Assembly (NCBI RefSeq): GCF_004151485.1
Contig: NZ_SBFF01000016.1
Coordinates: 1 to 63,364, forward strand
Direction of reading: 5' to 3'
Source: Sphingosinicella sp. CPCC 101087
Lineage (GTDB): Bacteria > Pseudomonadota > Alphaproteobacteria > Sphingomonadales > Sphingomonadaceae
Length of the DNA stretch: 63,364 nucleotides
The position numbers were made by a program, and so were the translations under genes. Numbering within the stretch: the stretch's first letter is position 1; each line of letters begins with the position of its first letter. The notes below the pieces were generated by a model, which ran no database searches, was not told where the DNA came from, and saw nothing but the letters and a program-made list of their open reading frames with translations. Positions 1 to 63,364 of the stretch are shown piece after piece.

Positions 1-1235
1 GTGGACTTGCCCCATCCGATGTAACTGTGCGGCGCGATCGTCTTCCAGAAGGGCGAGAGCTGGTCGCGCGGGCTTCCGGCGTCGTGCGTGATGATCGTGT
101 CCGCGACGTCGACGGTCTTCTGGAGGTCCCAGAGGACACGATAGGGGCTGAGCGGGCTCGCGTCGGAGGTAAGCTTCGGCAGCCAGCGGGCGAGCCATTC
201 CGACTCCACCGACCTGATCTCGGCCGCAATGTCCGAAGGATCACGCGCGGCTCCGCCCAGCCGAGCGCTGCAGGCTTCGATCAGCGCACGCAGCGTCAGC
301 TTGGCGTCGCCGATGAGGGCGTGCCGCACGGGCACATATTTGTTGATGTCGGAGGGATCGAGCGTTGCGTGAATGACCGTCTTGCCCTTGGGCATGGCGA
401 CTCCGAACGCGGTTTCGGTCAAGCTGCAGCCGGCGCCGAGAATCACGTCCGCCTCGTCCAGGAAATGGCGCACCGTCCTCGGCATCGCCGCGCCGCCCGA
501 GCCGAGGGCGAGCGGATGCGTCTCGTCGAACGCGCTCTTCCCCGGGAGGCTCGTGCAGACCGGCGCGGCGAGCAGCTCGGCCAGCTCTTTCAGCTCGTCA
601 TAGGCGGCGGACCAGTGGATGCCCTGGCCGGCATATATGACGGGCCGCTTGGCCGTGACCAAAGCTTCCGCGGCCTTGCCGATCGATTCGCCGTCCGGCG
701 CGAAACGGCTGCGCACGACCGGCTCGTAATCCAGCGGCCCTTCGAATGCCGGGCCGTGGGTCACGTCGGACGGCAGCTCGACGACGACCGGGCGAGGTCG
801 CCCGTTGCGCAGAGCCGTGAAAGCGCGGCGGAAGACGCTGGGGATCTCGGACGCGGCGGTCAGCGGCTCGGCATGTTTGGCAACATGGCCCATAACGGCG
901 GTCGAGTTGAAGTTTCCCGGCACATGGGCGCTGCGGGTCGGAAACCCGCCGGGCAGGACCAGTACGGGCACCGACTCCGCATAGGCCTGAGCGACTCCGC
1001 CGACCGCATTCTCGGCGCCGGGGCCATATTGCATCGCGAAGACGCCCATCTGCTCGCCGCGAGTCATGCGCGACAGCGCATCCGCCATATGCAGGCCGGT
1101 ACGCTCCTGCCGGACGATGATGGTGCGGATGCCGGCGGCGGCCGCCGCCTCGATCACCGCATTGCGCGGATAGGCGAACAAGGTCTCGACGCCCTCGCGC
1201 TTCAGGACTTCGACGATCGCTTCAGCGGATTTCAC
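1..1235 (-). CDS. Thiamine-diphosphate-dependent enzyme, acetolactate-synthase-like (3' part outside window)
   Basis: The gene runs off the left edge; about 411 N-terminal residues are visible. They start at a GTG (1235-1233) preceded by GAAAGGG and read VKSAEAIVEVLKREGVETLF, the usual opening of the ThDP N-terminal (PYR) domain. The catalytic glutamate lies in IIVRQERTGLHMADALSR and the central domain follows (roughly residues 180-310). The C-terminal GDG...NN ThDP site would be outside the window. ThDP enzymes of this family decarboxylate or ligate 2-oxo acids; the substrate cannot be read here. The start overlaps the end of the acyl-CoA dehydrogenase gene by 14 nt, so the two are translationally coupled and presumably act in one pathway. 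Acetolactate synthase itself is unlikely given the catabolic setting, but this is inference. Confidence 0.85.
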   Translation of the reverse strand, partial: MKSAEAIVEVLKREGVETLFAYPRNAVIEAAAAAGIRTIIVRQERTGLHMADALSRMTRGEQMGVFAMQYGPGAENAVGGVAQAYAESVPVLVLPGGFPTRSAHVPGNFNSTAVMGHVAKHAEPLTAASEIPSVFRRAFTALRNGRPRPVVVELPSDVTHGPAFEGPLDYEPVVRSRFAPDGESIGKAAEALVTAKRPVIYAGQGIHWSAAYDELKELAELLAAPVCTSLPGKSAFDETHPLALGSGGAAMPRTVRHFLDEADVILGAGCSLTETAFGVAMPKGKTVIHATLDPSDINKYVPVRHALIGDAKLTLRALIEACSARLGGAARDPSDIAAEIRSVESEWLARWLPKLTSDASPLSPYRVLWDLQKTVDVADTIITHDAGSPRDQLSPFWKTIAPHSYIGWGKS

Positions 1236-3549
1236 GGGTGTTGACCCTTTCGTTCGTGCCGTTCGCCTGGAGACGCGACAATGAGGCGAAGCGCTGCAGG
1301 TGATCGTCGCCGTCGCCGAACGCCCGTTCGAACAGGCCGAGCCGCGCGAAGTAATGGGAGGCGGGATATTCCTGGGCAAGCCCCATCCCCCCATGGAGCT
1401 GGACGCACTGCTGGCCGACGAGGCGCGCGGATTCCCCTAGCTTGACCTTGGCGGCCGAAACCGCACGGGCCCGCGCCGTCGCGTCCGCACCGCGGCAGGC
1501 CTCAAGCGCGGCATGGGTGATCGGCGCGGCCAGTTCCTCGGCTATGGCCATGTCCACCAGCCGGTGCTGCAGCACCTGGAAGCTGTCGAGCGTGCGGCCG
1601 AATTGGCGGCGGGTCGCGGCATGTTCGCGCGTCAGGCGATTGGCTGCGCGGATCGCGCCCAGCGCGTCCGCGCAGGCGAGCGCCGTCGCCTCATCGAGGG
1701 CAAGATCGAGGGTGGCCTCGGTGCCATCAAGGCGGGCTTCGGCCGGCAGTACGAGACCGGAAAGATCGAGGTCCGCAGCCCCGGTCCAATCGAAGCAGCG
1801 ATACGACCGGCGAGCGACCTTTTCGGCCGGCGCGAGGAAAAGCCCGATCTCGCCTTCGGCGCGGGCCGATATGATGAAGACATTGGCGGCATCACCCCCG
1901 GCGACTGCGCTCTTGCGGCCAGCGAGGCGCCACTTCGAACCGTCTCGCCGCGCCTCCGCCAGGACCGGAGCGCTCAGGCGTCCGGCCCCTTCATGATGGG
2001 CAAGCGCCGCCTTGGCCGAGCCGGCGGCGAGCGCAGGCAGCCAGGCGGCCTGCTGATCCTGCGTGCCCGCCGCAGCGAGCAGCCGCGCGGCCACGATCGT
2101 GGCCAAATACGGCTCCAGCGCCAGGGCGCCGCCAAGAAGCTCCGCCGCCATGGCGATCTCGGTCAGCCCGCCCGGCATGCCGCCATGTTGCTCGGGCAAT
2201 CCCAAGGAAAGCAGCCCCAGCTCGCCATAAGCGGCCCAGGCCCTCTCCGAATGGCCCGACGGCGAGTGGAAGGCATCGCGCCGCTGGTCGAAGGCGTAAT
2301 GTCGCGAAAGGACCGTTTCGAGCGATCGGCGGAGCAGGGCCAGGACTTCCGCGGCTTCGTCGGCGGCGGTCGGGGCGGGGGCGATGCCGTTCAAAGCTCC
2401 CATTCCGAGCGTCTTGGCGATGATGTTGCGCTGGATTTCGTTGGAGCCGCCATAGATGGTCACCACGCGGGCATCGAAATGACCCTTGAACAGCCGGTCG
2501 GCCCAGGGCCGATCGGGGTCATGAGCGCCCGGTCCATAGGGAGCCGCGCGTCGCCCCGCTGCCTCGACGAGCAGCTCTGCCAGACGCTGCTGCAATTCCG
2601 ATCCCTTGATCTTCAGCATGTTCGCTTCGATTCCCGGCTCCGCGCCCGCGCGGGCGCGGTCCAGCATCGAGAGCGCCATTGCCTCCAGCGCCGCGAGATC
2701 GATCTCCGCAGCGGCGACCTTCGCGGCAAATGAAGGTGCATCGTTCAGCCCCTCCGCCGCGGCCACTCGCTTCAGCCTGGCGAGCTGCCGCCTGTTGAGC
2801 CCGATGCGCGCGATCGTCAGGCGTTCGTTGCCGAGCACCACTCGCGAGTAGGTCCAGCCCTTGTGGGGCTCGCCCACCAGATTTTCGGCGGGCACGCGCA
2901 CATTTTCGAAGAACACTTCGTTGGTGGAGCGCTCGCCGTTCAACAGAATGATCGGTCGGATGTCGATGCCGGCTGTGCTGAGGTCGATGAGCAGCATCGA
3001 AATGCCCAATTGCGGCTTCGGCGCGGACGGATCGGTGCGGACCAGCGCGAACATCATGTTCGCCTCGTGCGCCATGGTGGTCCACATCTTTTGCCCGTTC
3101 ACCACCCAATGGTCGTCGATGAACTCGGCGCGCGTCTTGAGCGAAGCGAGATCGGAGCCGGAGCCCGGCTCCGAATAGCCCTGGCACCAGAAGTCCTCGC
3201 CGGAGAGGATCCGGGGCAGATAGCGGCGCTTCTGATCCTCGGTGCCGTAGCGGATGAGGGTCGGCGCCAGCATCTTCAGTCCGAAGGCGCTCAAGTCGGG
3301 CGCACCCTCCTCGGCGAGAGTCTCGGAAAATATGTAGGTCTGAACCGTGCTCCATCCGGTACCGCCATGTTCGACCGGCCAATGCGGCGCCGCCCATCCC
3401 CGCCGATACAAAGCGGCATGCCAGGCGCGGCGTTCCTCCGAGGTGACCCGCTCCCCGGCGACGACCTTGTTGCGGACCGACTCGGGGCACTCGGCGCGGA
3501 CGAACGCGCGCACTTCTTCCGCGAACGCCTGTTCTTCATCGGTCTGCAT
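1222..3549 (-). CDS. Two-headed (fused) acyl-CoA dehydrogenase
   Basis: A 775-residue flavoprotein made of two acyl-CoA dehydrogenase units in one chain. Unit 1 covers about residues 1-385, with YSEPGSGSDLAS near 125-136 and IYGGSNEIQ near 365-373. Unit 2 covers about 400-775, with GELGLLSLGLPEQHGG and RTLDSFQVLQHRLVDMA. A normal subunit is about 380 residues. The unit-1 motif YGGSNE replaces the YEG-type motif that carries the catalytic Glu in MCAD-like enzymes. Fused or alpha-beta acyl-CoA dehydrogenases are known for bulky substrates, for example FadE34 in mycobacterial sterol side-chain catabolism. ATG at 3549 is chosen because GGGAGACGAG precedes it; the frame stays open far upstream but only antisense to the SDR gene. 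An operator shared with the MarR/feruloyl-CoA-lyase operon lies about 70 nt upstream, which suggests an aryl-propanoyl-CoA substrate (inference). Confidence 0.92.
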   Translation of the reverse strand: MQTDEEQAFAEEVRAFVRAECPESVRNKVVAGERVTSEERRAWHAALYRRGWAAPHWPVEHGGTGWSTVQTYIFSETLAEEGAPDLSAFGLKMLAPTLIRYGTEDQKRRYLPRILSGEDFWCQGYSEPGSGSDLASLKTRAEFIDDHWVVNGQKMWTTMAHEANMMFALVRTDPSAPKPQLGISMLLIDLSTAGIDIRPIILLNGERSTNEVFFENVRVPAENLVGEPHKGWTYSRVVLGNERLTIARIGLNRRQLARLKRVAAAEGLNDAPSFAAKVAAAEIDLAALEAMALSMLDRARAGAEPGIEANMLKIKGSELQQRLAELLVEAAGRRAAPYGPGAHDPDRPWADRLFKGHFDARVVTIYGGSNEIQRNIIAKTLGMGALNGIAPAPTAADEAAEVLALLRRSLETVLSRHYAFDQRRDAFHSPSGHSERAWAAYGELGLLSLGLPEQHGGMPGGLTEIAMAAELLGGALALEPYLATIVAARLLAAAGTQDQQAAWLPALAAGSAKAALAHHEGAGRLSAPVLAEARRDGSKWRLAGRKSAVAGGDAANVFIISARAEGEIGLFLAPAEKVARRSYRCFDWTGAADLDLSGLVLPAEARLDGTEATLDLALDEATALACADALGAIRAANRLTREHAATRRQFGRTLDSFQVLQHRLVDMAIAEELAAPITHAALEACRGADATARARAVSAAKVKLGESARLVGQQCVQLHGGMGLAQEYPASHYFARLGLFERAFGDGDDHLQRFASLSRLQANGTNERVNTREIR

Positions 3550-3618
3550 CTCGTCTCCCAGCCGGCCGCTTGCCAAACAGGGCCCGGTGGCGACCGCCGC
3601 AGCGTCGCCGTCAGACCC

Positions 3619-3652
3619 ATCGCAAGTCGCTTTATATAAACCGCCTAGCGAA
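3619..3652. promoter_or_regulatory. Operator A, copy 1 (MarR-type, between the divergent acyl-CoA dehydrogenase and SDR genes)
   Basis: Symmetric site ATCGCAAG-N4-TTTATATAAA-N4-CTAGCGAA, centred at 3635.5. The same architecture with the same central decamer occurs at 29750-29783 directly upstream of the MarR gene. It sits between the divergent starts at 3549 and 3757, so it could control both. The sequence match is observed; the binding protein is inferred. Confidence 0.6.
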
Positions 3653-3756
3653 ACATAGTTGTCATTAGCACCGATTCGCGCAACAATGGATCCGCAGCCT
3701 TCACCTTCAAGCCCAGCATAGGGCAACCGGTACGAGGGCTCGGGAGAGGCGCTGTC

Positions 3757-4485
3757 GTGAACTACATCGCTGACAAGGTTGTCGTGGTGACTGGCGCAAG
3801 CTCGGGCATCGGTGCGGCCGTGGCCGTCGAGTTCGCGGCGGCGGGGGCAAAGCTCGTGCTCGGCGCGCGGCGCAAGGACAGGCTCGACAGCCTCGCCGCG
3901 GAGATCGAGACCAAGGGCGCCGCCGTCGCCACTGTGGCCTGCGACGTCCGACGAGAGGCCGACGTTCTTTCCCTGTTCGCCGCCGGCCTGGATCGCTTCG
4001 GGCGCATCGACATTCTGATCAACAATGCGGGGGTGGCCGATCACACGCCGACCGCAGATCTTTCGCTGGAGCGCTGGTCGGAGGTGCTCGACACGAACCT
4101 TACCGGCGCCTTTCTCTGCGCGCGTGAGGCCTTCCGCATCATGAAGGCCCAAGGGGCGGGGCGGATCATTCATATCGGCAGCCTTTCGGCGCAGGTGCCG
4201 CGGCCCGACACGATCGCTTATGCGGCAAGCAAGTTCGGGCTTGCCGGCCTCAACCATTCGCTGGCGATCGATGGCCGAGCACACGGCATCGCATCGTCGA
4301 TCTTTCATCCGGGCGTGGTCGGGACGGAGCTCGTCCGGTCGAGCGGCGCGCGTGATCCAAGCACGGTGATCGGCTCCGACGTCGCGGCCCGCGCAGTGCT
4401 GGCGATGGCGGATTTGCCGGATCATGTGAATGTCGTCGAGAGCACGATCCTGCCGCTGACCATGCCCTTTCTCGGGCGAGGTTAG
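3757..4485 (+). CDS. Short-chain dehydrogenase/reductase (SDR)
   Basis: A 242-residue classical SDR. It has the TGASSGIG dinucleotide-binding loop near residue 12, NNAG near residue 90, a catalytic Ser in HIGSLSAQ and YAASK as the catalytic pair. Such proteins are cytosolic NAD(P)H-dependent oxidoreductases of alcohols or ketones. Start is GTG 3757 behind GGGAGAGG. The gene is divergent from the fused acyl-CoA dehydrogenase and shares operator A with it, and the TonB-dependent receptor follows 108 nt downstream. The substrate is not determinable; in this setting a benzylic or side-chain alcohol/ketone of an aromatic compound is plausible. Confidence 0.93.
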   Translation: MNYIADKVVVVTGASSGIGAAVAVEFAAAGAKLVLGARRKDRLDSLAAEIETKGAAVATVACDVRREADVLSLFAAGLDRFGRIDILINNAGVADHTPTADLSLERWSEVLDTNLTGAFLCAREAFRIMKAQGAGRIIHIGSLSAQVPRPDTIAYAASKFGLAGLNHSLAIDGRAHGIASSIFHPGVVGTELVRSSGARDPSTVIGSDVAARAVLAMADLPDHVNVVESTILPLTMPFLGRG

Positions 4486-4593
4486 AAGCTGGGTCATACA
4501 ATAATATGGTCGTACGTCCGTCTCCAAGTTCATCGTACGGCAGTCATAAATGACCTGGGCTCGATGAGCTCCAGGCGTCACGGGGAGAGGAAA

Positions 4594-7521
4594 ATGAACC
4601 GTCGCTCTTGGTTGCTTGGATCGGTCGCCGTCGGCGCGACCTTGTCCCTGACAGTGCCCGCTTCCGCGCAGGACACCACCAACCCCGAGCCAGCTACGCC
4701 ATCTCCGGCCGAAGGGGAGGCGCCAGTTGGCAACGAGACGATCGTCATCACCGGATCGCGCGTCGCCCGCGACGGTTTCCAGGCGCCGACGCCGACCACG
4801 GTCCTCACTTCCGAGGCGCTCGACAATCGCGGCCTCGCCAATGTCGGTGACTTCCTCAACGAGATTCCGTCGTTTCGCCCCAGCGTGTCGAACCAGACGA
4901 ATACGCAGTCGTCGAACCTGTCCGGCGGTACCTTCGCGGACCTTCGCGGTCTGGGCAATATCAGGACGCTCGTGCTGGTGGATGGCCGCCGGCACGTCCC
5001 GACTGCGGCCACCGGTCAGGTCGACCTCAACCTTATTCCCACGATCCTGATCGACCGGGTCGACGTCGTCACGGGCGGCGCGTCGGCCGCATACGGCTCA
5101 GACGCGGTTTCGGGCGTCGTCAACGTCATCATCAACAATCGGCTACAGGGCTTTCGAGGCGATCTTTCGCTGGGTATTGCGGAGGAAGGCGACAATTTCG
5201 AGCGTCGTGTGAGCCTGGCCTGGGGTACCGACTTCGCGGACGGCCGCGGCCACTTCGTGATAGGGGGCGACTACGTCCGCTCCGAGGGCGTGGACAGCTG
5301 GGAGGATCGCGACTGGAGTCGCCGCTATGAGGAGGTGGTCACTTTCTCGAACAATCGTCCGGCGGGAACGCCGTCGCGCGCCTATTTTGGTGGCGTCCGG
5401 TTCATCAACTCGCTGCCCGGCGGCCTGATCGTCGGCAACAACGCCGACACCAATCCTGCAAACGGCGCCGATGTGCTGCGCGGCATCTGGTTTCCGAGCC
5501 CCGGCGTGGTCGCGAACTTCGATTATGGCGAGGAATCCGGCGGGTCCTCTTACAATTTCTCGAGCTCGGCGGGAACGCCGCCGCGGCTTGGGCACACCCT
5601 GGTCCTCCCGGTGGACCGCCATGTCGCAATGGCGCATCTCGACTATGAGATCAGCGACGCCGTCACTTTCTTCGCGGAGGGAACATACGGCCGCTCGGGT
5701 TCCAACTATTCGGGGCCGATCCCGCGCGACACGGCGACGGCGGGTCCCCGCGCGATCACCATCCGCCGCGACAATGCGTTCCTCCCGGCGGAAGTCGCCG
5801 ACATCATGGATGCGAACGGAATCACCTCGTTTGCGATGGGGCGCGCAAACGCGGACTATTCGTCCGTGCGCATCGTCAACTTCAATACGACCTACCGCAT
5901 CGCGGGCGGTCTGAGTGGGGATCTCGGCGGCGGCTGGGGCTGGGACGGTTATGTCCAATATGGCGAGAACCGGACGGACTGGCAGATCCGCAACATGCGC
6001 ATCCAGCGGAACTGGGGCTTCGCTTACGACGCGATCCGATTGCCGAACGGGCAGATCGTCTGTCGCAGCGAAGCCGCCCGCGCCGAGGGCTGCGTTCCGC
6101 TCAACCTATTCGGCAACGGCGCAATGTCGCCGGAAGCGATCGACTATGTGAACGGAACCCAGTTCCATGAGGTGACGCTCACCCAACTGGTAGCCGCTGC
6201 CAATATCCGCGGCGAGCCTTTCTCGACCTGGGCCGGCCCGGTCTCGGTCGCGGCGGGCGTCGAGTATCGGCGCGACACGGCGGAGGCCATCTCCGATTCG
6301 ATTGCCGAGGCCGGCGGGTACAATTTTTCCAATCCCCGACCGTTTGAAGGCGCGTTCGACACCAAGGACGCCTATGTCGAAGCGGTGGTGCCTCTGGCCC
6401 GGGAGGTGCCCTTCCTGCACTCGCTCGAGCTCAATGGCGCGATCCGTTACACCGATTACAGTTCGTCGGGGGGCGTGACGACGTGGAAGATCGGCGGTTC
6501 CTGGGAACCCATCCCGGACCTGCGCTTCCGTGCCGTACGCTCTCGAGACATTCGCGCGCCGAACAGCTCGGAGCTGTTCTCCGAGAGCTCGACCCAATCG
6601 ACCCTGCGCAATCCGTTCAGCGGCGCTTCGCGCTCGTACACGGTCATATTTGAGCCCAGCTCGACCCTGGCTCCCGAACGGGCCGACACGCTATCGATCG
6701 GCGCGGTCCTCGCACCCCGATTTCTGCCGGGCTTCACGGCTTCGGTCGACTTCTATGACATCGACATCAGCGGTGCGATCGCGAGCTTCCCCGCGCAGCA
6801 GATCCTCGACAATTGCTTCGCCGAATTTCAGGCGGGCGGCCCTGGGTCGTTCTGCGACTTCGTCAGCCTGACGGGCTCCGGCACGGCCACGGAAATCAAT
6901 TCCGTCAGCGTGCAGTTGCTGAACCTTGCCTCGCTGCGCACCCGCGGCGTCGATTTCGAGGCGGCGTATCGCTTCAATGCCGGCCCCGGCCAGGTCGTCT
7001 CCCGTCTCTACGGAACCTATGTGGCCGATCTCATTTCCGACGACGGGCTGGGCATTGAGCCCACCTATGACTCGGCGGGCGTCATCCAGACCCGCGGCAG
7101 CGTGATCGACCGCGCAGGCCAGGTCGGCGGATTCACCTCCGGCCTCAATCTCGGCGCGACCAGCGTGCCGACCTGGCAGCTGAACGGCAGCGTCAGCTAC
7201 GAGACTTCGCGTTGGTCGACGACCCTGATGGCGCGCTGGATCGACGGCGGCATCGTCGATGCGACGCTCGTCCAGCCCGGCGATCCGGACTACGATCCGG
7301 CGTCCCCCATTTCGGTCCTCGACATGAACGTGAATTCCCGATTCTATCTGAACTGGTCGGGCACGATCAACGTCATCGACGAGGGACAGCGCCGCCTTCA
7401 ATTCTATTTCGTGGTGAACAATCTGCTCGATGCGGAGCCGCCGTTCCCCAACACGCAGGTCGCCGGCTTTTACGATAGGATCGGGCGCAGCTACAAAGTC
7501 GGCTTGCGCTTCGGGTTCTGA
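4594..7521 (+). CDS. TonB-dependent outer-membrane receptor
   Basis: A 975-residue outer-membrane transporter. A signal peptide (MNRRSWLLGSVAVGATLSLT..., cleavage likely after ASA near residue 24) is followed by the TonB-box/plug region typical of sphingomonads, with ETIVITGSR near residue 47. The plug domain extends to about residue 170, then a long beta-barrel follows ending in the classic aromatic C-terminus (YKVGLRFGF). ATG 4594 is chosen because GGGGAGAGG lies just upstream and the signal peptide starts there; an in-frame ATG at 4564 lacks both. Family members import bulky ligands using TonB energy. Its position between the SDR and the acyl-CoA synthetase operon suggests uptake of the aromatic substrate of the locus (inference). 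Confidence 0.95.
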   Translation: MNRRSWLLGSVAVGATLSLTVPASAQDTTNPEPATPSPAEGEAPVGNETIVITGSRVARDGFQAPTPTTVLTSEALDNRGLANVGDFLNEIPSFRPSVSNQTNTQSSNLSGGTFADLRGLGNIRTLVLVDGRRHVPTAATGQVDLNLIPTILIDRVDVVTGGASAAYGSDAVSGVVNVIINNRLQGFRGDLSLGIAEEGDNFERRVSLAWGTDFADGRGHFVIGGDYVRSEGVDSWEDRDWSRRYEEVVTFSNNRPAGTPSRAYFGGVRFINSLPGGLIVGNNADTNPANGADVLRGIWFPSPGVVANFDYGEESGGSSYNFSSSAGTPPRLGHTLVLPVDRHVAMAHLDYEISDAVTFFAEGTYGRSGSNYSGPIPRDTATAGPRAITIRRDNAFLPAEVADIMDANGITSFAMGRANADYSSVRIVNFNTTYRIAGGLSGDLGGGWGWDGYVQYGENRTDWQIRNMRIQRNWGFAYDAIRLPNGQIVCRSEAARAEGCVPLNLFGNGAMSPEAIDYVNGTQFHEVTLTQLVAAANIRGEPFSTWAGPVSVAAGVEYRRDTAEAISDSIAEAGGYNFSNPRPFEGAFDTKDAYVEAVVPLAREVPFLHSLELNGAIRYTDYSSSGGVTTWKIGGSWEPIPDLRFRAVRSRDIRAPNSSELFSESSTQSTLRNPFSGASRSYTVIFEPSSTLAPERADTLSIGAVLAPRFLPGFTASVDFYDIDISGAIASFPAQQILDNCFAEFQAGGPGSFCDFVSLTGSGTATEINSVSVQLLNLASLRTRGVDFEAAYRFNAGPGQVVSRLYGTYVADLISDDGLGIEPTYDSAGVIQTRGSVIDRAGQVGGFTSGLNLGATSVPTWQLNGSVSYETSRWSTTLMARWIDGGIVDATLVQPGDPDYDPASPISVLDMNVNSRFYLNWSGTINVIDEGQRRLQFYFVVNNLLDAEPPFPNTQVAGFYDRIGRSYKVGLRFGF

Positions 7522-7618
7522 CCTTCACGGCATCGGCGGTGCTGCGCCGTTGGTGCTTGCACCTTCTGTGGCCCGGCCATGTTCCGGGGTCGCGGTCCAT
7601 TGAGAACGGAATGTGCGA

Positions 7619-9763
7619 ATGACGGGTTCTGAAACGGGTAGGGGTGCTCCTGCGCTCAGCGGAGCCGAAGCGGTCGAGATTTTCATGCGCCCGCGCTCGA
7701 TCGCCGTGGTGGGAGTGTCCTCCAAGCCAGGGACCGCCGGCCGCACCGTCCTCGCGAACCTCGGACTCAACAGCTACGCTGGCGGCGTTCATATCGTGGG
7801 CCGCGCCGAAGGCGAGATAGACGGACGCCCCGTCAAGCAGAGTATCGACGATCTGCCGGAGGGCGTGGACCTCGCGGTGTTCACGCTGCCGGCCGCGGGC
7901 GTCAAGGAGGCGCTTCAGGCCTGCGCACGGCGCGGCGTACGCGCCGTGACGGTCTTTTCGTCAGGCTTTGCGGAAGTCGGCAACCATGCGGCGCAGAACG
8001 AGCTGGTCGCGATCGCAAACGACGCAGGGATCGCCCTGCTCGGGCCAAATTGTCTCGGCTACACGAATCTCGTCGACGGGTTGCCCATCGGCTTCGCCAA
8101 CGCCCGCAAGGTCGCGCTCGTGCCGAAGGACGGAAGGAATCCGGCCGTAGCGATGGTGTCGCAGAGCGGCGGGCTGATGGCCTATGCGAGCCTGACGCTG
8201 GCGGCTCGTGCCCTGCCCGTTTCCTATACGGTAGCCACCGGGAACGAGGCCGGCGTCGGCATGGCCGACTTCATCGACTTCTTCGCCGAAGACGCGGCAA
8301 CCAGGGTGATCGCCCTCTATCTCGAGGAGGTTCGCGACCCGAAAGGCTTTCTCGCTGCGGCAGCGCGTGCGCGTTCGGCCGGAAAGTCGTTGGTCGCCAT
8401 TCATCCGGGCCGGGGTGAGAAGGGCAAGGCCGCGGTCCAGTCGCATACGGGCGCCTTGGCCGGAGACTATGCGGCAATGCGCGTTCACCTCGAACGTGCC
8501 GGCGTCGTGCTGGTCGACACTCTCGAAGAATGGGTCGACGTCGTCGAGCTGCTCGCGCGCTATCCCGAGGCGCCGACCCAAGGGCCCGGCGTGCTCACTT
8601 TCTCAGGCGGCTTCTGCGCAATCGCGCACGACTTCTTCGAGGATCTCGGGCTCGAACTACCGCCGCTGACGGATGAGTCGGCGGCCGAGCTCGCGCCCCA
8701 GCTTCCACCCTACATACCTCCCAGGAACCCCCTCGACCTCGGTACGCAGGCCATTTGGCAGCCTGAGCTGACCGGTATCGGCACCTCGGCGCTTATCAAG
8801 GACGAAGGCGTCGGCAGCGTGCTCATCGCGATCAACAGCGGTACGGCGAAGTCGCAGGCCGTCTATGCCCCGCACTTCATCGCAGCGCTGAAGGGGCAGA
8901 AGAAGCCGGCGATACTGGGCTTCCCGGCGCCGGAGATGAACGAGGCGTTCGAGGCCTCCGTGCGGGAGAACGGCCTCATCCTCAGCCGCTCGCTCGAGCG
9001 GTCGATGCGGGCGCTGGCGCGCGTGACGCATCATGGCCGCAACCTGGAGCGTGCGGCGCGCTCGGTGTCGCATGCGTCGTTCGGCGATCTCCCGGAACTC
9101 GGCGTCGGGGCACAGCCGGAATGGCTCGGCAAGCAGCTTCTCGAAGCTATCGGCGTGCCGATCCCCCGAGGCGGCCTCGCGAAGAACCTCGCCGCAGCGC
9201 AGGAGATCGCCGGGCGAGTCGGCTATCCGGTCGCGGTGAAAGCACAGGCCGGCGCGCTCGCCCACAAGACGGAAGCGGGCGGCGTGCTGCTCGGCATCGG
9301 TGATGCGGACGCGCTCGCTGCCGCCTGGGGGACCCTTCATGACAATATTGCCAGGGCTGAGCCCGACCTCGTGCTCGACGGTGTGCTGGTCGAGCGAATG
9401 GCGCCCAGGGGACTTGAGCTGATGGTGGGGGCTAAGCGTGACGCCAGGTGGGGTCCGGTCGTATTGGTCGGGCTTGGGGGCGTCTGGGTCGAGGCATTGG
9501 GTGACGTGCGTCTGCTACCCGCCGACATGGCAGAGGCGGATATTGTCGAAGAGCTGGGTAGGCTGCGCAGCGCCAAGCTGCTCGGTGGGTTCCGCGGTTC
9601 CCCACCTCGGGACGTGGCGGCGGTCGCGCGCATCGCAAGCTTGGTAGGACGGCTCATGATGACCATTCCCCGGATCGTCGAAATCGACCTGAATCCGGTA
9701 TTCGTCCACGGTGAAGGGGAAGGGCTGACCGCCGTCGATGCGCTCGTGGTGACCGCGTCATGA
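7619..9763 (+). CDS. NDP-forming acyl-CoA synthetase (fused alpha/beta type)
   Basis: A 714-residue single-chain acyl-CoA synthetase of the NDP-forming (succinyl-CoA-synthetase-like) superfamily. The CoA-binding domain (RPRSIAVVGVSSKPG near residue 25) is followed by the succinyl-CoA-ligase-like domain with the phospho-histidine segment SHTGALAGDY near 280 and a C-terminal ATP-grasp domain (GYPVAVKAQAGALAHKTEAGG near 540, EIDLNPVFVH near 695). It would make an acyl-CoA from a carboxylic acid, ATP and CoA. As I recall, some sphingomonad hydroxycinnamoyl-CoA synthetases (FerA type) belong to this superfamily, so an aryl-propanoid acid is a fair candidate substrate. ATG 7619 is preferred; a GTG 6 nt upstream is possible. 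The stop overlaps the next start (ATGA), marking an operon with crotonase, thiolase-like and DUF35 genes. Confidence 0.9.
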   Translation: MTGSETGRGAPALSGAEAVEIFMRPRSIAVVGVSSKPGTAGRTVLANLGLNSYAGGVHIVGRAEGEIDGRPVKQSIDDLPEGVDLAVFTLPAAGVKEALQACARRGVRAVTVFSSGFAEVGNHAAQNELVAIANDAGIALLGPNCLGYTNLVDGLPIGFANARKVALVPKDGRNPAVAMVSQSGGLMAYASLTLAARALPVSYTVATGNEAGVGMADFIDFFAEDAATRVIALYLEEVRDPKGFLAAAARARSAGKSLVAIHPGRGEKGKAAVQSHTGALAGDYAAMRVHLERAGVVLVDTLEEWVDVVELLARYPEAPTQGPGVLTFSGGFCAIAHDFFEDLGLELPPLTDESAAELAPQLPPYIPPRNPLDLGTQAIWQPELTGIGTSALIKDEGVGSVLIAINSGTAKSQAVYAPHFIAALKGQKKPAILGFPAPEMNEAFEASVRENGLILSRSLERSMRALARVTHHGRNLERAARSVSHASFGDLPELGVGAQPEWLGKQLLEAIGVPIPRGGLAKNLAAAQEIAGRVGYPVAVKAQAGALAHKTEAGGVLLGIGDADALAAAWGTLHDNIARAEPDLVLDGVLVERMAPRGLELMVGAKRDARWGPVVLVGLGGVWVEALGDVRLLPADMAEADIVEELGRLRSAKLLGGFRGSPPRDVAAVARIASLVGRLMMTIPRIVEIDLNPVFVHGEGEGLTAVDALVVTAS

Positions 9764-10560
9764 GCGAGCCGCTGGCGACCTACGAACTGGACGGAGAGAC
9801 CGCGCTCGTCGGAATCAACCGCGCAGCCAAGCGCAACGCGGTGAGTAGCGCGGTCATGGCCGAGCTGCATGCGGCCTTCGAGCGGGCCGCTCAGGAAGCG
9901 CGGGTGGGCATCCTTTTCGGGCACGGCGACAATTTCTCGGCCGGACTGGACCTCGCCGAGGCCGCCTCGCGTATGGGCAAGCCGATCAAGCCTTGGGAGC
10001 GGGGTCGCTGGACGGTGCCGCTGGACCTCGTCGCGCGCGGACCGATACCGTGGGTGGCGGCGCTGAGGGGCGCCTGCATCGGCGGAGGCCTGGAGATCGC
10101 CTCGGCCTGCCAGATCCGTGTAGCGGACGAGACCACCTTCTTTGCGCTTCCCGAGGGCAAACGCGGCATCTTCGTCGGCGGCGGCGGCGCGGTACGCATC
10201 CAGCGGTTGGTCGGCTATGCGCGCATGGCCGACATGATGCTGACCGGGCGAGTGCTGAGCGCCGCGGAGGGAGAACGGGCGAATCTCTGCCAATATGTCG
10301 TGCCTGCGGGGCAGGCGCTGGCGAAGGCGAAGGAACTGGCGCTGCTCGTCGCGAGCAATCCGCCCAACACCAATTGGGCGATCTGCGCCGGCCTGCCCCG
10401 GCTCAACGACATGGGCCACGCAGACGGTCTCTTCTTCGAAGGGCTGGTCAGCGGCGGCGCGCGCAACGAGGAGGGCGCCAAGCGGATCGCCGCCTTCCTC
10501 GATCGCGGCGAGAACAAGGTCGCCGCCCCGCCTCGCGAACCGGACGACGAGGAAGGCTGA
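9760..10560 (+). CDS. Enoyl-CoA hydratase/isomerase family protein (crotonase)
   Basis: A 266-residue crotonase-fold protein. Visible marks are NRAAKRNAVSS near residue 20, the oxyanion-hole segments NFSAGLDLAE near 60 and RGACIGGGLEIA near 103, and the following ALPEGKRGIFVGGGG. Crotonases hydrate, isomerise or cleave acyl-CoA thioesters. The usual second catalytic Glu region reads LPEGKRGIF, so an active-site acid is present. Its ATG overlaps the stop of the acyl-CoA synthetase gene and the next gene begins 3 nt after its stop. It probably hydrates the enoyl-CoA made by the acyl-CoA dehydrogenase so that the downstream thiolase-like/DUF35 pair can act on the beta-hydroxyacyl-CoA (inference). 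Confidence 0.92.
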   Translation: MSEPLATYELDGETALVGINRAAKRNAVSSAVMAELHAAFERAAQEARVGILFGHGDNFSAGLDLAEAASRMGKPIKPWERGRWTVPLDLVARGPIPWVAALRGACIGGGLEIASACQIRVADETTFFALPEGKRGIFVGGGGAVRIQRLVGYARMADMMLTGRVLSAAEGERANLCQYVVPAGQALAKAKELALLVASNPPNTNWAICAGLPRLNDMGHADGLFFEGLVSGGARNEEGAKRIAAFLDRGENKVAAPPREPDDEEG

Positions 10561-10563
10561 ACG

Positions 10564-11736
10564 ATGGCCCTGCACGATTCCGCCATCGTCGGATACGCCG
10601 AAACCAAGATCGTCCCGAAGAGCGAGGTCGACGTCTGGGAACTCGGGGCGGAGATCCTCGAAGCTCTGCTGCAGCGCACCGGCTTCGAAAAAGCCGAGAT
10701 CGATGGGCTCGTCCTCTCTTCCTCCTCGACCGGGGCTGGAAACATCTTCTGGTCCCAGACCACGGCCGACCAGCTCGCGCTGGAGCTGGACTTCTGCCAG
10801 ACGGTCGACATCGGCGGCAGCTCGCCGCTTGGTGCGGTCGCCCGCGCCAGCGCCGCGATCGATGCGGGCCTGTGCGAGACGGTGCTCTGCCTCTTCGCCG
10901 ACACGGCGGTCGCCGAGAATAATGGGCGTCCTCGATCCTACGGAGCCGAATGGACCACACCCTATGGCTATCTCGGCGCGCCCAATGCTTTCGGTATGCT
11001 GAGCTCATATTATGACGGGTATTTCGGGCTCGACTTCCAGGCGCTCGGCAAGTTGGCCGTCGCCCAGCGCGCGCACGCTGTGCTGAACGACAATGCCTGC
11101 GAGAAACTGCGCAAGCCGATCACGGTCGAGGATTATCTGAACTCGCGGATGATCAACGATCCGATCCGCTTACTCGATTGCGTCATGCCGTGCGACGGCG
11201 CCAGCGGGCTCATTATGACGAAGCGCAAAACCGTCGAGAAGCGCGGTTTCGGCAAGATCGCGGTCCCAGTCGGCTATGGCGAGCGTACCAATTTCGGCGC
11301 GGCTCAGTCGGTCGTCGATCCCACCGTCACCGGCCACCGCGCGGCCGGCGAGAAGGCCTTTGCCCAGGCCGGCCTCGAGCCCGCCGACATCGCCTCCTTC
11401 CACCCTTATGACGATTTCATCATCGCGATCATGATGCAGCTCGAGATGCTGGGCTTTTGTGCGCACGGCCGGGGTGCGGGATTCATCCACGAGAGAGATT
11501 TCCTCTTCTCCGGAGACCTGCCGCTGAACACTGGGGGTGGGCAGATCTCCGCCGGACAGTGCGGACTGGCTGGCGGTGGCACCAACCTGGTCGAGGCGGT
11601 GCGGCAGCTGTTCGGCGAGGGCGGAGCGCGGCAGGTGAAGAACAAGGCCAACGCGCTGGTCACCGGAATCGGCGGAATTCCCTATGGGCGAAACTGGAAC
11701 ACCAGCACCGTCCTGATCCTCACTCCGGATGCATGA
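10564..11736 (+). CDS. Thiolase-like protein lacking thiolase catalytic residues (Ltp2/SCP2-thiolase type)
   Basis: A 390-residue thiolase-fold protein. The place where thiolases carry the nucleophilic Cys reads VDIGGSSPLGAVARA (residues 81-95), with no Cys in the loop. The usual C-terminal GHP catalytic motif reads NTGGGQISAGQCGLAGG, so the His is missing as well. A claisen-type thiolase reaction is therefore unlikely. Proteins of this kind pair with DUF35 partners; in steroid degraders Ltp2 with ChsH2-DUF35 is a retro-aldolase that cleaves beta-hydroxyacyl-CoA thioesters. Here a DUF35 gene follows at once (start 11 nt after this stop). The gene lies in the acyl-CoA synthetase-crotonase operon, so a CoA-dependent retro-aldol cleavage is the best hypothesis. 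Confidence 0.85.
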   Translation: MALHDSAIVGYAETKIVPKSEVDVWELGAEILEALLQRTGFEKAEIDGLVLSSSSTGAGNIFWSQTTADQLALELDFCQTVDIGGSSPLGAVARASAAIDAGLCETVLCLFADTAVAENNGRPRSYGAEWTTPYGYLGAPNAFGMLSSYYDGYFGLDFQALGKLAVAQRAHAVLNDNACEKLRKPITVEDYLNSRMINDPIRLLDCVMPCDGASGLIMTKRKTVEKRGFGKIAVPVGYGERTNFGAAQSVVDPTVTGHRAAGEKAFAQAGLEPADIASFHPYDDFIIAIMMQLEMLGFCAHGRGAGFIHERDFLFSGDLPLNTGGGQISAGQCGLAGGGTNLVEAVRQLFGEGGARQVKNKANALVTGIGGIPYGRNWNTSTVLILTPDA

Positions 11737-11746
11737 GGTGGCGGCG

Positions 11747-12175
11747 ATGCGCGAAGTGAACGACCTGTTCGAGATCGAGCGCCCGCTGCCGCCGGAGCGC
11801 AGCTTCTCCCGGCCCTTCTGGGCAGCGACGCGCGAGAAGAAGCTGGTCATACAGTACGACCGGGCCGCAGACGCCTGGCAATTCTATCCACGCCCGACGA
11901 GCATCTATAGCGGCCTTCGCGCGGATCTCGAATGGCGCGAGGTTTCGGGTCGCGGCCAGGTGTTCAGCTTCACGATCGTGCGCCGCGCCCGTCCGCCCTT
12001 CCGCGACCACGAGCCCTATCTGCTCGCGATGGTGACGCTAGACGAGGGCGTGAACGTGATGAGCAACCTGATCCGCTGCCCACTCGAGGAGGTGCGGATC
12101 GGCCTTCGCGTGAAGCCCTGCTGGCAGCCGCTCCCCGACGGCCGCCACCTCCTGCTGTTCGAGCCCGACCGGTGA
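11747..12175 (+). CDS. DUF35 / OB-fold protein, partner of the thiolase-like protein
   Basis: About 142 residues. The N-terminal helix region (FSRPFWAATREKKLVIQYD) and the C-terminal OB-fold (GRGQVFSFTIVRRARPPF, near residues 66-85) match the DUF35 family. The family's rubredoxin-like CxxC...CxxC zinc ribbon is absent: the corresponding stretch reads YDRAADAWQFYPRPTS. ATG 11747 is chosen because GAGGTGG precedes it by five bases; an in-frame ATG at 11729 would overlap the previous gene. DUF35 proteins normally act as stable partners of thiolase-like enzymes, and the tight spacing here supports one complex. Loss of the zinc ligands is unusual but does occur in some DUF35 partners. Confidence 0.85.
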   Translation: MREVNDLFEIERPLPPERSFSRPFWAATREKKLVIQYDRAADAWQFYPRPTSIYSGLRADLEWREVSGRGQVFSFTIVRRARPPFRDHEPYLLAMVTLDEGVNVMSNLIRCPLEEVRIGLRVKPCWQPLPDGRHLLLFEPDR

Positions 12176-12332
12176 TGGCGGATCCCACCTCGTGCCAGCG
12201 AGGGTCGCGGTCGCACCCGACGTTGCGGACGGCGGCCGCCCGAACCAGGTTAGGCCCCCGCCCGAAATGGTCCAGGCTTATCGGGCGACCCGCATATTCC
12301 CTGCACGCGGCCGTGTGCTTGCGAAGGGCTAG

Positions 12333-13301
12333 ATGATGCGGCCGCGCGTGCTGCTGACCCGGCGCTGGCCTGCCGAGGTCGAGGCGCATCTTGCCGGCCT
12401 CTACGACCTGACGCGCAACGAGGCCGACGTGCCCATGTGTACGGAAGACCTGGCAGAGGCTTGCCGGGTTTACGACGCGATATGCCCGACCGTGACGGAC
12501 AGAATCGACGCAAAGGTGCTTGCCCGGCCGCTCCGTGTTCGCATCCTGGGCAATTTCGGGGTCGGCACCAATCACATCGATAGCGAGGCCGCAAAGGCGG
12601 CCGGGCTCGTCGTCACCAACACGCCGGACGTGCTGACCGATGCCACGGCCGACATCGCAATGACCCTGCTGCTGATGATCGCGCGCCGGGCAGGGGAAGG
12701 GGAGCGGCTGCTCCGCGCCGGCCGGTGGGAGGGCTGGAACCCGACACAGCTCATGGGCGGGCAGCTTTCCGGCAAGACCCTCGGCCTGATCGGCTTCGGG
12801 CGCATTGCCCAGGCGACCGCACGCCGGGCCGCGCACGGCTTCGGCATGCGCATTCTCTATCATGGTCGCCGCCGCGCACCCGCCGAGGTCGAGGCGGAGA
12901 CGGGCGCCGCCTATGTGGAAACGGTCGAGGCTCTGCTGCCCGAGGTCGACTTTCTCTCGATCCACACACCCGGTGGGGCGACCACGCACCATCTCCTGGA
13001 CGCCCAGCGGCTGAGCCTGTTGCGGCCGCATGCGCGGATCGTCAACACGGCGCGCGGCACGGTGATCGACGAGGCGGCGTTGGCCGACGCGCTGGCGCAG
13101 GGGCGGCTCGCCGGGGCCGGGCTCGACGTCTACGAGGCGGAACCGCAGGTCCATCCGCGCCTGCTGGATCTGGAGAATGTCGTGCTTCTCCCGCACCTCG
13201 GCAGCGCGACGGTCGAGACGCGTGTCGCCATGGGAATGCGCGTGGCCGCCAATCTCGACGCCTTCTTCGAAGGCCGAAATCCGCCGGACCGGGTCGCTTG
13301 A
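12333..13301 (+). CDS. D-2-hydroxyacid dehydrogenase (glyoxylate/hydroxypyruvate reductase type)
   Basis: A 322-residue NAD(P)-dependent enzyme. The Rossmann motif GLIGFGRIAQATARRA lies near residue 150. The catalytic Arg is in VNTARGTVIDEAALADAL near 235, the Glu in GLDVYEAEP near 264 and the His in LLPHLGSA near 285. Family members reduce glyoxylate or hydroxypyruvate to glycolate or D-glycerate, or oxidise other D-2-hydroxy acids. The next gene, which starts inside its stop codon, looks like a P-loop glycerate kinase, which favours hydroxypyruvate/D-glycerate chemistry. ATG 12336 is an equally possible start (AAGGGCT upstream). Confidence 0.92.
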   Translation: MMRPRVLLTRRWPAEVEAHLAGLYDLTRNEADVPMCTEDLAEACRVYDAICPTVTDRIDAKVLARPLRVRILGNFGVGTNHIDSEAAKAAGLVVTNTPDVLTDATADIAMTLLLMIARRAGEGERLLRAGRWEGWNPTQLMGGQLSGKTLGLIGFGRIAQATARRAAHGFGMRILYHGRRRAPAEVEAETGAAYVETVEALLPEVDFLSIHTPGGATTHHLLDAQRLSLLRPHARIVNTARGTVIDEAALADALAQGRLAGAGLDVYEAEPQVHPRLLDLENVVLLPHLGSATVETRVAMGMRVAANLDAFFEGRNPPDRVA

Positions 13302-14158
13302 CCGGAGATGCGCTCGAAGCCATCGCGCGCACGCTCGGGCTCCCCGTGCCCTTTCCCTCGGTCGAACATTATCGGCGAGTCGCCGCTGCGATCGCCGGGC
13401 GGGCGGGGAACGGACCCCTGCTCGCAGGCATTAGCGGGCCGCAGGGGAGCGGCAAATCGACCATGGCCGCCTTCGTTGCGGCCTTGCTGGAAAAGTCAGG
13501 TCTGCCCACCGCCGTGCTCTCGCTCGACGATCTCTATCTCGATCGCGAGGACCGGCCGACGGCCCTTCATCCGCTCTTCGCCACGCGCGGAGTGCCGGGA
13601 ACCCACGACGTGGCGCTGGGACTCGATGTAATCGACCGGCTCTTTGCCGGGGGCGGGAACATCCCGCGCTTCGACAAGGCACGGGACCGGCGGCGGCCGC
13701 CAGCGGAGTGGGACAATTTCCCACGGTCGGCCGGGGTCGTTCTGCTCGAGGGATGGTGTGTCGGCGCGGGTCCTGAGGACGAGACGGCCTTGGCGGCGCC
13801 GATCAACCGGCTCGAGGCGGAGGAGGACCCGGCGGGCATCTGGCGGCGCCAGGTCAATGCTTTCGTCGCCGGCCCTTATCGCACCCTGTTCGACCGGATC
13901 GGCTTCCTCGTCTATCTGCGTGCGCCGTCCTTCGATTGCGTCCTGCGGTGGCGGACTCTGCAGGAGCGCAAGCTTCGCGCCCTCGAAGGGAAGAGGGCGG
14001 GCATGGATGATTCGGAGCTCGCTCGCTTCGTCAGCCACTACGAGCGGCTGACCCGCCACCTTGCGGCGACGTTGCCGGCACGGGCGGACCTCCTGGTTCA
14101 TCTGGACGAGGCCCAGGCGATCGCTGGACTGGTTGTTCGAGACAACTATGTGGATTGA
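13298..14158 (+). CDS. P-loop kinase, D-glycerate 3-kinase-like
   Basis: About 286 residues. The Walker A motif GISGPQGSGKST lies near residue 43, followed by LSLDDLYLDREDR near 71, a region resembling plant/cyanobacterial D-glycerate 3-kinases (GLYK) and related uridine-kinase-fold proteins. The later segments PRFDKARDRRRP and VVLLEGWCVG also fit this group. The likely start is TTG 13298, overlapping the TGA of the dehydrogenase gene (TTGA); the frame is open further upstream, but only inside that gene. Predicted role: phosphorylation of D-glycerate to 3-phosphoglycerate, draining the product of the upstream reductase into central metabolism. Phosphoribulokinase-like alternatives fit less well. 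Confidence 0.82.
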   Translation: MTGDALEAIARTLGLPVPFPSVEHYRRVAAAIAGRAGNGPLLAGISGPQGSGKSTMAAFVAALLEKSGLPTAVLSLDDLYLDREDRPTALHPLFATRGVPGTHDVALGLDVIDRLFAGGGNIPRFDKARDRRRPPAEWDNFPRSAGVVLLEGWCVGAGPEDETALAAPINRLEAEEDPAGIWRRQVNAFVAGPYRTLFDRIGFLVYLRAPSFDCVLRWRTLQERKLRALEGKRAGMDDSELARFVSHYERLTRHLAATLPARADLLVHLDEAQAIAGLVVRDNYVD

Positions 14159-14248
14159 CTCGGCCGCTATCGACAGGGATAGATATAACCATAATACAAA
14201 CAGCTTCGCCGGGCGCTTCAGGCGGCGGCAAGCGCGGTGGAGAGAGGG

Positions 14249-14551
14249 ATGAGCGAGCACCTGCTCAGTTCATGCGACGATCATCACGATCCCTACATGC
14301 TGCCGGCCGCTGTGTGGACTGGACGCATGCCCGCCCAAGAGGGCCGCACGGGCCATATCGAGATTTGCGACGGCAACGTCGTCCGGCTCCGTGAGGTCGG
14401 CGGCGCGCGGGCCGGGTAGATGGGGATCGCGATCGCCGCCAAGATGAAGCCTCCACTCTATCGTCGCCGGGGCGGTATTTTCGACCAGACGAAGCTCGAC
14501 GCTTTCGATCTGCATGGGTCACGAGAGGCCATCGCGATCGCTGCGGAATAA
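14249..14551 (+). pseudogene. Remnant of an amidohydrolase-2 family gene
   Basis: ATG 14249 sits behind GAGAGAGGG and encodes MSEHLLSSCDDHHDPYMLPA, closely resembling the N-terminus of amidohydrolase-2 proteins (ISxDDH...LPxDLW). The frame stops at 14419 after 56 codons. A second open frame (14420-14551) then continues with a piece containing GGIFDQTKLDAF before stopping. Family members are normally about 330-400 residues, so most of the gene is gone. It may still be translated as a small peptide. It lies between the glycerate-kinase-like gene and the MFS gene, in a locus where a full-length family member (18504-19502) exists. Confidence 0.55.
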
Positions 14552-14599
14552 GGAGGCCGGAAGGCACCGCGGCGACCGGAGAGGGAGAGGAACAGACTA

Positions 14600-15931
14600 G
14601 TGGCGACGACCGAGCTTCCGACGACCCCCGCTTCGCCCTCCGGTCCCGCTCCGATCGCGCTGAAGAGGGGCCTTGCTTATCCCGGATGGTGGGTGGTGGC
14701 GGCGGGCTTCGTCATCTTCTTCTTCTCCTTCGGCGGCCCGACCCTTTCCATGTCGCTCCTCTACAACGAAGTGATTGCGGAATTCGGCTGGACGCGAACG
14801 CAGGCAACCGGGATCTATGCATGGAAGGGGATCACCGGCGCGGTCGTCGCCATCCTGCTGATCGGGCCGGCCGTGCAGCGCTTCGGGTTGAAACCGGTCT
14901 TTCTGACCGTCCTGACCTTGCAGGCGCTCGGCTTCTTCACGTTTCTGAACGTCAATTCGATCCCGACCTACTTCCTCGCGGGATTCCTGATCGGCCTCGG
15001 GCAGGGGGCCGTTCTGCTCTGCATCAAATTGCTCGTCGCGCGCTGGTTCATCCGCAATGTCGGCTTTGCCGGCGCGATGGCCCTGGTGGGATCGAGCGCC
15101 GGCGGCGTGGTCTTTCCTATCGTCATCGCGTCGCTGCTGCCGGACCTCGGCTGGCGCACGACCTACGCGCTGATCGGCGTCTCCATCCTCGCCATCTCGG
15201 TGCCCCTCGTCCTTTTCACGAAGCTGAATCCGACCGAGGAGGACTTGCTCCCCGAAACGGTGGGAGCCAAGGGCCCTCCGCCGAGCCCGGAGCTGGTCGA
15301 GGCCACGCGCGCGGCGGACATACCGGCTACCTACGGCGAGCTGATCCGCAAGCCGATGTTCTGGGCGATCATGGTCGGCATCTTCGTCATTGCCGGCGTG
15401 GACCAGGGGCTGTTCCAAAACATGCAGCTCTATTTCGTCCAGGAGGTGGGCCTCAGCCGCGGCACCGCCGCTTGGCTGCTCTCGTTGACCGCCCTCATCG
15501 GCCTGCTCGCCAAGTTCATCGCGGGCAAGTTCTTCGACGTCTATTCGGTGAAGGGAATCGCCATCTGGTACCTGCTGATCGCCGCAATGGTCTTAATCGC
15601 CTTCACGGTGAGCAATCTTTGGACCGCCATAATCTTCGCGTGCGTGCTGGGCCTCGCCCATGGCGGACTCGTGTGCGAGGGCCCGGTTCTGGCCAAACAT
15701 GTCTTCGGGCCGAGAAACATGGACAAGGTCCTGCCGATCGTCACCGGCTGCTTTGCCCTGGGATCGTCGGCGGGGCCGATATCCCTGGCCTTCATCTACG
15801 ACCAGATCGGCCATTACGATCTGGGATTCGCCTTGTTCTCGGTCCTGGCGCTCCTCGCCGCCTTCCTCCTCACGTGGTTCGTGCGCCCCCTGTACCGCGA
15901 CCGCCTGCGCGTTGCGATCGGCGGCGCCTGA
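14600..15931 (+). CDS. MFS transporter
   Basis: A 443-residue inner-membrane protein with about twelve hydrophobic segments. The first is WWVVAAGFVIFFFSFGG near residue 30. A central loop lies near residues 205-245 and the second half starts at FWAIMVGIFVIAGVDQG. The topology and the GWTRTQATGIYAWKG segment resemble MFS carboxylate transporters. Start is GTG 14600 preceded by GAGAGGAAC. The gene is upstream of the ring-cleavage operon and has a counterpart at 31093-32400 in the second half of the locus. It probably imports an aromatic acid across the inner membrane after TonB-dependent uptake (inference). Confidence 0.93.
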   Translation: MATTELPTTPASPSGPAPIALKRGLAYPGWWVVAAGFVIFFFSFGGPTLSMSLLYNEVIAEFGWTRTQATGIYAWKGITGAVVAILLIGPAVQRFGLKPVFLTVLTLQALGFFTFLNVNSIPTYFLAGFLIGLGQGAVLLCIKLLVARWFIRNVGFAGAMALVGSSAGGVVFPIVIASLLPDLGWRTTYALIGVSILAISVPLVLFTKLNPTEEDLLPETVGAKGPPPSPELVEATRAADIPATYGELIRKPMFWAIMVGIFVIAGVDQGLFQNMQLYFVQEVGLSRGTAAWLLSLTALIGLLAKFIAGKFFDVYSVKGIAIWYLLIAAMVLIAFTVSNLWTAIIFACVLGLAHGGLVCEGPVLAKHVFGPRNMDKVLPIVTGCFALGSSAGPISLAFIYDQIGHYDLGFALFSVLALLAAFLLTWFVRPLYRDRLRVAIGGA

Positions 15932-16109
15932 GCCGTGCAGCGCCGGGCGCTGGCCGTCCCGACGGTCCGTCATCGGCCGGAACCTTCGCGACCCGCGGGA
16001 AGAATCGTCTGGGACGCAGCTGTCGGCGCGCATATGGCTGACGATCGGCATCTCCGCGCGGTTCCTCCGGCGATCGAACTGCCGGAGGCCGTTGCGCAGC
16101 GCACCGTAA

Positions 16110-16137
16110 TTGTTTACTCAGTCTACTAAATAGACTG
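16110..16137. promoter_or_regulatory. Operator B, copy 1, upstream of the LigB-like gene
   Basis: A 17-nt string TTGTTTACTCAGTCTAC (16110-16126) recurs identically at 32498-32514 upstream of the second MFS gene. At this copy it also forms a perfect inverted repeat, CAGTCTA-N5-TAGACTG (16119-16137), 15 nt before the LigB-like start codon. Position and identity suggest a repressor or activator site; the cognate regulator is not identified. Confidence 0.55.
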
Positions 16138-16152
16138 TCAGGGACGAGGATT

Positions 16153-17163
16153 ATGGCCGAGATCGCATTGGGCATGTGGACGTCGCACGGGCCGACCCTT
16201 TCCACGACGCCGGAGCAGTGGCTGCTGCGCGTATCGGCGGACAGGAAGAACAGGCATCCCTTCCGCGGACGGGTGTACGACTTTGACTCGCTGGTCGAGC
16301 TGAGGAAGGACGAGGGGCTTGCGGAGTCGAGCTCGCTCGCCGAGCGGGAGCGCAAGGCCGCATCCTGCCAGAGATCGATCGAGGAGATGGCTGACCGCTT
16401 CGCCGCCGCCCGGATCGACGTCGCGGTGATCATGGGCAACGATCAGAGGGAGCTTTTCCTCGAGGACATCACCCCGGCGATCACCGTTTACCTGGGGGAC
16501 ACGATCTGGGACCAGCCGGCCAGCGAGGAACAGGCGGCGCGCATGCCGCCGGGCATTCACGAGGCCGAACCGGGTCACAGCCCGCCCGAACGGCGCGAAT
16601 ATCCCTGCCTGCCGGACCTCGGCCTCCACGTCTGCAACTCGCTCGTGCCGCAGGGCTGGGATCTGGCCGTCTCCAAGAAGCTGCCCGAGCCGCCGGGGCA
16701 TTGGTCGAGCGGCGCGCCGCACTCCTTGGGTTTCATCTATCGGCAGATCATGCGCGACGAGGTGATCCCGAACCTGCCCATCATCATCAACACCTTCTTC
16801 CCTCCCAACCAGCCCACGGCGCGGCGCTGCTTCGAGTTGGGCAAGGCGGTGGGCGCAGCGATCAGGAACTGGGACAAGGACCTGCGCGTCGCCGTGTTCG
16901 GCTCGGGCGGCATGAGCCATTTCGTGATCGACGAGGCGTTCGACCGCATGTTCTTCGAGGCGCTTCGCACCCGAGATGCGGAGACCCTCTGCGGAATAGA
17001 AGACAAGTATCTCCAGTCCGGCACGTCCGAGCTCAAGACGTGGATCGCTGCCGCTGGCGCGCTCTTCGACACCGATCTCAAGGGCGATGTCGTCGGCTAC
17101 GAGCCCTGCTACCGCTCGGAAGCCGGGACCGGCACCGCCAACGGCTTCGTCGCCTGGCAGTGA
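16153..17163 (+). CDS. LigB-superfamily protein (class III extradiol dioxygenase-like), atypical metal site
   Basis: A 336-residue protein of the LigB superfamily, whose members open catechol rings with Fe(II) ligands His, His and Glu. The first ligand His fits H12 (MWTSHGP). The second position, His in LigB (NDH), reads N96-D97-Q98. The acid/base His fits H256 in GSGGMSHF, and the Glu fits E293 in SGTSELKTWIAAAGA. Gln at the second position occurs, as I recall, in a subset annotated as LigB-like, so the reaction is uncertain: extradiol cleavage with an altered metal site, or hydrolysis/other chemistry. Start is ATG 16153 behind GACGAGG. Two RraA/LigK-like genes and a LigJ-like gene follow with almost no spacing, matching the lower end of a protocatechuate 4,5-cleavage-type route. 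Confidence 0.85.
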   Translation: MAEIALGMWTSHGPTLSTTPEQWLLRVSADRKNRHPFRGRVYDFDSLVELRKDEGLAESSSLAERERKAASCQRSIEEMADRFAAARIDVAVIMGNDQRELFLEDITPAITVYLGDTIWDQPASEEQAARMPPGIHEAEPGHSPPERREYPCLPDLGLHVCNSLVPQGWDLAVSKKLPEPPGHWSSGAPHSLGFIYRQIMRDEVIPNLPIIINTFFPPNQPTARRCFELGKAVGAAIRNWDKDLRVAVFGSGGMSHFVIDEAFDRMFFEALRTRDAETLCGIEDKYLQSGTSELKTWIAAAGALFDTDLKGDVVGYEPCYRSEAGTGTANGFVAWQ

Positions 17164-17170
17164 GCTGGAC

Positions 17171-17833
17171 ATGAGCGATCCCAATGCCGAACGCCTCCGC
17201 CGCCTCGATGCCTGCGCCGTCTCCGACGCGCTCGACAAGCTCGGCCTGCCGGGATGCGTCACCGGACTCCGCTCCGCCTCTCCCGGCCGGCGCATTGCCG
17301 GCCGCGTGCACACGGTCAAGCTGAAGGCCGGCACGCCGCCCCCCGGCCGGCCGCCCGTTCATCTCGGCGCCGCGGCGATCGATGCGAGCGAGCCCGGCGA
17401 CGTGATCGTCGTCGAGCAGTCGACCGGCATCGACGCCGGCTGCTGGGGCGGCATTCTCTCGCGCGGAGCCCAGCACAAGGGTGTTTCCGGCGTGATCTGC
17501 GAAGGGCTGGCACGCGATGTCGACGAGGCGCGCGGGATCGGCTTTCCCGTCTTCTGCCGTGGCTATACCGCGCGGACCGCGCGCAACCGCGTCCATGAGG
17601 AAGCGACCGACGTGCCGATACAGGTCGGCAGCGTCACCGTGGAGCCGGGCCATTACGTGATCTGCGATTCCAGCGCAGCCGTCTTCGTGGCACCAGAGGA
17701 CATCGAGCGCGTCCTGGCCGCCGCCGAGGAGATCGCCGCGCGCGAGGCGGAGATGACGCGCCGACTCGATACCGGCGAGGCGGCGTCCGCCGTGCTCGGC
17801 GCCAGCTACGAATATATGCTGAGACGGGACTGA
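17171..17833 (+). CDS. RraA/LigK-family aldolase-like protein 1
   Basis: A 220-residue RraA-fold protein. The family includes 4-carboxy-4-hydroxy-2-oxoadipate aldolase (LigK), which splits that acid into pyruvate and oxaloacetate using a divalent metal. The signature is present: GDVIVVEQSTGIDAGCWGG near residue 78, then GLARDVDEARGIGFPVF near 116, where the Arg-Asp pair would bind pyruvate and metal. ATG 17171 lies 8 nt after the LigB-like stop; an upstream in-frame extension is rejected because it only overlaps that gene. It is immediately followed by a second family member (TGATG junction). A regulator-of-RNase-E role (true RraA) is unlikely here. Confidence 0.88.
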   Translation: MSDPNAERLRRLDACAVSDALDKLGLPGCVTGLRSASPGRRIAGRVHTVKLKAGTPPPGRPPVHLGAAAIDASEPGDVIVVEQSTGIDAGCWGGILSRGAQHKGVSGVICEGLARDVDEARGIGFPVFCRGYTARTARNRVHEEATDVPIQVGSVTVEPGHYVICDSSAAVFVAPEDIERVLAAAEEIAAREAEMTRRLDTGEAASAVLGASYEYMLRRD

Positions 17834-18507
17834 TGAGCGACGATCCCAATGTGGCGCGCGCACGCGCGCTCGACACGGCGACGCTCAGCGACGCGCTCGA
17901 TCGGCTCGGCATCGTCGGCCAATGCTACCGGATCGCAGGACGAGATCCCGACTTTGCCATGGCGGGGCGCGCCTTCACGATGCGATGCGGCCCGGCGTCG
18001 ACGCCTCCAGGGACGGTCGGCGACTATATCGACGACGTGCCGGTCGGCCACGTCGTCGTGATCGACAATGGCGGGCGAGAGGACGCGACGATCTGGGGTG
18101 ACATATTGACCGAGATCGCCCACCGCCGCGGCCTCGCCGGAACCGTCATCGACGGAATCAACCGTGACGTCGCGCTCTGTCGCAAGCTCGGCTATCCCGT
18201 GTTCAGCCGCGGCCACTGGATGAGGACGGGCAAGGACCGCGTCCAGGTCGAGGAGACGGACTGCGTGGTCGAGATCGGCGGCGCCCGCGTCGCGCCCGGC
18301 GACATCGTGCGCGGCGACGCGGACGGCGTGATCGTCATTCCACAGGCGCACGAGACGGACGTGCTCGGCGCAGCCGAGGAGATACAGGACGCCGAGGCCC
18401 GCATACGCGAGGCCTGCCGGGGCGGCATGCGCCTCGACGAGGCCCGCGCCCAGTTCAAATACCACCAGCTTCAGACAAGACAGAAACAAGAGGGACGCTC
18501 GGAATGA
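17833..18507 (+). CDS. RraA/LigK-family aldolase-like protein 2
   Basis: A 224-residue paralogue of the preceding gene. It carries the corresponding segments GHVVVIDNGGREDATIWGD near residue 72 and GINRDVALCRKLGYPVFSRG near 110, so the Arg-Asp pair is kept. Its start overlaps the previous stop (TGATG), and its own stop overlaps the LigJ-like start. Two divergent family members side by side suggest either a heteromeric aldolase or two sequential or alternative substrates. The C-terminus is longer and charged (KYHQLQTRQKQEGRSE). Role inferred from family and operon: retro-aldol cleavage of a 4-hydroxy-2-oxo acid. Confidence 0.88.
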   Translation: MSDDPNVARARALDTATLSDALDRLGIVGQCYRIAGRDPDFAMAGRAFTMRCGPASTPPGTVGDYIDDVPVGHVVVIDNGGREDATIWGDILTEIAHRRGLAGTVIDGINRDVALCRKLGYPVFSRGHWMRTGKDRVQVEETDCVVEIGGARVAPGDIVRGDADGVIVIPQAHETDVLGAAEEIQDAEARIREACRGGMRLDEARAQFKYHQLQTRQKQEGRSE

Positions 18508-19502
18508 TCATCGATTGCCACGGCCATGTCAGCGCGCCGGTGGAGCTCTGGGCGTACAAAGCGGGCCTGCTCGCGCATCGCGGCTCGCATGGGCGGGGCG
18601 GCGTCAGGGTCACGGACGAGCAGCTGATGGCGGCCGCCCATCACAAGGAAACCTGGCCCGACGGCCATGTCGAATTGCTGCACAGCCACGGCACCGATCT
18701 GCAGCTCATCTCTCCGCGGCCGTTCCAGATGATGAACTCGGCCAAGCCGGCGCGGCTGGTCCACTGGTTCTGCGAGGAAGTGAACACGATCATCCATCGC
18801 CAGTGCACGCTGCTGCCCAACCTGTTCATTCCCGTCGCCGGCTTGCCCCAGGCGGCGGGGGAGCCGATCGAGGCCTGCTTTCCGGAGATGGATCGCTGTG
18901 CCTCGATGGGCTTCAAGGGCTTCCTGCTGAACCCGGACCCCTATGAAAACGGCGAGGAGGAGGCTCCGCCACTCGGCGACCGTTATTGGTATCCGCTCTA
19001 CGAAAAGCTCTGCGAGCTCGACCTGCCGGCCCACATCCATGCCACCGGCTCGCAATCCGAGCGTACGCCTTATTCGCTTCACTTCATCAACGAAGAGACG
19101 ATCGCGACCTACAATCTCTGCACATCGTCGGTGCTCGACGATTTCCCGGAGCTCAAGATCGTCGTCAGCCATGGGGGCGGCGCGATTCCCTATCAGCTCG
19201 GCCGTTTCGAGTCCCAGTCGCGGCGAACCAAGCACTTGTTCTCGGAGCGTATGGCGAAGCTCTATTTCGACACCGTGCTCTACACCGAAGAGGCGCTGCG
19301 CCTCCTGATCAAGACGGTGGGGCCGGACCGTTGCCTCTTCGGTTCGGAATGTCCGGGGGTCGGCTCGACCATCGACCCTGCCACCGGTCACACGATGGAC
19401 CATATCGCCCCCTTCATCGCCAGGTTCGACTTCCTGAGCGATGCGGACAAGAAGCTGATCTTCGAAGACAATGCGAGGAAGGTGTTCAACCTCGACGTCT
19501 GA
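18504..19502 (+). CDS. Amidohydrolase-2 family protein, LigJ-like (4-oxalomesaconate hydratase-like)
   Basis: A 332-residue TIM-barrel metal enzyme. It opens with MIIDCHGHVSAP, the HxH metal motif, and continues with FLLNPDPYENG near residue 140, HIHATGSQS near 175, VVSHGGGAIPYQLGRF near 214 and LFGSECPGVGS near 278. This order and spacing resemble LigJ, the 4-oxalomesaconate hydratase of the protocatechuate 4,5-cleavage pathway (IIDCHGH, LNPDP, HGGGAVPYHWGRF). A plain decarboxylase or lactonase of the same superfamily remains possible. The gene overlaps RraA-2 by 4 nt and ends 34 nt before the convergent FAD oxidoreductase gene. LigB-like, LigK-like and LigJ-like proteins together argue for a ring-cleavage operon. 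Confidence 0.88.
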   Translation: MIIDCHGHVSAPVELWAYKAGLLAHRGSHGRGGVRVTDEQLMAAAHHKETWPDGHVELLHSHGTDLQLISPRPFQMMNSAKPARLVHWFCEEVNTIIHRQCTLLPNLFIPVAGLPQAAGEPIEACFPEMDRCASMGFKGFLLNPDPYENGEEEAPPLGDRYWYPLYEKLCELDLPAHIHATGSQSERTPYSLHFINEETIATYNLCTSSVLDDFPELKIVVSHGGGAIPYQLGRFESQSRRTKHLFSERMAKLYFDTVLYTEEALRLLIKTVGPDRCLFGSECPGVGSTIDPATGHTMDHIAPFIARFDFLSDADKKLIFEDNARKVFNLDV

Positions 19503-19536
19503 ACGGCGGTCTCGCGCCGGCCTTCGCCCCGCGACC

Positions 19537-21231
19537 CTATCCGGATGCCGCCCGGCTATGTTCGGGCGCGGCGGCAACGGGCGCTTCGTCCCCGATATGG
19601 AGCAAGGCGCCCTGAGCGCGTAGCGCCTGCTGCACGGCCGTGACGTCGACGTCGCGCGGTACCACGCCGGCCCGGACCGCGATGGCGGCAGCGGCGCCGG
19701 CGGCCTCGCCCATAGACATGCAGGTCGCCTGGTCGCGGACCGCGCCCAATGCTGCGAAGGTGGTCGAGACGCAGCGGCCGGCGACGAGAAGGCCCTCGAC
19801 GCCCCGGGGCAGGAGGATGCGGTACGGGATATCGTAGGGCGCCTTGAACGGCGAGGCGACGCCGTCGCCCCAAAGGCCGGTGACGCTGTGCAGGTCCGGT
19901 CCGCGCGGACCGCCCTTGGCGATGACGTCAGGAAAGCGGCGCCCCGTCAGCACGTCGTCTTCCGTCAGCATGTAGTCGCCGATGATGCGCCTGCCTTCGC
20001 GGGCGCCTCCGGTCGGCGATTCCATGACGATATACGCCTCCTCGAAGCCGGGGATGCGCTCGCGAAGGAAGTTGAGGTACACGCGGTTGAGCTTGCGGCG
20101 GTAGATCAGCGACTTGCTGACTTCCTCCTCGTCGGTGTGGTCGTACCAGACCTCGTAGACGCCGGACATCATCTGGCCATGGCGGATCTTTCCGTGGCGG
20201 AAGATGCCGAGATTGCCGAACCGGGGCGGCGGATAGACCGGCTCCGCCGCGCCCAGAAGCAGCGGCACCTTGCCCGCCTTGATATAGTCCACCCATTCGC
20301 GGTCGAGTCCGGCGGGAAGCGGCATGTACTTGCCGTCCGGGCCTTTGGGCGCGGTGGCCTTCCCCGGGATCGGACCGCCGGCCGCCGGCGAGAGGCGGAG
20401 CTTCGGGATGCCGCCGGCCGCCCGGATGCGGTCGACCTCGTCCCAGTCGGTGGGCTGGACGACGGGCTCCTGATAGATCGTCTCGCCCGTGAGCGACTTG
20501 TAGACGTTGGCCGGGCGACCGCCGCCCATCAGTTCCGAGCGCTCGCGCTCCAGCTCCTCGCGCTCCTCCTGCGTGAGGTTCGGCTGGGCGCGAAGCCAGG
20601 CGATCAGCTTGTCGATGTCGATTCCGCCGATCTGCATGTCCATCGAGCCGCCATGATGACGTCCATCCTCTTCGCGGCCATGGTTGAAGGGTGCCCCCGC
20701 GCGCGCGGCGATGTCGCCGTCGGCCGAAGCGTCGACGACGACGTCCGCCGTCACCACCTGGCCGCCCGACTTGTTCGCGATCGCGACGCCCTTGACGCAT
20801 CCGTCGTCGACGAAAGCGTCGAACACGACGGTGTTGAACAGCACGTCGACCCCGGCTTCTTCCATCATCTCGTCGAGGAGGCTGGTCATCATCACCGAGT
20901 CGGTGGGGTGACGCGCGGTGGGCGGGCCTTCGGGCGCGCCGCCGATCGCCTGGATGCGGTGGAGGATCTCGAGCGAGATGCCTTTCACGACCTCGGTCCC
21001 GACGCCCTTTTCGATGATATAGCCGTTGATTCCGATCCCGCCGATCCCGCCGCCGGTCATCATGCCGCCGAGATAGCCGACGCGCTCGATCAGCATCACG
21101 TCGGCGCCGTTGCGCGCCGCGCTCAGCGCCGCGACGCAACCGGCCGGTCCGCCGCCCACGACCACCACGTCCTTCTTCTTCGCCAGCTTCAGCGACGCGC
21201 TGAAAGCGCCCTCCTGGCCCAGCACCGGCAT
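19537..21231 (-). CDS. FAD-dependent oxidoreductase (PF12831-type)
   Basis: A 564-residue flavoprotein. The dinucleotide-binding motif VVVGGGPAGCVAALSAARNG lies near residue 23, the LIERVGYLGGMMTGG loop near 47, and the second FAD motif (VEGLLVAGRCVS, GEAAGAAAAIA) near 490-530. Family members are poorly characterised FAD proteins, often annotated only as FAD-dependent oxidoreductases. ATG 21231 follows CGGAGGAAGAAGT. The Rieske oxygenase gene lies upstream on the same strand. A second Rieske/FAD oxidoreductase pair exists at 32519-35388, so a functional link to ring oxidation or demethylation is likely but unproven. The acidic repeat LTQEEREELERERSEL near residue 225 is a small helical insert. 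Confidence 0.9.
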   Translation of the reverse strand: MPVLGQEGAFSASLKLAKKKDVVVVGGGPAGCVAALSAARNGADVMLIERVGYLGGMMTGGGIGGIGINGYIIEKGVGTEVVKGISLEILHRIQAIGGAPEGPPTARHPTDSVMMTSLLDEMMEEAGVDVLFNTVVFDAFVDDGCVKGVAIANKSGGQVVTADVVVDASADGDIAARAGAPFNHGREEDGRHHGGSMDMQIGGIDIDKLIAWLRAQPNLTQEEREELERERSELMGGGRPANVYKSLTGETIYQEPVVQPTDWDEVDRIRAAGGIPKLRLSPAAGGPIPGKATAPKGPDGKYMPLPAGLDREWVDYIKAGKVPLLLGAAEPVYPPPRFGNLGIFRHGKIRHGQMMSGVYEVWYDHTDEEEVSKSLIYRRKLNRVYLNFLRERIPGFEEAYIVMESPTGGAREGRRIIGDYMLTEDDVLTGRRFPDVIAKGGPRGPDLHSVTGLWGDGVASPFKAPYDIPYRILLPRGVEGLLVAGRCVSTTFAALGAVRDQATCMSMGEAAGAAAAIAVRAGVVPRDVDVTAVQQALRAQGALLHIGDEAPVAAAPEHSRAASG

Positions 21232-21360
21232 ACTTCTTCCTCCGCGTCCGAGTTCGAGCCGGTCATAGATGAAAATACATATTATGAACAGAGTGTATTA
21301 CAGTTAGGAGGGATGGCCGGACCTCGCCCGAGGTGTGGGGACCCGGCCGGCGTTGGGCAC

Positions 21361-21390
21361 AAGAAACCCGGCCGGATCGCTCCGGCCGGG
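21361..21390 (-). terminator. Rho-independent terminator downstream of the Rieske oxygenase gene
   Basis: A perfect 9-bp stem with a 6-nt loop, CCCGGCCGG-N6-CCGGCCGGG (21367-21390), lies 44 nt beyond the Rieske stop. In the minus direction it is followed by TTTCTT. The stem is strong but the U-tract is short. It would separate the Rieske transcript from the FAD oxidoreductase gene, whose own promoter must then lie in 21232-21360. Confidence 0.6.
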
Positions 21391-21433
21391 CAGATTTCCC
21401 CCCTGGATGGGAGGAGAAAGATCGAGCCGACGC

Positions 21434-22708
21434 CTAGGCGTCTACATAGCCCTTGGAATCCTGCGCGATCCCCATCGCCTGCTCCTGGAGGAGGCGCACC
21501 GCCTCGGGCTGGCCGTACTGAAAGATGAAGCGCTTGAGGTGCAGGGCGCCGCCCGCCTTGATCTCCTCGGCGGTCATCCCTTCGGTCACTGCTTCGCGGT
21601 CGATCGTGGGCAACGGCACCCTCTCGTTGATTGTCGGATCGCGGATCACGCCCTTGGGATCCTCGCCGTTCCTGACCTTTTCGATGTCGCGCAGGAATTG
21701 GCGGCGCATCATGCCTACGCCCTTATCCGACAGGCCGAGATGCTCCTGCGTGCGGTCGGAGATCCTCCCCTGGCCGATCCAGGCGACGAAATCCTGGTTC
21801 ATCACGTGACTCGTGATCCACTCGCCCTTCTCGTCCTTGATCGGCCCGTACCAGACAGGGATCGAGTTCTGCTCGTAGGGTTCCTGGTCCTTCGGCACCC
21901 GCGTGAAGAACCAGGCGATGCTCAGCATGTTCTCGTCGTCGACCGGCACGCGATATTCGAAATGGTCTCCGGTGAACATGGCGTTGGGCCAGAGGCAGGC
22001 GCGTCCGATCGTCCACAGCGGGTGGTTCTCGTCGGTGTCCTCGCGGATGCGATTGTAGGTGAAGCCATATTCATATTCGCGGAAGTCGATCTTGAGGTGC
22101 TTGGGCCCGTAAGGGCCGAGCTCGCCGCGCAGCCGCTTGCTCCAATTGGCGTGCATCCATTCGAAGTGGATCGGGTCGATCGAATTCTCCTGTCCCTGAA
22201 GCCAGTTGCAGGGCAGTTCGGAGATCACGATCTGGCGGAATCCGTTGTTCCAGGAGAAAGGCTCCCAATCCGGCAGCTCGGGCGCCGGCGCCGGACCCAT
22301 ATAGGCCCAGAGCAGCCCGCCCTTGCTTCGGACCGGGTAGGACTTGATCGTGATCCGGTCCTTGTACCGGCCCGACGGGTTGGCGGTTTCCTCATAGGGC
22401 TGGTCGAGGCACTTGCCGTCGCGGCCGAACAGCCAGCCGTGATAGGAACATCTGAGGCCGCATTCCTCGACCATTCCATAGGCCATGTCGGCGCGGCGGT
22501 GCGGACAGTGGCGGTCCACCAACCCATAATTGCCGGACAGATCCTTGTAGAGGACCAGGTCCTCGCCGAGGATGCGGACGGCCTTGGTCGTGCGCTTCTC
22601 GAACTCGCTTTCGCCACCGATCGGGTGCCAGTAGCGGCGCAGCAATTCTCCCATGGGGGTGCCTGGGCCGACCCGGGTCAACAGCTGGTTCTGTTCCTCG
22701 GACAGCAT
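21434..22708 (-). CDS. Rieske non-heme iron oxygenase, alpha subunit (LigX/phthalate-dioxygenase-like)
   Basis: A 424-residue oxygenase. The Rieske [2Fe-2S] ligands are C68-x-H70 (CPHRR) and C87-xx-H90 (CSYHGW). The mononuclear iron site is NWLQGQENSIDPIHFEWMH, with the D-x2-H-x4-H pattern. The opening MLSEEQNQLLTRVGPGTPMG is typical of the aromatic O-demethylase/phthalate 4,5-dioxygenase branch. Such enzymes hydroxylate rings or remove aryl methyl groups with electrons from a separate ferredoxin and reductase, neither of which is in the window. ATG 22708 follows GGGAGAGGAAGAG; the frame extends to 22789, but that would run through the operator. The gene is divergent from a MarR gene whose probable operator lies between them. 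Confidence 0.94.
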   Translation of the reverse strand: MLSEEQNQLLTRVGPGTPMGELLRRYWHPIGGESEFEKRTTKAVRILGEDLVLYKDLSGNYGLVDRHCPHRRADMAYGMVEECGLRCSYHGWLFGRDGKCLDQPYEETANPSGRYKDRITIKSYPVRSKGGLLWAYMGPAPAPELPDWEPFSWNNGFRQIVISELPCNWLQGQENSIDPIHFEWMHANWSKRLRGELGPYGPKHLKIDFREYEYGFTYNRIREDTDENHPLWTIGRACLWPNAMFTGDHFEYRVPVDDENMLSIAWFFTRVPKDQEPYEQNSIPVWYGPIKDEKGEWITSHVMNQDFVAWIGQGRISDRTQEHLGLSDKGVGMMRRQFLRDIEKVRNGEDPKGVIRDPTINERVPLPTIDREAVTEGMTAEEIKAGGALHLKRFIFQYGQPEAVRLLQEQAMGIAQDSKGYVDA

Positions 22709-22763
22709 CTCTTCCTCTCCCGCGGAGCCGCAGCCACGCCCGGCTCCACTTTGTTCTCCGTAG

Positions 22764-22792
22764 GACAATTTCATTGTCTCAAACAACAATAT
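22764..22792. promoter_or_regulatory. Operator C, copy 1, between the Rieske and MarR genes
   Basis: Perfect inverted repeat GACAAT-TTC-ATTGTC (22764-22778) followed by a further half-site in ACAACAATAT (22783-22792). The last ten bases recur at 23560-23569 upstream of the aldehyde dehydrogenase. The location between divergent genes, next to a MarR gene, fits an autoregulatory operator. Binding is inferred. Confidence 0.5.
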
Positions 22793-22894
22793 CCGTCAAG
22801 CCAGGATTGACCCACGACGCTTTCTCGAGGAGCCGCGCTTGTGTGAGCGGGCCACCCCGTCTTATGCTGGCGTGCGATCGACAGGGGTTCATGC

Positions 22895-23518
22895 GTGGCG
22901 ACGAGGAAAGGCGAGCAGGCGACGAAGCCGCCGAGCTTCCGCAATCTGATGACCTTCCGCCTCCACCGCGTGGCGCGCATCTCGGAACGGATATCCGAGC
23001 AATATTATCGAAAGCACCTCGACCTCTCCCTGCCCGAATGCCGAGTCATCGGAATCACGGCGGGCTTCGGATCGGTCTCGTTCAAGCGGGTCGCCGCCGC
23101 CGCCAATCTGGAAAAGAGCTATGCCAGCCGCGTGGTATCCTCGCTGGTCGAGCGCGGCATCATGGAGAAGAGCCCGAACCCACAGGATAGCCGCTCGGTG
23201 CTGCTGCAGCTCACCGACCATGGGAAGGGGGTGCACGAGCAGACCTATGCCCTCGCGCTGAGTCTGAACGAGCTGCTTCAGGCCCCCTTCCGGCGCGGGC
23301 AGGTGGCAGATTTCGTGGCCTTCCTGAACACGCTCGAGCAACAGCTCGAACGGACGAGCGGAATGATCGAGGCTGGCGGCGATCTGGGCCAGGCGCCCGC
23401 ACTTATGGCTCCGGTAGCAGAATCACTGTCCGCCGAACCGGGCCAGTCCTTCATGCTGGATCGCGCCTTTGCGCAGCAGCTCCACGACATGCTGGGCCAG
23501 TATCTGGCCAAGGATTGA
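22895..23518 (+). CDS. MarR-family transcriptional regulator 1
   Basis: A 207-residue winged-helix regulator. The core runs from LMTFRLHRVARISERISEQY (helix 1) through VSFKRVAAAANLEKSYASRVVSSLVERG (helix-turn-helix, near residues 60-90) to the wing PNPQDSRSVLLQLTDHG near 95-112. The last 60 residues are an extra tail beyond the usual 140-150-residue MarR length. Start is GTG 22895. It is divergent from the Rieske gene and just upstream of the aldehyde dehydrogenase gene. Related half-sites (ACAACAATAT) flank it on both sides, so it probably controls both neighbours and itself in response to an aromatic ligand. Confidence 0.92.
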   Translation: MATRKGEQATKPPSFRNLMTFRLHRVARISERISEQYYRKHLDLSLPECRVIGITAGFGSVSFKRVAAAANLEKSYASRVVSSLVERGIMEKSPNPQDSRSVLLQLTDHGKGVHEQTYALALSLNELLQAPFRRGQVADFVAFLNTLEQQLERTSGMIEAGGDLGQAPALMAPVAESLSAEPGQSFMLDRAFAQQLHDMLGQYLAKD

Positions 23519-23547
23519 GCATTTTACGTCCGTGAATCGAATCCGGG

Positions 23548-23569
23548 TTGTGGATTCAGACAACAATAT
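23548..23569. promoter_or_regulatory. Operator C-like site, copy 2, upstream of the aldehyde dehydrogenase gene
   Basis: TTGT-N8-ACAACAATAT, sharing the ten-base ACAACAATAT with the site at 22783-22792. It lies 36 nt upstream of the aldehyde dehydrogenase start and 29 nt after the MarR stop. It is less symmetric than copy 1. Confidence 0.35.
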
Positions 23570-23605
23570 TCATGATCCCGCGAAAGCAGCTCGCGGGAGA
23601 TGGAA

Positions 23606-25057
23606 ATGAGCGAGACCGATGCACTGGCGCGCCTGGCGCCGTCTGACGGAGCGAATGCCCATCTGATCGACGGGCAGCTGATCACCGGCAATCGCTTCTT
23701 CGAGGTGGTGAATCCGGCAACCGGTCGGGCCTTCGCCCTCTGTCCGGACGCATCGCAATTCGAACTCGACAAAGCCGTCGCCGCCGCGCGCCGTGCCTTT
23801 CCGGCCTGGGGCGCCTTAGGCTTCGCACGCCGGCGCGAGCTGATATTCGAGCTGGCGGACCGCATTGCGGCGGCCGCCGATGAACTTGCGCCACTCTTGA
23901 CCAGCGAGCATGGCAAACCGCTCGAGCAGGCGAAGCTGGAGCTTTCCCTCTCCGCCCACCACATGAAGCAACTCGCCTCACTGGAATTGCCAGACGAGTT
24001 GCTCCGCGACGATGCGCGCGGCCGAGTCGAACTGCGTTATCATCCGCTCGGCGTGGTCGGCGCCATCGCGCCGTGGAACTTCCCCGTGGCGTTGGCCATG
24101 CACAAGGTCGCCCAGGCGCTCTATACCGGCAACACCCTGGTGCTGAAGCCATCGCCCTTCACGCCGTTGACGACGCTCGCAGTCGGAAGGCTGGCCGCGG
24201 ACCTGTTGCCTCCGGGCGTGCTCAACTTGGTCGCCGGGGGCAACGATCTCGGCGCCTGGATGACGGCGCACGAGGATATCGACAAGATCAGCTTCACCGG
24301 CTCGGTCGCCACCGGGAAGAGGGTGCTTGCCGCCGCCGCTGGAACGCTGAAGCGGGTGACGCTGGAACTGGGCGGCAATGACGCGACGCTCGTGCTCGAG
24401 GATGCGGACCTCGACCTCGCGGCGGCCGGAATCGCGCGCAGCGGCTTCTTCAACTGCGGCCAGATCTGCATGGCGATCAAGCGCGTCTATGTCGCGGAAA
24501 GCGTGCGCGACGATTTGCTGGAGAAGCTGGTCGCCAAGGTCTCGGCCCTCAAGGTCGGCGTCGGCACCGAGCCCGATACCGACATGGGGCCGATCCAGAA
24601 TGCAGTCCAGTTCGAGAAGGTGAAGGCCTATCTCGAGGATGCCATCGGGCGGCCGGGGGCCGAGGTGCTGACCGGCGGCCGCGTCCGTGGAGGGGAGGGC
24701 TATTTCATCGAGCCGACCATCATCGCCGGCCTCGGCGAAGATGCGCCCTTGGTTCGCGAGGAGCAGTTCGGTCCGGTGCTACCGGTACTGACCTTCACGT
24801 CGGTAGACGAGGCGATCGCGCGCGCCAACGATACGCGCTTCGGCCTTGGCGCCTCGGTCTGGAGCCGGGACGAGGCCCGGGCCAGGGCCGTGGCGGGACA
24901 GCTGATGGCGGGTACGGTCTGGATCAACCGGCACGGCCTCAACGAATCCGACGTGCCCTTCGGGGGAATGAAGGAGTCGGGCTACGGACGCGAGCATGGC
25001 GTCCTCGGCATTCGCGCCTATCAGGAGCTGCAGGTAGTAAGCCGGCCCTCCTCCTGA
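23606..25057 (+). CDS. NAD(P)-dependent aldehyde dehydrogenase (aryl-aldehyde type likely)
   Basis: A 483-residue aldehyde dehydrogenase. It shows GAIAPWNFPVALAMHK near residue 155, the catalytic Glu in VTLELGGNDATLV near 255, the nucleophile in FFNCGQICMA near 290, and the C-terminal PFGGMKESGYGREHG. ATG 23606 is chosen because GGGAG lies six bases upstream; an in-frame ATG at 23600 is too close to it. The enzyme oxidises an aldehyde to the acid. In this locus the likely source is the aryl aldehyde released by the feruloyl-CoA hydratase/lyase homologue or by a benzoylformate-type decarboxylase, so a vanillin- or benzaldehyde-dehydrogenase-like role is inferred. The MarR gene is immediately upstream. 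Confidence 0.93.
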   Translation: MSETDALARLAPSDGANAHLIDGQLITGNRFFEVVNPATGRAFALCPDASQFELDKAVAAARRAFPAWGALGFARRRELIFELADRIAAAADELAPLLTSEHGKPLEQAKLELSLSAHHMKQLASLELPDELLRDDARGRVELRYHPLGVVGAIAPWNFPVALAMHKVAQALYTGNTLVLKPSPFTPLTTLAVGRLAADLLPPGVLNLVAGGNDLGAWMTAHEDIDKISFTGSVATGKRVLAAAAGTLKRVTLELGGNDATLVLEDADLDLAAAGIARSGFFNCGQICMAIKRVYVAESVRDDLLEKLVAKVSALKVGVGTEPDTDMGPIQNAVQFEKVKAYLEDAIGRPGAEVLTGGRVRGGEGYFIEPTIIAGLGEDAPLVREEQFGPVLPVLTFTSVDEAIARANDTRFGLGASVWSRDEARARAVAGQLMAGTVWINRHGLNESDVPFGGMKESGYGREHGVLGIRAYQELQVVSRPSS

Positions 25058-25181
25058 TGGCGCGCGGGCATCTTGCTCACCACCGTCGCCACGTGCCGAG
25101 CCTCCCGATGACCGGGACCGATCGAGATGTCCAGCGCGGCAGTGACGGGGAGCGATGGCGGCCGAAGCACTCGGCGTTTGA

Positions 25182-26900
25182 CTAGGCGTGGCGGGCGACC
25201 TTCACTTCGATAAGCGCTTGCCTTCTTTCCTCCCGGATCACGCGCGCCGCCTCGGCGAGCGTCGCGGCCAGGTCCTCCGCGCGCTCCACCCGCGCGGCCC
25301 ACGCGCGCGAGGCCTCGGCGATCTTGCAGAAGTCGGGAAGGGGATCGAGCGAGGTGATCGGCATGACATTCGCCCGGGCCGCGTGACCTTGCGGATAGAT
25401 GCCGAGCGTCGAGCCGCGAACAGCGCCCCAGATGCCGTTATTGTAAACCACCGTGAGCAGGGGCAGGCGATGCGCCTCCGCCACCTGATGGCAGGCGACC
25501 GGGTTGGAGAACATGTAGCTGCCGTCGCCCACCGTGGCGATCACCAGTCGGTCGCGATCGGCGAGCTGCACGCCGAGAGCCGTCGGCAAGCCCCATCCGA
25601 GCCCGCCTGAAATCGGATTCTGAAAGAATTGATGGCCTTTCAGCGTCGGCACGAACTCGGCCTTGGCGCCGAGCTCGGTAACGATGCAGCCATGATCGCC
25701 GACCAGCTCGGCGAGCGCGCGGGTCACGAACGCCGCCGACATCGGCGGGCCCGCCTGCGCGGCTTTGGCCTCGAGCGCGGCGCGAATGAGCGCGTTGCGT
25801 TCGGCGACGGCTCTGAAACGCCCGCTGCGATCCCTGACCGGCATGGCCGCGTCGAGCGCGGCGACGATGTCGGCGGATTCGCCGGTCAGTGCGAGATCGA
25901 CAGCGAAGCCGCGAATGGGGGTCTCTACCTGGTGCGGGTCGGGTCCGGCCTGGATCACCGTGGCATTGTCGGCGAAGCCGTGCCGGTGCGGCAGCCATGG
26001 GACGATCGAGTCGAGCACCAGCACCACGTCCGCCTTGGCGAGATCCTCGCTATGATCGTAGCCGGCATGCATCGGAGAAGTGCCCGCGATGGAGAGCTGG
26101 GACGGCCAGAACTCGACCACCGGAATGGCGTGCTTTTCGGCGAAGGCCGTGAGCCGGTCGAAGCCGCCGTCCCGCGCGCCGAGGCGGAATGCGACGATCA
26201 GCGGACTTTTCGCGGCGTCGAGTAGCCGCGCCGCTTCAGCGACCGCATCCGGATGAGGCGCGGCCCGGGCGGGGGCGTTGCGCGGCGGTGTCTCGCGATA
26301 GGTGGCGACGCCGCACAAGGTCTCGCGCGGCAGCCCCAGATAGACGGGGCCGCGGGGACTGGAGGTGGCGATCGCGACGCCCCGGTCCACGAGGGCAGCC
26401 ATCTGGGCCGGATGCGAAAGCGTCGCGTCCCACTTCACCGGCTCACGCACCATTGCCGCCTGGTCTCGCATATTCTGGCCCCAGTTGATCGGCGAGTTGC
26501 GGTGGCCGAGCGGGCCATGTTCCGTGGCCGGAGTGAGGCCGCTGGCGAGGATGATCGGCACCTGGTCCGAGGCGGCGTTGATCAGCCCCATCACGCAATT
26601 GGCGAGGCCGACATTGGTGTGGACCATCACCGCCTGGGGCCGTCCGGTCGCGAGGTAGTAGCCGTGCGCCATGCCCATCGCCGCGGTCTCGTGCGGCACG
26701 ACCACTGGTCGCGGCACCTTGAAGTCCGCAACCTGAGCATGAGCAAAGCCCTCGATTATGGGGGCGAAATCGGTGCCGCCATTGGCGAAGAGATAGTCCA
26801 CGCCGTTTGCGGCTAGGCGGCGCAGGAAAATCTCCCCGGCCGTGGCTTCGATTTCCGGAAGTGCTTGTTCTTTGGGAGCTGACGCGGCGGCAGGGTTCAT
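25182..26900 (-). CDS. Thiamine-diphosphate-dependent 2-oxoacid decarboxylase/synthase-like enzyme
   Basis: A complete 572-residue ThDP enzyme. The catalytic Glu is in VVPHETAAMGMAHG near residue 70. The central domain spans about 215-345. The ThDP/Mg site GDGSYMFSNP...YNN lies near 450-482. ATG 26900 follows GGGAGAGAGAGATC; upstream in-frame residues would sit in the divergent promoter. Family members include acetolactate synthase, benzoylformate decarboxylase and oxalyl-CoA decarboxylase. With an FMN 2-hydroxyacid dehydrogenase and an aldehyde dehydrogenase nearby, decarboxylation of an aryl-glyoxylate to the aldehyde is attractive (inference). It is divergent from the MetE-like gene. Confidence 0.9.
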   Translation of the reverse strand: MNPAAASAPKEQALPEIEATAGEIFLRRLAANGVDYLFANGGTDFAPIIEGFAHAQVADFKVPRPVVVPHETAAMGMAHGYYLATGRPQAVMVHTNVGLANCVMGLINAASDQVPIILASGLTPATEHGPLGHRNSPINWGQNMRDQAAMVREPVKWDATLSHPAQMAALVDRGVAIATSSPRGPVYLGLPRETLCGVATYRETPPRNAPARAAPHPDAVAEAARLLDAAKSPLIVAFRLGARDGGFDRLTAFAEKHAIPVVEFWPSQLSIAGTSPMHAGYDHSEDLAKADVVLVLDSIVPWLPHRHGFADNATVIQAGPDPHQVETPIRGFAVDLALTGESADIVAALDAAMPVRDRSGRFRAVAERNALIRAALEAKAAQAGPPMSAAFVTRALAELVGDHGCIVTELGAKAEFVPTLKGHQFFQNPISGGLGWGLPTALGVQLADRDRLVIATVGDGSYMFSNPVACHQVAEAHRLPLLTVVYNNGIWGAVRGSTLGIYPQGHAARANVMPITSLDPLPDFCKIAEASRAWAARVERAEDLAATLAEAARVIREERRQALIEVKVARHA

Positions 26901-27061
26901 GATCTCTCTCTCCCGGATTGCTCTTCGGTCGGTTTTGTTGCCTTGGGTAACGAAACTCACCAACTGAGCAAGGCGATTTCTGGCGCTCGGCCGCGCTTTC
27001 CGCTTGAAAATAGTTTCTTCCGGCTACAAAAATCACCGTCGAACCAGATTGGAGAGATGCT

Positions 27062-28174
27062 TTGAAGCCTGCGCCGTTCCGCGCCGACCATGTCGGCAGC
27101 CTGATACGTCCGGACTACCTGATTTCGGCGCGCGAGCGTCGCGCGGCCGGCGAGATCAGCGACAACGAGCTGAAGGAAGTGCAGGAGCGGGCGATCCGCG
27201 AGGTCGTGGCGCTGCAGGAAGGGATCGGCCTCAAGTCAGTCACCGACGGCGAATATAATCGCGGGAGCTGGCATACGGACTTCCTGCTCCGCTTCGCCAA
27301 CGTCGAGCCCTGGCAGTCCAACTACAAGACCACGTTTCACAACGAGGAAGGCTCGGTCGAAAGCAAGCCGCATACGGTGCGCGTCACCGGCAAGCTCAGC
27401 CGTCCCCAGCCGATCTTCGTCGAGGATTTCCGGTTCCTGAAATCCGTGACCCGCGAGACGCCGAAGATCACCATCCCGTCGCCCTCGATCATGCATTTTC
27501 GAGGCGGACGCGAAGCGATCGACACGACGGCCTATCCGACCATGGACGAATTTTACGCGGATCTGGCTGCCGTCTATGCCGAGGAGATCGGCGACCTGGC
27601 CGATGCCGGCTGCCGCTACCTGCAGATCGACGAAACCAACTTCGCCTATCTTTGCGATCCCTCGCTTCGCGCCCAGGTACAGACCAGCATCGGCGAGGAT
27701 CCCGACGAGCTGCCGCACGTCTACGCGAAGCTGATCAACAACGCGATCGCCGGACGGCCCGACGACATGGCCGTCTGTATGCACGTCTGCCGAGGAAATT
27801 TCGCGGGCCGTTGGATCGCCGAGGGCGGCTATGAGCCGGTCGCCGAGGTGATGTTCAACGAGCTCGAGATCGACGGCTATTTTCTCGAGTACGACTCAGC
27901 TCGCGCTGGCGGATTCGAGCCACTGCGCTTCCTGCCCAAGGGGAAGAAGGTCGTGCTCGGCCTCGTGACCACGAAGTGCGGCCAGATGGAGAGCGCCGAC
28001 GAGCTGAAGCGCCGGATCGACGAAGCCGCGAAGTTCGTCGATCTCGACCAGCTCGCTTTGTCACCCCAGTGCGGCTTCTCCAGCGGCATCGGCGGCAACA
28101 CGATGGGCATCGAGGACGAGAAGTCCAAGCTCAGCCTCGTGCTCGAGGTGGCCAGGGACGTCTGGGGCGACTAG
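27062..28174 (+). CDS. MetE C-terminal-domain-like zinc protein (methionine synthase II / epoxyalkane:CoM transferase family)
   Basis: 370 residues covering only the C-terminal catalytic half of cobalamin-independent methionine synthase. The opening FRADHVGSLIRPDYL and the zinc ligands His and Cys in CMHVCRGNF (near residue 240) plus a Cys in LSPQCGFSSG (near 340) are present. The family includes YxjG/YxjH methyltransferases and epoxyalkane:coenzyme M transferase; all activate a thiol on zinc. The start is TTG 27062, with GGAGAG six bases upstream. Inside an aromatic catabolic locus it may move a methyl from an aryl methyl ether or conjugate a thiol to an electrophilic intermediate, rather than make methionine. 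The FMN dehydrogenase gene follows after 10 nt. Confidence 0.88.
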   Translation: MKPAPFRADHVGSLIRPDYLISARERRAAGEISDNELKEVQERAIREVVALQEGIGLKSVTDGEYNRGSWHTDFLLRFANVEPWQSNYKTTFHNEEGSVESKPHTVRVTGKLSRPQPIFVEDFRFLKSVTRETPKITIPSPSIMHFRGGREAIDTTAYPTMDEFYADLAAVYAEEIGDLADAGCRYLQIDETNFAYLCDPSLRAQVQTSIGEDPDELPHVYAKLINNAIAGRPDDMAVCMHVCRGNFAGRWIAEGGYEPVAEVMFNELEIDGYFLEYDSARAGGFEPLRFLPKGKKVVLGLVTTKCGQMESADELKRRIDEAAKFVDLDQLALSPQCGFSSGIGGNTMGIEDEKSKLSLVLEVARDVWGD

Positions 28175-28184
28175 GTCTCCGCGC

Positions 28185-29369
28185 GTGCGGCAGGCCGGAG
28201 GGGCGCTCGTCACGGGCAGGTTCGGCTGCCACAATGTCGAGGATCTCCACGAAGCGGCGCGGCGCCGCCTGCCGCGCGGCCTCTTCGACTTTCTCGACCG
28301 CGGCACCGAGGACGAGCTCAGCGTCGCGCGCAATCGCCAGGCGTTTCGTGCGGTCGGGCTGTTGCCGCGCGTGCTACGCGATGTCTCCAAGGTGGATCCG
28401 TCAACCAGGCTGCTCGGGATTCCGGCCGCGTTCCCGCTCGCCATTGCGCCCACGGGTGGGGCGGGCCTCGCCTGGCACGAGGGCGACCTTCACCTTGCCC
28501 GTGCCGCGGCCGCGGCCGGCGTCCCCTTCACCATTTCGAGCGCGAGCACGATGGACGTGGAGGCCATCTGCGCGGCCGGAGGCCGGCTCTGGTTCCAGCT
28601 CTACCTTTGGGAGGACCGCTCGCTCTCCATGGCCGTGGTCGATCGTGCGCGCGCCGCGGGCTGCGAAGCGCTGATCGTCACCGTCGACATGCCGGTGCCG
28701 CCCAATCGCGAGTATAACCGGCGCAGCGGCTTCGCCTCGCCCTTTCGTCTGCGGCCCAGCAATGTCGTCGATATACTCTCCCACCCGCAATGGTTCGCCG
28801 GAGTCATGCTCCGCTACATGCGCGAGGGAGGGATGCCGACGCAGGCGAACCTGCCGGCGGAGTTTCGCCACAAGGTCACGAGGCAGGCGGCGAGGCCCGC
28901 CCGCTTCAAGGGTGATGCGCTTACTTGGGATGACGTGGCGAGAATTCGCGACAAGTGGTCCGGCTCGTTCCTTCTCAAGGGTATTCTCCGCCCCGACGAC
29001 GCGGGGCGCGCCGTCGCCTTGGGTGCGGACGGCGTGATCGTTTCCAACCATGGCGGGCGCAGTCTGGACTGCGCGGTGGCGACGCTCGACGCCCTGCCGG
29101 GGGTGGTCGCCGCGATCGGGGCACAGGCGGAAGTCTTCGTCGACAGCGGGATCCGGCGCGGCAGCGACATAGCCAAGGCCATCGTTCTGGGCGCGACCGG
29201 GGTGCTCGTCGGGCGTGCTCCGCTCTACGGCTTGGCGATCGGTGGCCAGGCCGGTGCCGAACATGCGATCGATCTCCTGAAGAGCGAATTCGTTCGAGTC
29301 ATGGGCCTGTGCGGCGCTGCCCACGTCTCGGAGTTGAATGCCGGCCTGCTTGCCCCGATGCCGTCCTGA
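28185..29369 (+). CDS. FMN-dependent alpha-hydroxyacid dehydrogenase (mandelate/lactate dehydrogenase family)
   Basis: About 394 residues. The FMN barrel opens with VEDLHEAARRRLPRGLFDFLD near residue 18. The segment LAIAPTGGAG lies near 86, and the catalytic His/Arg signature SNHGGRSLD near 285 is the textbook motif of glycolate oxidase, lactate dehydrogenase and (S)-mandelate dehydrogenase; DSGIRRGSDIAKA follows near 325. It oxidises an L-2-hydroxy acid to the 2-oxo acid. The start is uncertain: GTG 28185 is the only good early codon, though a strong GGAGGGGC lies just inside. It is probably co-transcribed with the MetE-like gene. Together with the ThDP enzyme and aldehyde dehydrogenase it would complete a mandelate-type sequence (inference). 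Confidence 0.9.
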   Translation: MRQAGGALVTGRFGCHNVEDLHEAARRRLPRGLFDFLDRGTEDELSVARNRQAFRAVGLLPRVLRDVSKVDPSTRLLGIPAAFPLAIAPTGGAGLAWHEGDLHLARAAAAAGVPFTISSASTMDVEAICAAGGRLWFQLYLWEDRSLSMAVVDRARAAGCEALIVTVDMPVPPNREYNRRSGFASPFRLRPSNVVDILSHPQWFAGVMLRYMREGGMPTQANLPAEFRHKVTRQAARPARFKGDALTWDDVARIRDKWSGSFLLKGILRPDDAGRAVALGADGVIVSNHGGRSLDCAVATLDALPGVVAAIGAQAEVFVDSGIRRGSDIAKAIVLGATGVLVGRAPLYGLAIGGQAGAEHAIDLLKSEFVRVMGLCGAAHVSELNAGLLAPMPS

Positions 29370-29749
29370 GGATCTCTGCTCCGGGCCATCATGACATCGG
29401 GCGGGCGATCGGGGCGATCGCAACTCATCGCCGGGCTCAACTGACATTCGTTGCAGCACTGGGTGCAGGTTGAGCCGTTGGAACCGGAGGCGTTGACACG
29501 TCCAACCTGGCCGATGACGATCTTCAGGCTCGGGTAGATCCCGACGCTCCGGGAAGCTGCGCGTACCGCATTGGTTCTCGTCAAGCCGTCGATCGACACC
29601 CGCCTCGCCCCAAGACCATCCTGACCGGACTCACGTTGAGGCTGTCGTCGTCGGCCCGACGATGGGCGGTCAGCGCTCCGACTATCGGCGCGGGGTCGGC
29701 GGGCGACTCTTCCCCTCCCGGCCGACGCGATTGACATCGACCTCGATCG
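29370..29749. other. 380-nt intergenic stretch without a recognisable gene
   Basis: Between the FMN dehydrogenase stop and operator A copy 2. Open frames here have no ribosome-binding site and no family resemblance. A TTGACA hexamer at 29731-29736 could be a -35 element for the MarR gene, but no well-spaced -10 follows. Confidence 0.5.
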
Positions 29750-29783
29750 ATCACAAGGTAATTTATATAAAGCTACTTGTGAT
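29750..29783. promoter_or_regulatory. Operator A, copy 2, immediately upstream of the MarR-hydratase/lyase operon
   Basis: ATCACAAG-N4-TTTATATAAA-N4-CTTGTGAT. The outer 8-bp arms are perfectly complementary and the central decamer is itself palindromic about the same centre (29766.5). The site ends 7 nt before the MarR start codon, so bound protein would block the operon. Copy 1 lies at 3619-3652. Confidence 0.75.
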
Positions 29784-29790
29784 AGGGCTG

Positions 29791-30285
29791 ATGGCACAGG
29801 CACGGCATGTTGCGAGAGAAAGACAGGGCGGCCAACGGCCAGCGCGGCTGCTTTATCTTATCAAGCGCTGGTACAGCGCCACGCGGGCACGCCTCGATGA
29901 GATTACCCGCAAGCATAATCTCACCGCCGGCGACTATACCATGCTCTCGTTTCTGAAGCGGCTGGAGCCCTGCTCGGCCGCGGAGCTTTCGCGGGAACAG
30001 AGGATCACGCCGCAGGCGGCGACGCAGCAGATCGCGCAGCTCAAGGCCAAGGGAATGGTGACCGCCCAGGAGAAGGAGGCGAACCGCCGCATCTCCCTGA
30101 TCAGCATGACCGCGGACGGCCGAGAGACTCTCGCAGCGATCAATTCCGAGGCGCGGGCGCTGGAGGAGGAGATCCTCGCGGGCTTCACGCCGGAGCAAAA
30201 AGATTTGCTGCTCGCGCTGATGGCTCGGTCGGTAGATTTAGCTGAAGAAAGGCAGAGATCGGATGACCCACGACTACGCGTATGA
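29791..30285 (+). CDS. MarR-family transcriptional regulator 2 (hydroxycinnamoyl-CoA-type repressor candidate)
   Basis: A 164-residue winged-helix protein. Helix 1 is RPARLLYLIKRWYSATRARL; the HTH region CSAAELSREQRITPQAATQQ lies near residue 68 and the wing KEANRRISLISMTADG near 107. ATG 29791 is chosen although the frame runs further upstream through the operator. The gene overlaps the feruloyl-CoA hydratase/lyase homologue by 23 nt. MarR regulators in that position (FerC in Sphingobium SYK-6, CouR in Rhodopseudomonas) repress hydroxycinnamate genes and are released by the CoA thioester; the same mechanism is proposed here. The operator also occurs 26 kb away, so the regulon probably includes the fused acyl-CoA dehydrogenase and SDR. 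Confidence 0.92.
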   Translation: MAQARHVARERQGGQRPARLLYLIKRWYSATRARLDEITRKHNLTAGDYTMLSFLKRLEPCSAAELSREQRITPQAATQQIAQLKAKGMVTAQEKEANRRISLISMTADGRETLAAINSEARALEEEILAGFTPEQKDLLLALMARSVDLAEERQRSDDPRLRV

Positions 30286-31096
30286 GACGGTGAAAGTCGT
30301 GCTGGACGACGGCATCGCCTGGGTGACGCTGAACCGCCCGGCGAAGCGCAACGCGATCAGCCCGCTCGTCAATCGCGAGATGCGGCAGGTTCTGGACGAG
30401 CTCGAGCTCGACGAAGCGGCCGGCGTGATCGTCCTCACCGGCGAGGGCGAAGCCTTCTCCGCCGGCATGGACCTCAAGGAATATTTCCGCGAGACGGAAG
30501 GCGAGAGCGCGCTTGTTCAGGCCCGCGTTCGACGCGGCGCCACCGATTGGATGTGGCGGCGGCTGATGCATTACCCCAAGCCCACCATCGCGATGGTCAA
30601 CGGGTGGTGCTTCGGCGGCGCCTTCACCCCGCTCGTCGCCTGCGATCTCGCCATCGCTGCGGACGAAGCCACATTCGGCCTTTCCGAGATCAACTGGGGC
30701 ATCATCCCTGCGGGCAACGTCACGCGCGCGGTCGCCCAGGTGATGAACCACCGCGATTCGCTCTATTACATCATGACGGGCGAGACGTTCGGCGGGCGCA
30801 AGGCGGCGGAGATGGGGCTGGTGAACCGCTCCGTTCCCCTCGCCGAGCTGCGCGCAGCGACCGAGGCGCTGGCCCGGACTCTGCTTTCGAAGAACCCGAC
30901 CGTGCTGCGCCACGCCAAGTCGGCCTTCAAGTTCGTCGAGAGCCTCGATTGGGATACGTCGGAAGCCATGCTCGGTGCCATGGCCGCGTCCGCGGCATCG
31001 CAGGATCCGGAGCGCGGCCGCAAGCGCGGAATGACCCAGTTCCTGGACGAGAAATCCTATCGCCCCGGGCTCGAGGGCTATCGCCGCGAAGGCTAG
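30263..31096 (+). CDS. ferB: Feruloyl-CoA/p-hydroxycinnamoyl-CoA hydratase-lyase homologue
   Basis: A 277-residue crotonase closely resembling HCHL, which hydrates a hydroxycinnamoyl-CoA and splits it to aryl aldehyde plus acetyl-CoA. Diagnostic stretches are shared: SAGMDLKEYFRE near residue 67, AMVNGWCFGG near 110, ADEATFGLSEINWGI near 133 and QFLDEKSYRPGLEGY near 260. The catalytic Glu of HCHL (Glu143) is kept as E142. Ser123 corresponds to T122, and Tyr239, which contacts the substrate's 4-hydroxyl, corresponds to G238 (HCHL numbering from memory). The aromatic substrate may therefore differ from ferulate, for example lack a free 4-OH. It is co-transcribed with the MarR gene, and its stop overlaps that of the convergent MFS gene. 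The symbol follows SYK-6 usage. Confidence 0.88.
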   Translation: MTHDYAYETVKVVLDDGIAWVTLNRPAKRNAISPLVNREMRQVLDELELDEAAGVIVLTGEGEAFSAGMDLKEYFRETEGESALVQARVRRGATDWMWRRLMHYPKPTIAMVNGWCFGGAFTPLVACDLAIAADEATFGLSEINWGIIPAGNVTRAVAQVMNHRDSLYYIMTGETFGGRKAAEMGLVNRSVPLAELRAATEALARTLLSKNPTVLRHAKSAFKFVESLDWDTSEAMLGAMAASAASQDPERGRKRGMTQFLDEKSYRPGLEGYRREG

Positions 31097-32400
31097 GCGG
31101 TCCTTCCCGCCGTCGTTCCGAGCGGCTCCGCCGCCTCCTTTGCCTGCGCCTTCTGCTCGGCCTTGAGCTGCTTCCAGAAGACAGGGTCGACGCGCCAGAT
31201 CAGCAGCGAGGCAAGGATGGGAATGACGGCAAAGAGAAGGAAGGCCGAAGCGTAGGAGCCGGAGGCGTCGTGTATGCGTCCCATCAGCCACGGACCGACC
31301 GCGAAGCCGGCGCTGACGATCGCCGTGTAGGTTCCGAGCAGAGTGCCGAGGTTCTTGTTCGTGCCCCACACGTGCTTGGTCATGGTGACGGTGTCGAGCA
31401 TCACCGCGGAATGGCCGGTCGCGCGAAAAACGATATAGGCCATGAAGATGATCGGGTTGGTGAGCATGAATGCCATCACCACCGAGATCGACAGCACCCA
31501 CCAAAGGATGGCGAGGCCGCGATTAGACGTTGCGTCGAGAATGTTGCCGACGAGGAGCCGAGTGATGATTCCGAACAGGCCGATCGCGCTGATTCCGATC
31601 TCGGTCCACGCGCGGTCAATGCCGGCATCGTCGTAGATCAACACCTGGTGCTGCGTGAAGGCCTGGTCGACCAGCGCGACGAGGAAGACTGCGATTCCGA
31701 TCAGCCAGAAGCGGCCTTCGGTCGCTATGTGCCGCAGGGTCTCGATCTTCGGCGTCTCCGCGGCGACAGAGCCGGGCGCCGCCTTGGACGGTCGGTGCCC
31801 GAAGGACATCGCCGGGGAAACCAGGCCGAAGAAAAGCAAGGGCACCGCAACCACCCATATTCCGGTGGACATCAGGGCGATGCCCCAGCGCCAGCCGAAA
31901 GCGTCGATCGCCGTACCGATGGCGAAAGGCAGGATCACGGAGCCCACGACGCTGCCCATCAGCGCGATTCCCATGGCGGTCGCCTGGCTGTGGTGGAAGG
32001 CCCGGCTGATCAGCACCTTGATCGCCACCATCGTGCCGCCGGAAGCGAAGCCGAGGAAAACGCCCATCAGATAATAAGTGGTGAGGGTTTCGATCCACAG
32101 GAAGCTCAGCAAGGCGACGCCGCCGAGCGAGACCGTCACGAGCAGAGAGAGCCAGGCGCCGGTCTTGTCGACGAAACGCCCGACCAGGAGGGCGCAAACC
32201 GCGCCGATCGCATATTTCGAGGAGGCGAGCAGGGTCGCCTGTTCGCGCGTCCAGCCGAGATGCTCGATCACCTCCGGAAAGATGAAGGGCAGGGTGAAGG
32301 CCGGCATCGAAAAGCCGAACATGAAGGTCAGGAAGGCGATCGCCAGCACGAGCCAGTTTTCGCGGAACTCGGCGCGGAACGCGGCGTCGAACTTGAACAT
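31093..32400 (-). CDS. MFS transporter 2
   Basis: A 435-residue inner-membrane protein with about twelve hydrophobic segments, beginning with WLVLAIAFLTFMFGFSMPAF near residue 16. It contains the MFS loop LLVGRFVDKTGAW near residue 74 and a cytosolic central loop near 195-220. The tail is charged (LKAEQKAQAKEAAEPLG). ATG 32400 follows CGGAGAGAT; the open frame to 32433 lacks a ribosome-binding site. Its 17-nt upstream motif (32498-32514) is identical to one before the LigB-like operon, so import and ring cleavage may be co-regulated. It ends overlapping the stop of the convergent hydratase/lyase gene. Confidence 0.93.
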   Translation of the reverse strand: MFKFDAAFRAEFRENWLVLAIAFLTFMFGFSMPAFTLPFIFPEVIEHLGWTREQATLLASSKYAIGAVCALLVGRFVDKTGAWLSLLVTVSLGGVALLSFLWIETLTTYYLMGVFLGFASGGTMVAIKVLISRAFHHSQATAMGIALMGSVVGSVILPFAIGTAIDAFGWRWGIALMSTGIWVVAVPLLFFGLVSPAMSFGHRPSKAAPGSVAAETPKIETLRHIATEGRFWLIGIAVFLVALVDQAFTQHQVLIYDDAGIDRAWTEIGISAIGLFGIITRLLVGNILDATSNRGLAILWWVLSISVVMAFMLTNPIIFMAYIVFRATGHSAVMLDTVTMTKHVWGTNKNLGTLLGTYTAIVSAGFAVGPWLMGRIHDASGSYASAFLLFAVIPILASLLIWRVDPVFWKQLKAEQKAQAKEAAEPLGTTAGRTA

Positions 32401-32497
32401 ATCTCTCCGTGCGCACGATGGCGGCCCCGGCACTCTGTCGTTGCCTTCGGGATCGTGGTCGAGCTTAGGCCACCGCCTCGCCGTGCGGCAAGCAATT

Positions 32498-32514
32498 TTG
32501 TTTACTCAGTCTAC
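32498..32514. promoter_or_regulatory. Operator B, copy 2, upstream of MFS transporter 2
   Basis: TTGTTTACTCAGTCTAC, identical over 17 nt to 16110-16126. It lies between the Rieske-2 stop and the MFS-2 start, about 98 nt upstream of the latter. The second arm (TAGACTG) seen at the first copy is not present here, and relative to its gene the motif is in the opposite orientation. Confidence 0.5.
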
Positions 32515-32518
32515 AATA

Positions 32519-33817
32519 TCAGGGGCGGAGCGGGAGGGACTCGGCGGCCTGCGCCCAGGCCATTTCCGGCGGATTGAGGGCGTCGATCTTTTTCCAGTCC
32601 TCGCCTCTGGCGTAGGTCGCAGAGATGGCGCGCAGGCCGCGGACGTCCTGCTGCACGCCCAGGAAGGGGACGATGCCGGCCTCGCGATGCGCCTTGACCG
32701 CCTGGAGGAGCAGCCGCCGGGCGAGCGAGATAACGACGTCGGCCGCACCCAGAAACTCTCGGCTGCGGTCAACGATCGGACCCATGCTCTCCTGGACGAT
32801 GAAATCCTCATAGGCATTCTGTCGCCCGACGATCCCGCTCCAGTGTCCGGCCTTCATCGCCGCGCGGTCCTGGTGCCACATGTTCGAGACGTCGCCCATG
32901 TCCGAGTTGAAATGGTCGGGATCGCCCGAGTCGGTGCCGAAGGCGAGATAGGCGTTCGGGTCGATGGGCCCATCGAGGTCGTAGCGCACGTACCACTGAA
33001 TCACGGCTTCGTCGTCGACAGGAACGGAGATCACGGTGACGCCGTTATCGCCGGGCAGGCGCGGGATCAGCGAGTAACTGGGCAGCACCACTTCGCGGAT
33101 CCGCGTATAGCATTCATCGTCCGGGAGGTCGCGGATCGCCGCTTCACGGAAGCCATATTGCCGAACCTCGAATTCGAATCGTGGCGCCTTGTTCATCCGC
33201 ATGAAGGCGGATTCCGAACGCTGCCCCATCGTGCCGCGTGGTTGGCCGTCGCGGGCATGGAGGAAGCCGACGTGAGCGGAGTCGAGCGTCGCCTCCAGCG
33301 CCTGCAGCCAATTGCACTTGAGTAAGCCGCGCAGCGGCTGGAGATGGTCGATCGGCAGCTCGGTCCATTCGAAGTTGGGAAGCGGCGGCGGCGTCTCGCG
33401 CGGGCCGATATAGGCCCAGACCATGCCGGCCATCTCGCGGGCATGACGGCGGCGAGTGGGAACGAGCGTGGCAAAACGCTCCCGGCGGGCGGACGGCTCG
33501 GTGGGGCAATCGACGACCCTGCCTTCGACATCGACCTTCCATCCATGGAAGATGCACCGGAGGCCATTCTCTTCGTTGCGGGCGAGCGCCATCGAGACGC
33601 CGCGATGGGGGCAGGCCTCGTCGATGAAGCCGACCCGGCCGTCGCTGGCGCGGAACGCGACAAAATTCTCGCCGAGCAGGCGCACGCGCTCGGGAGCCCC
33701 ATCCGCTACGAGCTTCGCCGCGCGCATGACGGGGAACCAATATTCTCGCATCATCTCGCCCATCGGCGTGCCAGGCCCGACGCGGGTCAGAAGCGCATTG
33801 TCCTCCTTGCTAAGCAT
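32519..33817 (-). CDS. Rieske non-heme iron oxygenase 2, alpha subunit (phthalate-dioxygenase-like)
   Basis: A 432-residue paralogue of the Rieske protein at 21434-22708. Rieske ligands are C69-x-H71 (CPHRG) and C88-xx-H91 (CIFHGW). The iron site LEATLDSAHVGFLH keeps D-x2-H-x4-H. The opening MLSKEDNALLTRVGPGTPMG is nearly the same as that of paralogue 1, but the rest has diverged. It presumably hydroxylates or O-demethylates an aromatic acid with electrons from an external ferredoxin/reductase not encoded here. ATG 33817 follows GGAGAGGAGAGAAT. It is divergent from FAD oxidoreductase 2, with 77 nt between the starts. Confidence 0.94.
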   Translation of the reverse strand: MLSKEDNALLTRVGPGTPMGEMMREYWFPVMRAAKLVADGAPERVRLLGENFVAFRASDGRVGFIDEACPHRGVSMALARNEENGLRCIFHGWKVDVEGRVVDCPTEPSARRERFATLVPTRRRHAREMAGMVWAYIGPRETPPPLPNFEWTELPIDHLQPLRGLLKCNWLQALEATLDSAHVGFLHARDGQPRGTMGQRSESAFMRMNKAPRFEFEVRQYGFREAAIRDLPDDECYTRIREVVLPSYSLIPRLPGDNGVTVISVPVDDEAVIQWYVRYDLDGPIDPNAYLAFGTDSGDPDHFNSDMGDVSNMWHQDRAAMKAGHWSGIVGRQNAYEDFIVQESMGPIVDRSREFLGAADVVISLARRLLLQAVKAHREAGIVPFLGVQQDVRGLRAISATYARGEDWKKIDALNPPEMAWAQAAESLPLRP

Positions 33818-33894
33818 ATTCTCTCCTCTCCGCCTTCTCGCGCCCGCCGCTGCGACCCCTTGCTCACGTCTGGGTATAAGAATATGACACTAAG

Positions 33895-35388
33895 ATGGAA
33901 GACGGAACCACCATCGCGGCGGCGCGGGAGACGATACTCGAACCGGCAAGGGAGATACCGGTCGCCCGGCGCACCCAGGTCCTGGTCGTGGGCGCCGGAG
34001 CGGGCGGCTATCCCGCGGCCATTCGGGCGGCGCGCCACGGGGCCGAGGTCCTCCTTATCGAACGCCATCCGGTGGTGGGCGGCACGGGTCCGATGTCGTT
34101 CGTCACGGAATTCCTGAGTTGCGAGAATATCAGCGGAATCCTGCGCGAAGTGCAGCAACGCCTTGCCGCCCATGATGCGGCGCCGGCCGAGTTCCTGCCG
34201 GAATATTTCAATCTCGCTTATGACCCCGAGATGCTGAAGCTCGTGATCCTGGATATGCTGGTCGAATCCGGAGTCGACCTGCTTCTCAACACCCAAGTCG
34301 TCGATGTGATCATGGATGGCGATGCGGTGAAGGGCGTGATCATCGAGAACAAGTCGGGCCGCCAGGCGATCCTCGCAGACGTCATCGTCGATGCAAGCGG
34401 CGATGCCGATGTGGCGTCGCGTGCGGGCGCCGCCATGCACCCGCGCGAGGCGCCGCAGCCGATGATGATGCTGTGCCGCATGGGCGGCATCGACTGGCAG
34501 CGGCTGCAGGCCCACGCCCACGCCAACCCGGACGATTTCTCGAAATTGTGGGGAGTTCCCCCCAACGTCCTCGACGGCGCGCAATTCGTCCATGTGACCG
34601 GCTGGAAGTCGCTAGTCTTGCAGGGCAAGGAAGAGGGTGCGCTGCCCGGGACCTTCGGGCATCATATATCCGTCTTTGGCGCGACGCCCGCAAATCTGCG
34701 CAACGGCATCGGCTACCTCTACGCCGTTCAGGTGCTGAACCGGGATCCCACCGATGCCGCCGACCTGACCGGCGCGGAAATCGAGGGGCGTCGGCGCGCG
34801 CGCGACTTCCTGCCGTTCGTGAAGCGAATTCCGGGCATGGAGCAGGCGTTCCTTATCGATATGGCGCCGCAGATCGGCGTTCGCGACAGCCGCCGCATTG
34901 TCGGTGATTACACGCTCACACGGGACGATATCTTCGCGGAAACCCGCTTCGACGACGAGATCGCGCTCAAAGTCTATCGCGGACCCGACCTCAAGGGCTG
35001 GGTTCGGCACAAGCCGGACGGCAGCGAAGGCGGCAAGGGGCATGACCCTGCCGATCTGCCGCTGTCCGTGGTGGTGCTTGGCTTGCCCTATCGGTGCCTG
35101 CTGCCGGCAGGAATCGAGAATCTGATCGTCTCGGGCAAGACGGTGTCGTTCGACAACGAAGCCCACCAGCGCATTCGGTTGATGCCGGAATGCATGGCGA
35201 TGGGGGAGGCGGCGGGTGCAGCGGCCGCTTTGGCCGCGCGCGACGGTCTCCCGCCGCGCCGCATCGATCCGGCGGCGGTGCGCGCGCTGCTCGCCGAGGG
35301 CGGCTTGAACCTCGAGCGTGCGAAGGTGCGGCTCTCCGAGGTGCGCCAGACCCTGGCGAGCCGCGGCATCAACGTGGTGATGCCCTGA
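33895..35388 (+). CDS. FAD-dependent oxidoreductase 2 (PF12831-type)
   Basis: A 497-residue flavoprotein related to the one at 19537-21231. It has VLVVGAGAGGYPAAIRAARHG near residue 28, LLIERHPVVGGTGPMS near 52, and the C-terminal FAD segments IENLIVSGKTVSFDNEAH near 400 and GEAAGAAAALAARDG near 435. Relative to paralogue 1 it lacks the acidic helical insert. ATG 33895 has no clear ribosome-binding site (TGACACTAAG upstream), so it may be leaderless or weakly translated. It is divergent from Rieske oxygenase 2, repeating the Rieske/FAD pairing of the first module. Substrate and electron acceptor are unknown. Confidence 0.9.
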   Translation: MEDGTTIAAARETILEPAREIPVARRTQVLVVGAGAGGYPAAIRAARHGAEVLLIERHPVVGGTGPMSFVTEFLSCENISGILREVQQRLAAHDAAPAEFLPEYFNLAYDPEMLKLVILDMLVESGVDLLLNTQVVDVIMDGDAVKGVIIENKSGRQAILADVIVDASGDADVASRAGAAMHPREAPQPMMMLCRMGGIDWQRLQAHAHANPDDFSKLWGVPPNVLDGAQFVHVTGWKSLVLQGKEEGALPGTFGHHISVFGATPANLRNGIGYLYAVQVLNRDPTDAADLTGAEIEGRRRARDFLPFVKRIPGMEQAFLIDMAPQIGVRDSRRIVGDYTLTRDDIFAETRFDDEIALKVYRGPDLKGWVRHKPDGSEGGKGHDPADLPLSVVVLGLPYRCLLPAGIENLIVSGKTVSFDNEAHQRIRLMPECMAMGEAAGAAAALAARDGLPPRRIDPAAVRALLAEGGLNLERAKVRLSEVRQTLASRGINVVMP

Positions 35389-35887
35389 GCTTCACCGCGT
35401 CGTGTAGCGGGACCAAAGTTGCTGCAGGCGGGCCTGCAGGCGCTTCGCAATGATCTGCAGACAGGTGGACTGACCGCCGGGTCCTTTCAGCAGTGGAAGC
35501 GTGGCACGGCAGACCGAGCGCCGTCCAAGCTGTTCATGATCGGATGGTTTGCCGACTGGACCCGGACGGGCGCCGCGAGCGTCAGCACGCCTAGCCAGTT
35601 TGTTACGGGTGTGGCGTAAAACACTGTAAAATCTACAGTATTTCACAATGGTTATGCGTAATTTCCCCTAGGTCGCCGCCGTCAGGGCTCACGGGCGCAT
35701 TGTGTTCGAATCATCAAGTCACGGGCGCTCGTTCGCCCGAACGGCAGCTTGTCGCGGCCTGCCGGCATCATATCTGCAGATGATCGCGGGTTTGCTGCGA
35801 ATCCTGCCGCAAAGGGCCTACACCTATTCCACCGGTTGCGGAGAACATGATTCCCTGTTCAATCCGACGGCGCGGAATGGCTGGACG
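35389..35887. other. About 500-nt gene-poor stretch with two inverted repeats
   Basis: It holds a perfect CTGCAGG-N4-CCTGCAG hairpin (35422-35439) 33 nt after the FAD oxidoreductase stop, without a U-tract, and a second inverted repeat at 35623-35639. A 66-codon open frame (35419-35619) has no recognisable family or ribosome-binding site. Confidence 0.5.
35623..35639. repeat. Perfect inverted repeat ACTGTA-N5-TACAGT
   Basis: A 17-nt site in an AT-rich patch (35617-35670) of the gene-poor stretch. It resembles an operator, but no intact gene starts close by; the nearest downstream is at 36132. Confidence 0.35.
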
Positions 35888-36066
35888 CTGGGGCAGCGCT
35901 GGCGTGCCTCGAACCAGGTGAACCTGTTCGACGAGACCCAAACTTCCGGATCGGCGTTGGCTACAACTTCAGCAACGTCAGCGACGACCTCACGGACTTC
36001 GACTATGATCAGCGCGGTTGGTTCATCAACTTGGCCGGCAGCTACCAGACCCAGCAGACTGGGCGC
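35888..36066 (+). pseudogene. C-terminal fragment of an outer-membrane beta-barrel protein, frameshifted
   Basis: One frame reads LGQRWRASNQVNLFDET up to about 35938. From 35941 the next frame reads NFRIGVGYNFSNVSDD, and from 36001 DYDQRGWFINLAGSY. Joined, they make the alternating, aromatic-ending strands of a barrel C-terminus like those at the end of large sphingomonad surface/outer-membrane proteins. A single-base shift in ACCCAAAC (35936-35943) separates the halves, and nothing recognisable lies upstream. It is therefore a relic of a much larger gene. Confidence 0.55.
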
Positions 36067-36131
36067 TCGCCATTTACCGGGTCCGGCAGGACGGCGGCCC
36101 GGGGATGCCGAGCCGCTGACGGGAGACTGCG

Positions 36132-36746
36132 ATGCCGACGGTTCAGGTCGATAACGCAAAGATACGTGAGTTCGTGGATGCGGAGAGCTTCGAGCAATGG
36201 CTAAGCGAACATCACGCCACCGAGCGCGAGGTCTGGATCAAGATCCATAAGGTCTCGTCGGGGCTCGGATCTATCTCGCCGGCCGAGGCGATCGACGTCG
36301 CCCTTTGCTGGGGGTGGATCGACGGCCTGCGAAAGGGCTTTGACGCGTGCAGCTACCTTCAGCGCTACACGCCACGGACCCGGCGAAGCCTCTGGAGCCG
36401 GATCAATGTCGATAACGTCGCCAGGCTCATCGCCGAGGGCCGGATGACGGAACATGGCCTCAAGCAAGTCGAGGCGGCCAAGGCCGACGGGCGATGGGAA
36501 CGTGCCTATGAGAGCGGCCGCAACATGTCTCTGCCCGAAGACCTTCGGGCTGCAATCGAGGCCAGTCCGCGCGCTCGAGCAATGCTTGCAATCCTGTCGG
36601 CGCAGAACCGTTTCGCGCTGGCATTCGGGGTTCACAGGATGAAAACCGAGGCGGGGCGCCGGCGGAAGATCGCCGCTCTGGTGGCAATGCTCGAGGCCGG
36701 TGAGACGCCACATCCGCAGAAGAGGCGGCCGGAGCGAGGGGGGTAG
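36132..36746 (+). CDS. YdeI/OmpD-associated (OmdA-like) family protein
   Basis: A 204-residue protein. The YdeI-family core is visible: ESFEQWLSEHHATEREVWIK near residue 18, then AIDVALCWGWIDGLRKG near 53 and the arginine-rich YTPRTRRSLWSRIN near 77. The C-terminal LSAQNRFALAFGVHRMKTEA near 155 and the basic KTEAGRRRKIAALVAML segment also fit. The family is loosely linked to resistance against cationic peptides or bacteriocins in enterics, but the biochemistry is unknown. ATG 36132 follows GGGAG. It stands alone after the decayed barrel remnant. Confidence 0.88.
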   Translation: MPTVQVDNAKIREFVDAESFEQWLSEHHATEREVWIKIHKVSSGLGSISPAEAIDVALCWGWIDGLRKGFDACSYLQRYTPRTRRSLWSRINVDNVARLIAEGRMTEHGLKQVEAAKADGRWERAYESGRNMSLPEDLRAAIEASPRARAMLAILSAQNRFALAFGVHRMKTEAGRRRKIAALVAMLEAGETPHPQKRRPERGG

Positions 36747-36798
36747 ACGTTTTCCAGCTATCCGACGAGGAAGTTCGAGCCCCAATACCTATCTTGAC

Positions 36799-37881
36799 AT
36801 GATGACGCGTGCCTTTCGATCCTTCTTCATATTGTCGGCTTCAGCCCTGGCGGGATGTTCCGCTCCGGAGGCGGCGGGTTCGGGCGCGGAGCAAGCAAGT
36901 CTGCAGCGGACGCAGCCAAAAGCTCTGGGCTTCGATCCATCGCTCATGCGGCAAGTGGCCCTTCGAGCCGAGGCGCTTCCGCGGCTGCGGGCGCTGATCG
37001 TTGCGCGGCATGGAAAAGTCCTCGCCGAACACCGCTTTAGCGGGCCCGGCCTCGATCAGCCGGTCAACATCAAGTCCGCATCCAAGTCGATTCTATCCGC
37101 TCTGGCAGGGATCGCTATCGGTCGCGGCGTTCTGGAGGGGACCGAGCAGAAGGTCGCGCCGATCCTTCGCGCCGATATACCGCCCGATGCGGATCCGCGG
37201 ATCGAGCAGGTCGAGATCGGCCACCTGCTGTCGATGCAGGCAGGCCTCGGTCGGACCTCCGGCCCGAATTACGGCGCCTGGGTCGCGAGCCCGAACTGGG
37301 TCCGCTACGCGCTGTCGCGGCCATTCGTCGACGAGCCGGGCGGCGCAATGCTTTATTCGACCGGATCGTCGCACCTGCTCTCGGCCGTGCTGACCCGGGC
37401 GTCGGGGCGGTCCACGCACGATCTGGCGCAGGCGTGGCTTGCCGAGCCGCTCGGCATCGCGCTGCCACCCTGGCCGCGGGACCCGCAGGGCATCTATTTC
37501 GGAGGCAACGACATGCTGATGTCGCCGCGGGCGCTGCTGCGCTTCGGCGAGCTCTACCGGCAGGACGGTGTGATGAACGGGCGGCGCATCCTTCCGGAAG
37601 GGTGGGTCGCCGAGAGCTGGCGCCCGCGCACGACCTCCCCCTGGAGCGGCAATCCGTACGGCTACGGTTGGTTCTCCCAGCGCAGCGGGGGCTATGATGT
37701 CCACTTCGCGTGGGGCTATGGCGGGCAGATGCTGTTCATCGTACCCGACCTCGAATTGACGGCGGTGATGATCTCCGACCCCTCGCCGCATCCCCGGGCC
37801 GAGAGTCATGTGCCCGCGCTCCATGCCCTGCTGGCGGAGGGCATCATCCCCGCCGCCGAGAAAGGCGCACCCGCCAGGTAA
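36799..37881 (+). CDS. Lipoprotein serine hydrolase (class C beta-lactamase/CubicO family)
   Basis: About 360 residues. A lipoprotein signal (RAFRSFFILSASALAGC, lipobox LAGC) predicts attachment to a membrane in the periplasm. The serine-hydrolase marks are INIKSASKSILSALAG (SxxK, near residue 98), LYSTGSSHLLSAVL (YxN-like, near 185) and HFAWGYGGQML near 305. Family members are penicillin-binding-protein-like esterases or peptidases, seldom true beta-lactamases. Start is ATG 36799 or 36802; there is no clear ribosome-binding site. It lies alone between the YdeI-like gene and the convergent acetyltransferase fusion. Confidence 0.88.
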   Translation: MMTRAFRSFFILSASALAGCSAPEAAGSGAEQASLQRTQPKALGFDPSLMRQVALRAEALPRLRALIVARHGKVLAEHRFSGPGLDQPVNIKSASKSILSALAGIAIGRGVLEGTEQKVAPILRADIPPDADPRIEQVEIGHLLSMQAGLGRTSGPNYGAWVASPNWVRYALSRPFVDEPGGAMLYSTGSSHLLSAVLTRASGRSTHDLAQAWLAEPLGIALPPWPRDPQGIYFGGNDMLMSPRALLRFGELYRQDGVMNGRRILPEGWVAESWRPRTTSPWSGNPYGYGWFSQRSGGYDVHFAWGYGGQMLFIVPDLELTAVMISDPSPHPRAESHVPALHALLAEGIIPAAEKGAPAR

Positions 37882-37916
37882 GGACGCAGACCCGGAGCCG
37901 GCCTGGCGGTCGGCGA

Positions 37917-39128
37917 TCACGCCTCTAAACCGGTACCGGCCCGGCTTCGAACGAGAGCAGGCGTTCCGCAGCCTCCTGGTCTATCGTTCCGCCGCCCTGC
38001 TTCCCTGACGGTCCGCGCTGCCGCGCGCTCGACCGCCGACCACCAGCCGCTTTCCGCCGGCAAGCCGAAAAGGTCGTTGAGCGCCCGCCAGATTCCCTTG
38101 GCGTCGAGAAATTCTCGCTCCACAGATCCGCTCGCCGAGCGAGTCGTCAGCCTCCCGTCAAGAAGGCTGTGCCGTGCCTCGGGCGTGCTTCGGGCGATTA
38201 CGAGCCGGTTCCGGAAATGGGAGCTCGGATGGGTCGCGGTGAACCAGTTGTACAACTCGTAATGGCCGTCGAGCTGCGGCTCCAGCGAGACGTCGTAGAG
38301 CGGCTGCCAACGGCCGAGCACCTCGATCTGCACGAGCAGGCCGGCACCAAATGGCGTCACGCGGTACGTCTCGTGTGGGGTCGACTGCGGGTCGGATAGG
38401 TCCATTCGCAGCGGCACGGTCGGGACGGCCGAACCGAAGCCGACATCCGCCAGCCATGGGACACCCTCCATCGTCACGCGCAGCGCCATGTGGGAACGTG
38501 GGGGCGGGGCGGAGGCCGGTTCGTTCATCCACCGCACGCTGGCAAGAAGGCCGTCGACCGCGAACCCGACAGCGGCGAGCACGCGCTTAAAGAGGCCGTT
38601 CTGTTCGTAGCAGTAGCCGCCGCGGCGCTTGTGGATCAGCTTCGCATCGACCGCCGAAGGAGACAGGTCGATACCGCGGTCCAAGAGGGCGTCGAGCGCT
38701 TCGAACGTGATCGTGGCCACATGACGCTGCTGCAGCGCCCGGAGAACGTCCAAGGTCGGTTCGAGCGGGCCCGAATAGCCGATCCGGGCGCAATAGGCCT
38801 CGAGGTCAACCGGTCTTGTTTCATCGGCCTGGCGCACCGCACGAAGGATCTGATGGGCTGCGTAAGGCGCGTAAACCTGCAGGAAACGCGTCGCCGGCCT
38901 GCGCGATCGAAACGCTCGTTCGAGCGCCTGCCGGTCTTGCGCCGGCACGCCGGCCCCGAACACGACGAGATCCGGCGCGCTCTCGATGAAGTCGTTGGCC
39001 GAGCTTGCCGTGGCGCGAAGGGCCTCCACGCCCGCATCCGCGACTTCTTGCGCGACGGCTTCGAGCACCAGAGGATTCTGGCCGACGATGAGGACACGGG
39101 CGCCGGAAAGTCCGTCGCGGCCGGTCAT
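37917..39128 (-). CDS. Receiver-like domain fused to arylamine N-acetyltransferase
   Basis: 403 residues. The first ~105 form a receiver-like alpha/beta domain (ARVLIVGQNPLVLEAVAQEV near 10-29), but the strand that should carry the phospho-acceptor Asp reads APDLVVFGAG. Residues ~106-403 are an arylamine N-acetyltransferase with the full triad: Cys173 in RRGGYCYEQN, His213 in SHMALRV and Asp228 in LADVGFGS. NATs move acetyl from acetyl-CoA to aromatic amines and hydrazines. The ATG overlaps the stop of the FMN reductase gene (ATGA), and a SoxR-box promoter controls both. A chance in-frame fusion of two adjacent small genes is possible, but no frame break is visible. Confidence 0.87.
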   Translation of the reverse strand: MTGRDGLSGARVLIVGQNPLVLEAVAQEVADAGVEALRATASSANDFIESAPDLVVFGAGVPAQDRQALERAFRSRRPATRFLQVYAPYAAHQILRAVRQADETRPVDLEAYCARIGYSGPLEPTLDVLRALQQRHVATITFEALDALLDRGIDLSPSAVDAKLIHKRRGGYCYEQNGLFKRVLAAVGFAVDGLLASVRWMNEPASAPPPRSHMALRVTMEGVPWLADVGFGSAVPTVPLRMDLSDPQSTPHETYRVTPFGAGLLVQIEVLGRWQPLYDVSLEPQLDGHYELYNWFTATHPSSHFRNRLVIARSTPEARHSLLDGRLTTRSASGSVEREFLDAKGIWRALNDLFGLPAESGWWSAVERAAARTVREAGRRNDRPGGCGTPALVRSRAGTGLEA

Positions 39129-39673
39129 GCTGCCACTCCGTAGGCGTCGGCCTCGCGTGCGGCCTTGAGCGCCCCAGCCCACCAGGCGAGCTGCGAGAGC
39201 AAGGTGTTCAACGCACGCGCGTAGCGCGCGCGCTCCACGGGCACGCCTTGGGCGAATGCCTCCCACGGGTTGTGAAAGCTCACGCAGTCGCGGATCGTCA
39301 CGGCTCTCAGCTCGGTGAAGACGTTGCGCAGATGCTCTACCGCGCGCAGTCCGCCCGATACGCCGCCATAGCTCACGAAGGCGACCGCCTTGCCATTCCA
39401 TTCGCTGCTCGCCGTGTCGATCAGCACCTTCAAGGGGCCGGGATAGGACCGGTTATATTCCGGTGTGACGATGACAATGGCGTCCGCCGCCTCGATGCAG
39501 CGGCGAAAGCGGCGTTCGTCGACCTGTGGCCAGTCGGGACGCGGGTCGAACACCGTGAGCTCGAAATCGGAATTCGACGCCATCTCGGATACGACCCAGC
39601 CCGCAACCGTGTCGCAAAACCGATCGGGCCGCACGCTGCCGTAGATCAGCGCGACGCGCAGTGGTTGGTTCAT
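39125..39673 (-). CDS. NAD(P)H-dependent FMN reductase / quinone reductase
   Basis: A 182-residue flavodoxin-fold protein. It has the phosphate-binding loop LIYGSVRPDRFCDTVAGWV near residue 8, ADAIVIVTPEYNRSYPGPLK near 69 (the PEYN flavin motif) and VAFVSYGGVSGGLRAVEHLR near 98. The family reduces FMN, quinones or azo dyes. ATG 39673 sits behind AGGAGGAG. It is first in a two-gene operon under a SoxR-type promoter, as expected for a redox-cycling defence gene, and overlaps the N-acetyltransferase fusion by 4 nt. Confidence 0.92.
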   Translation of the reverse strand: MNQPLRVALIYGSVRPDRFCDTVAGWVVSEMASNSDFELTVFDPRPDWPQVDERRFRRCIEAADAIVIVTPEYNRSYPGPLKVLIDTASSEWNGKAVAFVSYGGVSGGLRAVEHLRNVFTELRAVTIRDCVSFHNPWEAFAQGVPVERARYARALNTLLSQLAWWAGALKAAREADAYGVAA

Positions 39674-39706
39674 CGATTCGCTCCTCCTTGCAGTGGACGG
39701 AGCAGC

Positions 39707-39737
39707 GACATAGTCCCTCAACCATAGTTGAGGTCAA
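39707..39737 (-). promoter_or_regulatory. SoxR box within a 19-bp-spacer promoter of the FMN reductase operon
   Basis: CCTCAAC-N4-GTTGAGG (39716-39733) is a perfect 7-4-7 inverted repeat matching the known SoxR box. On the minus strand it lies between a -35 TTGACC (39737-39732) and a -10 TATGTC (39712-39707) with a 19-bp spacer, the overlong spacing that MerR-family activators such as SoxR correct. The soxR gene starts 28 nt beyond it on the other strand. Confidence 0.85.
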
Positions 39738-39760
39738 TAGCCAATCGTGAGGTTTCGAAG

Positions 39761-40237
39761 ATGGACGAGCGCGGGTCTGGACTGACGGTCGGGCAGGTGG
39801 CTGCGCGAAGTGGCATCCGCGTATCGACGGTACATTTCTACGAGGCGAGGGGGCTCATCAGAGGCTGGCGCAACAACGGCAATCAGCGGCGCTTTGCGCG
39901 CGAGGTACTCAGGCGCATCGCGGTCATCAGAGTTGCACAGCTTGCCGGAATCCCGCTCGCCAGAATCAAGAAGGCGCTCGACGAGCTGCCGGCGGATAGA
40001 GCTCCGACAGGCGATGACTGGACGAGGTTGTCCGCGCAATGGCGTGCCGACCTCGATGCCCGAATTCAGCGGTTGACGAAATTGAGGGACGATCTTGACG
40101 GCTGCATCGGATGCGGCTGCCTGTCGACCAGCCAGTGTCCCCTGCGAAATCCCGGCGACCGGCTGGGGAAGGAAGGGGCGGGGCCCAGACTGCTCGACCT
40201 ACCGGTCTCAGACTTGGGGACCTCGGCCCTGCGATGA
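39761..40237 (+). CDS. soxR: Redox-sensitive [2Fe-2S] transcriptional activator SoxR
   Basis: A 158-residue MerR-family regulator. The helix-turn-helix LTVGQVAARSGIRVSTVHFYEA lies at 8-29 and the dimerisation helix near 75-112. The SoxR iron-sulfur motif carries Cys115, 118, 120 and 126 (CIGCGCLSTSQC). The cluster is oxidised by redox-cycling compounds, which switches on target promoters. ATG 39761 follows GAGG; a TTG at 39728 would lie inside the operator. It is divergent from the FMN reductase/NAT operon, whose promoter contains a perfect SoxR box. Outside enterics SoxR usually acts directly on such neighbours rather than through soxS, and no soxS is seen. Confidence 0.96.
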   Translation: MDERGSGLTVGQVAARSGIRVSTVHFYEARGLIRGWRNNGNQRRFAREVLRRIAVIRVAQLAGIPLARIKKALDELPADRAPTGDDWTRLSAQWRADLDARIQRLTKLRDDLDGCIGCGCLSTSQCPLRNPGDRLGKEGAGPRLLDLPVSDLGTSALR

Positions 40238-41167
40238 CTAGCCACCAGTGGCTGAATTGCGTCGGATGACTGCACCGACGGCCGCGATCCGCTCCACTTC
40301 GCGATAGGCTGCGCCTTCGAGCTGTTCGCCGAAAATGTCCGGGTCGATCTCCTGGTAGCGAAGCGTGCAGCCTAGTGCGGGCAACTCCCGCTCCAGCGTC
40401 TCCCGCAGGCAGTCCCGGCCGTTCACGATCGCACTGCCCGTGTAGAGAAAGATGCGGCCGCCCGGTGCGAGACGAGCCGATGCGGCCAGCGCCCACTCGA
40501 TCGACACTTGCGCGCCCAACATGGCGCCTCCGGCGCGATAGGTCGGGCCAGCCACGTCCGCGATGAAGGGCGGATTGGCGATGACAAGCTCGAACTCCCC
40601 TTCCAGTGCATCGAACGAACAGGCCTCGATCGCCTCCACATCGACCCCTGCTGCCGCAGCGTTGATCCGGGCAAGGCGCAAAGCTTTCGGGTTGGAATCG
40701 AGGAGGACGATGGAGGCGTTGGGTACCATCGGGGCAGCGCAAATGCCGCCGGCGCCGGTCCCCGTTCCCATGTCGATCAGCCGGGACGCCGGTGCCGGAG
40801 ACCGACCCAGCACGAACCTTATGAAGCGATAGGTGTCCGGACCCAGAAACACCGAATCCGGCTCATCGGTAGGATAGGCCGAATGCAGGAACAGCCGCCC
40901 GCAGACGCGCGACACACGATATCTGCAGCGCAAGTCGTTCCCCGAAACTGCGAGCGCATCCGCCGCCTGAAGCAGTTCGAGAAGATCGGAGTCGATAATG
41001 TCCGCGGAGAATGGAAGGCTCCAGCCGAAAACGTCCCGCAGAGATTCCGCCCGGTCCCGCTTGGCGCCCACGAATCGTCTGTGGGTGCGCGGGGTGGTGG
41101 TCACGAAATCATAGCCGCGCCGATCGAGCCAGCGCAGCAGCTCCAGGAGTGCCTCCTCGCTTACCAT
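40238..41167 (-). CDS. SAM-dependent methyltransferase with NPPF motif
   Basis: About 309 residues. A less conserved N-terminal domain (~120 residues) precedes a Rossmann methyltransferase domain: RLIDMGTGTGAGGICAA near residue 133 (SAM motif I), SIVLLDSNPKALRLARIN near 157 and VIANPPFI near 205. The NPP(F/Y) motif is typical of N-methyltransferases acting on planar amide or base nitrogens, such as PrmC- and RlmG-like enzymes. The target here is unknown. ATG 41167 has GGAA upstream; GTG 41179 is an alternative. Its stop abuts the stop of the convergent soxR gene with no space. Confidence 0.87.
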   Translation of the reverse strand: MVSEEALLELLRWLDRRGYDFVTTTPRTHRRFVGAKRDRAESLRDVFGWSLPFSADIIDSDLLELLQAADALAVSGNDLRCRYRVSRVCGRLFLHSAYPTDEPDSVFLGPDTYRFIRFVLGRSPAPASRLIDMGTGTGAGGICAAPMVPNASIVLLDSNPKALRLARINAAAAGVDVEAIEACSFDALEGEFELVIANPPFIADVAGPTYRAGGAMLGAQVSIEWALAASARLAPGGRIFLYTGSAIVNGRDCLRETLERELPALGCTLRYQEIDPDIFGEQLEGAAYREVERIAAVGAVIRRNSATGG

Positions 41168-41539
41168 GGGAATTTCCACGAGCTGGCGGAGCGGTGTGCT
41201 CCGCCGGTCAGGCGGATCGCCGTACCTTGCGCCATTGCAGCGCTCCGCCGGCCGTTCCTGATCCTTTCGAGCAGGAATCCTCGCATCCCTTCCATTGCCG
41301 GGCTCCTTCTCGTCTTGACGATCACGGGCGAGTTCTACCTTGCCGAGACGGTATTCAGTACCGTCCTCGGATCCAGGGCGCCATAATGGTTAGCGATCAA
41401 CGGCATTCTCGGCCTGGAAGTTCGACATGACGGGCAGGCCGACGAAGTCGACCACCGGCGAATCCCGGGGATTCTCGAGCTCGTGGACCAGGTCTACGCC
41501 GGGACATGGTCACCCAACAGCGGGGGGGCGGCAACCATT
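41168..41539. other. 370-nt stretch with no supported gene
   Basis: It lies between the methyltransferase start and the antiporter stop. Short open frames exist on both strands but lack ribosome-binding sites, and the translated pieces resemble nothing I recognise. It presumably carries the methyltransferase promoter at its left end. Confidence 0.5.
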
Positions 41540-42838
41540 TCAGGGCGGCCCCGTGCTACGCGCGGCGGCGGCAAGGCGTTCCCGACGGCGTTCTGCCGCC
41601 CTCGTGACCCGCTCGACCGCCGAGCCTGCCGTGAGTCCATGGATCAGGGTGGAGGCAAGGATCGTGAAAGCCACGATGCCCCACAGCTGATTGGCATTCT
41701 CCATGCGAAGATGGCCGGTCGCGAAGCCGAGATAGTAGATCGAACCGATGCCGCGAACGCCATAGGCCGCGATCACGAAGCGCTCGCGGCCTTGGAGATC
41801 CGTCCCGATGAGCGAGATCCAGCCTCCGAGCGGCCGGACGACGAGGATGAGGGCCAGGGAAAGGGCGATATGTCGCCAGCCAAGTTCCGGCCATAGCAGC
41901 GGGAAGGCGCCTCCTATGAGGATCAGGAGCAAGGCCGTGAGCGAGTGCTCCACCGCTTCGCTGAAGCGGTGGAGCTGATTGTGGAACCGATGATCCGCTT
42001 CGGCCCGGCGAAGGGTCAAGCCGGCGACGAAGACCGCGATGAAGCCATAGCCTTCAACGAGCTCCGCTGCGCCGTAGCAGAAGAGGATGCCGGCAAGGGC
42101 GACGACGCCGGACCCGGTATCCGCCAGTGGATTGCCGCTGGGCAGAGCGAAAAGGATTTTCCCGAGCAGCCATCCCGACGCAGCACCTGCCGCGGCGCCC
42201 ACCCCGATCCGGTAGAGGCAGTCGCGCAGCAACCATTCGAGGCCCCAGCTTTGGGGCGCCAGCCCCTCCGCCGCGACGAAGAGCGCGAGATAGACAAAGG
42301 GAAAAGCGAGCCCGTCGTTGAGGCCCGCTTCCGCCGTGAGGGAGAAGCGCACGGGATGCTCGCCGCCTTCGGTCGGCGGCCCCACCTGGACGTCTCCGGC
42401 GAGCACCGGGTCGGTCGGCGCCAACACGGCGCCCAGCAGCAGCGCACCCGCGAGCGTCATGCCCGCCAGTCCCCATCCCAGCAGGGCCACCGCGGCAATC
42501 GTCAGCGGCATCAGAATGGCGAGGAGCCGGACCGTCGGTCGCCAACGCTCATAGCTGGAAAGGTCGTCGATGCGAATTCCGCTACCGAACAAGGCGACGA
42601 TCACGGCGAGTTCGCTGGTGATCTCCCAGAAGCCGGGCGCCGCTCGCGGGTCGATTCCTTCCGGCATTCCCGGAACCGCTGCGAAGGCGAGCATGCCCAG
42701 GAGGATCAGCAGCCCGGAAGCGGCGGGCTCGCGGCCCGAGAGAAAGCGGGGAATCCAGTAGGCCAGGATGATGCCGGCGCCGACCGTCGCCATGGCCACA
42801 TGGTAGGCGGTCAGACTGAAGAAGGGCTCTGTCTGCAC
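41540..42838 (-). CDS. Na+/H+ antiporter, CPA1 (NhaP-like) family
   Basis: A 432-residue membrane protein with about twelve hydrophobic segments. It contains the CPA1 signatures LGAVLAPTDPVLAGDV near residue 135 and FSLTAEAGLNDGLAFPFVY near 164, where the Asp residues of TDP and ND carry the exchanged cation. A tail rich in Arg and Glu (ERVTRAAERRRERLA) follows the last segment. The start is GTG 42838 behind GAGAGG. A candidate stress-sigma promoter (42868-42892) lies just upstream, so induction under general stress or osmotic/pH challenge is proposed. Confidence 0.92.
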   Translation of the reverse strand: MQTEPFFSLTAYHVAMATVGAGIILAYWIPRFLSGREPAASGLLILLGMLAFAAVPGMPEGIDPRAAPGFWEITSELAVIVALFGSGIRIDDLSSYERWRPTVRLLAILMPLTIAAVALLGWGLAGMTLAGALLLGAVLAPTDPVLAGDVQVGPPTEGGEHPVRFSLTAEAGLNDGLAFPFVYLALFVAAEGLAPQSWGLEWLLRDCLYRIGVGAAAGAASGWLLGKILFALPSGNPLADTGSGVVALAGILFCYGAAELVEGYGFIAVFVAGLTLRRAEADHRFHNQLHRFSEAVEHSLTALLLILIGGAFPLLWPELGWRHIALSLALILVVRPLGGWISLIGTDLQGRERFVIAAYGVRGIGSIYYLGFATGHLRMENANQLWGIVAFTILASTLIHGLTAGSAVERVTRAAERRRERLAAAARSTGPP

Positions 42839-42867
42839 GCTGTCGCCTCTCGCTGAGTGGCTCGTGC

Positions 42868-42892
42868 AACAGGGGAGACATGACTTCGTTCC
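42868..42892 (-). promoter_or_regulatory. Candidate EcfG-type promoter of the antiporter gene
   Basis: On the minus strand GGAAC (42892-42888), 17 nt, then GTT (42870-42868). It lies 30 nt upstream of the GTG start. Spacing fits the general-stress sigma factor consensus; the base before GTT is T rather than C. Confidence 0.4.
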
Positions 42893-43153
42893 TCAAGCGG
42901 CGAACGAAGATTGATGGATCTGCTGGCGTTCGGCCAGCAAGCGGCAGAGGACCGAACGCGTAGAACCACCAATACCGGCAGGCCGCATCATCGAGGCGAG
43001 CAGCGGATCGAGTGCCACCGGGATCTGGTTCAGGCGTGGAGCCGCGATGATGACCTGAGGTTCACCCTCTATCGGAAGCCGGTCCAACCTTGCCAGGCCG
43101 CTGATGGTGAAAGGCCGGTAGCGGGCGGCCCCGGCCGCCCGCCCCGAAATCAA
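42893..43153 (-). CDS. Small hypothetical protein (doubtful)
   Basis: An 86-codon frame starting at TTG 43153 with a strong GGGAGG six bases upstream, beginning 15 nt after the PRC-barrel stop and ending just before the antiporter promoter. The product (PFTISGLARLDRLPIEGEPQ and so on) has no recognised domain, no signal peptide and no clear membrane segment. The good ribosome-binding site and the fit between neighbours are the only support. Confidence 0.3.
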   Translation of the reverse strand: MISGRAAGAARYRPFTISGLARLDRLPIEGEPQVIIAAPRLNQIPVALDPLLASMMRPAGIGGSTRSVLCRLLAERQQIHQSSFAA

Positions 43154-43168
43154 CGCCCGCCTCCCGAA

Positions 43169-43546
43169 TTAGTAGGCGACGCCGTAATAGCCGAAGATCT
43201 GCTCGTTATAAGCGCGATCGAATGCGGGCTCTTGATCGCGCTCGTAAGAGGGCGCGCCCTCCAGCCGGTCCTTGTCGAGGTCGACGACGTAGCCGCCTTT
43301 CTCCGTATCGTAGGTGAGCACGTCCCACGGCAGGGGATGATAGCGCTCGCCCATGCCGAACAGGCCTCCGAAGCTCAGCACCGCATGACGGACGCGGCCG
43401 TCGCGCTTCCCGACCATGAAGTGGTGGATCGTCCCGAGCCGCTCGCCGTCACGATTGTAGACCACCGTGCCGTCGACCTTTTCGGACGAGATCATCTCAT
43501 GAGTCTCGTCGCGCTCGATCGTATTCTTGTCATTGTCGAATGCCAT
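43169..43546 (-). CDS. PRC-barrel domain protein
   Basis: 125 residues. The PRC-barrel core runs from MISSEKVDGTVVYNRDGERLG (residues 18-38) through HHFMVGKRDGRVRHAVLSFG to RYHPLPWDVLTYD near 88-100. The YERDQEPAFDRAYNEQIFGYYG tail is seen in many alphaproteobacterial stress-inducible members. PRC-barrel proteins of this size are soluble and of unknown function. ATG 43546 follows GAGGAG. A good EcfG-type promoter precedes it at 43587-43612, consistent with a general-stress role. Confidence 0.92.
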   Translation of the reverse strand: MAFDNDKNTIERDETHEMISSEKVDGTVVYNRDGERLGTIHHFMVGKRDGRVRHAVLSFGGLFGMGERYHPLPWDVLTYDTEKGGYVVDLDKDRLEGAPSYERDQEPAFDRAYNEQIFGYYGVAY

Positions 43547-43586
43547 TTCGACATCTCCTCTGCTCGGGTTATGGGGATATGAGGGG

Positions 43587-43612
43587 AACGGATCAGTCCG
43601 TCTCTCCGTTCC
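43587..43612 (-). promoter_or_regulatory. EcfG-type (general stress sigma) promoter of the PRC-barrel gene
   Basis: On the minus strand GGAAC (43612-43608), 17 nt, CGTT (43590-43587). This exactly matches the alphaproteobacterial EcfG/SigT consensus and lies 40 nt before the start codon. Confidence 0.65.
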
Positions 43613-44085
43613 GCTCTTGCTGACGACGGGGCCAAGAAGTGACGGCGGCCCTCCCTTCGATCGTCCCGCACAGCTGCCCCGTCGATTTGCATAGGTCAGG
43701 GCGGGCGAGCGGGGACGGAGACGATCTTCCCATTTATAACCGTCCGGGTTACGTGCCTCGGCGGCTGGGCGGCCCCAACGTCGTTGGACGCGGTTCCGCC
43801 TTGCGCAAGCCTAGCCCGGACTGCGTGGAAGCTGCCGCTAGACCATGGTCAGGGTGGAGAATGGGGTGGTCAAACCTTCGACCCTGCTGGCCCTGATGGA
43901 GGCGCGGGCATCGGCGATCCCCGTCGAGGCGCGCTTCTACCTTCGGGTAAATGGGTTCGACGGCTCCCCATGATGGGCATTCCGCGTCTGCACAGGGGCG
44001 CCGTCGGGAATGCAGGGGGCGCCTGCGCCGCCTTTCGGAATGCGGTACCTCCCGTTGCGGATCTCCGTCTCAATGGGCGCTTTCG
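43613..44085. other. About 470-nt stretch with no supported gene
   Basis: Upstream of the sulfotransferase. Plus-strand frames at 43639-43896 and 43784-44089 have no ribosome-binding site, domain or homology I can name. The carotenoid-block promoter for sulfotransferase-crtZ should lie at its right end, but no clear -35/-10 pair is visible. Confidence 0.5.
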
Positions 44086-45306
44086 ATGATGACCCCGCCA
44101 GGGAGCGACGCGTTTAGCGCGAGGCCACGGCGAGTCGGTTCCTTACTGTCGAAAGCCTGGGAGAAGGGGCTCCTGCCCAGGCCGGACCTCGAGGAAGTCA
44201 GCGCGAAGGCCGCGGCGCTGGACGAGAGCTTCGGCGCGCAGCCGGCAGCCCCGTGGCGCGCCGCGCTCGAGCGGCTGATCCTGAGCCTGGCGCAGGAGGC
44301 GCGGCTGAACGAAATCGGCCTTACATTCGCCTACGTGCAGCTGAAAGGCCTGCTTCAGCAGAGGCAATCGGTTTGGAGACAGTGGAAATCGGAGCCCGCC
44401 ATTCTTACGCTCCCCGTCGCCATGCCCGTGATCGTCCTGGGGCACATGCGGTCGGGGACGACGCGGATCCAGCGACTCCTCGGCTGCGACCACCGGCTGA
44501 ACCACACGCGCTTCTACGAGGTGATGCACCCGGCACCGCCGGCGGGGCTGGGTCTCAGAGTGGCGAGAAGCTGGGCGGAGCTCAGACTGCTCAACTTCCT
44601 CAATCCCGCCTTGCGCGCGGTCCACCCGACATCGGCCAGGGCGGTGGAGGAGGTGTTCGGGCTTCTCAGCTTCTCTTTCTACGGAGCGCAACTGGAGGCG
44701 CAGTGGCGCGTGCCAGGGTTTGCGCGCCAATGGGAGGGAGAAAGCCGGACGGGCGTCTATGAGGAGCTGAAACGGCTCGTGGCAACGATCGCCTGGACGC
44801 GCGGCGGCACGCTCAAGCCCTGGGTCCTGAAAGCGCCTCAGTTCATGGAGGATCTGGACGTGCTGCTGGATATTTTCCCGGACGCACGGCTGATCTGCCT
44901 TCACCGGGACCCCGTCGAGGTGGTCGGATCGTCGGCGTCCCTCGTCTGGAACCAGATGAGGGTACAATCCGACGCCGCGGATCGGCGCTGGATCGGCGCG
45001 GAATGGCTGTACAAGACGGCGCGCAGGAGCCGGATCTGCGCGGCCGTGCGCCAGTCCCGCCCCGAAGTGCCTCAGATCGACGTCTCGTTCGACGACGTGA
45101 ACCGCGACTGGCGCGGCGAGATGCGGCGCATCTATGCCTTTCTGAATCTCGACCTGACGCCTCAGGTCGAGCGCAACATGCAGGCTTACCTGAGCAAGGC
45201 GGCAAGGAGCGGCTATCGAAAGCACAGCTATCGCCTCGAAGATTTCGGTCTGAACGCCGATACGGTTCGCAAGGAGGTTGGGCCCGGCCACCCCTTTCCT
45301 ATATAA
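44086..45306 (+). CDS. PAPS-dependent sulfotransferase, probable carotenoid sulfotransferase
   Basis: About 406 residues of the Sulfotransfer_3 type. The 5'-phosphosulfate loop VIVLGHMRSGTTRIQRLLG lies near residue 110 and the 3'-phosphate segment LICLHRDPVEVVGSSASLV near 270. A lysine-rich WVLKAPQFMEDLDVLL precedes it. These enzymes transfer sulfate from PAPS to a hydroxyl. The stop TAA overlaps the crtZ ATG (TAATG), so the two are translationally coupled and the substrate is most likely a ring-hydroxylated carotenoid. Carotenoid sulfates are known from Erythrobacter, a related genus. The start is uncertain: ATG 44086 or 44089, with no clear ribosome-binding site. Confidence 0.88.
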   Translation: MMTPPGSDAFSARPRRVGSLLSKAWEKGLLPRPDLEEVSAKAAALDESFGAQPAAPWRAALERLILSLAQEARLNEIGLTFAYVQLKGLLQQRQSVWRQWKSEPAILTLPVAMPVIVLGHMRSGTTRIQRLLGCDHRLNHTRFYEVMHPAPPAGLGLRVARSWAELRLLNFLNPALRAVHPTSARAVEEVFGLLSFSFYGAQLEAQWRVPGFARQWEGESRTGVYEELKRLVATIAWTRGGTLKPWVLKAPQFMEDLDVLLDIFPDARLICLHRDPVEVVGSSASLVWNQMRVQSDAADRRWIGAEWLYKTARRSRICAAVRQSRPEVPQIDVSFDDVNRDWRGEMRRIYAFLNLDLTPQVERNMQAYLSKAARSGYRKHSYRLEDFGLNADTVRKEVGPGHPFPI

Positions 45307-45830
45307 TGGACGCAATGACCTGGCCCGTCGGCATCTTCCTTTTTCTTCTCACCATCCTGGCCATGGAGGTCGTGGCTTATGCCGCGCATCGGTGGGTGAT
45401 GCACGGGCCGGGCTGGTTCCTGCACAAGAGCCATCATCGCGAGCGGGAGGGCCTGTTCGAGGCGAACGACCTTTACGCCCTCATCTTCGCCATTCCCTCC
45501 GTCCTGCTGATCCATAGCGGCGTCAATCTCGGTTGGGGCAGTTGGGCGATCTGGACAGGTGCGGGAATCGCTGCCTACGGCGCCATCTACTTCGGATTTC
45601 ACGACGTCATCGTCCACCGGCGGGTCGGGCACCGCTATCTGCCCAGATCAGCCTACATGAAGCGGATAATTCAGGCCCATCGGCTGCATCATGCGACCGA
45701 GACGAAGGACGGGTCGGTGAGTTTCGGCTTCATCTGGGCGCCGCGGCCGCAGGTCCTCAAGGCGGAGCTTGCGCGCCGAGGGCATGCGGGCATCAGGACA
45801 CCGTCAGCGCGGACGCGTCCAGAGGCCTGA
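45306..45830 (+). CDS. crtZ: Beta-carotene 3-hydroxylase CrtZ
   Basis: A 174-residue integral-membrane di-iron hydroxylase. All His clusters are present: HRWVMH near residue 28, HKSHHRE near 40, HDVIVHRRVGH near 100 and HRLHHA near 124, among hydrophobic segments. It hydroxylates beta-carotene at C3/C3' to give zeaxanthin. The ATG overlaps the sulfotransferase stop; MTW at 45315 is an alternative start. The 3' end overlaps the convergent crtB end by 27 nt. Confidence 0.95.
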   Translation: MDAMTWPVGIFLFLLTILAMEVVAYAAHRWVMHGPGWFLHKSHHREREGLFEANDLYALIFAIPSVLLIHSGVNLGWGSWAIWTGAGIAAYGAIYFGFHDVIVHRRVGHRYLPRSAYMKRIIQAHRLHHATETKDGSVSFGFIWAPRPQVLKAELARRGHAGIRTPSARTRPEA

Positions 45831-46736
45831 TCGATCGACGGGCTCGGGACTGGCCAGCGCCTCTCGCGCCGCGGCCAGGACATGCTTCAGCTTCTCCGAT
45901 CTCGACACGAACGTGCGGCTGTCCCACGCCGCCGGGCCACGCTCGGCCACCTGGCCGGCGATCGCGCCGTAGATGCGCGCCGCGGAAAGCACCGCCCAGC
46001 GGGATCGCAAGGGCAGCCGTGCCGCGCCCACGCGCGCCGAAGCCTCATAGGCCCGGACGAGGCGGCATAGCCGGGAGACAACGACCACCAGCCCTTCACG
46101 GTTGATCGAGTCCATATGATTGCTCCGGGAGAGGTGCGCTTCGGCCAACCACTCGGCGGGAAGGTAGCAGCGGCCGATCGCATGGTCTTCGCCCAGATCG
46201 CGGACAATGTTGGCGAGCTGGAAAGCAATGCCGAGATCGGCGGCACGATCGAGCGTTTCCTCGTCATCCGGGGAGATGCCCATGAGGACCGCCATCAAGC
46301 AGCCGACTGCACCCGCAACCTGATAGCAGTAAGAGAGCAGATCCTCTTCCGTGACGGGTGCCCAGCCTGCGGCATCCCTCGCGAAGCCCGCCAGATGATC
46401 CTCGATGAATCGCCGCGGGAGCGCGCATTCGGCCGACAGGAGCCGCAGCGCATCGAAGGCCGGATCCAGGCTCTCCCGATCGGACAGGGCTCGTTCGGTC
46501 TGCTCCTTGATGTAGGCCAGCCGTCCTTCCGGGTCCGCCACGGCACTGGCGCCATGGCCGTAGGACTGACTGTCGGACAAATCGTCGCAGGCCCTGCACC
46601 AGGCATAGAGAAGCCAGGCGCGCACCCGTGTTGGGCGGTCGAACAGGCGGCTGGCGAAGCGGAACGATTTCGACCCCTTCTCGATCGCCTGTCGGGCATA
46701 AGCGACGATCCGTTCGCGTTCAGGCGCCGAGGTCAT
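45804..46736 (-). CDS. crtB: Phytoene synthase CrtB
   Basis: A 310-residue squalene/phytoene synthase. It has the first Asp-rich motif in YAWCRACDDLSD near residue 44 and the second in FQLANIVRDLGEDHAIGRCYLP near 172, where Mg-diphosphate binds. It condenses two geranylgeranyl diphosphates to phytoene. The start lies 17 nt inside the crtI end, so crtY-crtI-crtB form one overlapping operon. No crtE (GGPP synthase) is in the window. Confidence 0.96.
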   Translation of the reverse strand: MTSAPERERIVAYARQAIEKGSKSFRFASRLFDRPTRVRAWLLYAWCRACDDLSDSQSYGHGASAVADPEGRLAYIKEQTERALSDRESLDPAFDALRLLSAECALPRRFIEDHLAGFARDAAGWAPVTEEDLLSYCYQVAGAVGCLMAVLMGISPDDEETLDRAADLGIAFQLANIVRDLGEDHAIGRCYLPAEWLAEAHLSRSNHMDSINREGLVVVVSRLCRLVRAYEASARVGAARLPLRSRWAVLSAARIYGAIAGQVAERGPAAWDSRTFVSRSEKLKHVLAAAREALASPEPVDRSGLWTRPR

Positions 46737-48198
46737 CGATCATCAGCCCTGCCGTCGCCTTCGCGCTGCCGACGACGCCCGGTATGCCGGCACCGGGATG
46801 TGTCCCGGCACCGACGAAATAGAGGTTGCGGAGCTCATCGTCCCGGTTGTGCACCCGGAAATAGGCGCTCTGCGTCAGGAGCGGCTCGAGGCTGAAGGCG
46901 GAGCCGAGGTGCGCGCCGAGGTCGTCCGCGAAGTCCTGCGGCGTATAATGAAAGGACAATTCGATCCTGCTGCGGAGCCCCGGCATCAGCCGCGCCTCCA
47001 GGATGGAAAGGATGCGGTCGGCATAAGCGGCCCCTTCCGCCCTCCAGTCGATATGGAGCTTGCCCAGGTGCGGCACGGGCGCGAGCGCATAAAAGGTCGA
47101 GCATCCGGCGGGCGCCATGTCCGGATCGGTCACCGTAGGATGGTGAACGTAGAGCGACGGATCGTCGGCAAGCTCCCCCCGGTCGTAGATGTCCCCGAGC
47201 AGACCCTGATAGCGTGGGCCGAACAGGATGGTGTGGTGCGGGATGGCGTGCCACTCGCCGCGAACGCCGAGGTGAAGGACGAAGAGGGAGGGCGAGAAGC
47301 GTTTCCTCCTGAGCCTCGCGGCGGCCTTCACGCCCCGCCGGTGGCGGCCAAGGAGCTCATAGCTTCGAACCACGTCTCCGTTGGAGGCGATCGCGTCGAA
47401 ATCGCCGTGCCAGCCGCTTTCCGAGGTGACTCCGGTGACACGATCCGAGCGTGCTTCGATCGCGACGACCGGATCGGACAGCCTGAGCGTTCCACCGAGC
47501 CTCTGAAAATGCCGCGCCATCCCCTCGACGAGCCGATTCGTGCCTCCCTTGGCGAACCAGACACCGCCGTCCCGCTCGAGCTTGTGGATGAGCGCGTAGA
47601 TCGCGCTCGTCGTCATCGGGTTGCCGCCGACGAGCAGCGTGTGGAAGGAAAGCGCCTGCCGAAGCTTCTCGTTGCGGACGAATCCGGACACGACCGAATA
47701 GACCGAGCGCCAGGCCTGGTAGCGGGCGAGCTGCGGCGCGGCGCGCAGCATCGACTTGAAATCCAAGAAGGGCACGGCGCCGAGCTTCTCATAGCCTTCG
47801 ACGAAGACGCCTGCCGAATAGCGAAGGAATCGCCGGTAGCCGTCCACGTCGGCGGGATCCAGCTTGGCGATCTCCTGCATCAGCGCCGGATCGTCGTTCG
47901 AATAATCGAAATTCGTCCCGTCGGGCCAGTTCAGGCGGTAAAAGGGGGTGACCGGCACGAGCTCGACATCGGTTGCCATGTCGCTGCCGGAAAGGTCCCA
48001 AAGCTCTCGAAGACAGGCCGGATCCGTAATGACGGTCGGCCCGGCGTCGAAGGTGTAGCCCTGCCGCTGCCAGACGTAGGCACGGCCGCCAGGCCGGTCG
48101 CGGCCTTCCAGGATGGTCGTGTCGATCCCGGCCGACTGGAGGCGGATAGCGAGCGCGAGGCCACCGAATCCGGCGCCGATGATCGCCGCCCGCTTCAT
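46720..48198 (-). CDS. crtI: Phytoene desaturase CrtI
   Basis: A 492-residue FAD enzyme. The N-terminal motif AAIIGAGFGGLALAIRLQSAG lies near residue 4, RPGGRAYVWQRQGYTFDAGP near 36 and the C-terminal bacterial desaturase signature NLYFVGAGTHPGAGIPGVVG near 455. It converts phytoene to lycopene by four desaturations at the membrane. Its ATG overlaps the crtY stop by 4 nt. Antisense open frames across it are coding shadows. Confidence 0.97.
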   Translation of the reverse strand: MKRAAIIGAGFGGLALAIRLQSAGIDTTILEGRDRPGGRAYVWQRQGYTFDAGPTVITDPACLRELWDLSGSDMATDVELVPVTPFYRLNWPDGTNFDYSNDDPALMQEIAKLDPADVDGYRRFLRYSAGVFVEGYEKLGAVPFLDFKSMLRAAPQLARYQAWRSVYSVVSGFVRNEKLRQALSFHTLLVGGNPMTTSAIYALIHKLERDGGVWFAKGGTNRLVEGMARHFQRLGGTLRLSDPVVAIEARSDRVTGVTSESGWHGDFDAIASNGDVVRSYELLGRHRRGVKAAARLRRKRFSPSLFVLHLGVRGEWHAIPHHTILFGPRYQGLLGDIYDRGELADDPSLYVHHPTVTDPDMAPAGCSTFYALAPVPHLGKLHIDWRAEGAAYADRILSILEARLMPGLRSRIELSFHYTPQDFADDLGAHLGSAFSLEPLLTQSAYFRVHNRDDELRNLYFVGAGTHPGAGIPGVVGSAKATAGLMIDDLGA

Positions 48199-49361
48199 TC
48201 CGAGTGACTCCCTTGGCCGAGGAGGGCCGCCAAAGCACGGCCCACCGGAACCGGGGGCTTGCCGCTCAGGATGCGGACCTTGTCCGCAAGGCTGGACCGA
48301 CCAGCATAGAAACGAGCCACGAGGTTGGGATCAAGTCGATAAAAATGCTCGAGAACCTTGTAACGCTGCGCCGGTTCGACGGCGCGGAACAGCATGCGGT
48401 TGAGCAATCGGTAGAATCGCCGCTCTTTCCAGAGCCGCGCCGCTTCGCGCTGAAATACGTGGTGAAGAGCGGCGCCGCCGAGGTCCGCCTGCCGGGCTGC
48501 AAGGACCGCCATCCGCACCGCGTCGGGAAGCGAATAGCCGGTCGTCGGATGGAAGAAGCCGCCGCGCAGCCCAAGCTTGGCCACGCCGGGAAGATCCTTC
48601 CAAAGTGCATCGACCTGGCCGCCCATCGCCACGGGAAGGACCCCCGTCTCCTCGCGCTCCAGCGTTGCCCCCTTCCATCCGCTGGCTTCGACATAAGCGC
48701 GGATTCGCTTGCGGAGGGTAGGGACGTCGAGTGCGGGCGAGAGGGAGTAATAGGTGTCCTCCACCAGCATGCGCGTATCGGAAAAAGGAAGGCAATAGAC
48801 GAAGCGGTAGCCCTCCGCCTGGTCTACGGTCGCGTCCATCACGATCGGCCGGACGAGCCCGTGGGGGCGATCGAAACGATATTCGCAGCCGACGAACTTC
48901 TGCCATCCGGGCTCCAGCACCGAAAGGTTCGCCGGCCCGCGGGCGTCGATGACTCCGGCGGCAGCGATCCTCTCTCCTCCAGCCAGCCGCACATGGTCCG
49001 GGGCGACCGCTTCGATCCGGCTCCCGAGCCGATATTGGTCGGGCCGCAGCCGATCTCGCACGGTGCGATCCAGCCGGTCCGACGTGACGCTGTTGTAGGA
49101 AGTTCCGAGCGTGCGCCGGCGCTTGGGGAAACGGATGTCATAGGCGTCCCAACGGGCGGCGACGAGCGGGTCCACCAGCCAGCGCGAATCCTCTTCCACG
49201 TCCGTTTCGAAGAACGACCAGGTGTGATTGCCGCCGAAGGTCTGCCCGCTCTCGAGGAGCAGAATAGGCACGTCCTGCCTAAGCTTCGCCAAGGCAAGCG
49301 CAGCGAAGCAGCCGGAAAGTCCGCCGCCGGCTATGATCAGCCTGTCTGCCACTTGCCCCAT
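48195..49361 (-). CDS. crtY: Lycopene beta-cyclase CrtY
   Basis: A 388-residue lycopene cyclase. It has the dinucleotide motif LIIAGGGLSGCFAALALAK near residue 8, FGGNHTWSFFETD near 42 and LRGGFFHPTTGYSLPDAVR near 270, all typical of bacterial CrtY. It makes beta-carotene from lycopene. It is first in the crtYIB operon and divergent from the CrtG-like gene, with 59 nt between the starts. Confidence 0.95.
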   Translation of the reverse strand: MGQVADRLIIAGGGLSGCFAALALAKLRQDVPILLLESGQTFGGNHTWSFFETDVEEDSRWLVDPLVAARWDAYDIRFPKRRRTLGTSYNSVTSDRLDRTVRDRLRPDQYRLGSRIEAVAPDHVRLAGGERIAAAGVIDARGPANLSVLEPGWQKFVGCEYRFDRPHGLVRPIVMDATVDQAEGYRFVYCLPFSDTRMLVEDTYYSLSPALDVPTLRKRIRAYVEASGWKGATLEREETGVLPVAMGGQVDALWKDLPGVAKLGLRGGFFHPTTGYSLPDAVRMAVLAARQADLGGAALHHVFQREAARLWKERRFYRLLNRMLFRAVEPAQRYKVLEHFYRLDPNLVARFYAGRSSLADKVRILSGKPPVPVGRALAALLGQGSHSE

Positions 49362-49420
49362 CGGCCCGCTCTTAAGGAAGTGCGTCGCCCCAAGCTAATC
49401 ATTGTTGTAAGGGCGCGCTT

Positions 49421-50173
49421 ATGGAAATGGTCCTCGCCGTCCTGCTTTCCACGTTCGCAATGGTTGCGATCATCGCAGGCCGCTACTTGGCCGTGAGCGG
49501 CGGTTTCGCCTGGCTGACGCAACGACGGCTGCCCGGCCTTTATGCCGGCCAGGAAAAGCAGATCAGGAAGGAGATAGGCTGGTCCCTGGCGAGCGGGGCC
49601 ATTTACGGCATTCCCGCCGGTCTCGTCGCGTGGGGATGGCAGGAACATGGCTGGACCCGAATCTACCTGGACGTGAGCGACTATCCGCTCTGGTGGATTC
49701 CCGTCTCCATCCTGGTCTACCTGTTCCTGCACGACACCTGGTTCTACTGGACGCATCGCTGGATGCACCGGCCGAAGCTTTTCCGCATCGCCCATGCCGT
49801 GCATCATGCGAGCCGACCGCCGACCGCTTGGGCCGCGATGAGCTTCCACCCATTGGAAGCCCTTACCGGGGCGATCGTCATTCCAGCACTCGTCCTCTTC
49901 ATTCCGATCCACGCCGCCGCACTCCTGGTCGTCCTGACGGTCATGACGGTCATGGGGGTGACAAATCACATGGGATGGGAGATTTTCCCCCGACGGCTGG
50001 TGCAGGGCCGCGCCGGCAACTGGCTGATTACCGCCAGCCATCACCAACGGCATCATCGCGAGTACAGGTGCAATTATGGGCTCTATTTCCGTTTCTGGGA
50101 TCGGATTTGCGGTACTGATGGGGGCCTGGGCGACTTCGACCGCGTCGCCCCCCGCCGGATCGTCGGGAACTGA
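49421..50173 (+). CDS. crtG: Sterol-desaturase/fatty-acid-hydroxylase family protein, probable carotenoid 2,2'-beta-hydroxylase
   Basis: A 250-residue membrane protein with the three His motifs of the family: HDTWFYWTHRWMH near residue 104, HAVHHASRPPTAW near 125 and HHQRHHREYRCNYG near 207. In Brevundimonas, CrtG, as I recall of this superfamily, hydroxylates the 2,2' positions of zeaxanthin to give caloxanthin and nostoxanthin. Nostoxanthin is a common sphingomonad pigment. Its position divergent from crtY supports CrtG; a sterol or fatty-acid substrate is the alternative. The ribosome-binding site is TAAGGGCG. The 3' end overlaps the DUF2141 gene by 98 nt. Confidence 0.8.
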   Translation: MEMVLAVLLSTFAMVAIIAGRYLAVSGGFAWLTQRRLPGLYAGQEKQIRKEIGWSLASGAIYGIPAGLVAWGWQEHGWTRIYLDVSDYPLWWIPVSILVYLFLHDTWFYWTHRWMHRPKLFRIAHAVHHASRPPTAWAAMSFHPLEALTGAIVIPALVLFIPIHAAALLVVLTVMTVMGVTNHMGWEIFPRRLVQGRAGNWLITASHHQRHHREYRCNYGLYFRFWDRICGTDGGLGDFDRVAPRRIVGN

Positions 50174-50537
50174 ACTTCACGTCCAGGTCGAGGCGCTGCG
50201 GAACGGGCGCGGGCTGGTGCATGCCTGTCTAACGCGAGACCAGGCGCATTTCCCCAACTGCAAGGCGGATCCGCTGGCGTTCAGACTGAGCGCACCGGCG
50301 AGCGAGGCGGGGCAGCTTCATTTCCGGAATCTGGCCGGCGGGACCTATGCGCTGGCCATCGTTCACGATGAAAATGCCAATGGCCAGCTCGATACGCTCG
50401 TGAGGATACCGCGCGAAGGATATGGCTTTTCGCGTAATGCCCCGGTGCGGTTCGGGCCGCCCGAGTTCGGCGAGGCGAGCTTTACGCTGACGCCAGGACG
50501 GAACATCCAAGTGATACGTATGCGTTATATCCTCTAG
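50076..50537 (+). CDS. DUF2141 domain protein, exported
   Basis: 153 residues. An N-terminal signal peptide (SGIGFAVLMGAWATSTASPP) is followed by the DUF2141 beta-sandwich: ELHVQVEALRNGRGLVHACL near residue 33, NLAGGTYALAIVHDENANG near 84 and GYGFSRNAPVRFGPPEF near 115. Function is unknown; family members are small periplasmic or surface proteins with a Ca-binding-like HDENxNGxxD loop, present here. If ATG 50076 is right, the first 98 nt lie inside the crtG-like gene in another frame; ATG 50118 would reduce this but weaken the signal peptide. Confidence 0.87.
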   Translation: MGSISVSGIGFAVLMGAWATSTASPPAGSSGTELHVQVEALRNGRGLVHACLTRDQAHFPNCKADPLAFRLSAPASEAGQLHFRNLAGGTYALAIVHDENANGQLDTLVRIPREGYGFSRNAPVRFGPPEFGEASFTLTPGRNIQVIRMRYIL

Positions 50538-50600
50538 TGTGTGTGAACGCCGTCCTTTGGGCCTCCTAGGCCTGCTTCGCAGGGGGGACAGAAGAACATC

Positions 50601-51626
50601 ATGCCGAAACGCATCCCCGCTTCAGCCGAGGAGGCAAGCAGCGCCACAACGGTGCGTGGCCGCCTCAATGTCCTGCTGGCCGCTCCGCGCGGATTTTGCG
50701 CCGGCGTCCGAAGAGCCATAGATGCGGTGGAGGAGGCGCTGGAGCGCTTCGGACCGCCGGTCTACGTCAGGCGCGCCATCGTCCATAACCTGGCGGTCGT
50801 CCGGTCCTTGGAGGCAAAGGGCGCAATCTTCATCCAGGAACTCGACGAGGCTCCGGAAGGCGCGGTGGTCATATTGTCGGCGCACGGGGTCGCGCGAAGC
50901 GTCACGATGGAGGCCGAAAGGCTTGGCCTGCGGCATTTCGACGCCGTCTGTCCGCTCGTCGCCAAGGTGCACCGGGAGGTGGCGAACTATCACCGCCATG
51001 GAAGGCACGTCGTCCTGATCGGTCATGCCGGACATCCGGAGATCGTTGGAACCCTTGGCCAGATCCCTGACGAGACGGCGACCGTCGTGGCGAGGATCGA
51101 GGAGGTGGAAGCGCTCACGCTCGCTCCGGATGCACCGGTCGCTTATGCTGTTCAGACCACTTATTCCGTGGACGACGCCGCCGAAATCGTGGGCGCCCTC
51201 AAGAAGCGGTTCTCGGACATCAAGGCTCCCGCCAGCAGTGACATCTGCTACGCGACGACGAACCGCCAGGCAGCCGTGAAGCAAATGGTGCCGAAGGTGG
51301 ATGCCATCATCGTTGCCGGAGAAGCCTTTTCATCCAATGCCTCTCGCCTGGCCGAGGTCGCGAGGGCGTTCGGCTGCCCGTCGGTGCAATTGGTCGCGAA
51401 CGCCTCCCACGTGGACTGGGCATTGCTCGAACATTGCCGCTTCCTAGGGATCACCGCGGCCGCCTCGACGCCGGAATCCACCGTGCAGGCAATCGTCGAG
51501 GCGCTTCGCGAACGCTTTGACATCCACGTCGAGGAGGTTGGGCGATCGCGCGAAAGCGCGGTATTCAAGCCGATGAAGATCGACGGCCCTGCTCGACCCG
51601 GGAACTTCAGAACCTCTGGCGGCTGA
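50601..51626 (+). CDS. ispH: 4-hydroxy-3-methylbut-2-enyl diphosphate reductase IspH
   Basis: A 341-residue iron-sulfur enzyme, last step of the MEP pathway, giving IPP and DMAPP. The three cluster cysteines are C33 (RGFCAGV), C117 (DAVCPLV) and C216 (SDICYATTNRQ). The active-site His residues are in RAIVHN, SAHGVA and GHAGHPE. ATG 50601 lies downstream of AGGGGGGAC. It feeds carotenoid synthesis next door; whether it is the only copy in the genome cannot be told. An N-terminal extension of about 20 residues precedes the conserved core. Confidence 0.96.
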   Translation: MPKRIPASAEEASSATTVRGRLNVLLAAPRGFCAGVRRAIDAVEEALERFGPPVYVRRAIVHNLAVVRSLEAKGAIFIQELDEAPEGAVVILSAHGVARSVTMEAERLGLRHFDAVCPLVAKVHREVANYHRHGRHVVLIGHAGHPEIVGTLGQIPDETATVVARIEEVEALTLAPDAPVAYAVQTTYSVDDAAEIVGALKKRFSDIKAPASSDICYATTNRQAAVKQMVPKVDAIIVAGEAFSSNASRLAEVARAFGCPSVQLVANASHVDWALLEHCRFLGITAAASTPESTVQAIVEALRERFDIHVEEVGRSRESAVFKPMKIDGPARPGNFRTSGG

Positions 51627-51670
51627 AAAACAGACCTCTCGTTGCGCTCCGCTGCCCCCGGAACCGACGC

Positions 51671-51696
51671 GGAACAGCCGGGTACAAATTCTCGTT
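51671..51696 (+). promoter_or_regulatory. EcfG-type promoter of the PAS-PAS hybrid histidine kinase gene
   Basis: GGAAC (51671-51675), 17 nt, CGTT (51693-51696): an exact match to the general-stress sigma consensus, 32 nt before the start codon at 51729. Confidence 0.6.
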
Positions 51697-51728
51697 ACGG
51701 TTCTCGGCTTTGCGCGTACAGGGACCTC

Positions 51729-53663
51729 ATGATCCACTCCGAACAACCTTCAAGCACCGAGGGCCGCTTCGAGCTGCTCGTTCAGAGCATCATCGATTAT
51801 GCCATCTACATGCTCGACCCGACGGGGAAGGTGACGAGCTGGAATGCGGGAGCGCGCCGCTTCAAGGGCTATGAGTCCGACGAAATCATCGGCGAACATT
51901 TCTCTCGATTCTACACCGACAAGGATCGCGAGCGGGAAATTCCGAGAATTGCCCTCGAGACCGCCGAGCGCGAAGGGCGCTTCGAGGCGGAAGGCTGGCG
52001 GGTTCGGAAGGATGGAACGCGCTTCTGGGCCAATGTGGTGATCGACGCCATCCGCGACCGCCACGGCAATCTCGTAGGCTTTGCGAAGGTCACTCGCGAT
52101 CTCACCGAGCGCAAAGCGGCTGAAGAAGAGCTTCGCCGCAGCGAGGAGCGGTTCCGGCTCCTCGTCGAAAGCGTCACCGATTATGCGATCTACATGCTCG
52201 ATCCCGAGGGAAAGATAAGCAGCTGGAACGCGGGCGCCGCGCGGTTCAAAGGCTATCAGGCCGACGAGATCATCGGCGAGCATTTCTCGCGTTTCTATTC
52301 GGAAGAGGATCGAGCGGCCGGCATCCCGAAAATCGCGCTGCAGACGGCCGAACGCGAGGGCCGTTTCGAGGCGGAGGGGTGGAGGATGCGCAAGGACGGC
52401 ACCCGGTTCTGGGCCAATGTCGTCATCGATCCGATCAAGACGCCGGACGGAAGACTCCTCGGGTTTGCGAAGATCACCCGCGACCTGACCGAGCGGAAGC
52501 ACGCGCAGGAGGAACTCGAAAAGACGAGGGAGGCATTCTTCCAGGCGCAGAAGATGGAGGCGGTCGGTAAGCTTACCGGCGGCGTCGCTCACGACTTCAA
52601 CAATCTCCTCTCGGTGGTACTCGGCAGCCTGACGCTGGCACAACGTCGGTTGCAGCAGGGTGTCGACGTTTCCGGCCTCATTACCAACGCCATCAAGGCT
52701 GCGGAGCGGGGAGCCTCTCTGACGCAGCGCATGCTCGCTTTCGCCCGCAAGCAGGAGTTGGCGCTCGAGGCCGTCGATCTTTCCGACCTGGTCCGCGGGA
52801 TGGCAGAGCTGTTGCAGCGAACGATCGGCCCCGGTGTCACCATCGACACGCGATTTCCCCTCATCCTTCCCCACGTGCAGGCAGACGCGCGACAGCTTGA
52901 ACTGGCATTGCTGAACCTTGTGGTGAACGCTCGGGACGCGATGCCCCACGGCGGAACGATCACGATCGCCGCCCAACGCGAGAGCGTCGTCGCGCCTGAG
53001 GACGATCTGGAGGCAGGCGATTATGTACGGCTTTCCGTGACCGACCCGGGCGAAGGCATGGACGAACAGACGCTGGCCCAGGCACCTGAGCCGTTCTTCA
53101 CGACCAAGGGTGTCGGCAAGGGGACGGGACTAGGGCTGCCGATGGTTCACGGGCTGGCCCGACAGTGCGGCGGCAAATTCGTTCTGAGCAGCGACCCGGG
53201 CTCGGGAACCACGGCCGAGATCTGGTTGCGAGTCGATACGACCGAGGCTGAGAGCGACCAGGGAGCCGCTCCGGCCGAACCGGAGGATGCCGTCACGGTC
53301 GACTCGCTCGTGATCCTGGCCGTCGATGACGATCCGCTGGTGCTCGAGAATACGGCAGCCATGCTGATGGAGCTCGGACATGAAGTGCTGCAGGCGCATT
53401 CAGGCCCCGAGGCTCTCCAGATGCTCGATCGGCATAATGTCGACCTGATCATAACGGACTATGCGATGCCGGGAATGACGGGCGAAGAGCTGACGCAGCA
53501 TATATTAGCCAGCCAGCCCACGCTCCCGGTCCTCATGGTGTCAGGCTATGCCAGCCTACCGGAAGGTGCGGGGACATCGGTGCCGAAACTGGGCAAGCCC
53601 TTCAAGGAGCACGATCTTTCTCGAGCCATTTCGGACGTGATCGCCGTCAAAAGGGCAGCTTAA
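51729..53663 (+). CDS. Hybrid sensor histidine kinase, PAS-PAS-HisKA-HATPase-REC
   Basis: 644 residues, soluble, with no membrane segment. Two PAS domains with PAC tails occupy ~14-129 and ~142-257. The HisKA box with its His lies in [16 protein letters not shown] near 288. The HATPase N- and G-boxes are [16 protein letters not shown] near 395 and GKGTGLGLPMVHGLARQ near 460. A C-terminal receiver spans ~530-640 (LAVDDDPLVLEN, LIITDYAMPGMTGEE with the phospho-Asp). The two PAS units are repeats of equal length (348 nt each). ATG 51729 follows AGGGACC. An EcfG-type promoter upstream suggests it is a stress-regulon member. No cognate regulator is adjacent. Confidence 0.94.
   Translation: MIHSEQPSSTEGRFELLVQSIIDYAIYMLDPTGKVTSWNAGARRFKGYESDEIIGEHFSRFYTDKDREREIPRIALETAEREGRFEAEGWRVRKDGTRFWANVVIDAIRDRHGNLVGFAKVTRDLTERKAAEEELRRSEERFRLLVESVTDYAIYMLDPEGKISSWNAGAARFKGYQADEIIGEHFSRFYSEEDRAAGIPKIALQTAEREGRFEAEGWRMRKDGTRFWANVVIDPIKTPDGRLLGFAKITRDLTERKHAQEELEKTREAFFQAQKMEAVGKLTGGVAHDFNNLLSVVLGSLTLAQRRLQQGVDVSGLITNAIKAAERGASLTQRMLAFARKQELALEAVDLSDLVRGMAELLQRTIGPGVTIDTRFPLILPHVQADARQLELALLNLVVNARDAMPHGGTITIAAQRESVVAPEDDLEAGDYVRLSVTDPGEGMDEQTLAQAPEPFFTTKGVGKGTGLGLPMVHGLARQCGGKFVLSSDPGSGTTAEIWLRVDTTEAESDQGAAPAEPEDAVTVDSLVILAVDDDPLVLENTAAMLMELGHEVLQAHSGPEALQMLDRHNVDLIITDYAMPGMTGEELTQHILASQPTLPVLMVSGYASLPEGAGTSVPKLGKPFKEHDLSRAISDVIAVKRAA
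51768..52499 (+). repeat. Internal tandem duplication of a PAS-PAC unit in the kinase gene
   Basis: Two 348-nt units, 51768-52115 and 52152-52499, separated by 36 nt, encode PAS domains that match along their whole length. Examples are DYAIYMLDP, EIIGEHFSRFY, EREGRFEAEGW, RKDGTRFWANVVID and TRDLTERK in both. It indicates a fairly recent intragenic duplication. Confidence 0.85.
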
Positions 53664-53728
53664 CGGTCGGCCGGGGCAAGCGTTTCCAGCTTTGGGTTCG
53701 CCTCTGCGCCGGGGCCGAGCACCCTATG

Positions 53729-54958
53729 CTAGCTGACTACCTGTCCCACGGCCGGGACTTCCCGCACGCATTGCCACGTGACGCTGATTACGGTCCCTAC
53801 CTGTCCCTTTATCTCGAGGACGCCGCCAAGCTGCCGGGCGAGGCTTTGGATGAGCCGCATTCCCAGGCTCCCTTGACGCGCCGGCTTTTCAAAGCCGCAG
53901 CCATTGTCGCTTATTCTCAGGGTGCAGCTGTTCCCGAGATGCAGGAGCTCTACCTTGATCTCCCCGGAACGCCCGTCAGGGAAGCCGTGCTTGAGCGAGT
54001 TCGTGACCGCTTCGTTGACGATGAGGCCGATGGGTACGGCTTCGCTCGCCGAAAGAGACAGCGGATCGCACTCCGCGACGAGCGAAATCCGACCGGCAGG
54101 AGAAACGCTGTCGCACAAGGCTGTCATGAGAGTCTCGACGAGCGAGACGACGTCGACGTCGCGAGAATGGCCATTCTCGGCCGGCGTGAGGAGCGCCTCG
54201 TAAACCTTCGCCAGCACCAATAGCCTCGTCTGCGCTTCCTTGAGCGCCGCTCGCGCTTCGGTGGAACTGACGGTACGCTGCTGCAGGTGCAGGAGCGCGG
54301 AGGTCATCTGAATGGTATTCTTGACCCGGTGATGAACTTCCTGAACGAGCAAGTCGTTCTCATTCACCATCCGCTCCAGATCCGTCAGCACCTTGGCCTT
54401 GCGACGCAGCTTGATGGCCAGGACCAGCTGAACGGCGAGCTGCTCCACCACGCGCGCGTCGGTGGCGTCGAACTTCATCTCGGGATCGTGGCTCGTCACC
54501 CACAGCGTTCCGAGCGGTCGCTTGCCCGTATCGTAGAGTGGGACGATCAGGCCCTCGACAATGGCCGGAGCGGCTTCCTCGAAGTAGGGGAATGCTCTGG
54601 CCGGACATTCGACGAGAATGGTGTGGTGCTGATCGAGGCATAAGCCGCACGGACTGAAGTCCCGAGGCGTGGTGCCGCCGACATGTTGGGCCAGCGCTCC
54701 GCTAAGCGCCGTCCATCTGAACAGATACTCCCCACCTTCATGAACCAGTTCGCTGAGACCGGCCGAAGACGCTGCCGGACACAGTTCGATCGCGATTTCG
54801 AGGAAGCGATGGATCGCGAGTTCGGGATCGACCGTCATGAGGGACGAGAGCTCGCGATAGGCATCGAGCTCCGCCTCGAGCTGAGCGGGGCGGCGCAGTC
54901 GCCGGTACAGATCCGGCGTAATCAATATGTCGTCTTTTTGGAGAGGCTTCGCCTGCAT
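53729..54958 (-). CDS. GAF-domain sensor histidine kinase, HisKA_2 (HWE-related) type
   Basis: 409 residues. The GAF domain occupies ~40-195. The HisKA_2 box LLVQEVHHRVKNTIQMTSALL lies near 213 and the ATPase domain near 290-400 (IGLIVNEAVTNSLKHGF as N-box; ISDNGCGF). The HRVKN motif is typical of the HWE/HisKA_2 kinases that often feed the alphaproteobacterial general stress response. ATG 54958 follows a G-rich GGGGGGATGCA; the frame runs to 54985 without a better start. It is convergent with the PAS-PAS kinase. No partner regulator is adjacent. Confidence 0.9.
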   Translation of the reverse strand: MQAKPLQKDDILITPDLYRRLRRPAQLEAELDAYRELSSLMTVDPELAIHRFLEIAIELCPAASSAGLSELVHEGGEYLFRWTALSGALAQHVGGTTPRDFSPCGLCLDQHHTILVECPARAFPYFEEAAPAIVEGLIVPLYDTGKRPLGTLWVTSHDPEMKFDATDARVVEQLAVQLVLAIKLRRKAKVLTDLERMVNENDLLVQEVHHRVKNTIQMTSALLHLQQRTVSSTEARAALKEAQTRLLVLAKVYEALLTPAENGHSRDVDVVSLVETLMTALCDSVSPAGRISLVAECDPLSLSASEAVPIGLIVNEAVTNSLKHGFPDGRSGEIKVELLHLGNSCTLRISDNGCGFEKPARQGSLGMRLIQSLARQLGGVLEIKGQVGTVISVTWQCVREVPAVGQVVS

Positions 54959-55147
54959 TGCATCCCCCCCTTTCCGCGTAGACATAGCATGGCGCGCGGT
55001 GGGCTGCGTGAACTTAGATCAAGCATGGCTGGGATGCCGGCTGGGAGGACGTCCCGCGGCAGAGCCGGCAAGAGCGCTCACGTCTCGTTCGGCGTCGCGA
55101 TCGCTGCTCCCCCTCATCGGAGCAACTTCAACTGCTAGGGAGGAGGA

Positions 55148-55696
55148 TTAGATCGCTTTGAAGTTGAATACGGCGTTGAGAAAGAAGACCAGAAGTCCAG
55201 CGATGATCGAGGCGATGACGCGAGCTATGAGGTACTGGACGTCGAGAATATTGATCAGGGCCCAGAATACGCCGAGCGTCACGACCAGGCCGATGCCGGC
55301 ATTGATCAGGAAGTAGAGATAGCCCGTGGCGAGGCCTCGCTGGCTCTGCTTGAAGACCCAGATCCGCGAAAGGATATAATGGACGCTCATCGCGAACAGG
55401 AACGCGAAGGCCGCGGCGGGCAGATAGGTCAGCCCGGCAAACTCAACCAGCGTCCACAGCAGTGCGATGTCGATCCCGAAGGCGAAGAAGCTGGCGACGG
55501 TGTTGCGGCCGAACAGCCTGGCGCTGCGGCTCTCGGCCACCTTGGTCCCGGCCGCGGCGAGGCGGCCTGCTTCAGAGCTCACGACTGACCATCCCGAGCG
55601 GGTAACGCGCGCCGCGTCCGCGGGTGCCAAGCCATTGCCCGAGCGCGTAGTGGCGGTGCGCTTCAGCCGAAAGAAGGTCTCGTTTCGGGGCAGCAT
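55148..55696 (-). CDS. GtrA family membrane protein
   Basis: 182 residues. A ~60-residue N-terminal cytosolic part with many Arg precedes four hydrophobic segments (FFAFGIDIALLWTLVEFAGL, FLFAMSVHYILSRIWVF, INAGIGLVVTLGVFWALI, IIAGLLVFFLNAVFNF). The ILSRIWVFK and NAVFNFK motifs are the GtrA signature. Family members are thought to move lipid-linked sugars across the inner membrane. The N-terminal extension is longer than usual (GtrA is ~120-150 residues), so a later start is possible. It is divergent from the iron-containing redox enzyme gene. Confidence 0.9.
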   Translation of the reverse strand: MLPRNETFFRLKRTATTRSGNGLAPADAARVTRSGWSVVSSEAGRLAAAGTKVAESRSARLFGRNTVASFFAFGIDIALLWTLVEFAGLTYLPAAAFAFLFAMSVHYILSRIWVFKQSQRGLATGYLYFLINAGIGLVVTLGVFWALINILDVQYLIARVIASIIAGLLVFFLNAVFNFKAI

Positions 55697-55832
55697 CAGC
55701 GAGGGCCCCCGGGGGCCGCTATGTCAAAGGCGCCTGGTTCGGCCGTTGGCGCCGACCGCCCGCCTCTCGCGCACTTGAGTGCCGACCGGGATGACCTTTC
55801 ATCCTCGGGCGGGAACGTTTCATCGTCGAGCG

Positions 55833-55857
55833 GGAACGTTTCGCCGGAACGGCGGTT
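55833..55857 (+). promoter_or_regulatory. Candidate EcfG-type promoter of the redox-enzyme gene
   Basis: GGAAC (55833-55837), 16 nt, GGTT (55854-55857). GGAAC also occurs at 55812 and 55846, the first two within a repeated CGGGAACGTTTC. One base off the consensus CGTT; about 37 nt before the proposed start. Confidence 0.4.
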
Positions 55858-55894
55858 CTGCCTGCGACCCTTCCTTACATCGAAGTCGGCAAAA

Positions 55895-56791
55895 ATGGCA
55901 ACAAAACCAATGCGTGAGGCGTCCCGCGGCGCTTCACAATTCTTCAATGCGCGCTTCCAGCGCGCGCTCGCGCACTGGAATCGCCGACGGCTCGCACCAG
56001 CCTTTCCTACTCCGGACTGGCAAAAGCAGCTCGACGAAGACCTTCGGATGCAGCGGTTCGAAGGGGCCTTCCTCGAGGAGCTGAGGCTCGAGATCGCATC
56101 GCAGGCCGCCGCGGCCCCGACGGACGTGGAGGGTTTCCTCGCCTGGTTCGAGGAGCTCAAGGCCACCGGGCCGGGCCAGGGCGATCCGCTCTTTCCCTGG
56201 CTTGCCGCCGAGGCGGACGTGGAGGATTTCAGATATTTCCTGTCGCAGGAAGCCGCGGGCGAGGCCGGATTCGAGGACCTGACCGCGCTTGCCCAGGTCA
56301 AGGTGCCGGCATCCGCGAAGATGGAGCTCGCCAACAATTACTGGGACGAGATGGGCCGCGGGAATCCGAAGGGCATGCATGGACCGATGCTCGACGCCCT
56401 CGTCGCCGAGCTGAAGCTGGAGGTCGAGATCGACGAGACCATCTGGGAGAGCCTGGCGCTGGCTAACGCGATGACGGCGATGGCGACGAGCCGGCGCTAT
56501 GCCTGGCACGCAATCGGCGCGCTCGGCGCCATCGAGCTGACAGCGCCCGGGCGAAGCCGGGCGACCGCGGATGGCCTGAAAAGGCTCGGCTTCGGCGGAA
56601 AGGCGCGTCGCTATTTCGAGCTCCATGCCGTGCTCGACGTCAGGCATAGCGAGGATTGGAACGCCAAGGTGTTCGCGCCGCTCGTCGCGGAGGATCCCCG
56701 TCGCGCGACCGCATTCGCGGAGGGCGCGCTGATCCGCCTCACCGCCGGTGCGCGCTGTTTCGAGCGCTATCGGCAGACGCTCTGGAGCTGA
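55895..56791 (+). CDS. Iron-containing redox enzyme family protein (haem-oxygenase-like fold)
   Basis: About 298 residues, largely helical. The segment WFEELKATGPGQGDPLFPWL near residue 80, then DVEDFRYFLSQEAAGEAGF near 110, NNYWDEMGRGNPKGMHGPML near 150 and YFELHAVLDVRHSEDW near 240 match the haem-oxygenase-like diiron family (Glu/His ligands spread over helices). Substrates are mostly unknown; some members are oxygenases or N-oxygenases. ATG 55895 is preferred; the frame is open further upstream with no ribosome-binding site, and a candidate stress promoter lies there. Confidence 0.85.
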   Translation: MATKPMREASRGASQFFNARFQRALAHWNRRRLAPAFPTPDWQKQLDEDLRMQRFEGAFLEELRLEIASQAAAAPTDVEGFLAWFEELKATGPGQGDPLFPWLAAEADVEDFRYFLSQEAAGEAGFEDLTALAQVKVPASAKMELANNYWDEMGRGNPKGMHGPMLDALVAELKLEVEIDETIWESLALANAMTAMATSRRYAWHAIGALGAIELTAPGRSRATADGLKRLGFGGKARRYFELHAVLDVRHSEDWNAKVFAPLVAEDPRRATAFAEGALIRLTAGARCFERYRQTLWS

Positions 56792-57012
56792 GTCACAGCC
56801 GTACGTCGCGTCACGTCACTCACTGCGCGCTAGGGTTGCGCGGCTTGGCCGCGACCTCGTCCGGCCATGAGACCGCCTGCAGGCTGACGCGCGCCGCGGC
56901 GCTTCGGCATGCATGTCAGGGGACGACGGCCGGGCCCGACGCAGGCGCGGGAGCCGTGTGACGGGCAGCTAGCGGACCTGGAGTTCTACGTCCGCTCCAC
57001 ATCCGGCTCGGG

Positions 57013-59304
57013 CTAACGGTCCAGAAGGTCCCTGATCCGGGCGGCGAGGTCAGGAACGCTGAACGGTTTGGTGATGAGCTCGACCCCCGCATCGAGCCGG
57101 CCCTGATGAACGATGGCGTTGCGGGCGTAGCCGGTCGTGAACAGGACCTTCAGGTCGGGCCTGAGTGCCCTGGCCCTCTCCGCCAGAACGGCGCCGGTCA
57201 TGCCGCTCGGCAGCACGACGTCGGTGAAAAGCAGGTCGACCTTCCCCTCCTGACGATCCAGCAGCCGCAGCGCCGAAGGCCCGTCATGCGCCTCCAGGAC
57301 CCGATAGCCGAGCTCCCGCAACACCTCGACCGAAAAGGTGCGGACGTCGTCGTCATCCTCGCACACGAGAATGGTCTCCTCGCGCGTGCCTTCCGGCGCC
57401 TGGGCGGGCACGACTTCTTCGTCAGGCGCCTGGCCCCCGTCGAGCCGGGGCAGATAGATCCGGACGCTCGTGCCTTCGCCAAGCTCGGAATAGATCTTCA
57501 CATGCCCACCCGACTGCTTGACGAAGCCGTACACCATCGAGAGGCCCAAACCGGTGCCCCGACCCACTTCCTTGGTGGTGAAGAAGGGCTCGAAGGCGCG
57601 GCTTGCCGTCGCGGCGTCCATGCCCTCGCCGGTGTCGGAGATGCAGATCACGACATACGGCCCGGCCATCACTTCGACGTTCTGCGCCACATAGGATTCA
57701 TCCAGGTGGCCATTCTCGGTCTCGATCGTGAGCTTGCCTCCCTCGGGCATGGCATCGCGCGCATTGACCGCCAGATTGAGAAGAGCATTTTCGAGCTGGT
57801 TCGGGTCCACCTCGACGGGCCACAGATCGGGCGACAGCATCGTCTCGACCTCGATCGTCTCGCCGAGGGTGCGGTGAAGCAGCTCGGACATTCCCGCGAC
57901 CAGCTTGTTGATATCGGTCGGTTTCGGGTTGAGCGGCTGCCGCCGTGAAAAGGCGAGAAGCCTTTCCGTCAGTGTCGCTGCCCGGGTAGCGCCCTTGAGG
58001 GCATTCTCGGCCGACCGGCGGAGGCGCGGCGAGCTGTCAGGCAGATTGCGCAACAATATGTCCAGATTGCCGGTCACGATCTGAAGGAGGTTATTGAAGT
58101 CGTGGGCGATGCCGCCGGTGAGCTGGCCCACCGTCTCCATCTTCTGCGACTGCCTGAGCGCGTCCTCCGCCTGGGCACGCCGGTCGACCTCTTCGGACAC
58201 GCGACGCTCAAGGGTCTCGTTCAGCTCCCGCAGCGCGGCTTCGGCGCGCTCGCGCTCCGCCAGTTCCTTCTGGACGGCCTGGAACAATCGCGCATTGTCC
58301 ATGCTGATCGCCGCCTGGGCGGCAATCCCGATCATCAGCCGCTCGTGCCGGTCGTTGAAGCGGCGAGGCTGGGTATGACCGAAGAATAAACCGCCGATCA
58401 CCTCCCCGGAACGGCTCGTTACCGGCACGGCGAGGTAGCTTCGTACCGGTAGGTGGCCTGCGGGCATTCCCCAGTGGGGATCATTCTTGCCGTAGCGCGG
58501 GTCGCGCGTGATGTCGTCGGACCGAACGATTCCCTCCCCCATGAACGTCGGGTGGAACACCGCCGTGGCGCGCGGCATGCCGAACTTCTCGAAGTCGGAG
58601 CGGGCGGCGCCCGACAAGGTATATAGCAGGTATTTCTCGCCGGACTCGCGGAGGACATTGTAGAAGAAGGCCCCGAACCTGGCGCCGGTGAGCTCGACCC
58701 CGGCATCCGTGACCCGCTGGACGACGGACTGGAGGTCGAGTTCGGCGGCAAGGGCCGCGCCCGTCCGGTTCAGGATCTCCAGCGTCTGGCTTTCGCTGCG
58801 GAGAGAACCGAGCAGGTTGTAGTTCTGGACGGCGGTCGCCGCCTGAGTCGCTGCAATGCTCATGAGCAATTGCTGGGTGGCGGACGGCTCCCCCTCCGGC
58901 GGAAACGCGATCGCTATGGCGCCGAATTCCGCATGATGGCCGACCGCTCGGACGCTGAGCCGCAAACTTCCCGAGCCGAACGGGTCCGGCGCGACCAAGG
59001 GTTCGTCCGGATCGTGGACGCGCGCCCAGGCAAGGACAGCCGGCGCCAGCCTTTCGGCCAGCTCGGGGTCGCTGCTGTACCGGCCCGTCTGCGCGGCAGC
59101 GACGGGCGTACCATCCCTCGCGCTGGCGCAGGCGACGCAGACCAGCTTCGGCTGCAAGGTGGTGAATAGCGCCGACGAAAGGCTTTCCGCTATCCTGAGC
59201 GGCGGCGCTCCGAACCACATGGCGGGGAGCGTCGACAGCGCGACGACGTCGCGAAGCGCGCGCCGGTGCGTCTCTCCATCGCTGAGGTCGAGTCCTGACA
59301 GCAT
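57013..59304 (-). CDS. Hybrid sensor histidine kinase, GAF-GAF-HisKA-HATPase-REC
   Basis: 763 residues, soluble. An N-terminal GAF-like region spans ~30-165 and a second GAF ~185-345 ([34 protein letters not shown]). A coiled-coil follows ([20 protein letters not shown]), then the HisKA box [16 protein letters not shown] near 400. HATPase motifs [16 protein letters not shown] and [17 protein letters not shown] follow, and a C-terminal receiver spans ~645-760 ([26 protein letters not shown]). It is 50 nt downstream of the MEDS gene on the same strand, so the MEDS protein probably senses or relays for it. The ATG at 59304 lacks a clear ribosome-binding site. Confidence 0.93.
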
Positions 59305-59354
59305 CAATCAGGCATCAACGGTATCGATGCGACACAGGTCCAGCCGCTGAAGGT

Positions 59355-59996
59355 TCAGGCCGCGCGCTGCTTCAGCTCTTGCAGCATCTCGTCCGGATGA
59401 ACGTAGAGCGGATTCTCCTGGAGAACGCCGCCGATGATCACCATCGGGTGGGTGCGCAGGATGTCCATCACGACGCTGCCGCTATACTTGGTGAGATCGT
59501 ACACGCAGACAATCGGGTCGGGATATTTCGGGATGATATAATTCAGTTTCGCCTCATACTCGACAATGTCGGTGACCCCAGGCGCCGCCTCCAACGCCCA
59601 TTCCATATTGCCCATGAGGCGGGTGAGCTTGTGCTTGGCGCGATTGGATTCGAGTATTTCCTCGAGAATCGCGACCATCCGGTCGCCGTCGAAATATCCG
59701 TCCTTCAGGTAGGCGTCCTCCCAGTGAAGGACTTCGAGCTGCCCCGATTCCTGGGCCGCCTCGACGTCGATGCCGCAGTCCGCGCAGGCGCAGAGATGAT
59801 CGTCGTGAAGTCGCGAGTCGACGATGTGAAAGAGCTTCTCGCCCCGCTCGTAGCCCTCCTGAAAGAAAGGCATGAGGATCTTGTTCTGCTCCTCCCGAGA
59901 GTTGAAGAAGGCGCAGACGTGGCGAGCCTCCTTGAGCGTTCGACCGGCAAGCCGAACGGGAAGGGACGCGTCATCGGTCTGGGGACGTGAGCTCAT
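59355..59996 (-). CDS. MEDS domain sensory protein
   Basis: 213 residues. The single MEDS (DcmR-sensory-like) domain is visible from HVCAFFNSREEQNKILMPFF near residue 27 through GEKLFHIVDSRLHDDHL near 52, VLHWEDAYLKDGYFDGDRMV near 89 and LMGNMEWALEAAPGVTDIVE near 125 to PIVCVYDLTKYSGSVVMDIL near 160. MEDS proteins are proposed ligand or redox sensors of two-component systems. The GAF-GAF kinase follows in the same operon. The three Cys within CACADCG (near 69-74) could bind metal or sense redox state. Confidence 0.9.
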   Translation of the reverse strand: MSSRPQTDDASLPVRLAGRTLKEARHVCAFFNSREEQNKILMPFFQEGYERGEKLFHIVDSRLHDDHLCACADCGIDVEAAQESGQLEVLHWEDAYLKDGYFDGDRMVAILEEILESNRAKHKLTRLMGNMEWALEAAPGVTDIVEYEAKLNYIIPKYPDPIVCVYDLTKYSGSVVMDILRTHPMVIIGGVLQENPLYVHPDEMLQELKQRAA

Positions 59997-60290
59997 GCGG
60001 GTCTCCTGTGTTCACTCACTCCCCCCCCCGACGCTGTCCTATGCTATTGCCGTGGCGGCATGTCTACCTCGCATGGCAGTCACAACATGCGGAGAAAAAG
60101 AGCGGCGCAACGCGCCGGTGAAGCTCGGGCCGAGGTACGAAGTCAGGTCCAAAGACGTGGGCCTTACGCCGAGGAGGCGCAGGCTGCGGCGGAGCCTTTT
60201 CCGACAGCCGCGCGCACGCTGTTGTCCGACCGGTGTCCGTCCGCCGGCCACCGTTAGGACGTCGCCACCCATTGTGCTACGGGCCGCAAA

Positions 60291-61076
60291 ATGGTCCTTA
60301 CTCGCAACAACGTAAACGTTTCGGGCAGCGGTTCGCGCGCCATGATGTTCGCCCATGGATTTGGCTGCGATCAGCACATGTGGGGGAGCGTCGCCCGGGC
60401 GTTCGAACCCGACTTCAGAGTGGTCTTGTTCGACCATGTGGGTGCCGGGCGCTCCGACCTTTCGGCTTACGATCCGGCAAAATATGGCAGCCTTGAAGGC
60501 TATGCCGACGATGTGGTGGAGATCGGGAACGCCCTGGGCCTGACCAATGCGGTGTTCGTCGGCCACTCCGTAAGCGCCATGATCGGCGCCTTGGCCACGT
60601 TGAAGGCGCCCGGCATGTTCGCCGACCTCGTCATGGTCGGGCCCTCTCCCCGATACATCGATGACGAAGGCTATTTCGGTGGGTTCTCCCGGAGCCAGGT
60701 GGAGGAATTGCTCGAGTTCCTGGCTGAAAATCATCTTGGCTGGTCGGCAGCGATGGCGCCGGCGATCATGGGCAATCCGGACCGCCCGGAGCTTGGCGAA
60801 GCGCTGACCAACAGCTTTTGCAACACCGACCCGGATATAGCGAGGGAGTTTGCCCGCGTGACCTTCCTGTCGGATAACCGTGCGGACCTGCCGAATATCA
60901 AGGCGCGCACGCTCGTCCTGCAATGCCGCGAGGACATTATCGCTCCGCCGAGCGTGGGCGAATATGTGCACGAGCGGATCTCGAACAGCCGCTTCGTCAT
61001 GCTGAATGCCACGGGCCACTGCCCGAATCTGAGCGCCCCGGAAGAGGTGACGGCGGCGATCCGCGCCTTTGTCTGA
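60291..61076 (+). CDS. Alpha/beta hydrolase, RsbQ-like
   Basis: 261 residues. The nucleophile is Ser in VGHSVSAMIG near residue 94, the acid Asp near 215 in LVLQCREDIIAPP and the His in NATGHCPNLSAPEEV near 244. The opening MMFAHGFGCDQHMW near 18 and VLFDHVGAGRSD near 45 are characteristic of RsbQ and its plant KAI2/D14 relatives. In Bacillus, RsbQ hydrolyses an unknown small molecule and signals to the PAS domain of RsbP. Here the next gene, overlapping by 8 nt, encodes a PAS histidine kinase, so an analogous sensing pair is likely. Confidence 0.93.
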   Translation: MVLTRNNVNVSGSGSRAMMFAHGFGCDQHMWGSVARAFEPDFRVVLFDHVGAGRSDLSAYDPAKYGSLEGYADDVVEIGNALGLTNAVFVGHSVSAMIGALATLKAPGMFADLVMVGPSPRYIDDEGYFGGFSRSQVEELLEFLAENHLGWSAAMAPAIMGNPDRPELGEALTNSFCNTDPDIAREFARVTFLSDNRADLPNIKARTLVLQCREDIIAPPSVGEYVHERISNSRFVMLNATGHCPNLSAPEEVTAAIRAFV

Positions 61077-62184
61077 GATTCGTCCCACCGAGGATCTCGC
61101 CGACCTCTACGAGAATGCACCGTGCGGCTACGTATCGCTCTCGCCCGACGCACGCATCGTCAAGGTGAACCGCACTCTGGCCGACTGGCTCGGCATCTCG
61201 GCGGTTCAGCTGCTCGGACGTCCGATATTCGAGCTCCTGAGCTTTGGGGGCCGGATAGCCTACGAAACCCATCTGGCTCCGCTGCTTCGCCTGCAGGGCT
61301 TCGTGCACGAAATCGCGCTGGACCTCCTGCGTTCCGACGGCACCAAGATCCCGGTGATCGCCAACGCGGCTGAGAAACGCGGATCAGCCGGACAGCATCA
61401 TTTCACGCGGCTGACGCTGTTCAAGGCAGTGGACCGGCGCACATATGAACGGAGCCTGGTGGAAGCGCGGGTCAAAGCCGAGGCAGCCGCGAGGGCGGAG
61501 CAGGATGCCGCGACCTTACGCGAACAGTTCATCGCCGTCCTCGGGCATGACCTGCGCAACCCGCTGGCCGCGATCGCCGCGGGCGTTCGCATGCTCGAGG
61601 AGGGCGAGGCGTTGAGCGAACGCGGCCGCCTCATCACCAGGGAGATGGGAGCGGGCGCCGCACGCGCTTCCGCGCTGATCGACGATGTCCTCGATTTCGC
61701 CCGCGGCCGCCTCGGCGGCGGACTTCCGATTTCGCCGGACCGCAAGCAGCCGCTCACTCCGGTTCTGGCGCAGGTCGTTGCCGAGGTGCGAGCCATCTTT
61801 CCGGACCGATCGATAGAAGAGCATTTCGCGCTCGAGGAGCCGATCTATTGTGACCGCGCCCGCATCGGTCAATTGGCTCAGAATCTTCTCTCGAATGCGG
61901 TCACGCACGGCGCTCCCGACATTCCGATCAAGGTAGAGGCGGTCACCGACGAGTCCTGCTTCGTCTTCTCGGTCGCGAATGGCGGTGAACCGATACCGGC
62001 GGCCGCGATGGCGCAGCTATTCCAGCCTTTCTTCCGGGGCGCCGTGCGAAAGAGCCAGCACGGCCTAGGGCTCGGCCTCTTCATCGTCAGCGAGATCGCG
62101 AAGGCGCACGGCGGGACGATGACGGTGTCGTCCGGCGAGGAGGAGACACGCTTCACCTTCACCATGCCCCTGGCGGCTCAATAG
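61069..62184 (+). CDS. PAS-domain sensor histidine kinase, partner of the RsbQ-like hydrolase
   Basis: 371 residues, soluble. The PAS domain spans ~10-125 (YENAPCGYVSLSPDARIVKVN). A short coiled coil (SLVEARVKAEAAARAEQDAA) leads to the HisKA box FIAVLGHDLRNPLAAIAAGV near 158 with the phospho-His. HATPase follows (NLLSNAVTHGAPDIPIK near 268, HGLGLGLFIVSEIAKAHGG near 325). The start is TTG 61069, overlapping the hydrolase stop by 8 nt, so translation is coupled. The PAS N-terminus resembles the YENAPCGY type found with RsbQ-like partners. No response regulator is adjacent. Confidence 0.92.
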   Translation: MSEIRPTEDLADLYENAPCGYVSLSPDARIVKVNRTLADWLGISAVQLLGRPIFELLSFGGRIAYETHLAPLLRLQGFVHEIALDLLRSDGTKIPVIANAAEKRGSAGQHHFTRLTLFKAVDRRTYERSLVEARVKAEAAARAEQDAATLREQFIAVLGHDLRNPLAAIAAGVRMLEEGEALSERGRLITREMGAGAARASALIDDVLDFARGRLGGGLPISPDRKQPLTPVLAQVVAEVRAIFPDRSIEEHFALEEPIYCDRARIGQLAQNLLSNAVTHGAPDIPIKVEAVTDESCFVFSVANGGEPIPAAAMAQLFQPFFRGAVRKSQHGLGLGLFIVSEIAKAHGGTMTVSSGEEETRFTFTMPLAAQ

Positions 62185-62362
62185 GTTCTTCAGCCTGGCC
62201 ACGCGGGCACCGATCGCATGGTTGGCCGATCGGAGGGGAGGCGCAGCGCGATATGGCTCTCGCGCCGTTCGCCTGTCCAGCGGCGGCTGCAGGGATGCGG
62301 CGCCCCCAGGCGTGCGTCCCCGGTAGGCATCATGGCCCTCCTTGCCGTAGCCGGACGCCCGG

Positions 62363-62650
62363 TTAGACGTCGTCGCTGATCGGGAAGAGGAAGTATCCGC
62401 GCTCCGAAACGCCGTTCGTTATCTGGAGGGGAGTCGCTCCGACCCGGCGATCGCCGGGCGACACGAGAACCTGTTTTTCATAGATCCAGGCCGACCCCGT
62501 ATGCGGCAAATTCCCGCCTGTCGCGTCAGCGGTGAGCGCGCCCCGCCAGCTGTCGTTCTTAACGAACTTGTGGAGGAGAAGGCCCGGTACGACACCAGGC
62601 GCTTCCGAGGGCGGGCGCGCCGCCCCGACAATGGTCATCTTGTCGCTCAT
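62363..62650 (-). CDS. Hypothetical protein downstream of groEL
   Basis: 95 residues, unrecognised. The ATG at 62650 is preceded by GAAGGAGAAACG and begins 13 nt after the groEL stop, so it is probably the last gene of the groEL operon. The sequence has PPSEAPGVVPGLLLHKFVKN near residue 13 and GSAWIYEKQVLVSPGDRRVG near 52. There are no Cys, no signal peptide and no membrane segment. It may be a small beta-rich soluble protein; function unknown. Confidence 0.75.
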   Translation of the reverse strand: MSDKMTIVGAARPPSEAPGVVPGLLLHKFVKNDSWRGALTADATGGNLPHTGSAWIYEKQVLVSPGDRRVGATPLQITNGVSERGYFLFPISDDV

Positions 62651-62663
62651 CGCCGTTTCTCCT

Positions 62664-63364
62664 TCAGTAGCTCATGCCACCCGTAGAGCCGGTGGGCTGG
62701 GAGGAGGCGGAAGGCTGATCCTCCTGGAGTTCGGCGACGGCTGCTTCGGTGGTGATGAGGAGACCGGCGACCGACGCTGCGTCCTGCAGCGCGGAGCGAA
62801 CGACCTTCGTGGGATCGATGACGCCGGAACCGACGAGATCCTCGTAAACCTCGGTCTGGGCGTTGAAGCCGAAGTTCCGGTTGTCCTGGTCCATCAGCTT
62901 GCCGGCAACCACGGCGCCGTCGAAGCCAGAATTTTCGGCGATCTGGCGAAGGGGCGATTGGAGTGCGCGCCGGACGATATCGACGCCGCGTGTCTGCTCT
63001 TCATTGGCGCCGGCGAATCCGTCCAGAGCCTTAGAGGCATAGAGCAGCGCCGTGCCGCCGCCGGGGACGATCCCTTCCTCGACCGCAGCGCGCGTGGCGC
63101 TGAGCGCATCGTCGACGCGGTCCTTGCGCTCCTGAACCTCCAATTCCGAGGAGCCGCCGACTTTGATGATCGCGACGCCACCGGCGAGCTTCGCCAGCCG
63201 CTCCTGCAGCTTCTCCATATCATATTCGCTGTCGGAACGCTCGATCTGGCCCCGGATGGCGTCGATTCGGTTCTTGATCGCTTCGGAGCCGCCGGCGCCG
63301 TCGACGACGGTCGTCTTGTCCTTGTCGATGGTGACGCGCTTGGCCTGGCCCAGCATGTTCAGCG
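62664..63364 (-). CDS. groEL: Chaperonin GroEL, C-terminal part (5' end outside window)
   Basis: The last ~233 residues of a 60-kDa chaperonin; the gene runs off the right edge. [20 protein letters not shown] opens the visible part. [19 protein letters not shown] and [17 protein letters not shown] are the conserved equatorial segments, and [16 protein letters not shown] is near the end. The tail [13 protein letters not shown] differs from the canonical GGM-repeat ending in GGMDF, which hints at a secondary GroEL paralogue. Wording such as [12 protein letters not shown] and [18 protein letters not shown] also departs from the usual sequence. A small unrecognised gene follows after 13 nt. Confidence 0.95.

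Follow-up and report, generated by a model that had tools for sequence, protein, structure and literature searches.

The closest described systems for the locus considered in this study are regulators of hydroxycinnamate genes and of the dehydrodivanillate (DDVA) cluster. The MarR-type regulator FerC acts on ferBA in Sphingobium sp. SYK-6, and its binding to DNA is described as being inhibited by hydroxycinnamoyl-CoA esters (PMC5487221). CouR, the hydroxycinnamate repressor of Rhodococcus jostii RHA1, is reported to act at several promoters featuring the same inverted repeat, with p-coumaroyl-CoA as the signal (PMC4737184). The same regulator is also named for Rhodopseudomonas palustris (PMC5487221), and these sources describe the release of FerC and CouR by hydroxycinnamoyl-CoA esters. 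HcaR of Acinetobacter ADP1 (PDB 3k0l and others) represents a further MarR regulator of hydroxycinnamate genes. Within the DDVA cluster of SYK-6, the MarR-type repressor DdvR represses ddvT and ligXa according to PMC6874591. For the regulator proposed here, referred to as MarR-B, no title or abstract describing it appeared among the papers listed in the literature searches, and locus tags guessed from gene order likewise led to no papers. A 2025 Green Chem paper announcing an unusual repressor that acts on dimer catabolism may concern either DdvR or MarR-B.

Gene Cluster and Features of the Locus

The window, i.e., the whole stretch of 63,364 nucleotides from Sphingosinicella sp. CPCC 101087 that was analyzed, matched the region between 0.79 and 0.84 Mb of the SYK-6 genome in gene order and sequence. 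Most enzymes with a match there showed 62–91% identity, and MarR-B was 48% identical to its SYK-6 counterpart. The short-chain dehydrogenase (SDR), the FMN dehydrogenase adjoining MarR-B, and some other genes were without a listed counterpart in this SYK-6 region. Furthermore, the DdvT antigen peptide printed in PMC6874591 was present in the SYK-6 TonB receptor (residues 67–84, counted by eye). Based on the gene order, the sequence match and this peptide, the window was taken to correspond to the DDVA cluster of SYK-6. Gene names used here (LigXa, LigZ, LigY, LigW, and DdvR) were derived from gene order and from the locus tags given in PMC12997858.

To the right of the acyl-CoA dehydrogenase (ACAD) gene, the SDR, the TonB receptor, the ATP-grasp acyl-CoA synthetase, an enoyl-CoA hydratase, a thiolase, and an OB-fold protein are encoded (Table 1). 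The region between the two operators described below also harbors genes for a LigB-type dioxygenase, two RraA-like proteins, an amidohydrolase, the Rieske/LigXa-C oxygenase, the second MarR-type protein, an aldehyde dehydrogenase, and others. The acyl-CoA dehydrogenase had been described as fused in an earlier note on this DNA, and both ACAD halves were indeed detected in one open reading frame of 775 aa on the minus strand. An interpretation of these halves as PhcC and PhcD counterparts was dropped, because PhcC and PhcD are glucose-methanol-choline oxidoreductases according to a reference title.

Table 1. Features of the locus, with positions counted in the window and the basis of each assignment.
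Feature	Position	Strand	Basis or remark
ACAD, 775 aa, pimC-like and pimD-like halves; proposed main target of operator 1	1222..3549	-	Below NCBIfam equivalog cut-offs
Operator 1 (putative), between ACAD (-) and SDR (+)	3619..3652	.	Boxes at 3620-3636 (left, 2 mismatches) and 3635-3651 (right, 4 mismatches)
Promoter-like block TTGTCA-17-AACAAT, directed towards the SDR/TonB receptor	3659..3687	+	Separated from operator 1 by 6 nt
Short-chain dehydrogenase (SDR)	3757..4485	+	Doubtful target of operator 1
TonB-dependent receptor, counterpart of SYK-6 DdvT	4564..7521	+	72% identity
ATP-grasp acyl-CoA synthetase	7613..9763	+	A weaker homolog follows ACAD-MarR-HCHL in A. xanthus and A. endophyticum
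Presumed LigXa counterpart, a Rieske oxygenase featuring a LigXa C-terminal domain	21434..22789	-	Name from gene order
Second MarR-type protein, presumed DdvR counterpart	22895..23518	+	Divergent from LigXa-like gene; name from gene order
TTGACA, possible -35 of MarR-B	29731..29736	+	Present in 5/5 MarR-B promoters aligned; CAAG of the site follows after 17-18 nt (counted by eye)
Operator 2 (putative), before MarR-B	29750..29783	.	Boxes at 29751-29767 (left, 3 mismatches) and 29766-29782 (right, 2 mismatches)
MarR-B, proposed repressor, 164 aa	29791..30285	+	Pfam MarR_2 1.3e-10; winged-helix model, mean pLDDT 83.6
p-Hydroxycinnamoyl-CoA hydratase/lyase (HCHL)	30263..31096	+	NF006588, 435.8 bits vs cut-off 276

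A Rare Site Shared by Two Promoters

Two copies of one 34-bp operator, 26 kb apart, had been proposed for this DNA, and both were recovered letter for letter in the places listed in Table 1. The consensus given in the earlier note, searched with up to three mismatches, yielded four matches in the window, representing these two places on both strands, and none in 100 shuffles. Within the whole genome (4,702,612 bases on 44 contigs, i.e., 4.70 Mb), the pattern CAAG-N4-TTTATATAAA-N4-CTTG with up to three mismatches was found at operators 1 and 2 only, and the reversed control gave no match. The genome-wide check proposed in the earlier note revealed no scatter of the motif over unrelated genes. 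The arms are perfect at 29750 (ATCACAAG/CTTGTGAT), and the right arm is imperfect at 3619 (CTAGCGAA). As the flanks of the two sites differ when compared by eye, what the two promoters share is one short site rather than a duplicated segment.

A pattern of the 34-bp type with up to two mismatches was detected in 6 out of 298 family genomes, compared with 9 out of 298 for the reversed control (hand count), so that a bare match elsewhere means little, and adjacency to the right genes is what counts. MarR-B was present in three of these six genomes (G000, G115, and G144, the last two being A. endophyticum and SYK-6). In G155, the match precedes another, unrelated MarR gene with a similar repeat, indicating that the box is not unique to MarR-B; the remaining two, G133 and G040, were covered by an ORF listing. 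Looser operator patterns with three mismatches occurred in chance-level numbers in four genomes and likewise in six. From the six-genome scan, only matches with zero or one mismatch were used, and these are located at MarR-B or ACAD promoters.

Occurrence and Conservation of the Site in Related Genomes

MarR-B was detected in 4 out of 397 family genomes (E ≤ 1e-18; three genera), all of which fall among the 15 genomes of this set that encode a close relative of the LigY-like amidohydrolase. Among 385 genomes of a class-wide draw, it was found in one, namely the window's own. A scan of named genomes provided five relatives from 97 pattern matches, these being Sphingomonas canadensis, a marine alphaproteobacterial MAG, SYK-6, Aurantiacibacter xanthus, and Altericroceibacterium endophyticum; the scan of viral contigs returned no relative.

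To score the site, an operator matrix was trained on the MarR-promoter sites of the window, S. canadensis, the MAG, and SYK-6, and on no ACAD site, genome G391 having been left out because its site equals that of SYK-6. The matrix recovered the ACAD intergenic region in all seven genomes, with scores of 44.0 (A. endophyticum), 41.5 (MAG), 36.3 (SYK-6 and G391), 32.5 (A. xanthus), 28.2 (window), and 17.2 (S. canadensis), each exceeding all 122,852 background positions (taken from the window and from 60 kb of the SYK-6 genome, without the known sites; maximum score 12.3). No operator was detected in the ligXa/ddvR region of the five genomes scored there, i.e., the window, S. canadensis, SYK-6, A. 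xanthus, and A. endophyticum (scores between -12.5 and 3.7). A comparison of the intergenic regions among relatives, as recommended in the earlier note, revealed that the site was kept at the MarR-B and ACAD promoters while the flanking DNA diverged, the operator forming an island in the alignments.

The arrangement of the genes differed among these genomes. MarR and HCHL form a separate unit in the window, S. canadensis, the MAG, SYK-6, and G391, and the site was found at both promoters there. In A. xanthus and A. endophyticum, the genes are arranged on one strand in the order ACAD-ACAD-MarR-HCHL-synthetase, with one good site upstream of ACAD. Within the 73 and 85 bases preceding MarR in these two genomes, no site was present (scores of 1.0 and 6.5, respectively), and no other place with zero or one mismatch was listed for them. 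The site moves with the transcription units of MarR, HCHL, and ACAD, which is a natural experiment on the putative operator.

Architecture of the Site

The 34-bp operator had been described as tripartite. The shared site itself was confirmed; its architecture appears to be better read as two overlapping 17-bp inverted repeats of the form TATMAAG-N3-CTTKATA, which share two bases and have their centres 15 bp apart. Each of these boxes would have the size of one MarR dimer site. An exact left box precedes MarR in S. canadensis, the MAG, and SYK-6, and an exact right box precedes ACAD in A. endophyticum. At the S. canadensis ACAD gene, the left box alone was kept (two and seven mismatches; the lowest-scoring site mentioned above, 17.2). 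The boxes therefore seem to decay independently, suggesting two dimer sites rather than one long palindrome. A single 17-bp box with up to two mismatches was found at 7 places in this genome, five of them outside the window, versus 10 for the control, i.e., at chance level, and no further regulon members are claimed for this reason.

MarR-B and Comparison with Described Regulators

MarR-B was assigned to the MarR family by Pfam MarR_2 (41.8 bits, cut-off 27) and MarR (28.9 bits, cut-off 24.6), and its predicted fold matched MarR structures. The predicted structure features a normal winged helix-turn-helix (mean pLDDT as in Table 1; pTM 0.71). Residues T73-P74-Q75-A76 and T78-Q79-Q80 (TPQA-x-TQQ) of the recognition-helix region, located in or beside helix 74–86, were invariant across six aligned sequences, the other five orthologs being 43–54% identical to MarR-B. 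HCHL follows MarR in all five named relatives and in G391, and the close packing proposed for the window was found as described: operator 2 ends 7 nt before the ATG at 29791, and the MarR gene, ending at 30285, overlaps the lyase reading frame starting at 30263.

The palindromic site in MarR-B's own promoter is conserved and represents a putative operator. With TTGACA located 17–18 nt upstream, the site would lie immediately behind a possible -35 element, which is a repressor-like position. The promoter scan of this region provided no clear -10 and called no promoter, so that repression by promoter overlap stays putative.

Similar to FerC, MarR-B would be a sphingomonad regulator of the MarR type that acts on a hydroxycinnamoyl-CoA hydratase/lyase gene, and its gene adjoins the gene for this enzyme, as is typical of FerC and CouR. 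However, it is only 24% identical, over 111 residues, to the MarR protein beside SYK-6 ferB (presumed FerC), and SYK-6 carries both this protein and the separate MarR-B counterpart; orthology with FerC was therefore rejected. In addition, no box with up to three mismatches was found in the surrounding 13–14 kb of SYK-6 ferB (14 kb) and of the two other HCHL genes of this genome. CouR differs in its DNA site, the RHA1 box being described as a single repeat, ATTGA-5 bp-TCAAT, compared with the two overlapping repeats found here; PDB 6c28, an entry named CouR, was a distant profile match to MarR-B (E 8.6e-7). HcaR (3k0l) ranked fourth in the PDB profile search (E 2e-11) and shares about 25% identity with MarR-B in the comparison of its predicted fold. 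DdvR is a repressor of the same gene cluster, whereas its presumed counterpart is a separate gene beside a different repeat, the encoded protein being 16% identical to MarR-B. Since this protein holds the place divergent from ligXa, MarR-B was ruled out as the DdvR ortholog.

Proposed Control of the Lyase and ACAD Operons

The two rare sites, the ACAD match in seven out of seven genomes, and the location of MarR and lyase inside the ACAD operon in two genomes suggest that both the ACAD operon and the lyase operon to which MarR-B itself belongs are most likely under the control of MarR-B. By binding operator 2 in front of its own gene, MarR-B would repress the MarR-HCHL operon, and by binding operator 1, it would repress ACAD, 26 kb away. 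A CoA thioester of the pathway would then displace it from both putative operators, by analogy with FerC and CouR, and the CoA-dependent side-chain steps, i.e., dehydrogenation followed by hydration and cleavage, would be switched on together. The whole explanation, namely that the 34-bp element is the MarR-B operator co-controlling MarR-HCHL and ACAD and released by a pathway CoA thioester, is considered probable. The two rare shared sites, their conservation, and their co-location with these genes are read from the DNA; the binding, the repression, the ligand, and the substrate are inferred. Counting against this model are the one-box ACAD site of S. canadensis, the poor right box at ACAD in the window, the chance-level frequency of the single box, the lack of a clear -10 in the MarR-B promoter, and the similar repeat before the unrelated MarR gene of G155.

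The earlier note had linked the MarR-lyase operon with a promoter serving both ACAD and the SDR. The site pairing that would join dehydrogenation to cleavage recurred in the relatives; the SDR did not prove to be a consistent target, a TonB receptor gene being found opposite ACAD in SYK-6, G391, the MAG, A. xanthus, and A. endophyticum. The distance from the operator to the ACAD start (taken as the tblastn edge in relatives) was between 32 and 69 nt in all seven genomes, and that to the gene on the SDR/TonB side between 105 and 358 nt. This steady distance on one side and the variable one on the other suggest that ACAD is the main target and weaken the SDR part of the claim.

It is rather unlikely, in our estimation, that MarR-B reads both sites as an activator or responds to a free acid or another ligand, or that operator 1 mainly serves the SDR/TonB side. 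A possible activator position exists, as operator 1 ends 6 nt before the promoter-like block directed towards the SDR, and HcaR structures bind free aromatic acids according to PMC5487221. Five genomes have kept this block, whereas the remaining two show a gap of about 110 bp between it and the site, and this gap, like the variable distance, argues against the SDR/TonB side.

The preferred reading, control by MarR-B, also has to be weighed against DdvR. Known DdvR control of ddvT implies that another regulator acts in the operator 1 region, which was likewise counted against the MarR-B model. The ligXa/ddvR region features its own repeat, TTGTC-N3-GACAA (exact in three and with one mismatch in two of the five genomes), and for a matrix built on it, the best match within the ACAD/TonB region fell into one and the same block of the alignment in seven out of seven genomes. 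These matches were weak in five genomes (scores of 10.1–12.9, with 6–19 background places scoring at least as high) and better in two (17.4, with 3 such places), the background including the training sites and the ACAD/TonB sites themselves. In the window, one such weak candidate for a DdvR box (3658-3672) overlaps the first part of the TTGTCA-17-AACAAT block. Operator 1 may thus have a DdvR box as its direct neighbour, which is suggestive only, and would fit the published DdvR effect on ddvT plus a second regulator.

Alternatively, the 34-bp element itself might be the operator of the DdvR counterpart, which would also control the MarR-B operon. DdvR represses ddvT in SYK-6 (PMC6874591), where the site lies between ACAD and ddvT, but its known target, ligXa/ddvR, is devoid of the site in all five genomes scored and carries the different repeat, which in turn has its weak to fair match beside operator 1 in all seven. 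DdvR as the reader of the 34-bp site was therefore judged clearly unlikely, more so than the activator or ligand variants. A likeness by chance, or a promoter or other A+T-rich element without a common regulator, is highly improbable, since the A+T-rich palindromic centre TTTATATAAA, the chance-level single boxes, and the family-wide counts would fit it, but the empty shuffles and reversed control, the conservation at matching promoters within diverging flanks, and the matrix scores do not.

Possible Role within the DDVA Cluster

As the regulon proposed for MarR-B resides inside the counterpart of the DDVA cluster, its likely substrates would be propanoid side chains, perhaps, judging from gene neighbourhood alone, those of 5-5-linked lignin dimers. 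If the proposed control holds, the regulator, the operator, and the core members of a side-chain regulon inside a well-studied lignin-dimer cluster are named, the regulon is also present in the model strain SYK-6, and MarR-B would offer a sensor part for aryl-propanoid CoA thioesters. The general picture of MarR regulation would be unchanged, the regulon being ordinary in kind.

A more far-reaching reading, which we put forward tentatively and with less confidence than the control by MarR-B itself, is a two-tier regulation of the DDVA cluster. DdvR, responding to the acid, would gate uptake and ring steps, MarR-B would gate the CoA-dependent side-chain steps via the double operator, and the cluster would serve as an entry route for propanoid-bearing 5-5 dimers. 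MarR-B targets in such a scheme would comprise the ACAD pair, HCHL, and, in four genomes, perhaps the divergent ligW. The overlapping dimer boxes would be located on different faces of the helix.

Gene organization around the two proposed operators

In the six relatives searched with tblastn (SYK-6, G391, S. canadensis, the marine MAG, A. xanthus, and A. endophyticum), the two subunits of the acyl-CoA dehydrogenase (ACAD) were found as separate stretches with approximately 11–44 bases between them. The single reading frame of the window (see table below) may represent a gene fusion or else an assembly slip. The adjacent gene for a thiamine-pyrophosphate enzyme overlaps the ACAD stop and is truncated by the contig end; in S. 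canadensis, a homolog is likewise located downstream of ACAD. The block beside operator 1 appeared promoter-like, and its match to the presumed DdvR repeat (TTGTC-N3-GACAA of the ligXa/ddvR region) was weak.

In SYK-6, G391, the MAG, and S. canadensis, a LigW-like gene is divergent from that of MarR-B, the proposed repressor, with the operator in between, these genes matching the SYK-6 one at 83–100%. No close homolog was detected in the window (corresponding position, 29370–29750), where the best match reached 24%. Between SYK-6 and G391, there is a one-base difference in a G run close to the beginning of the MarR-B counterpart (loci L035:9968–10020 and L020:148–200), so that the ATG used in G391 is out of frame in the SYK-6 record.

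Features in the window
Feature	Position	Strand	Remark
Thiamine-pyrophosphate enzyme	1–1394	-	
ACAD, both subunits in one 775-aa ORF	1222–3549	-	
Conserved block GTTGTCATTAGCA...GCGCAACAAT	3658–3687		adjoins operator 1
GTTGTTCGAGACAAC	14132–14146		5' of MFS gene at 14600

Repeats at other positions

The second-best match to the presumed DdvR repeat in the window, GTTGTTCGAGACAAC, scored 17.0. It falls within a doubtful ORF without a Pfam match. A repeat similar to the proposed MarR-B boxes, GTCAAG-ATA-CTTGATATAAAG, was observed 5' of a different MarR-family ORF in another genome of the family (G155, locus L007:1440–1590).
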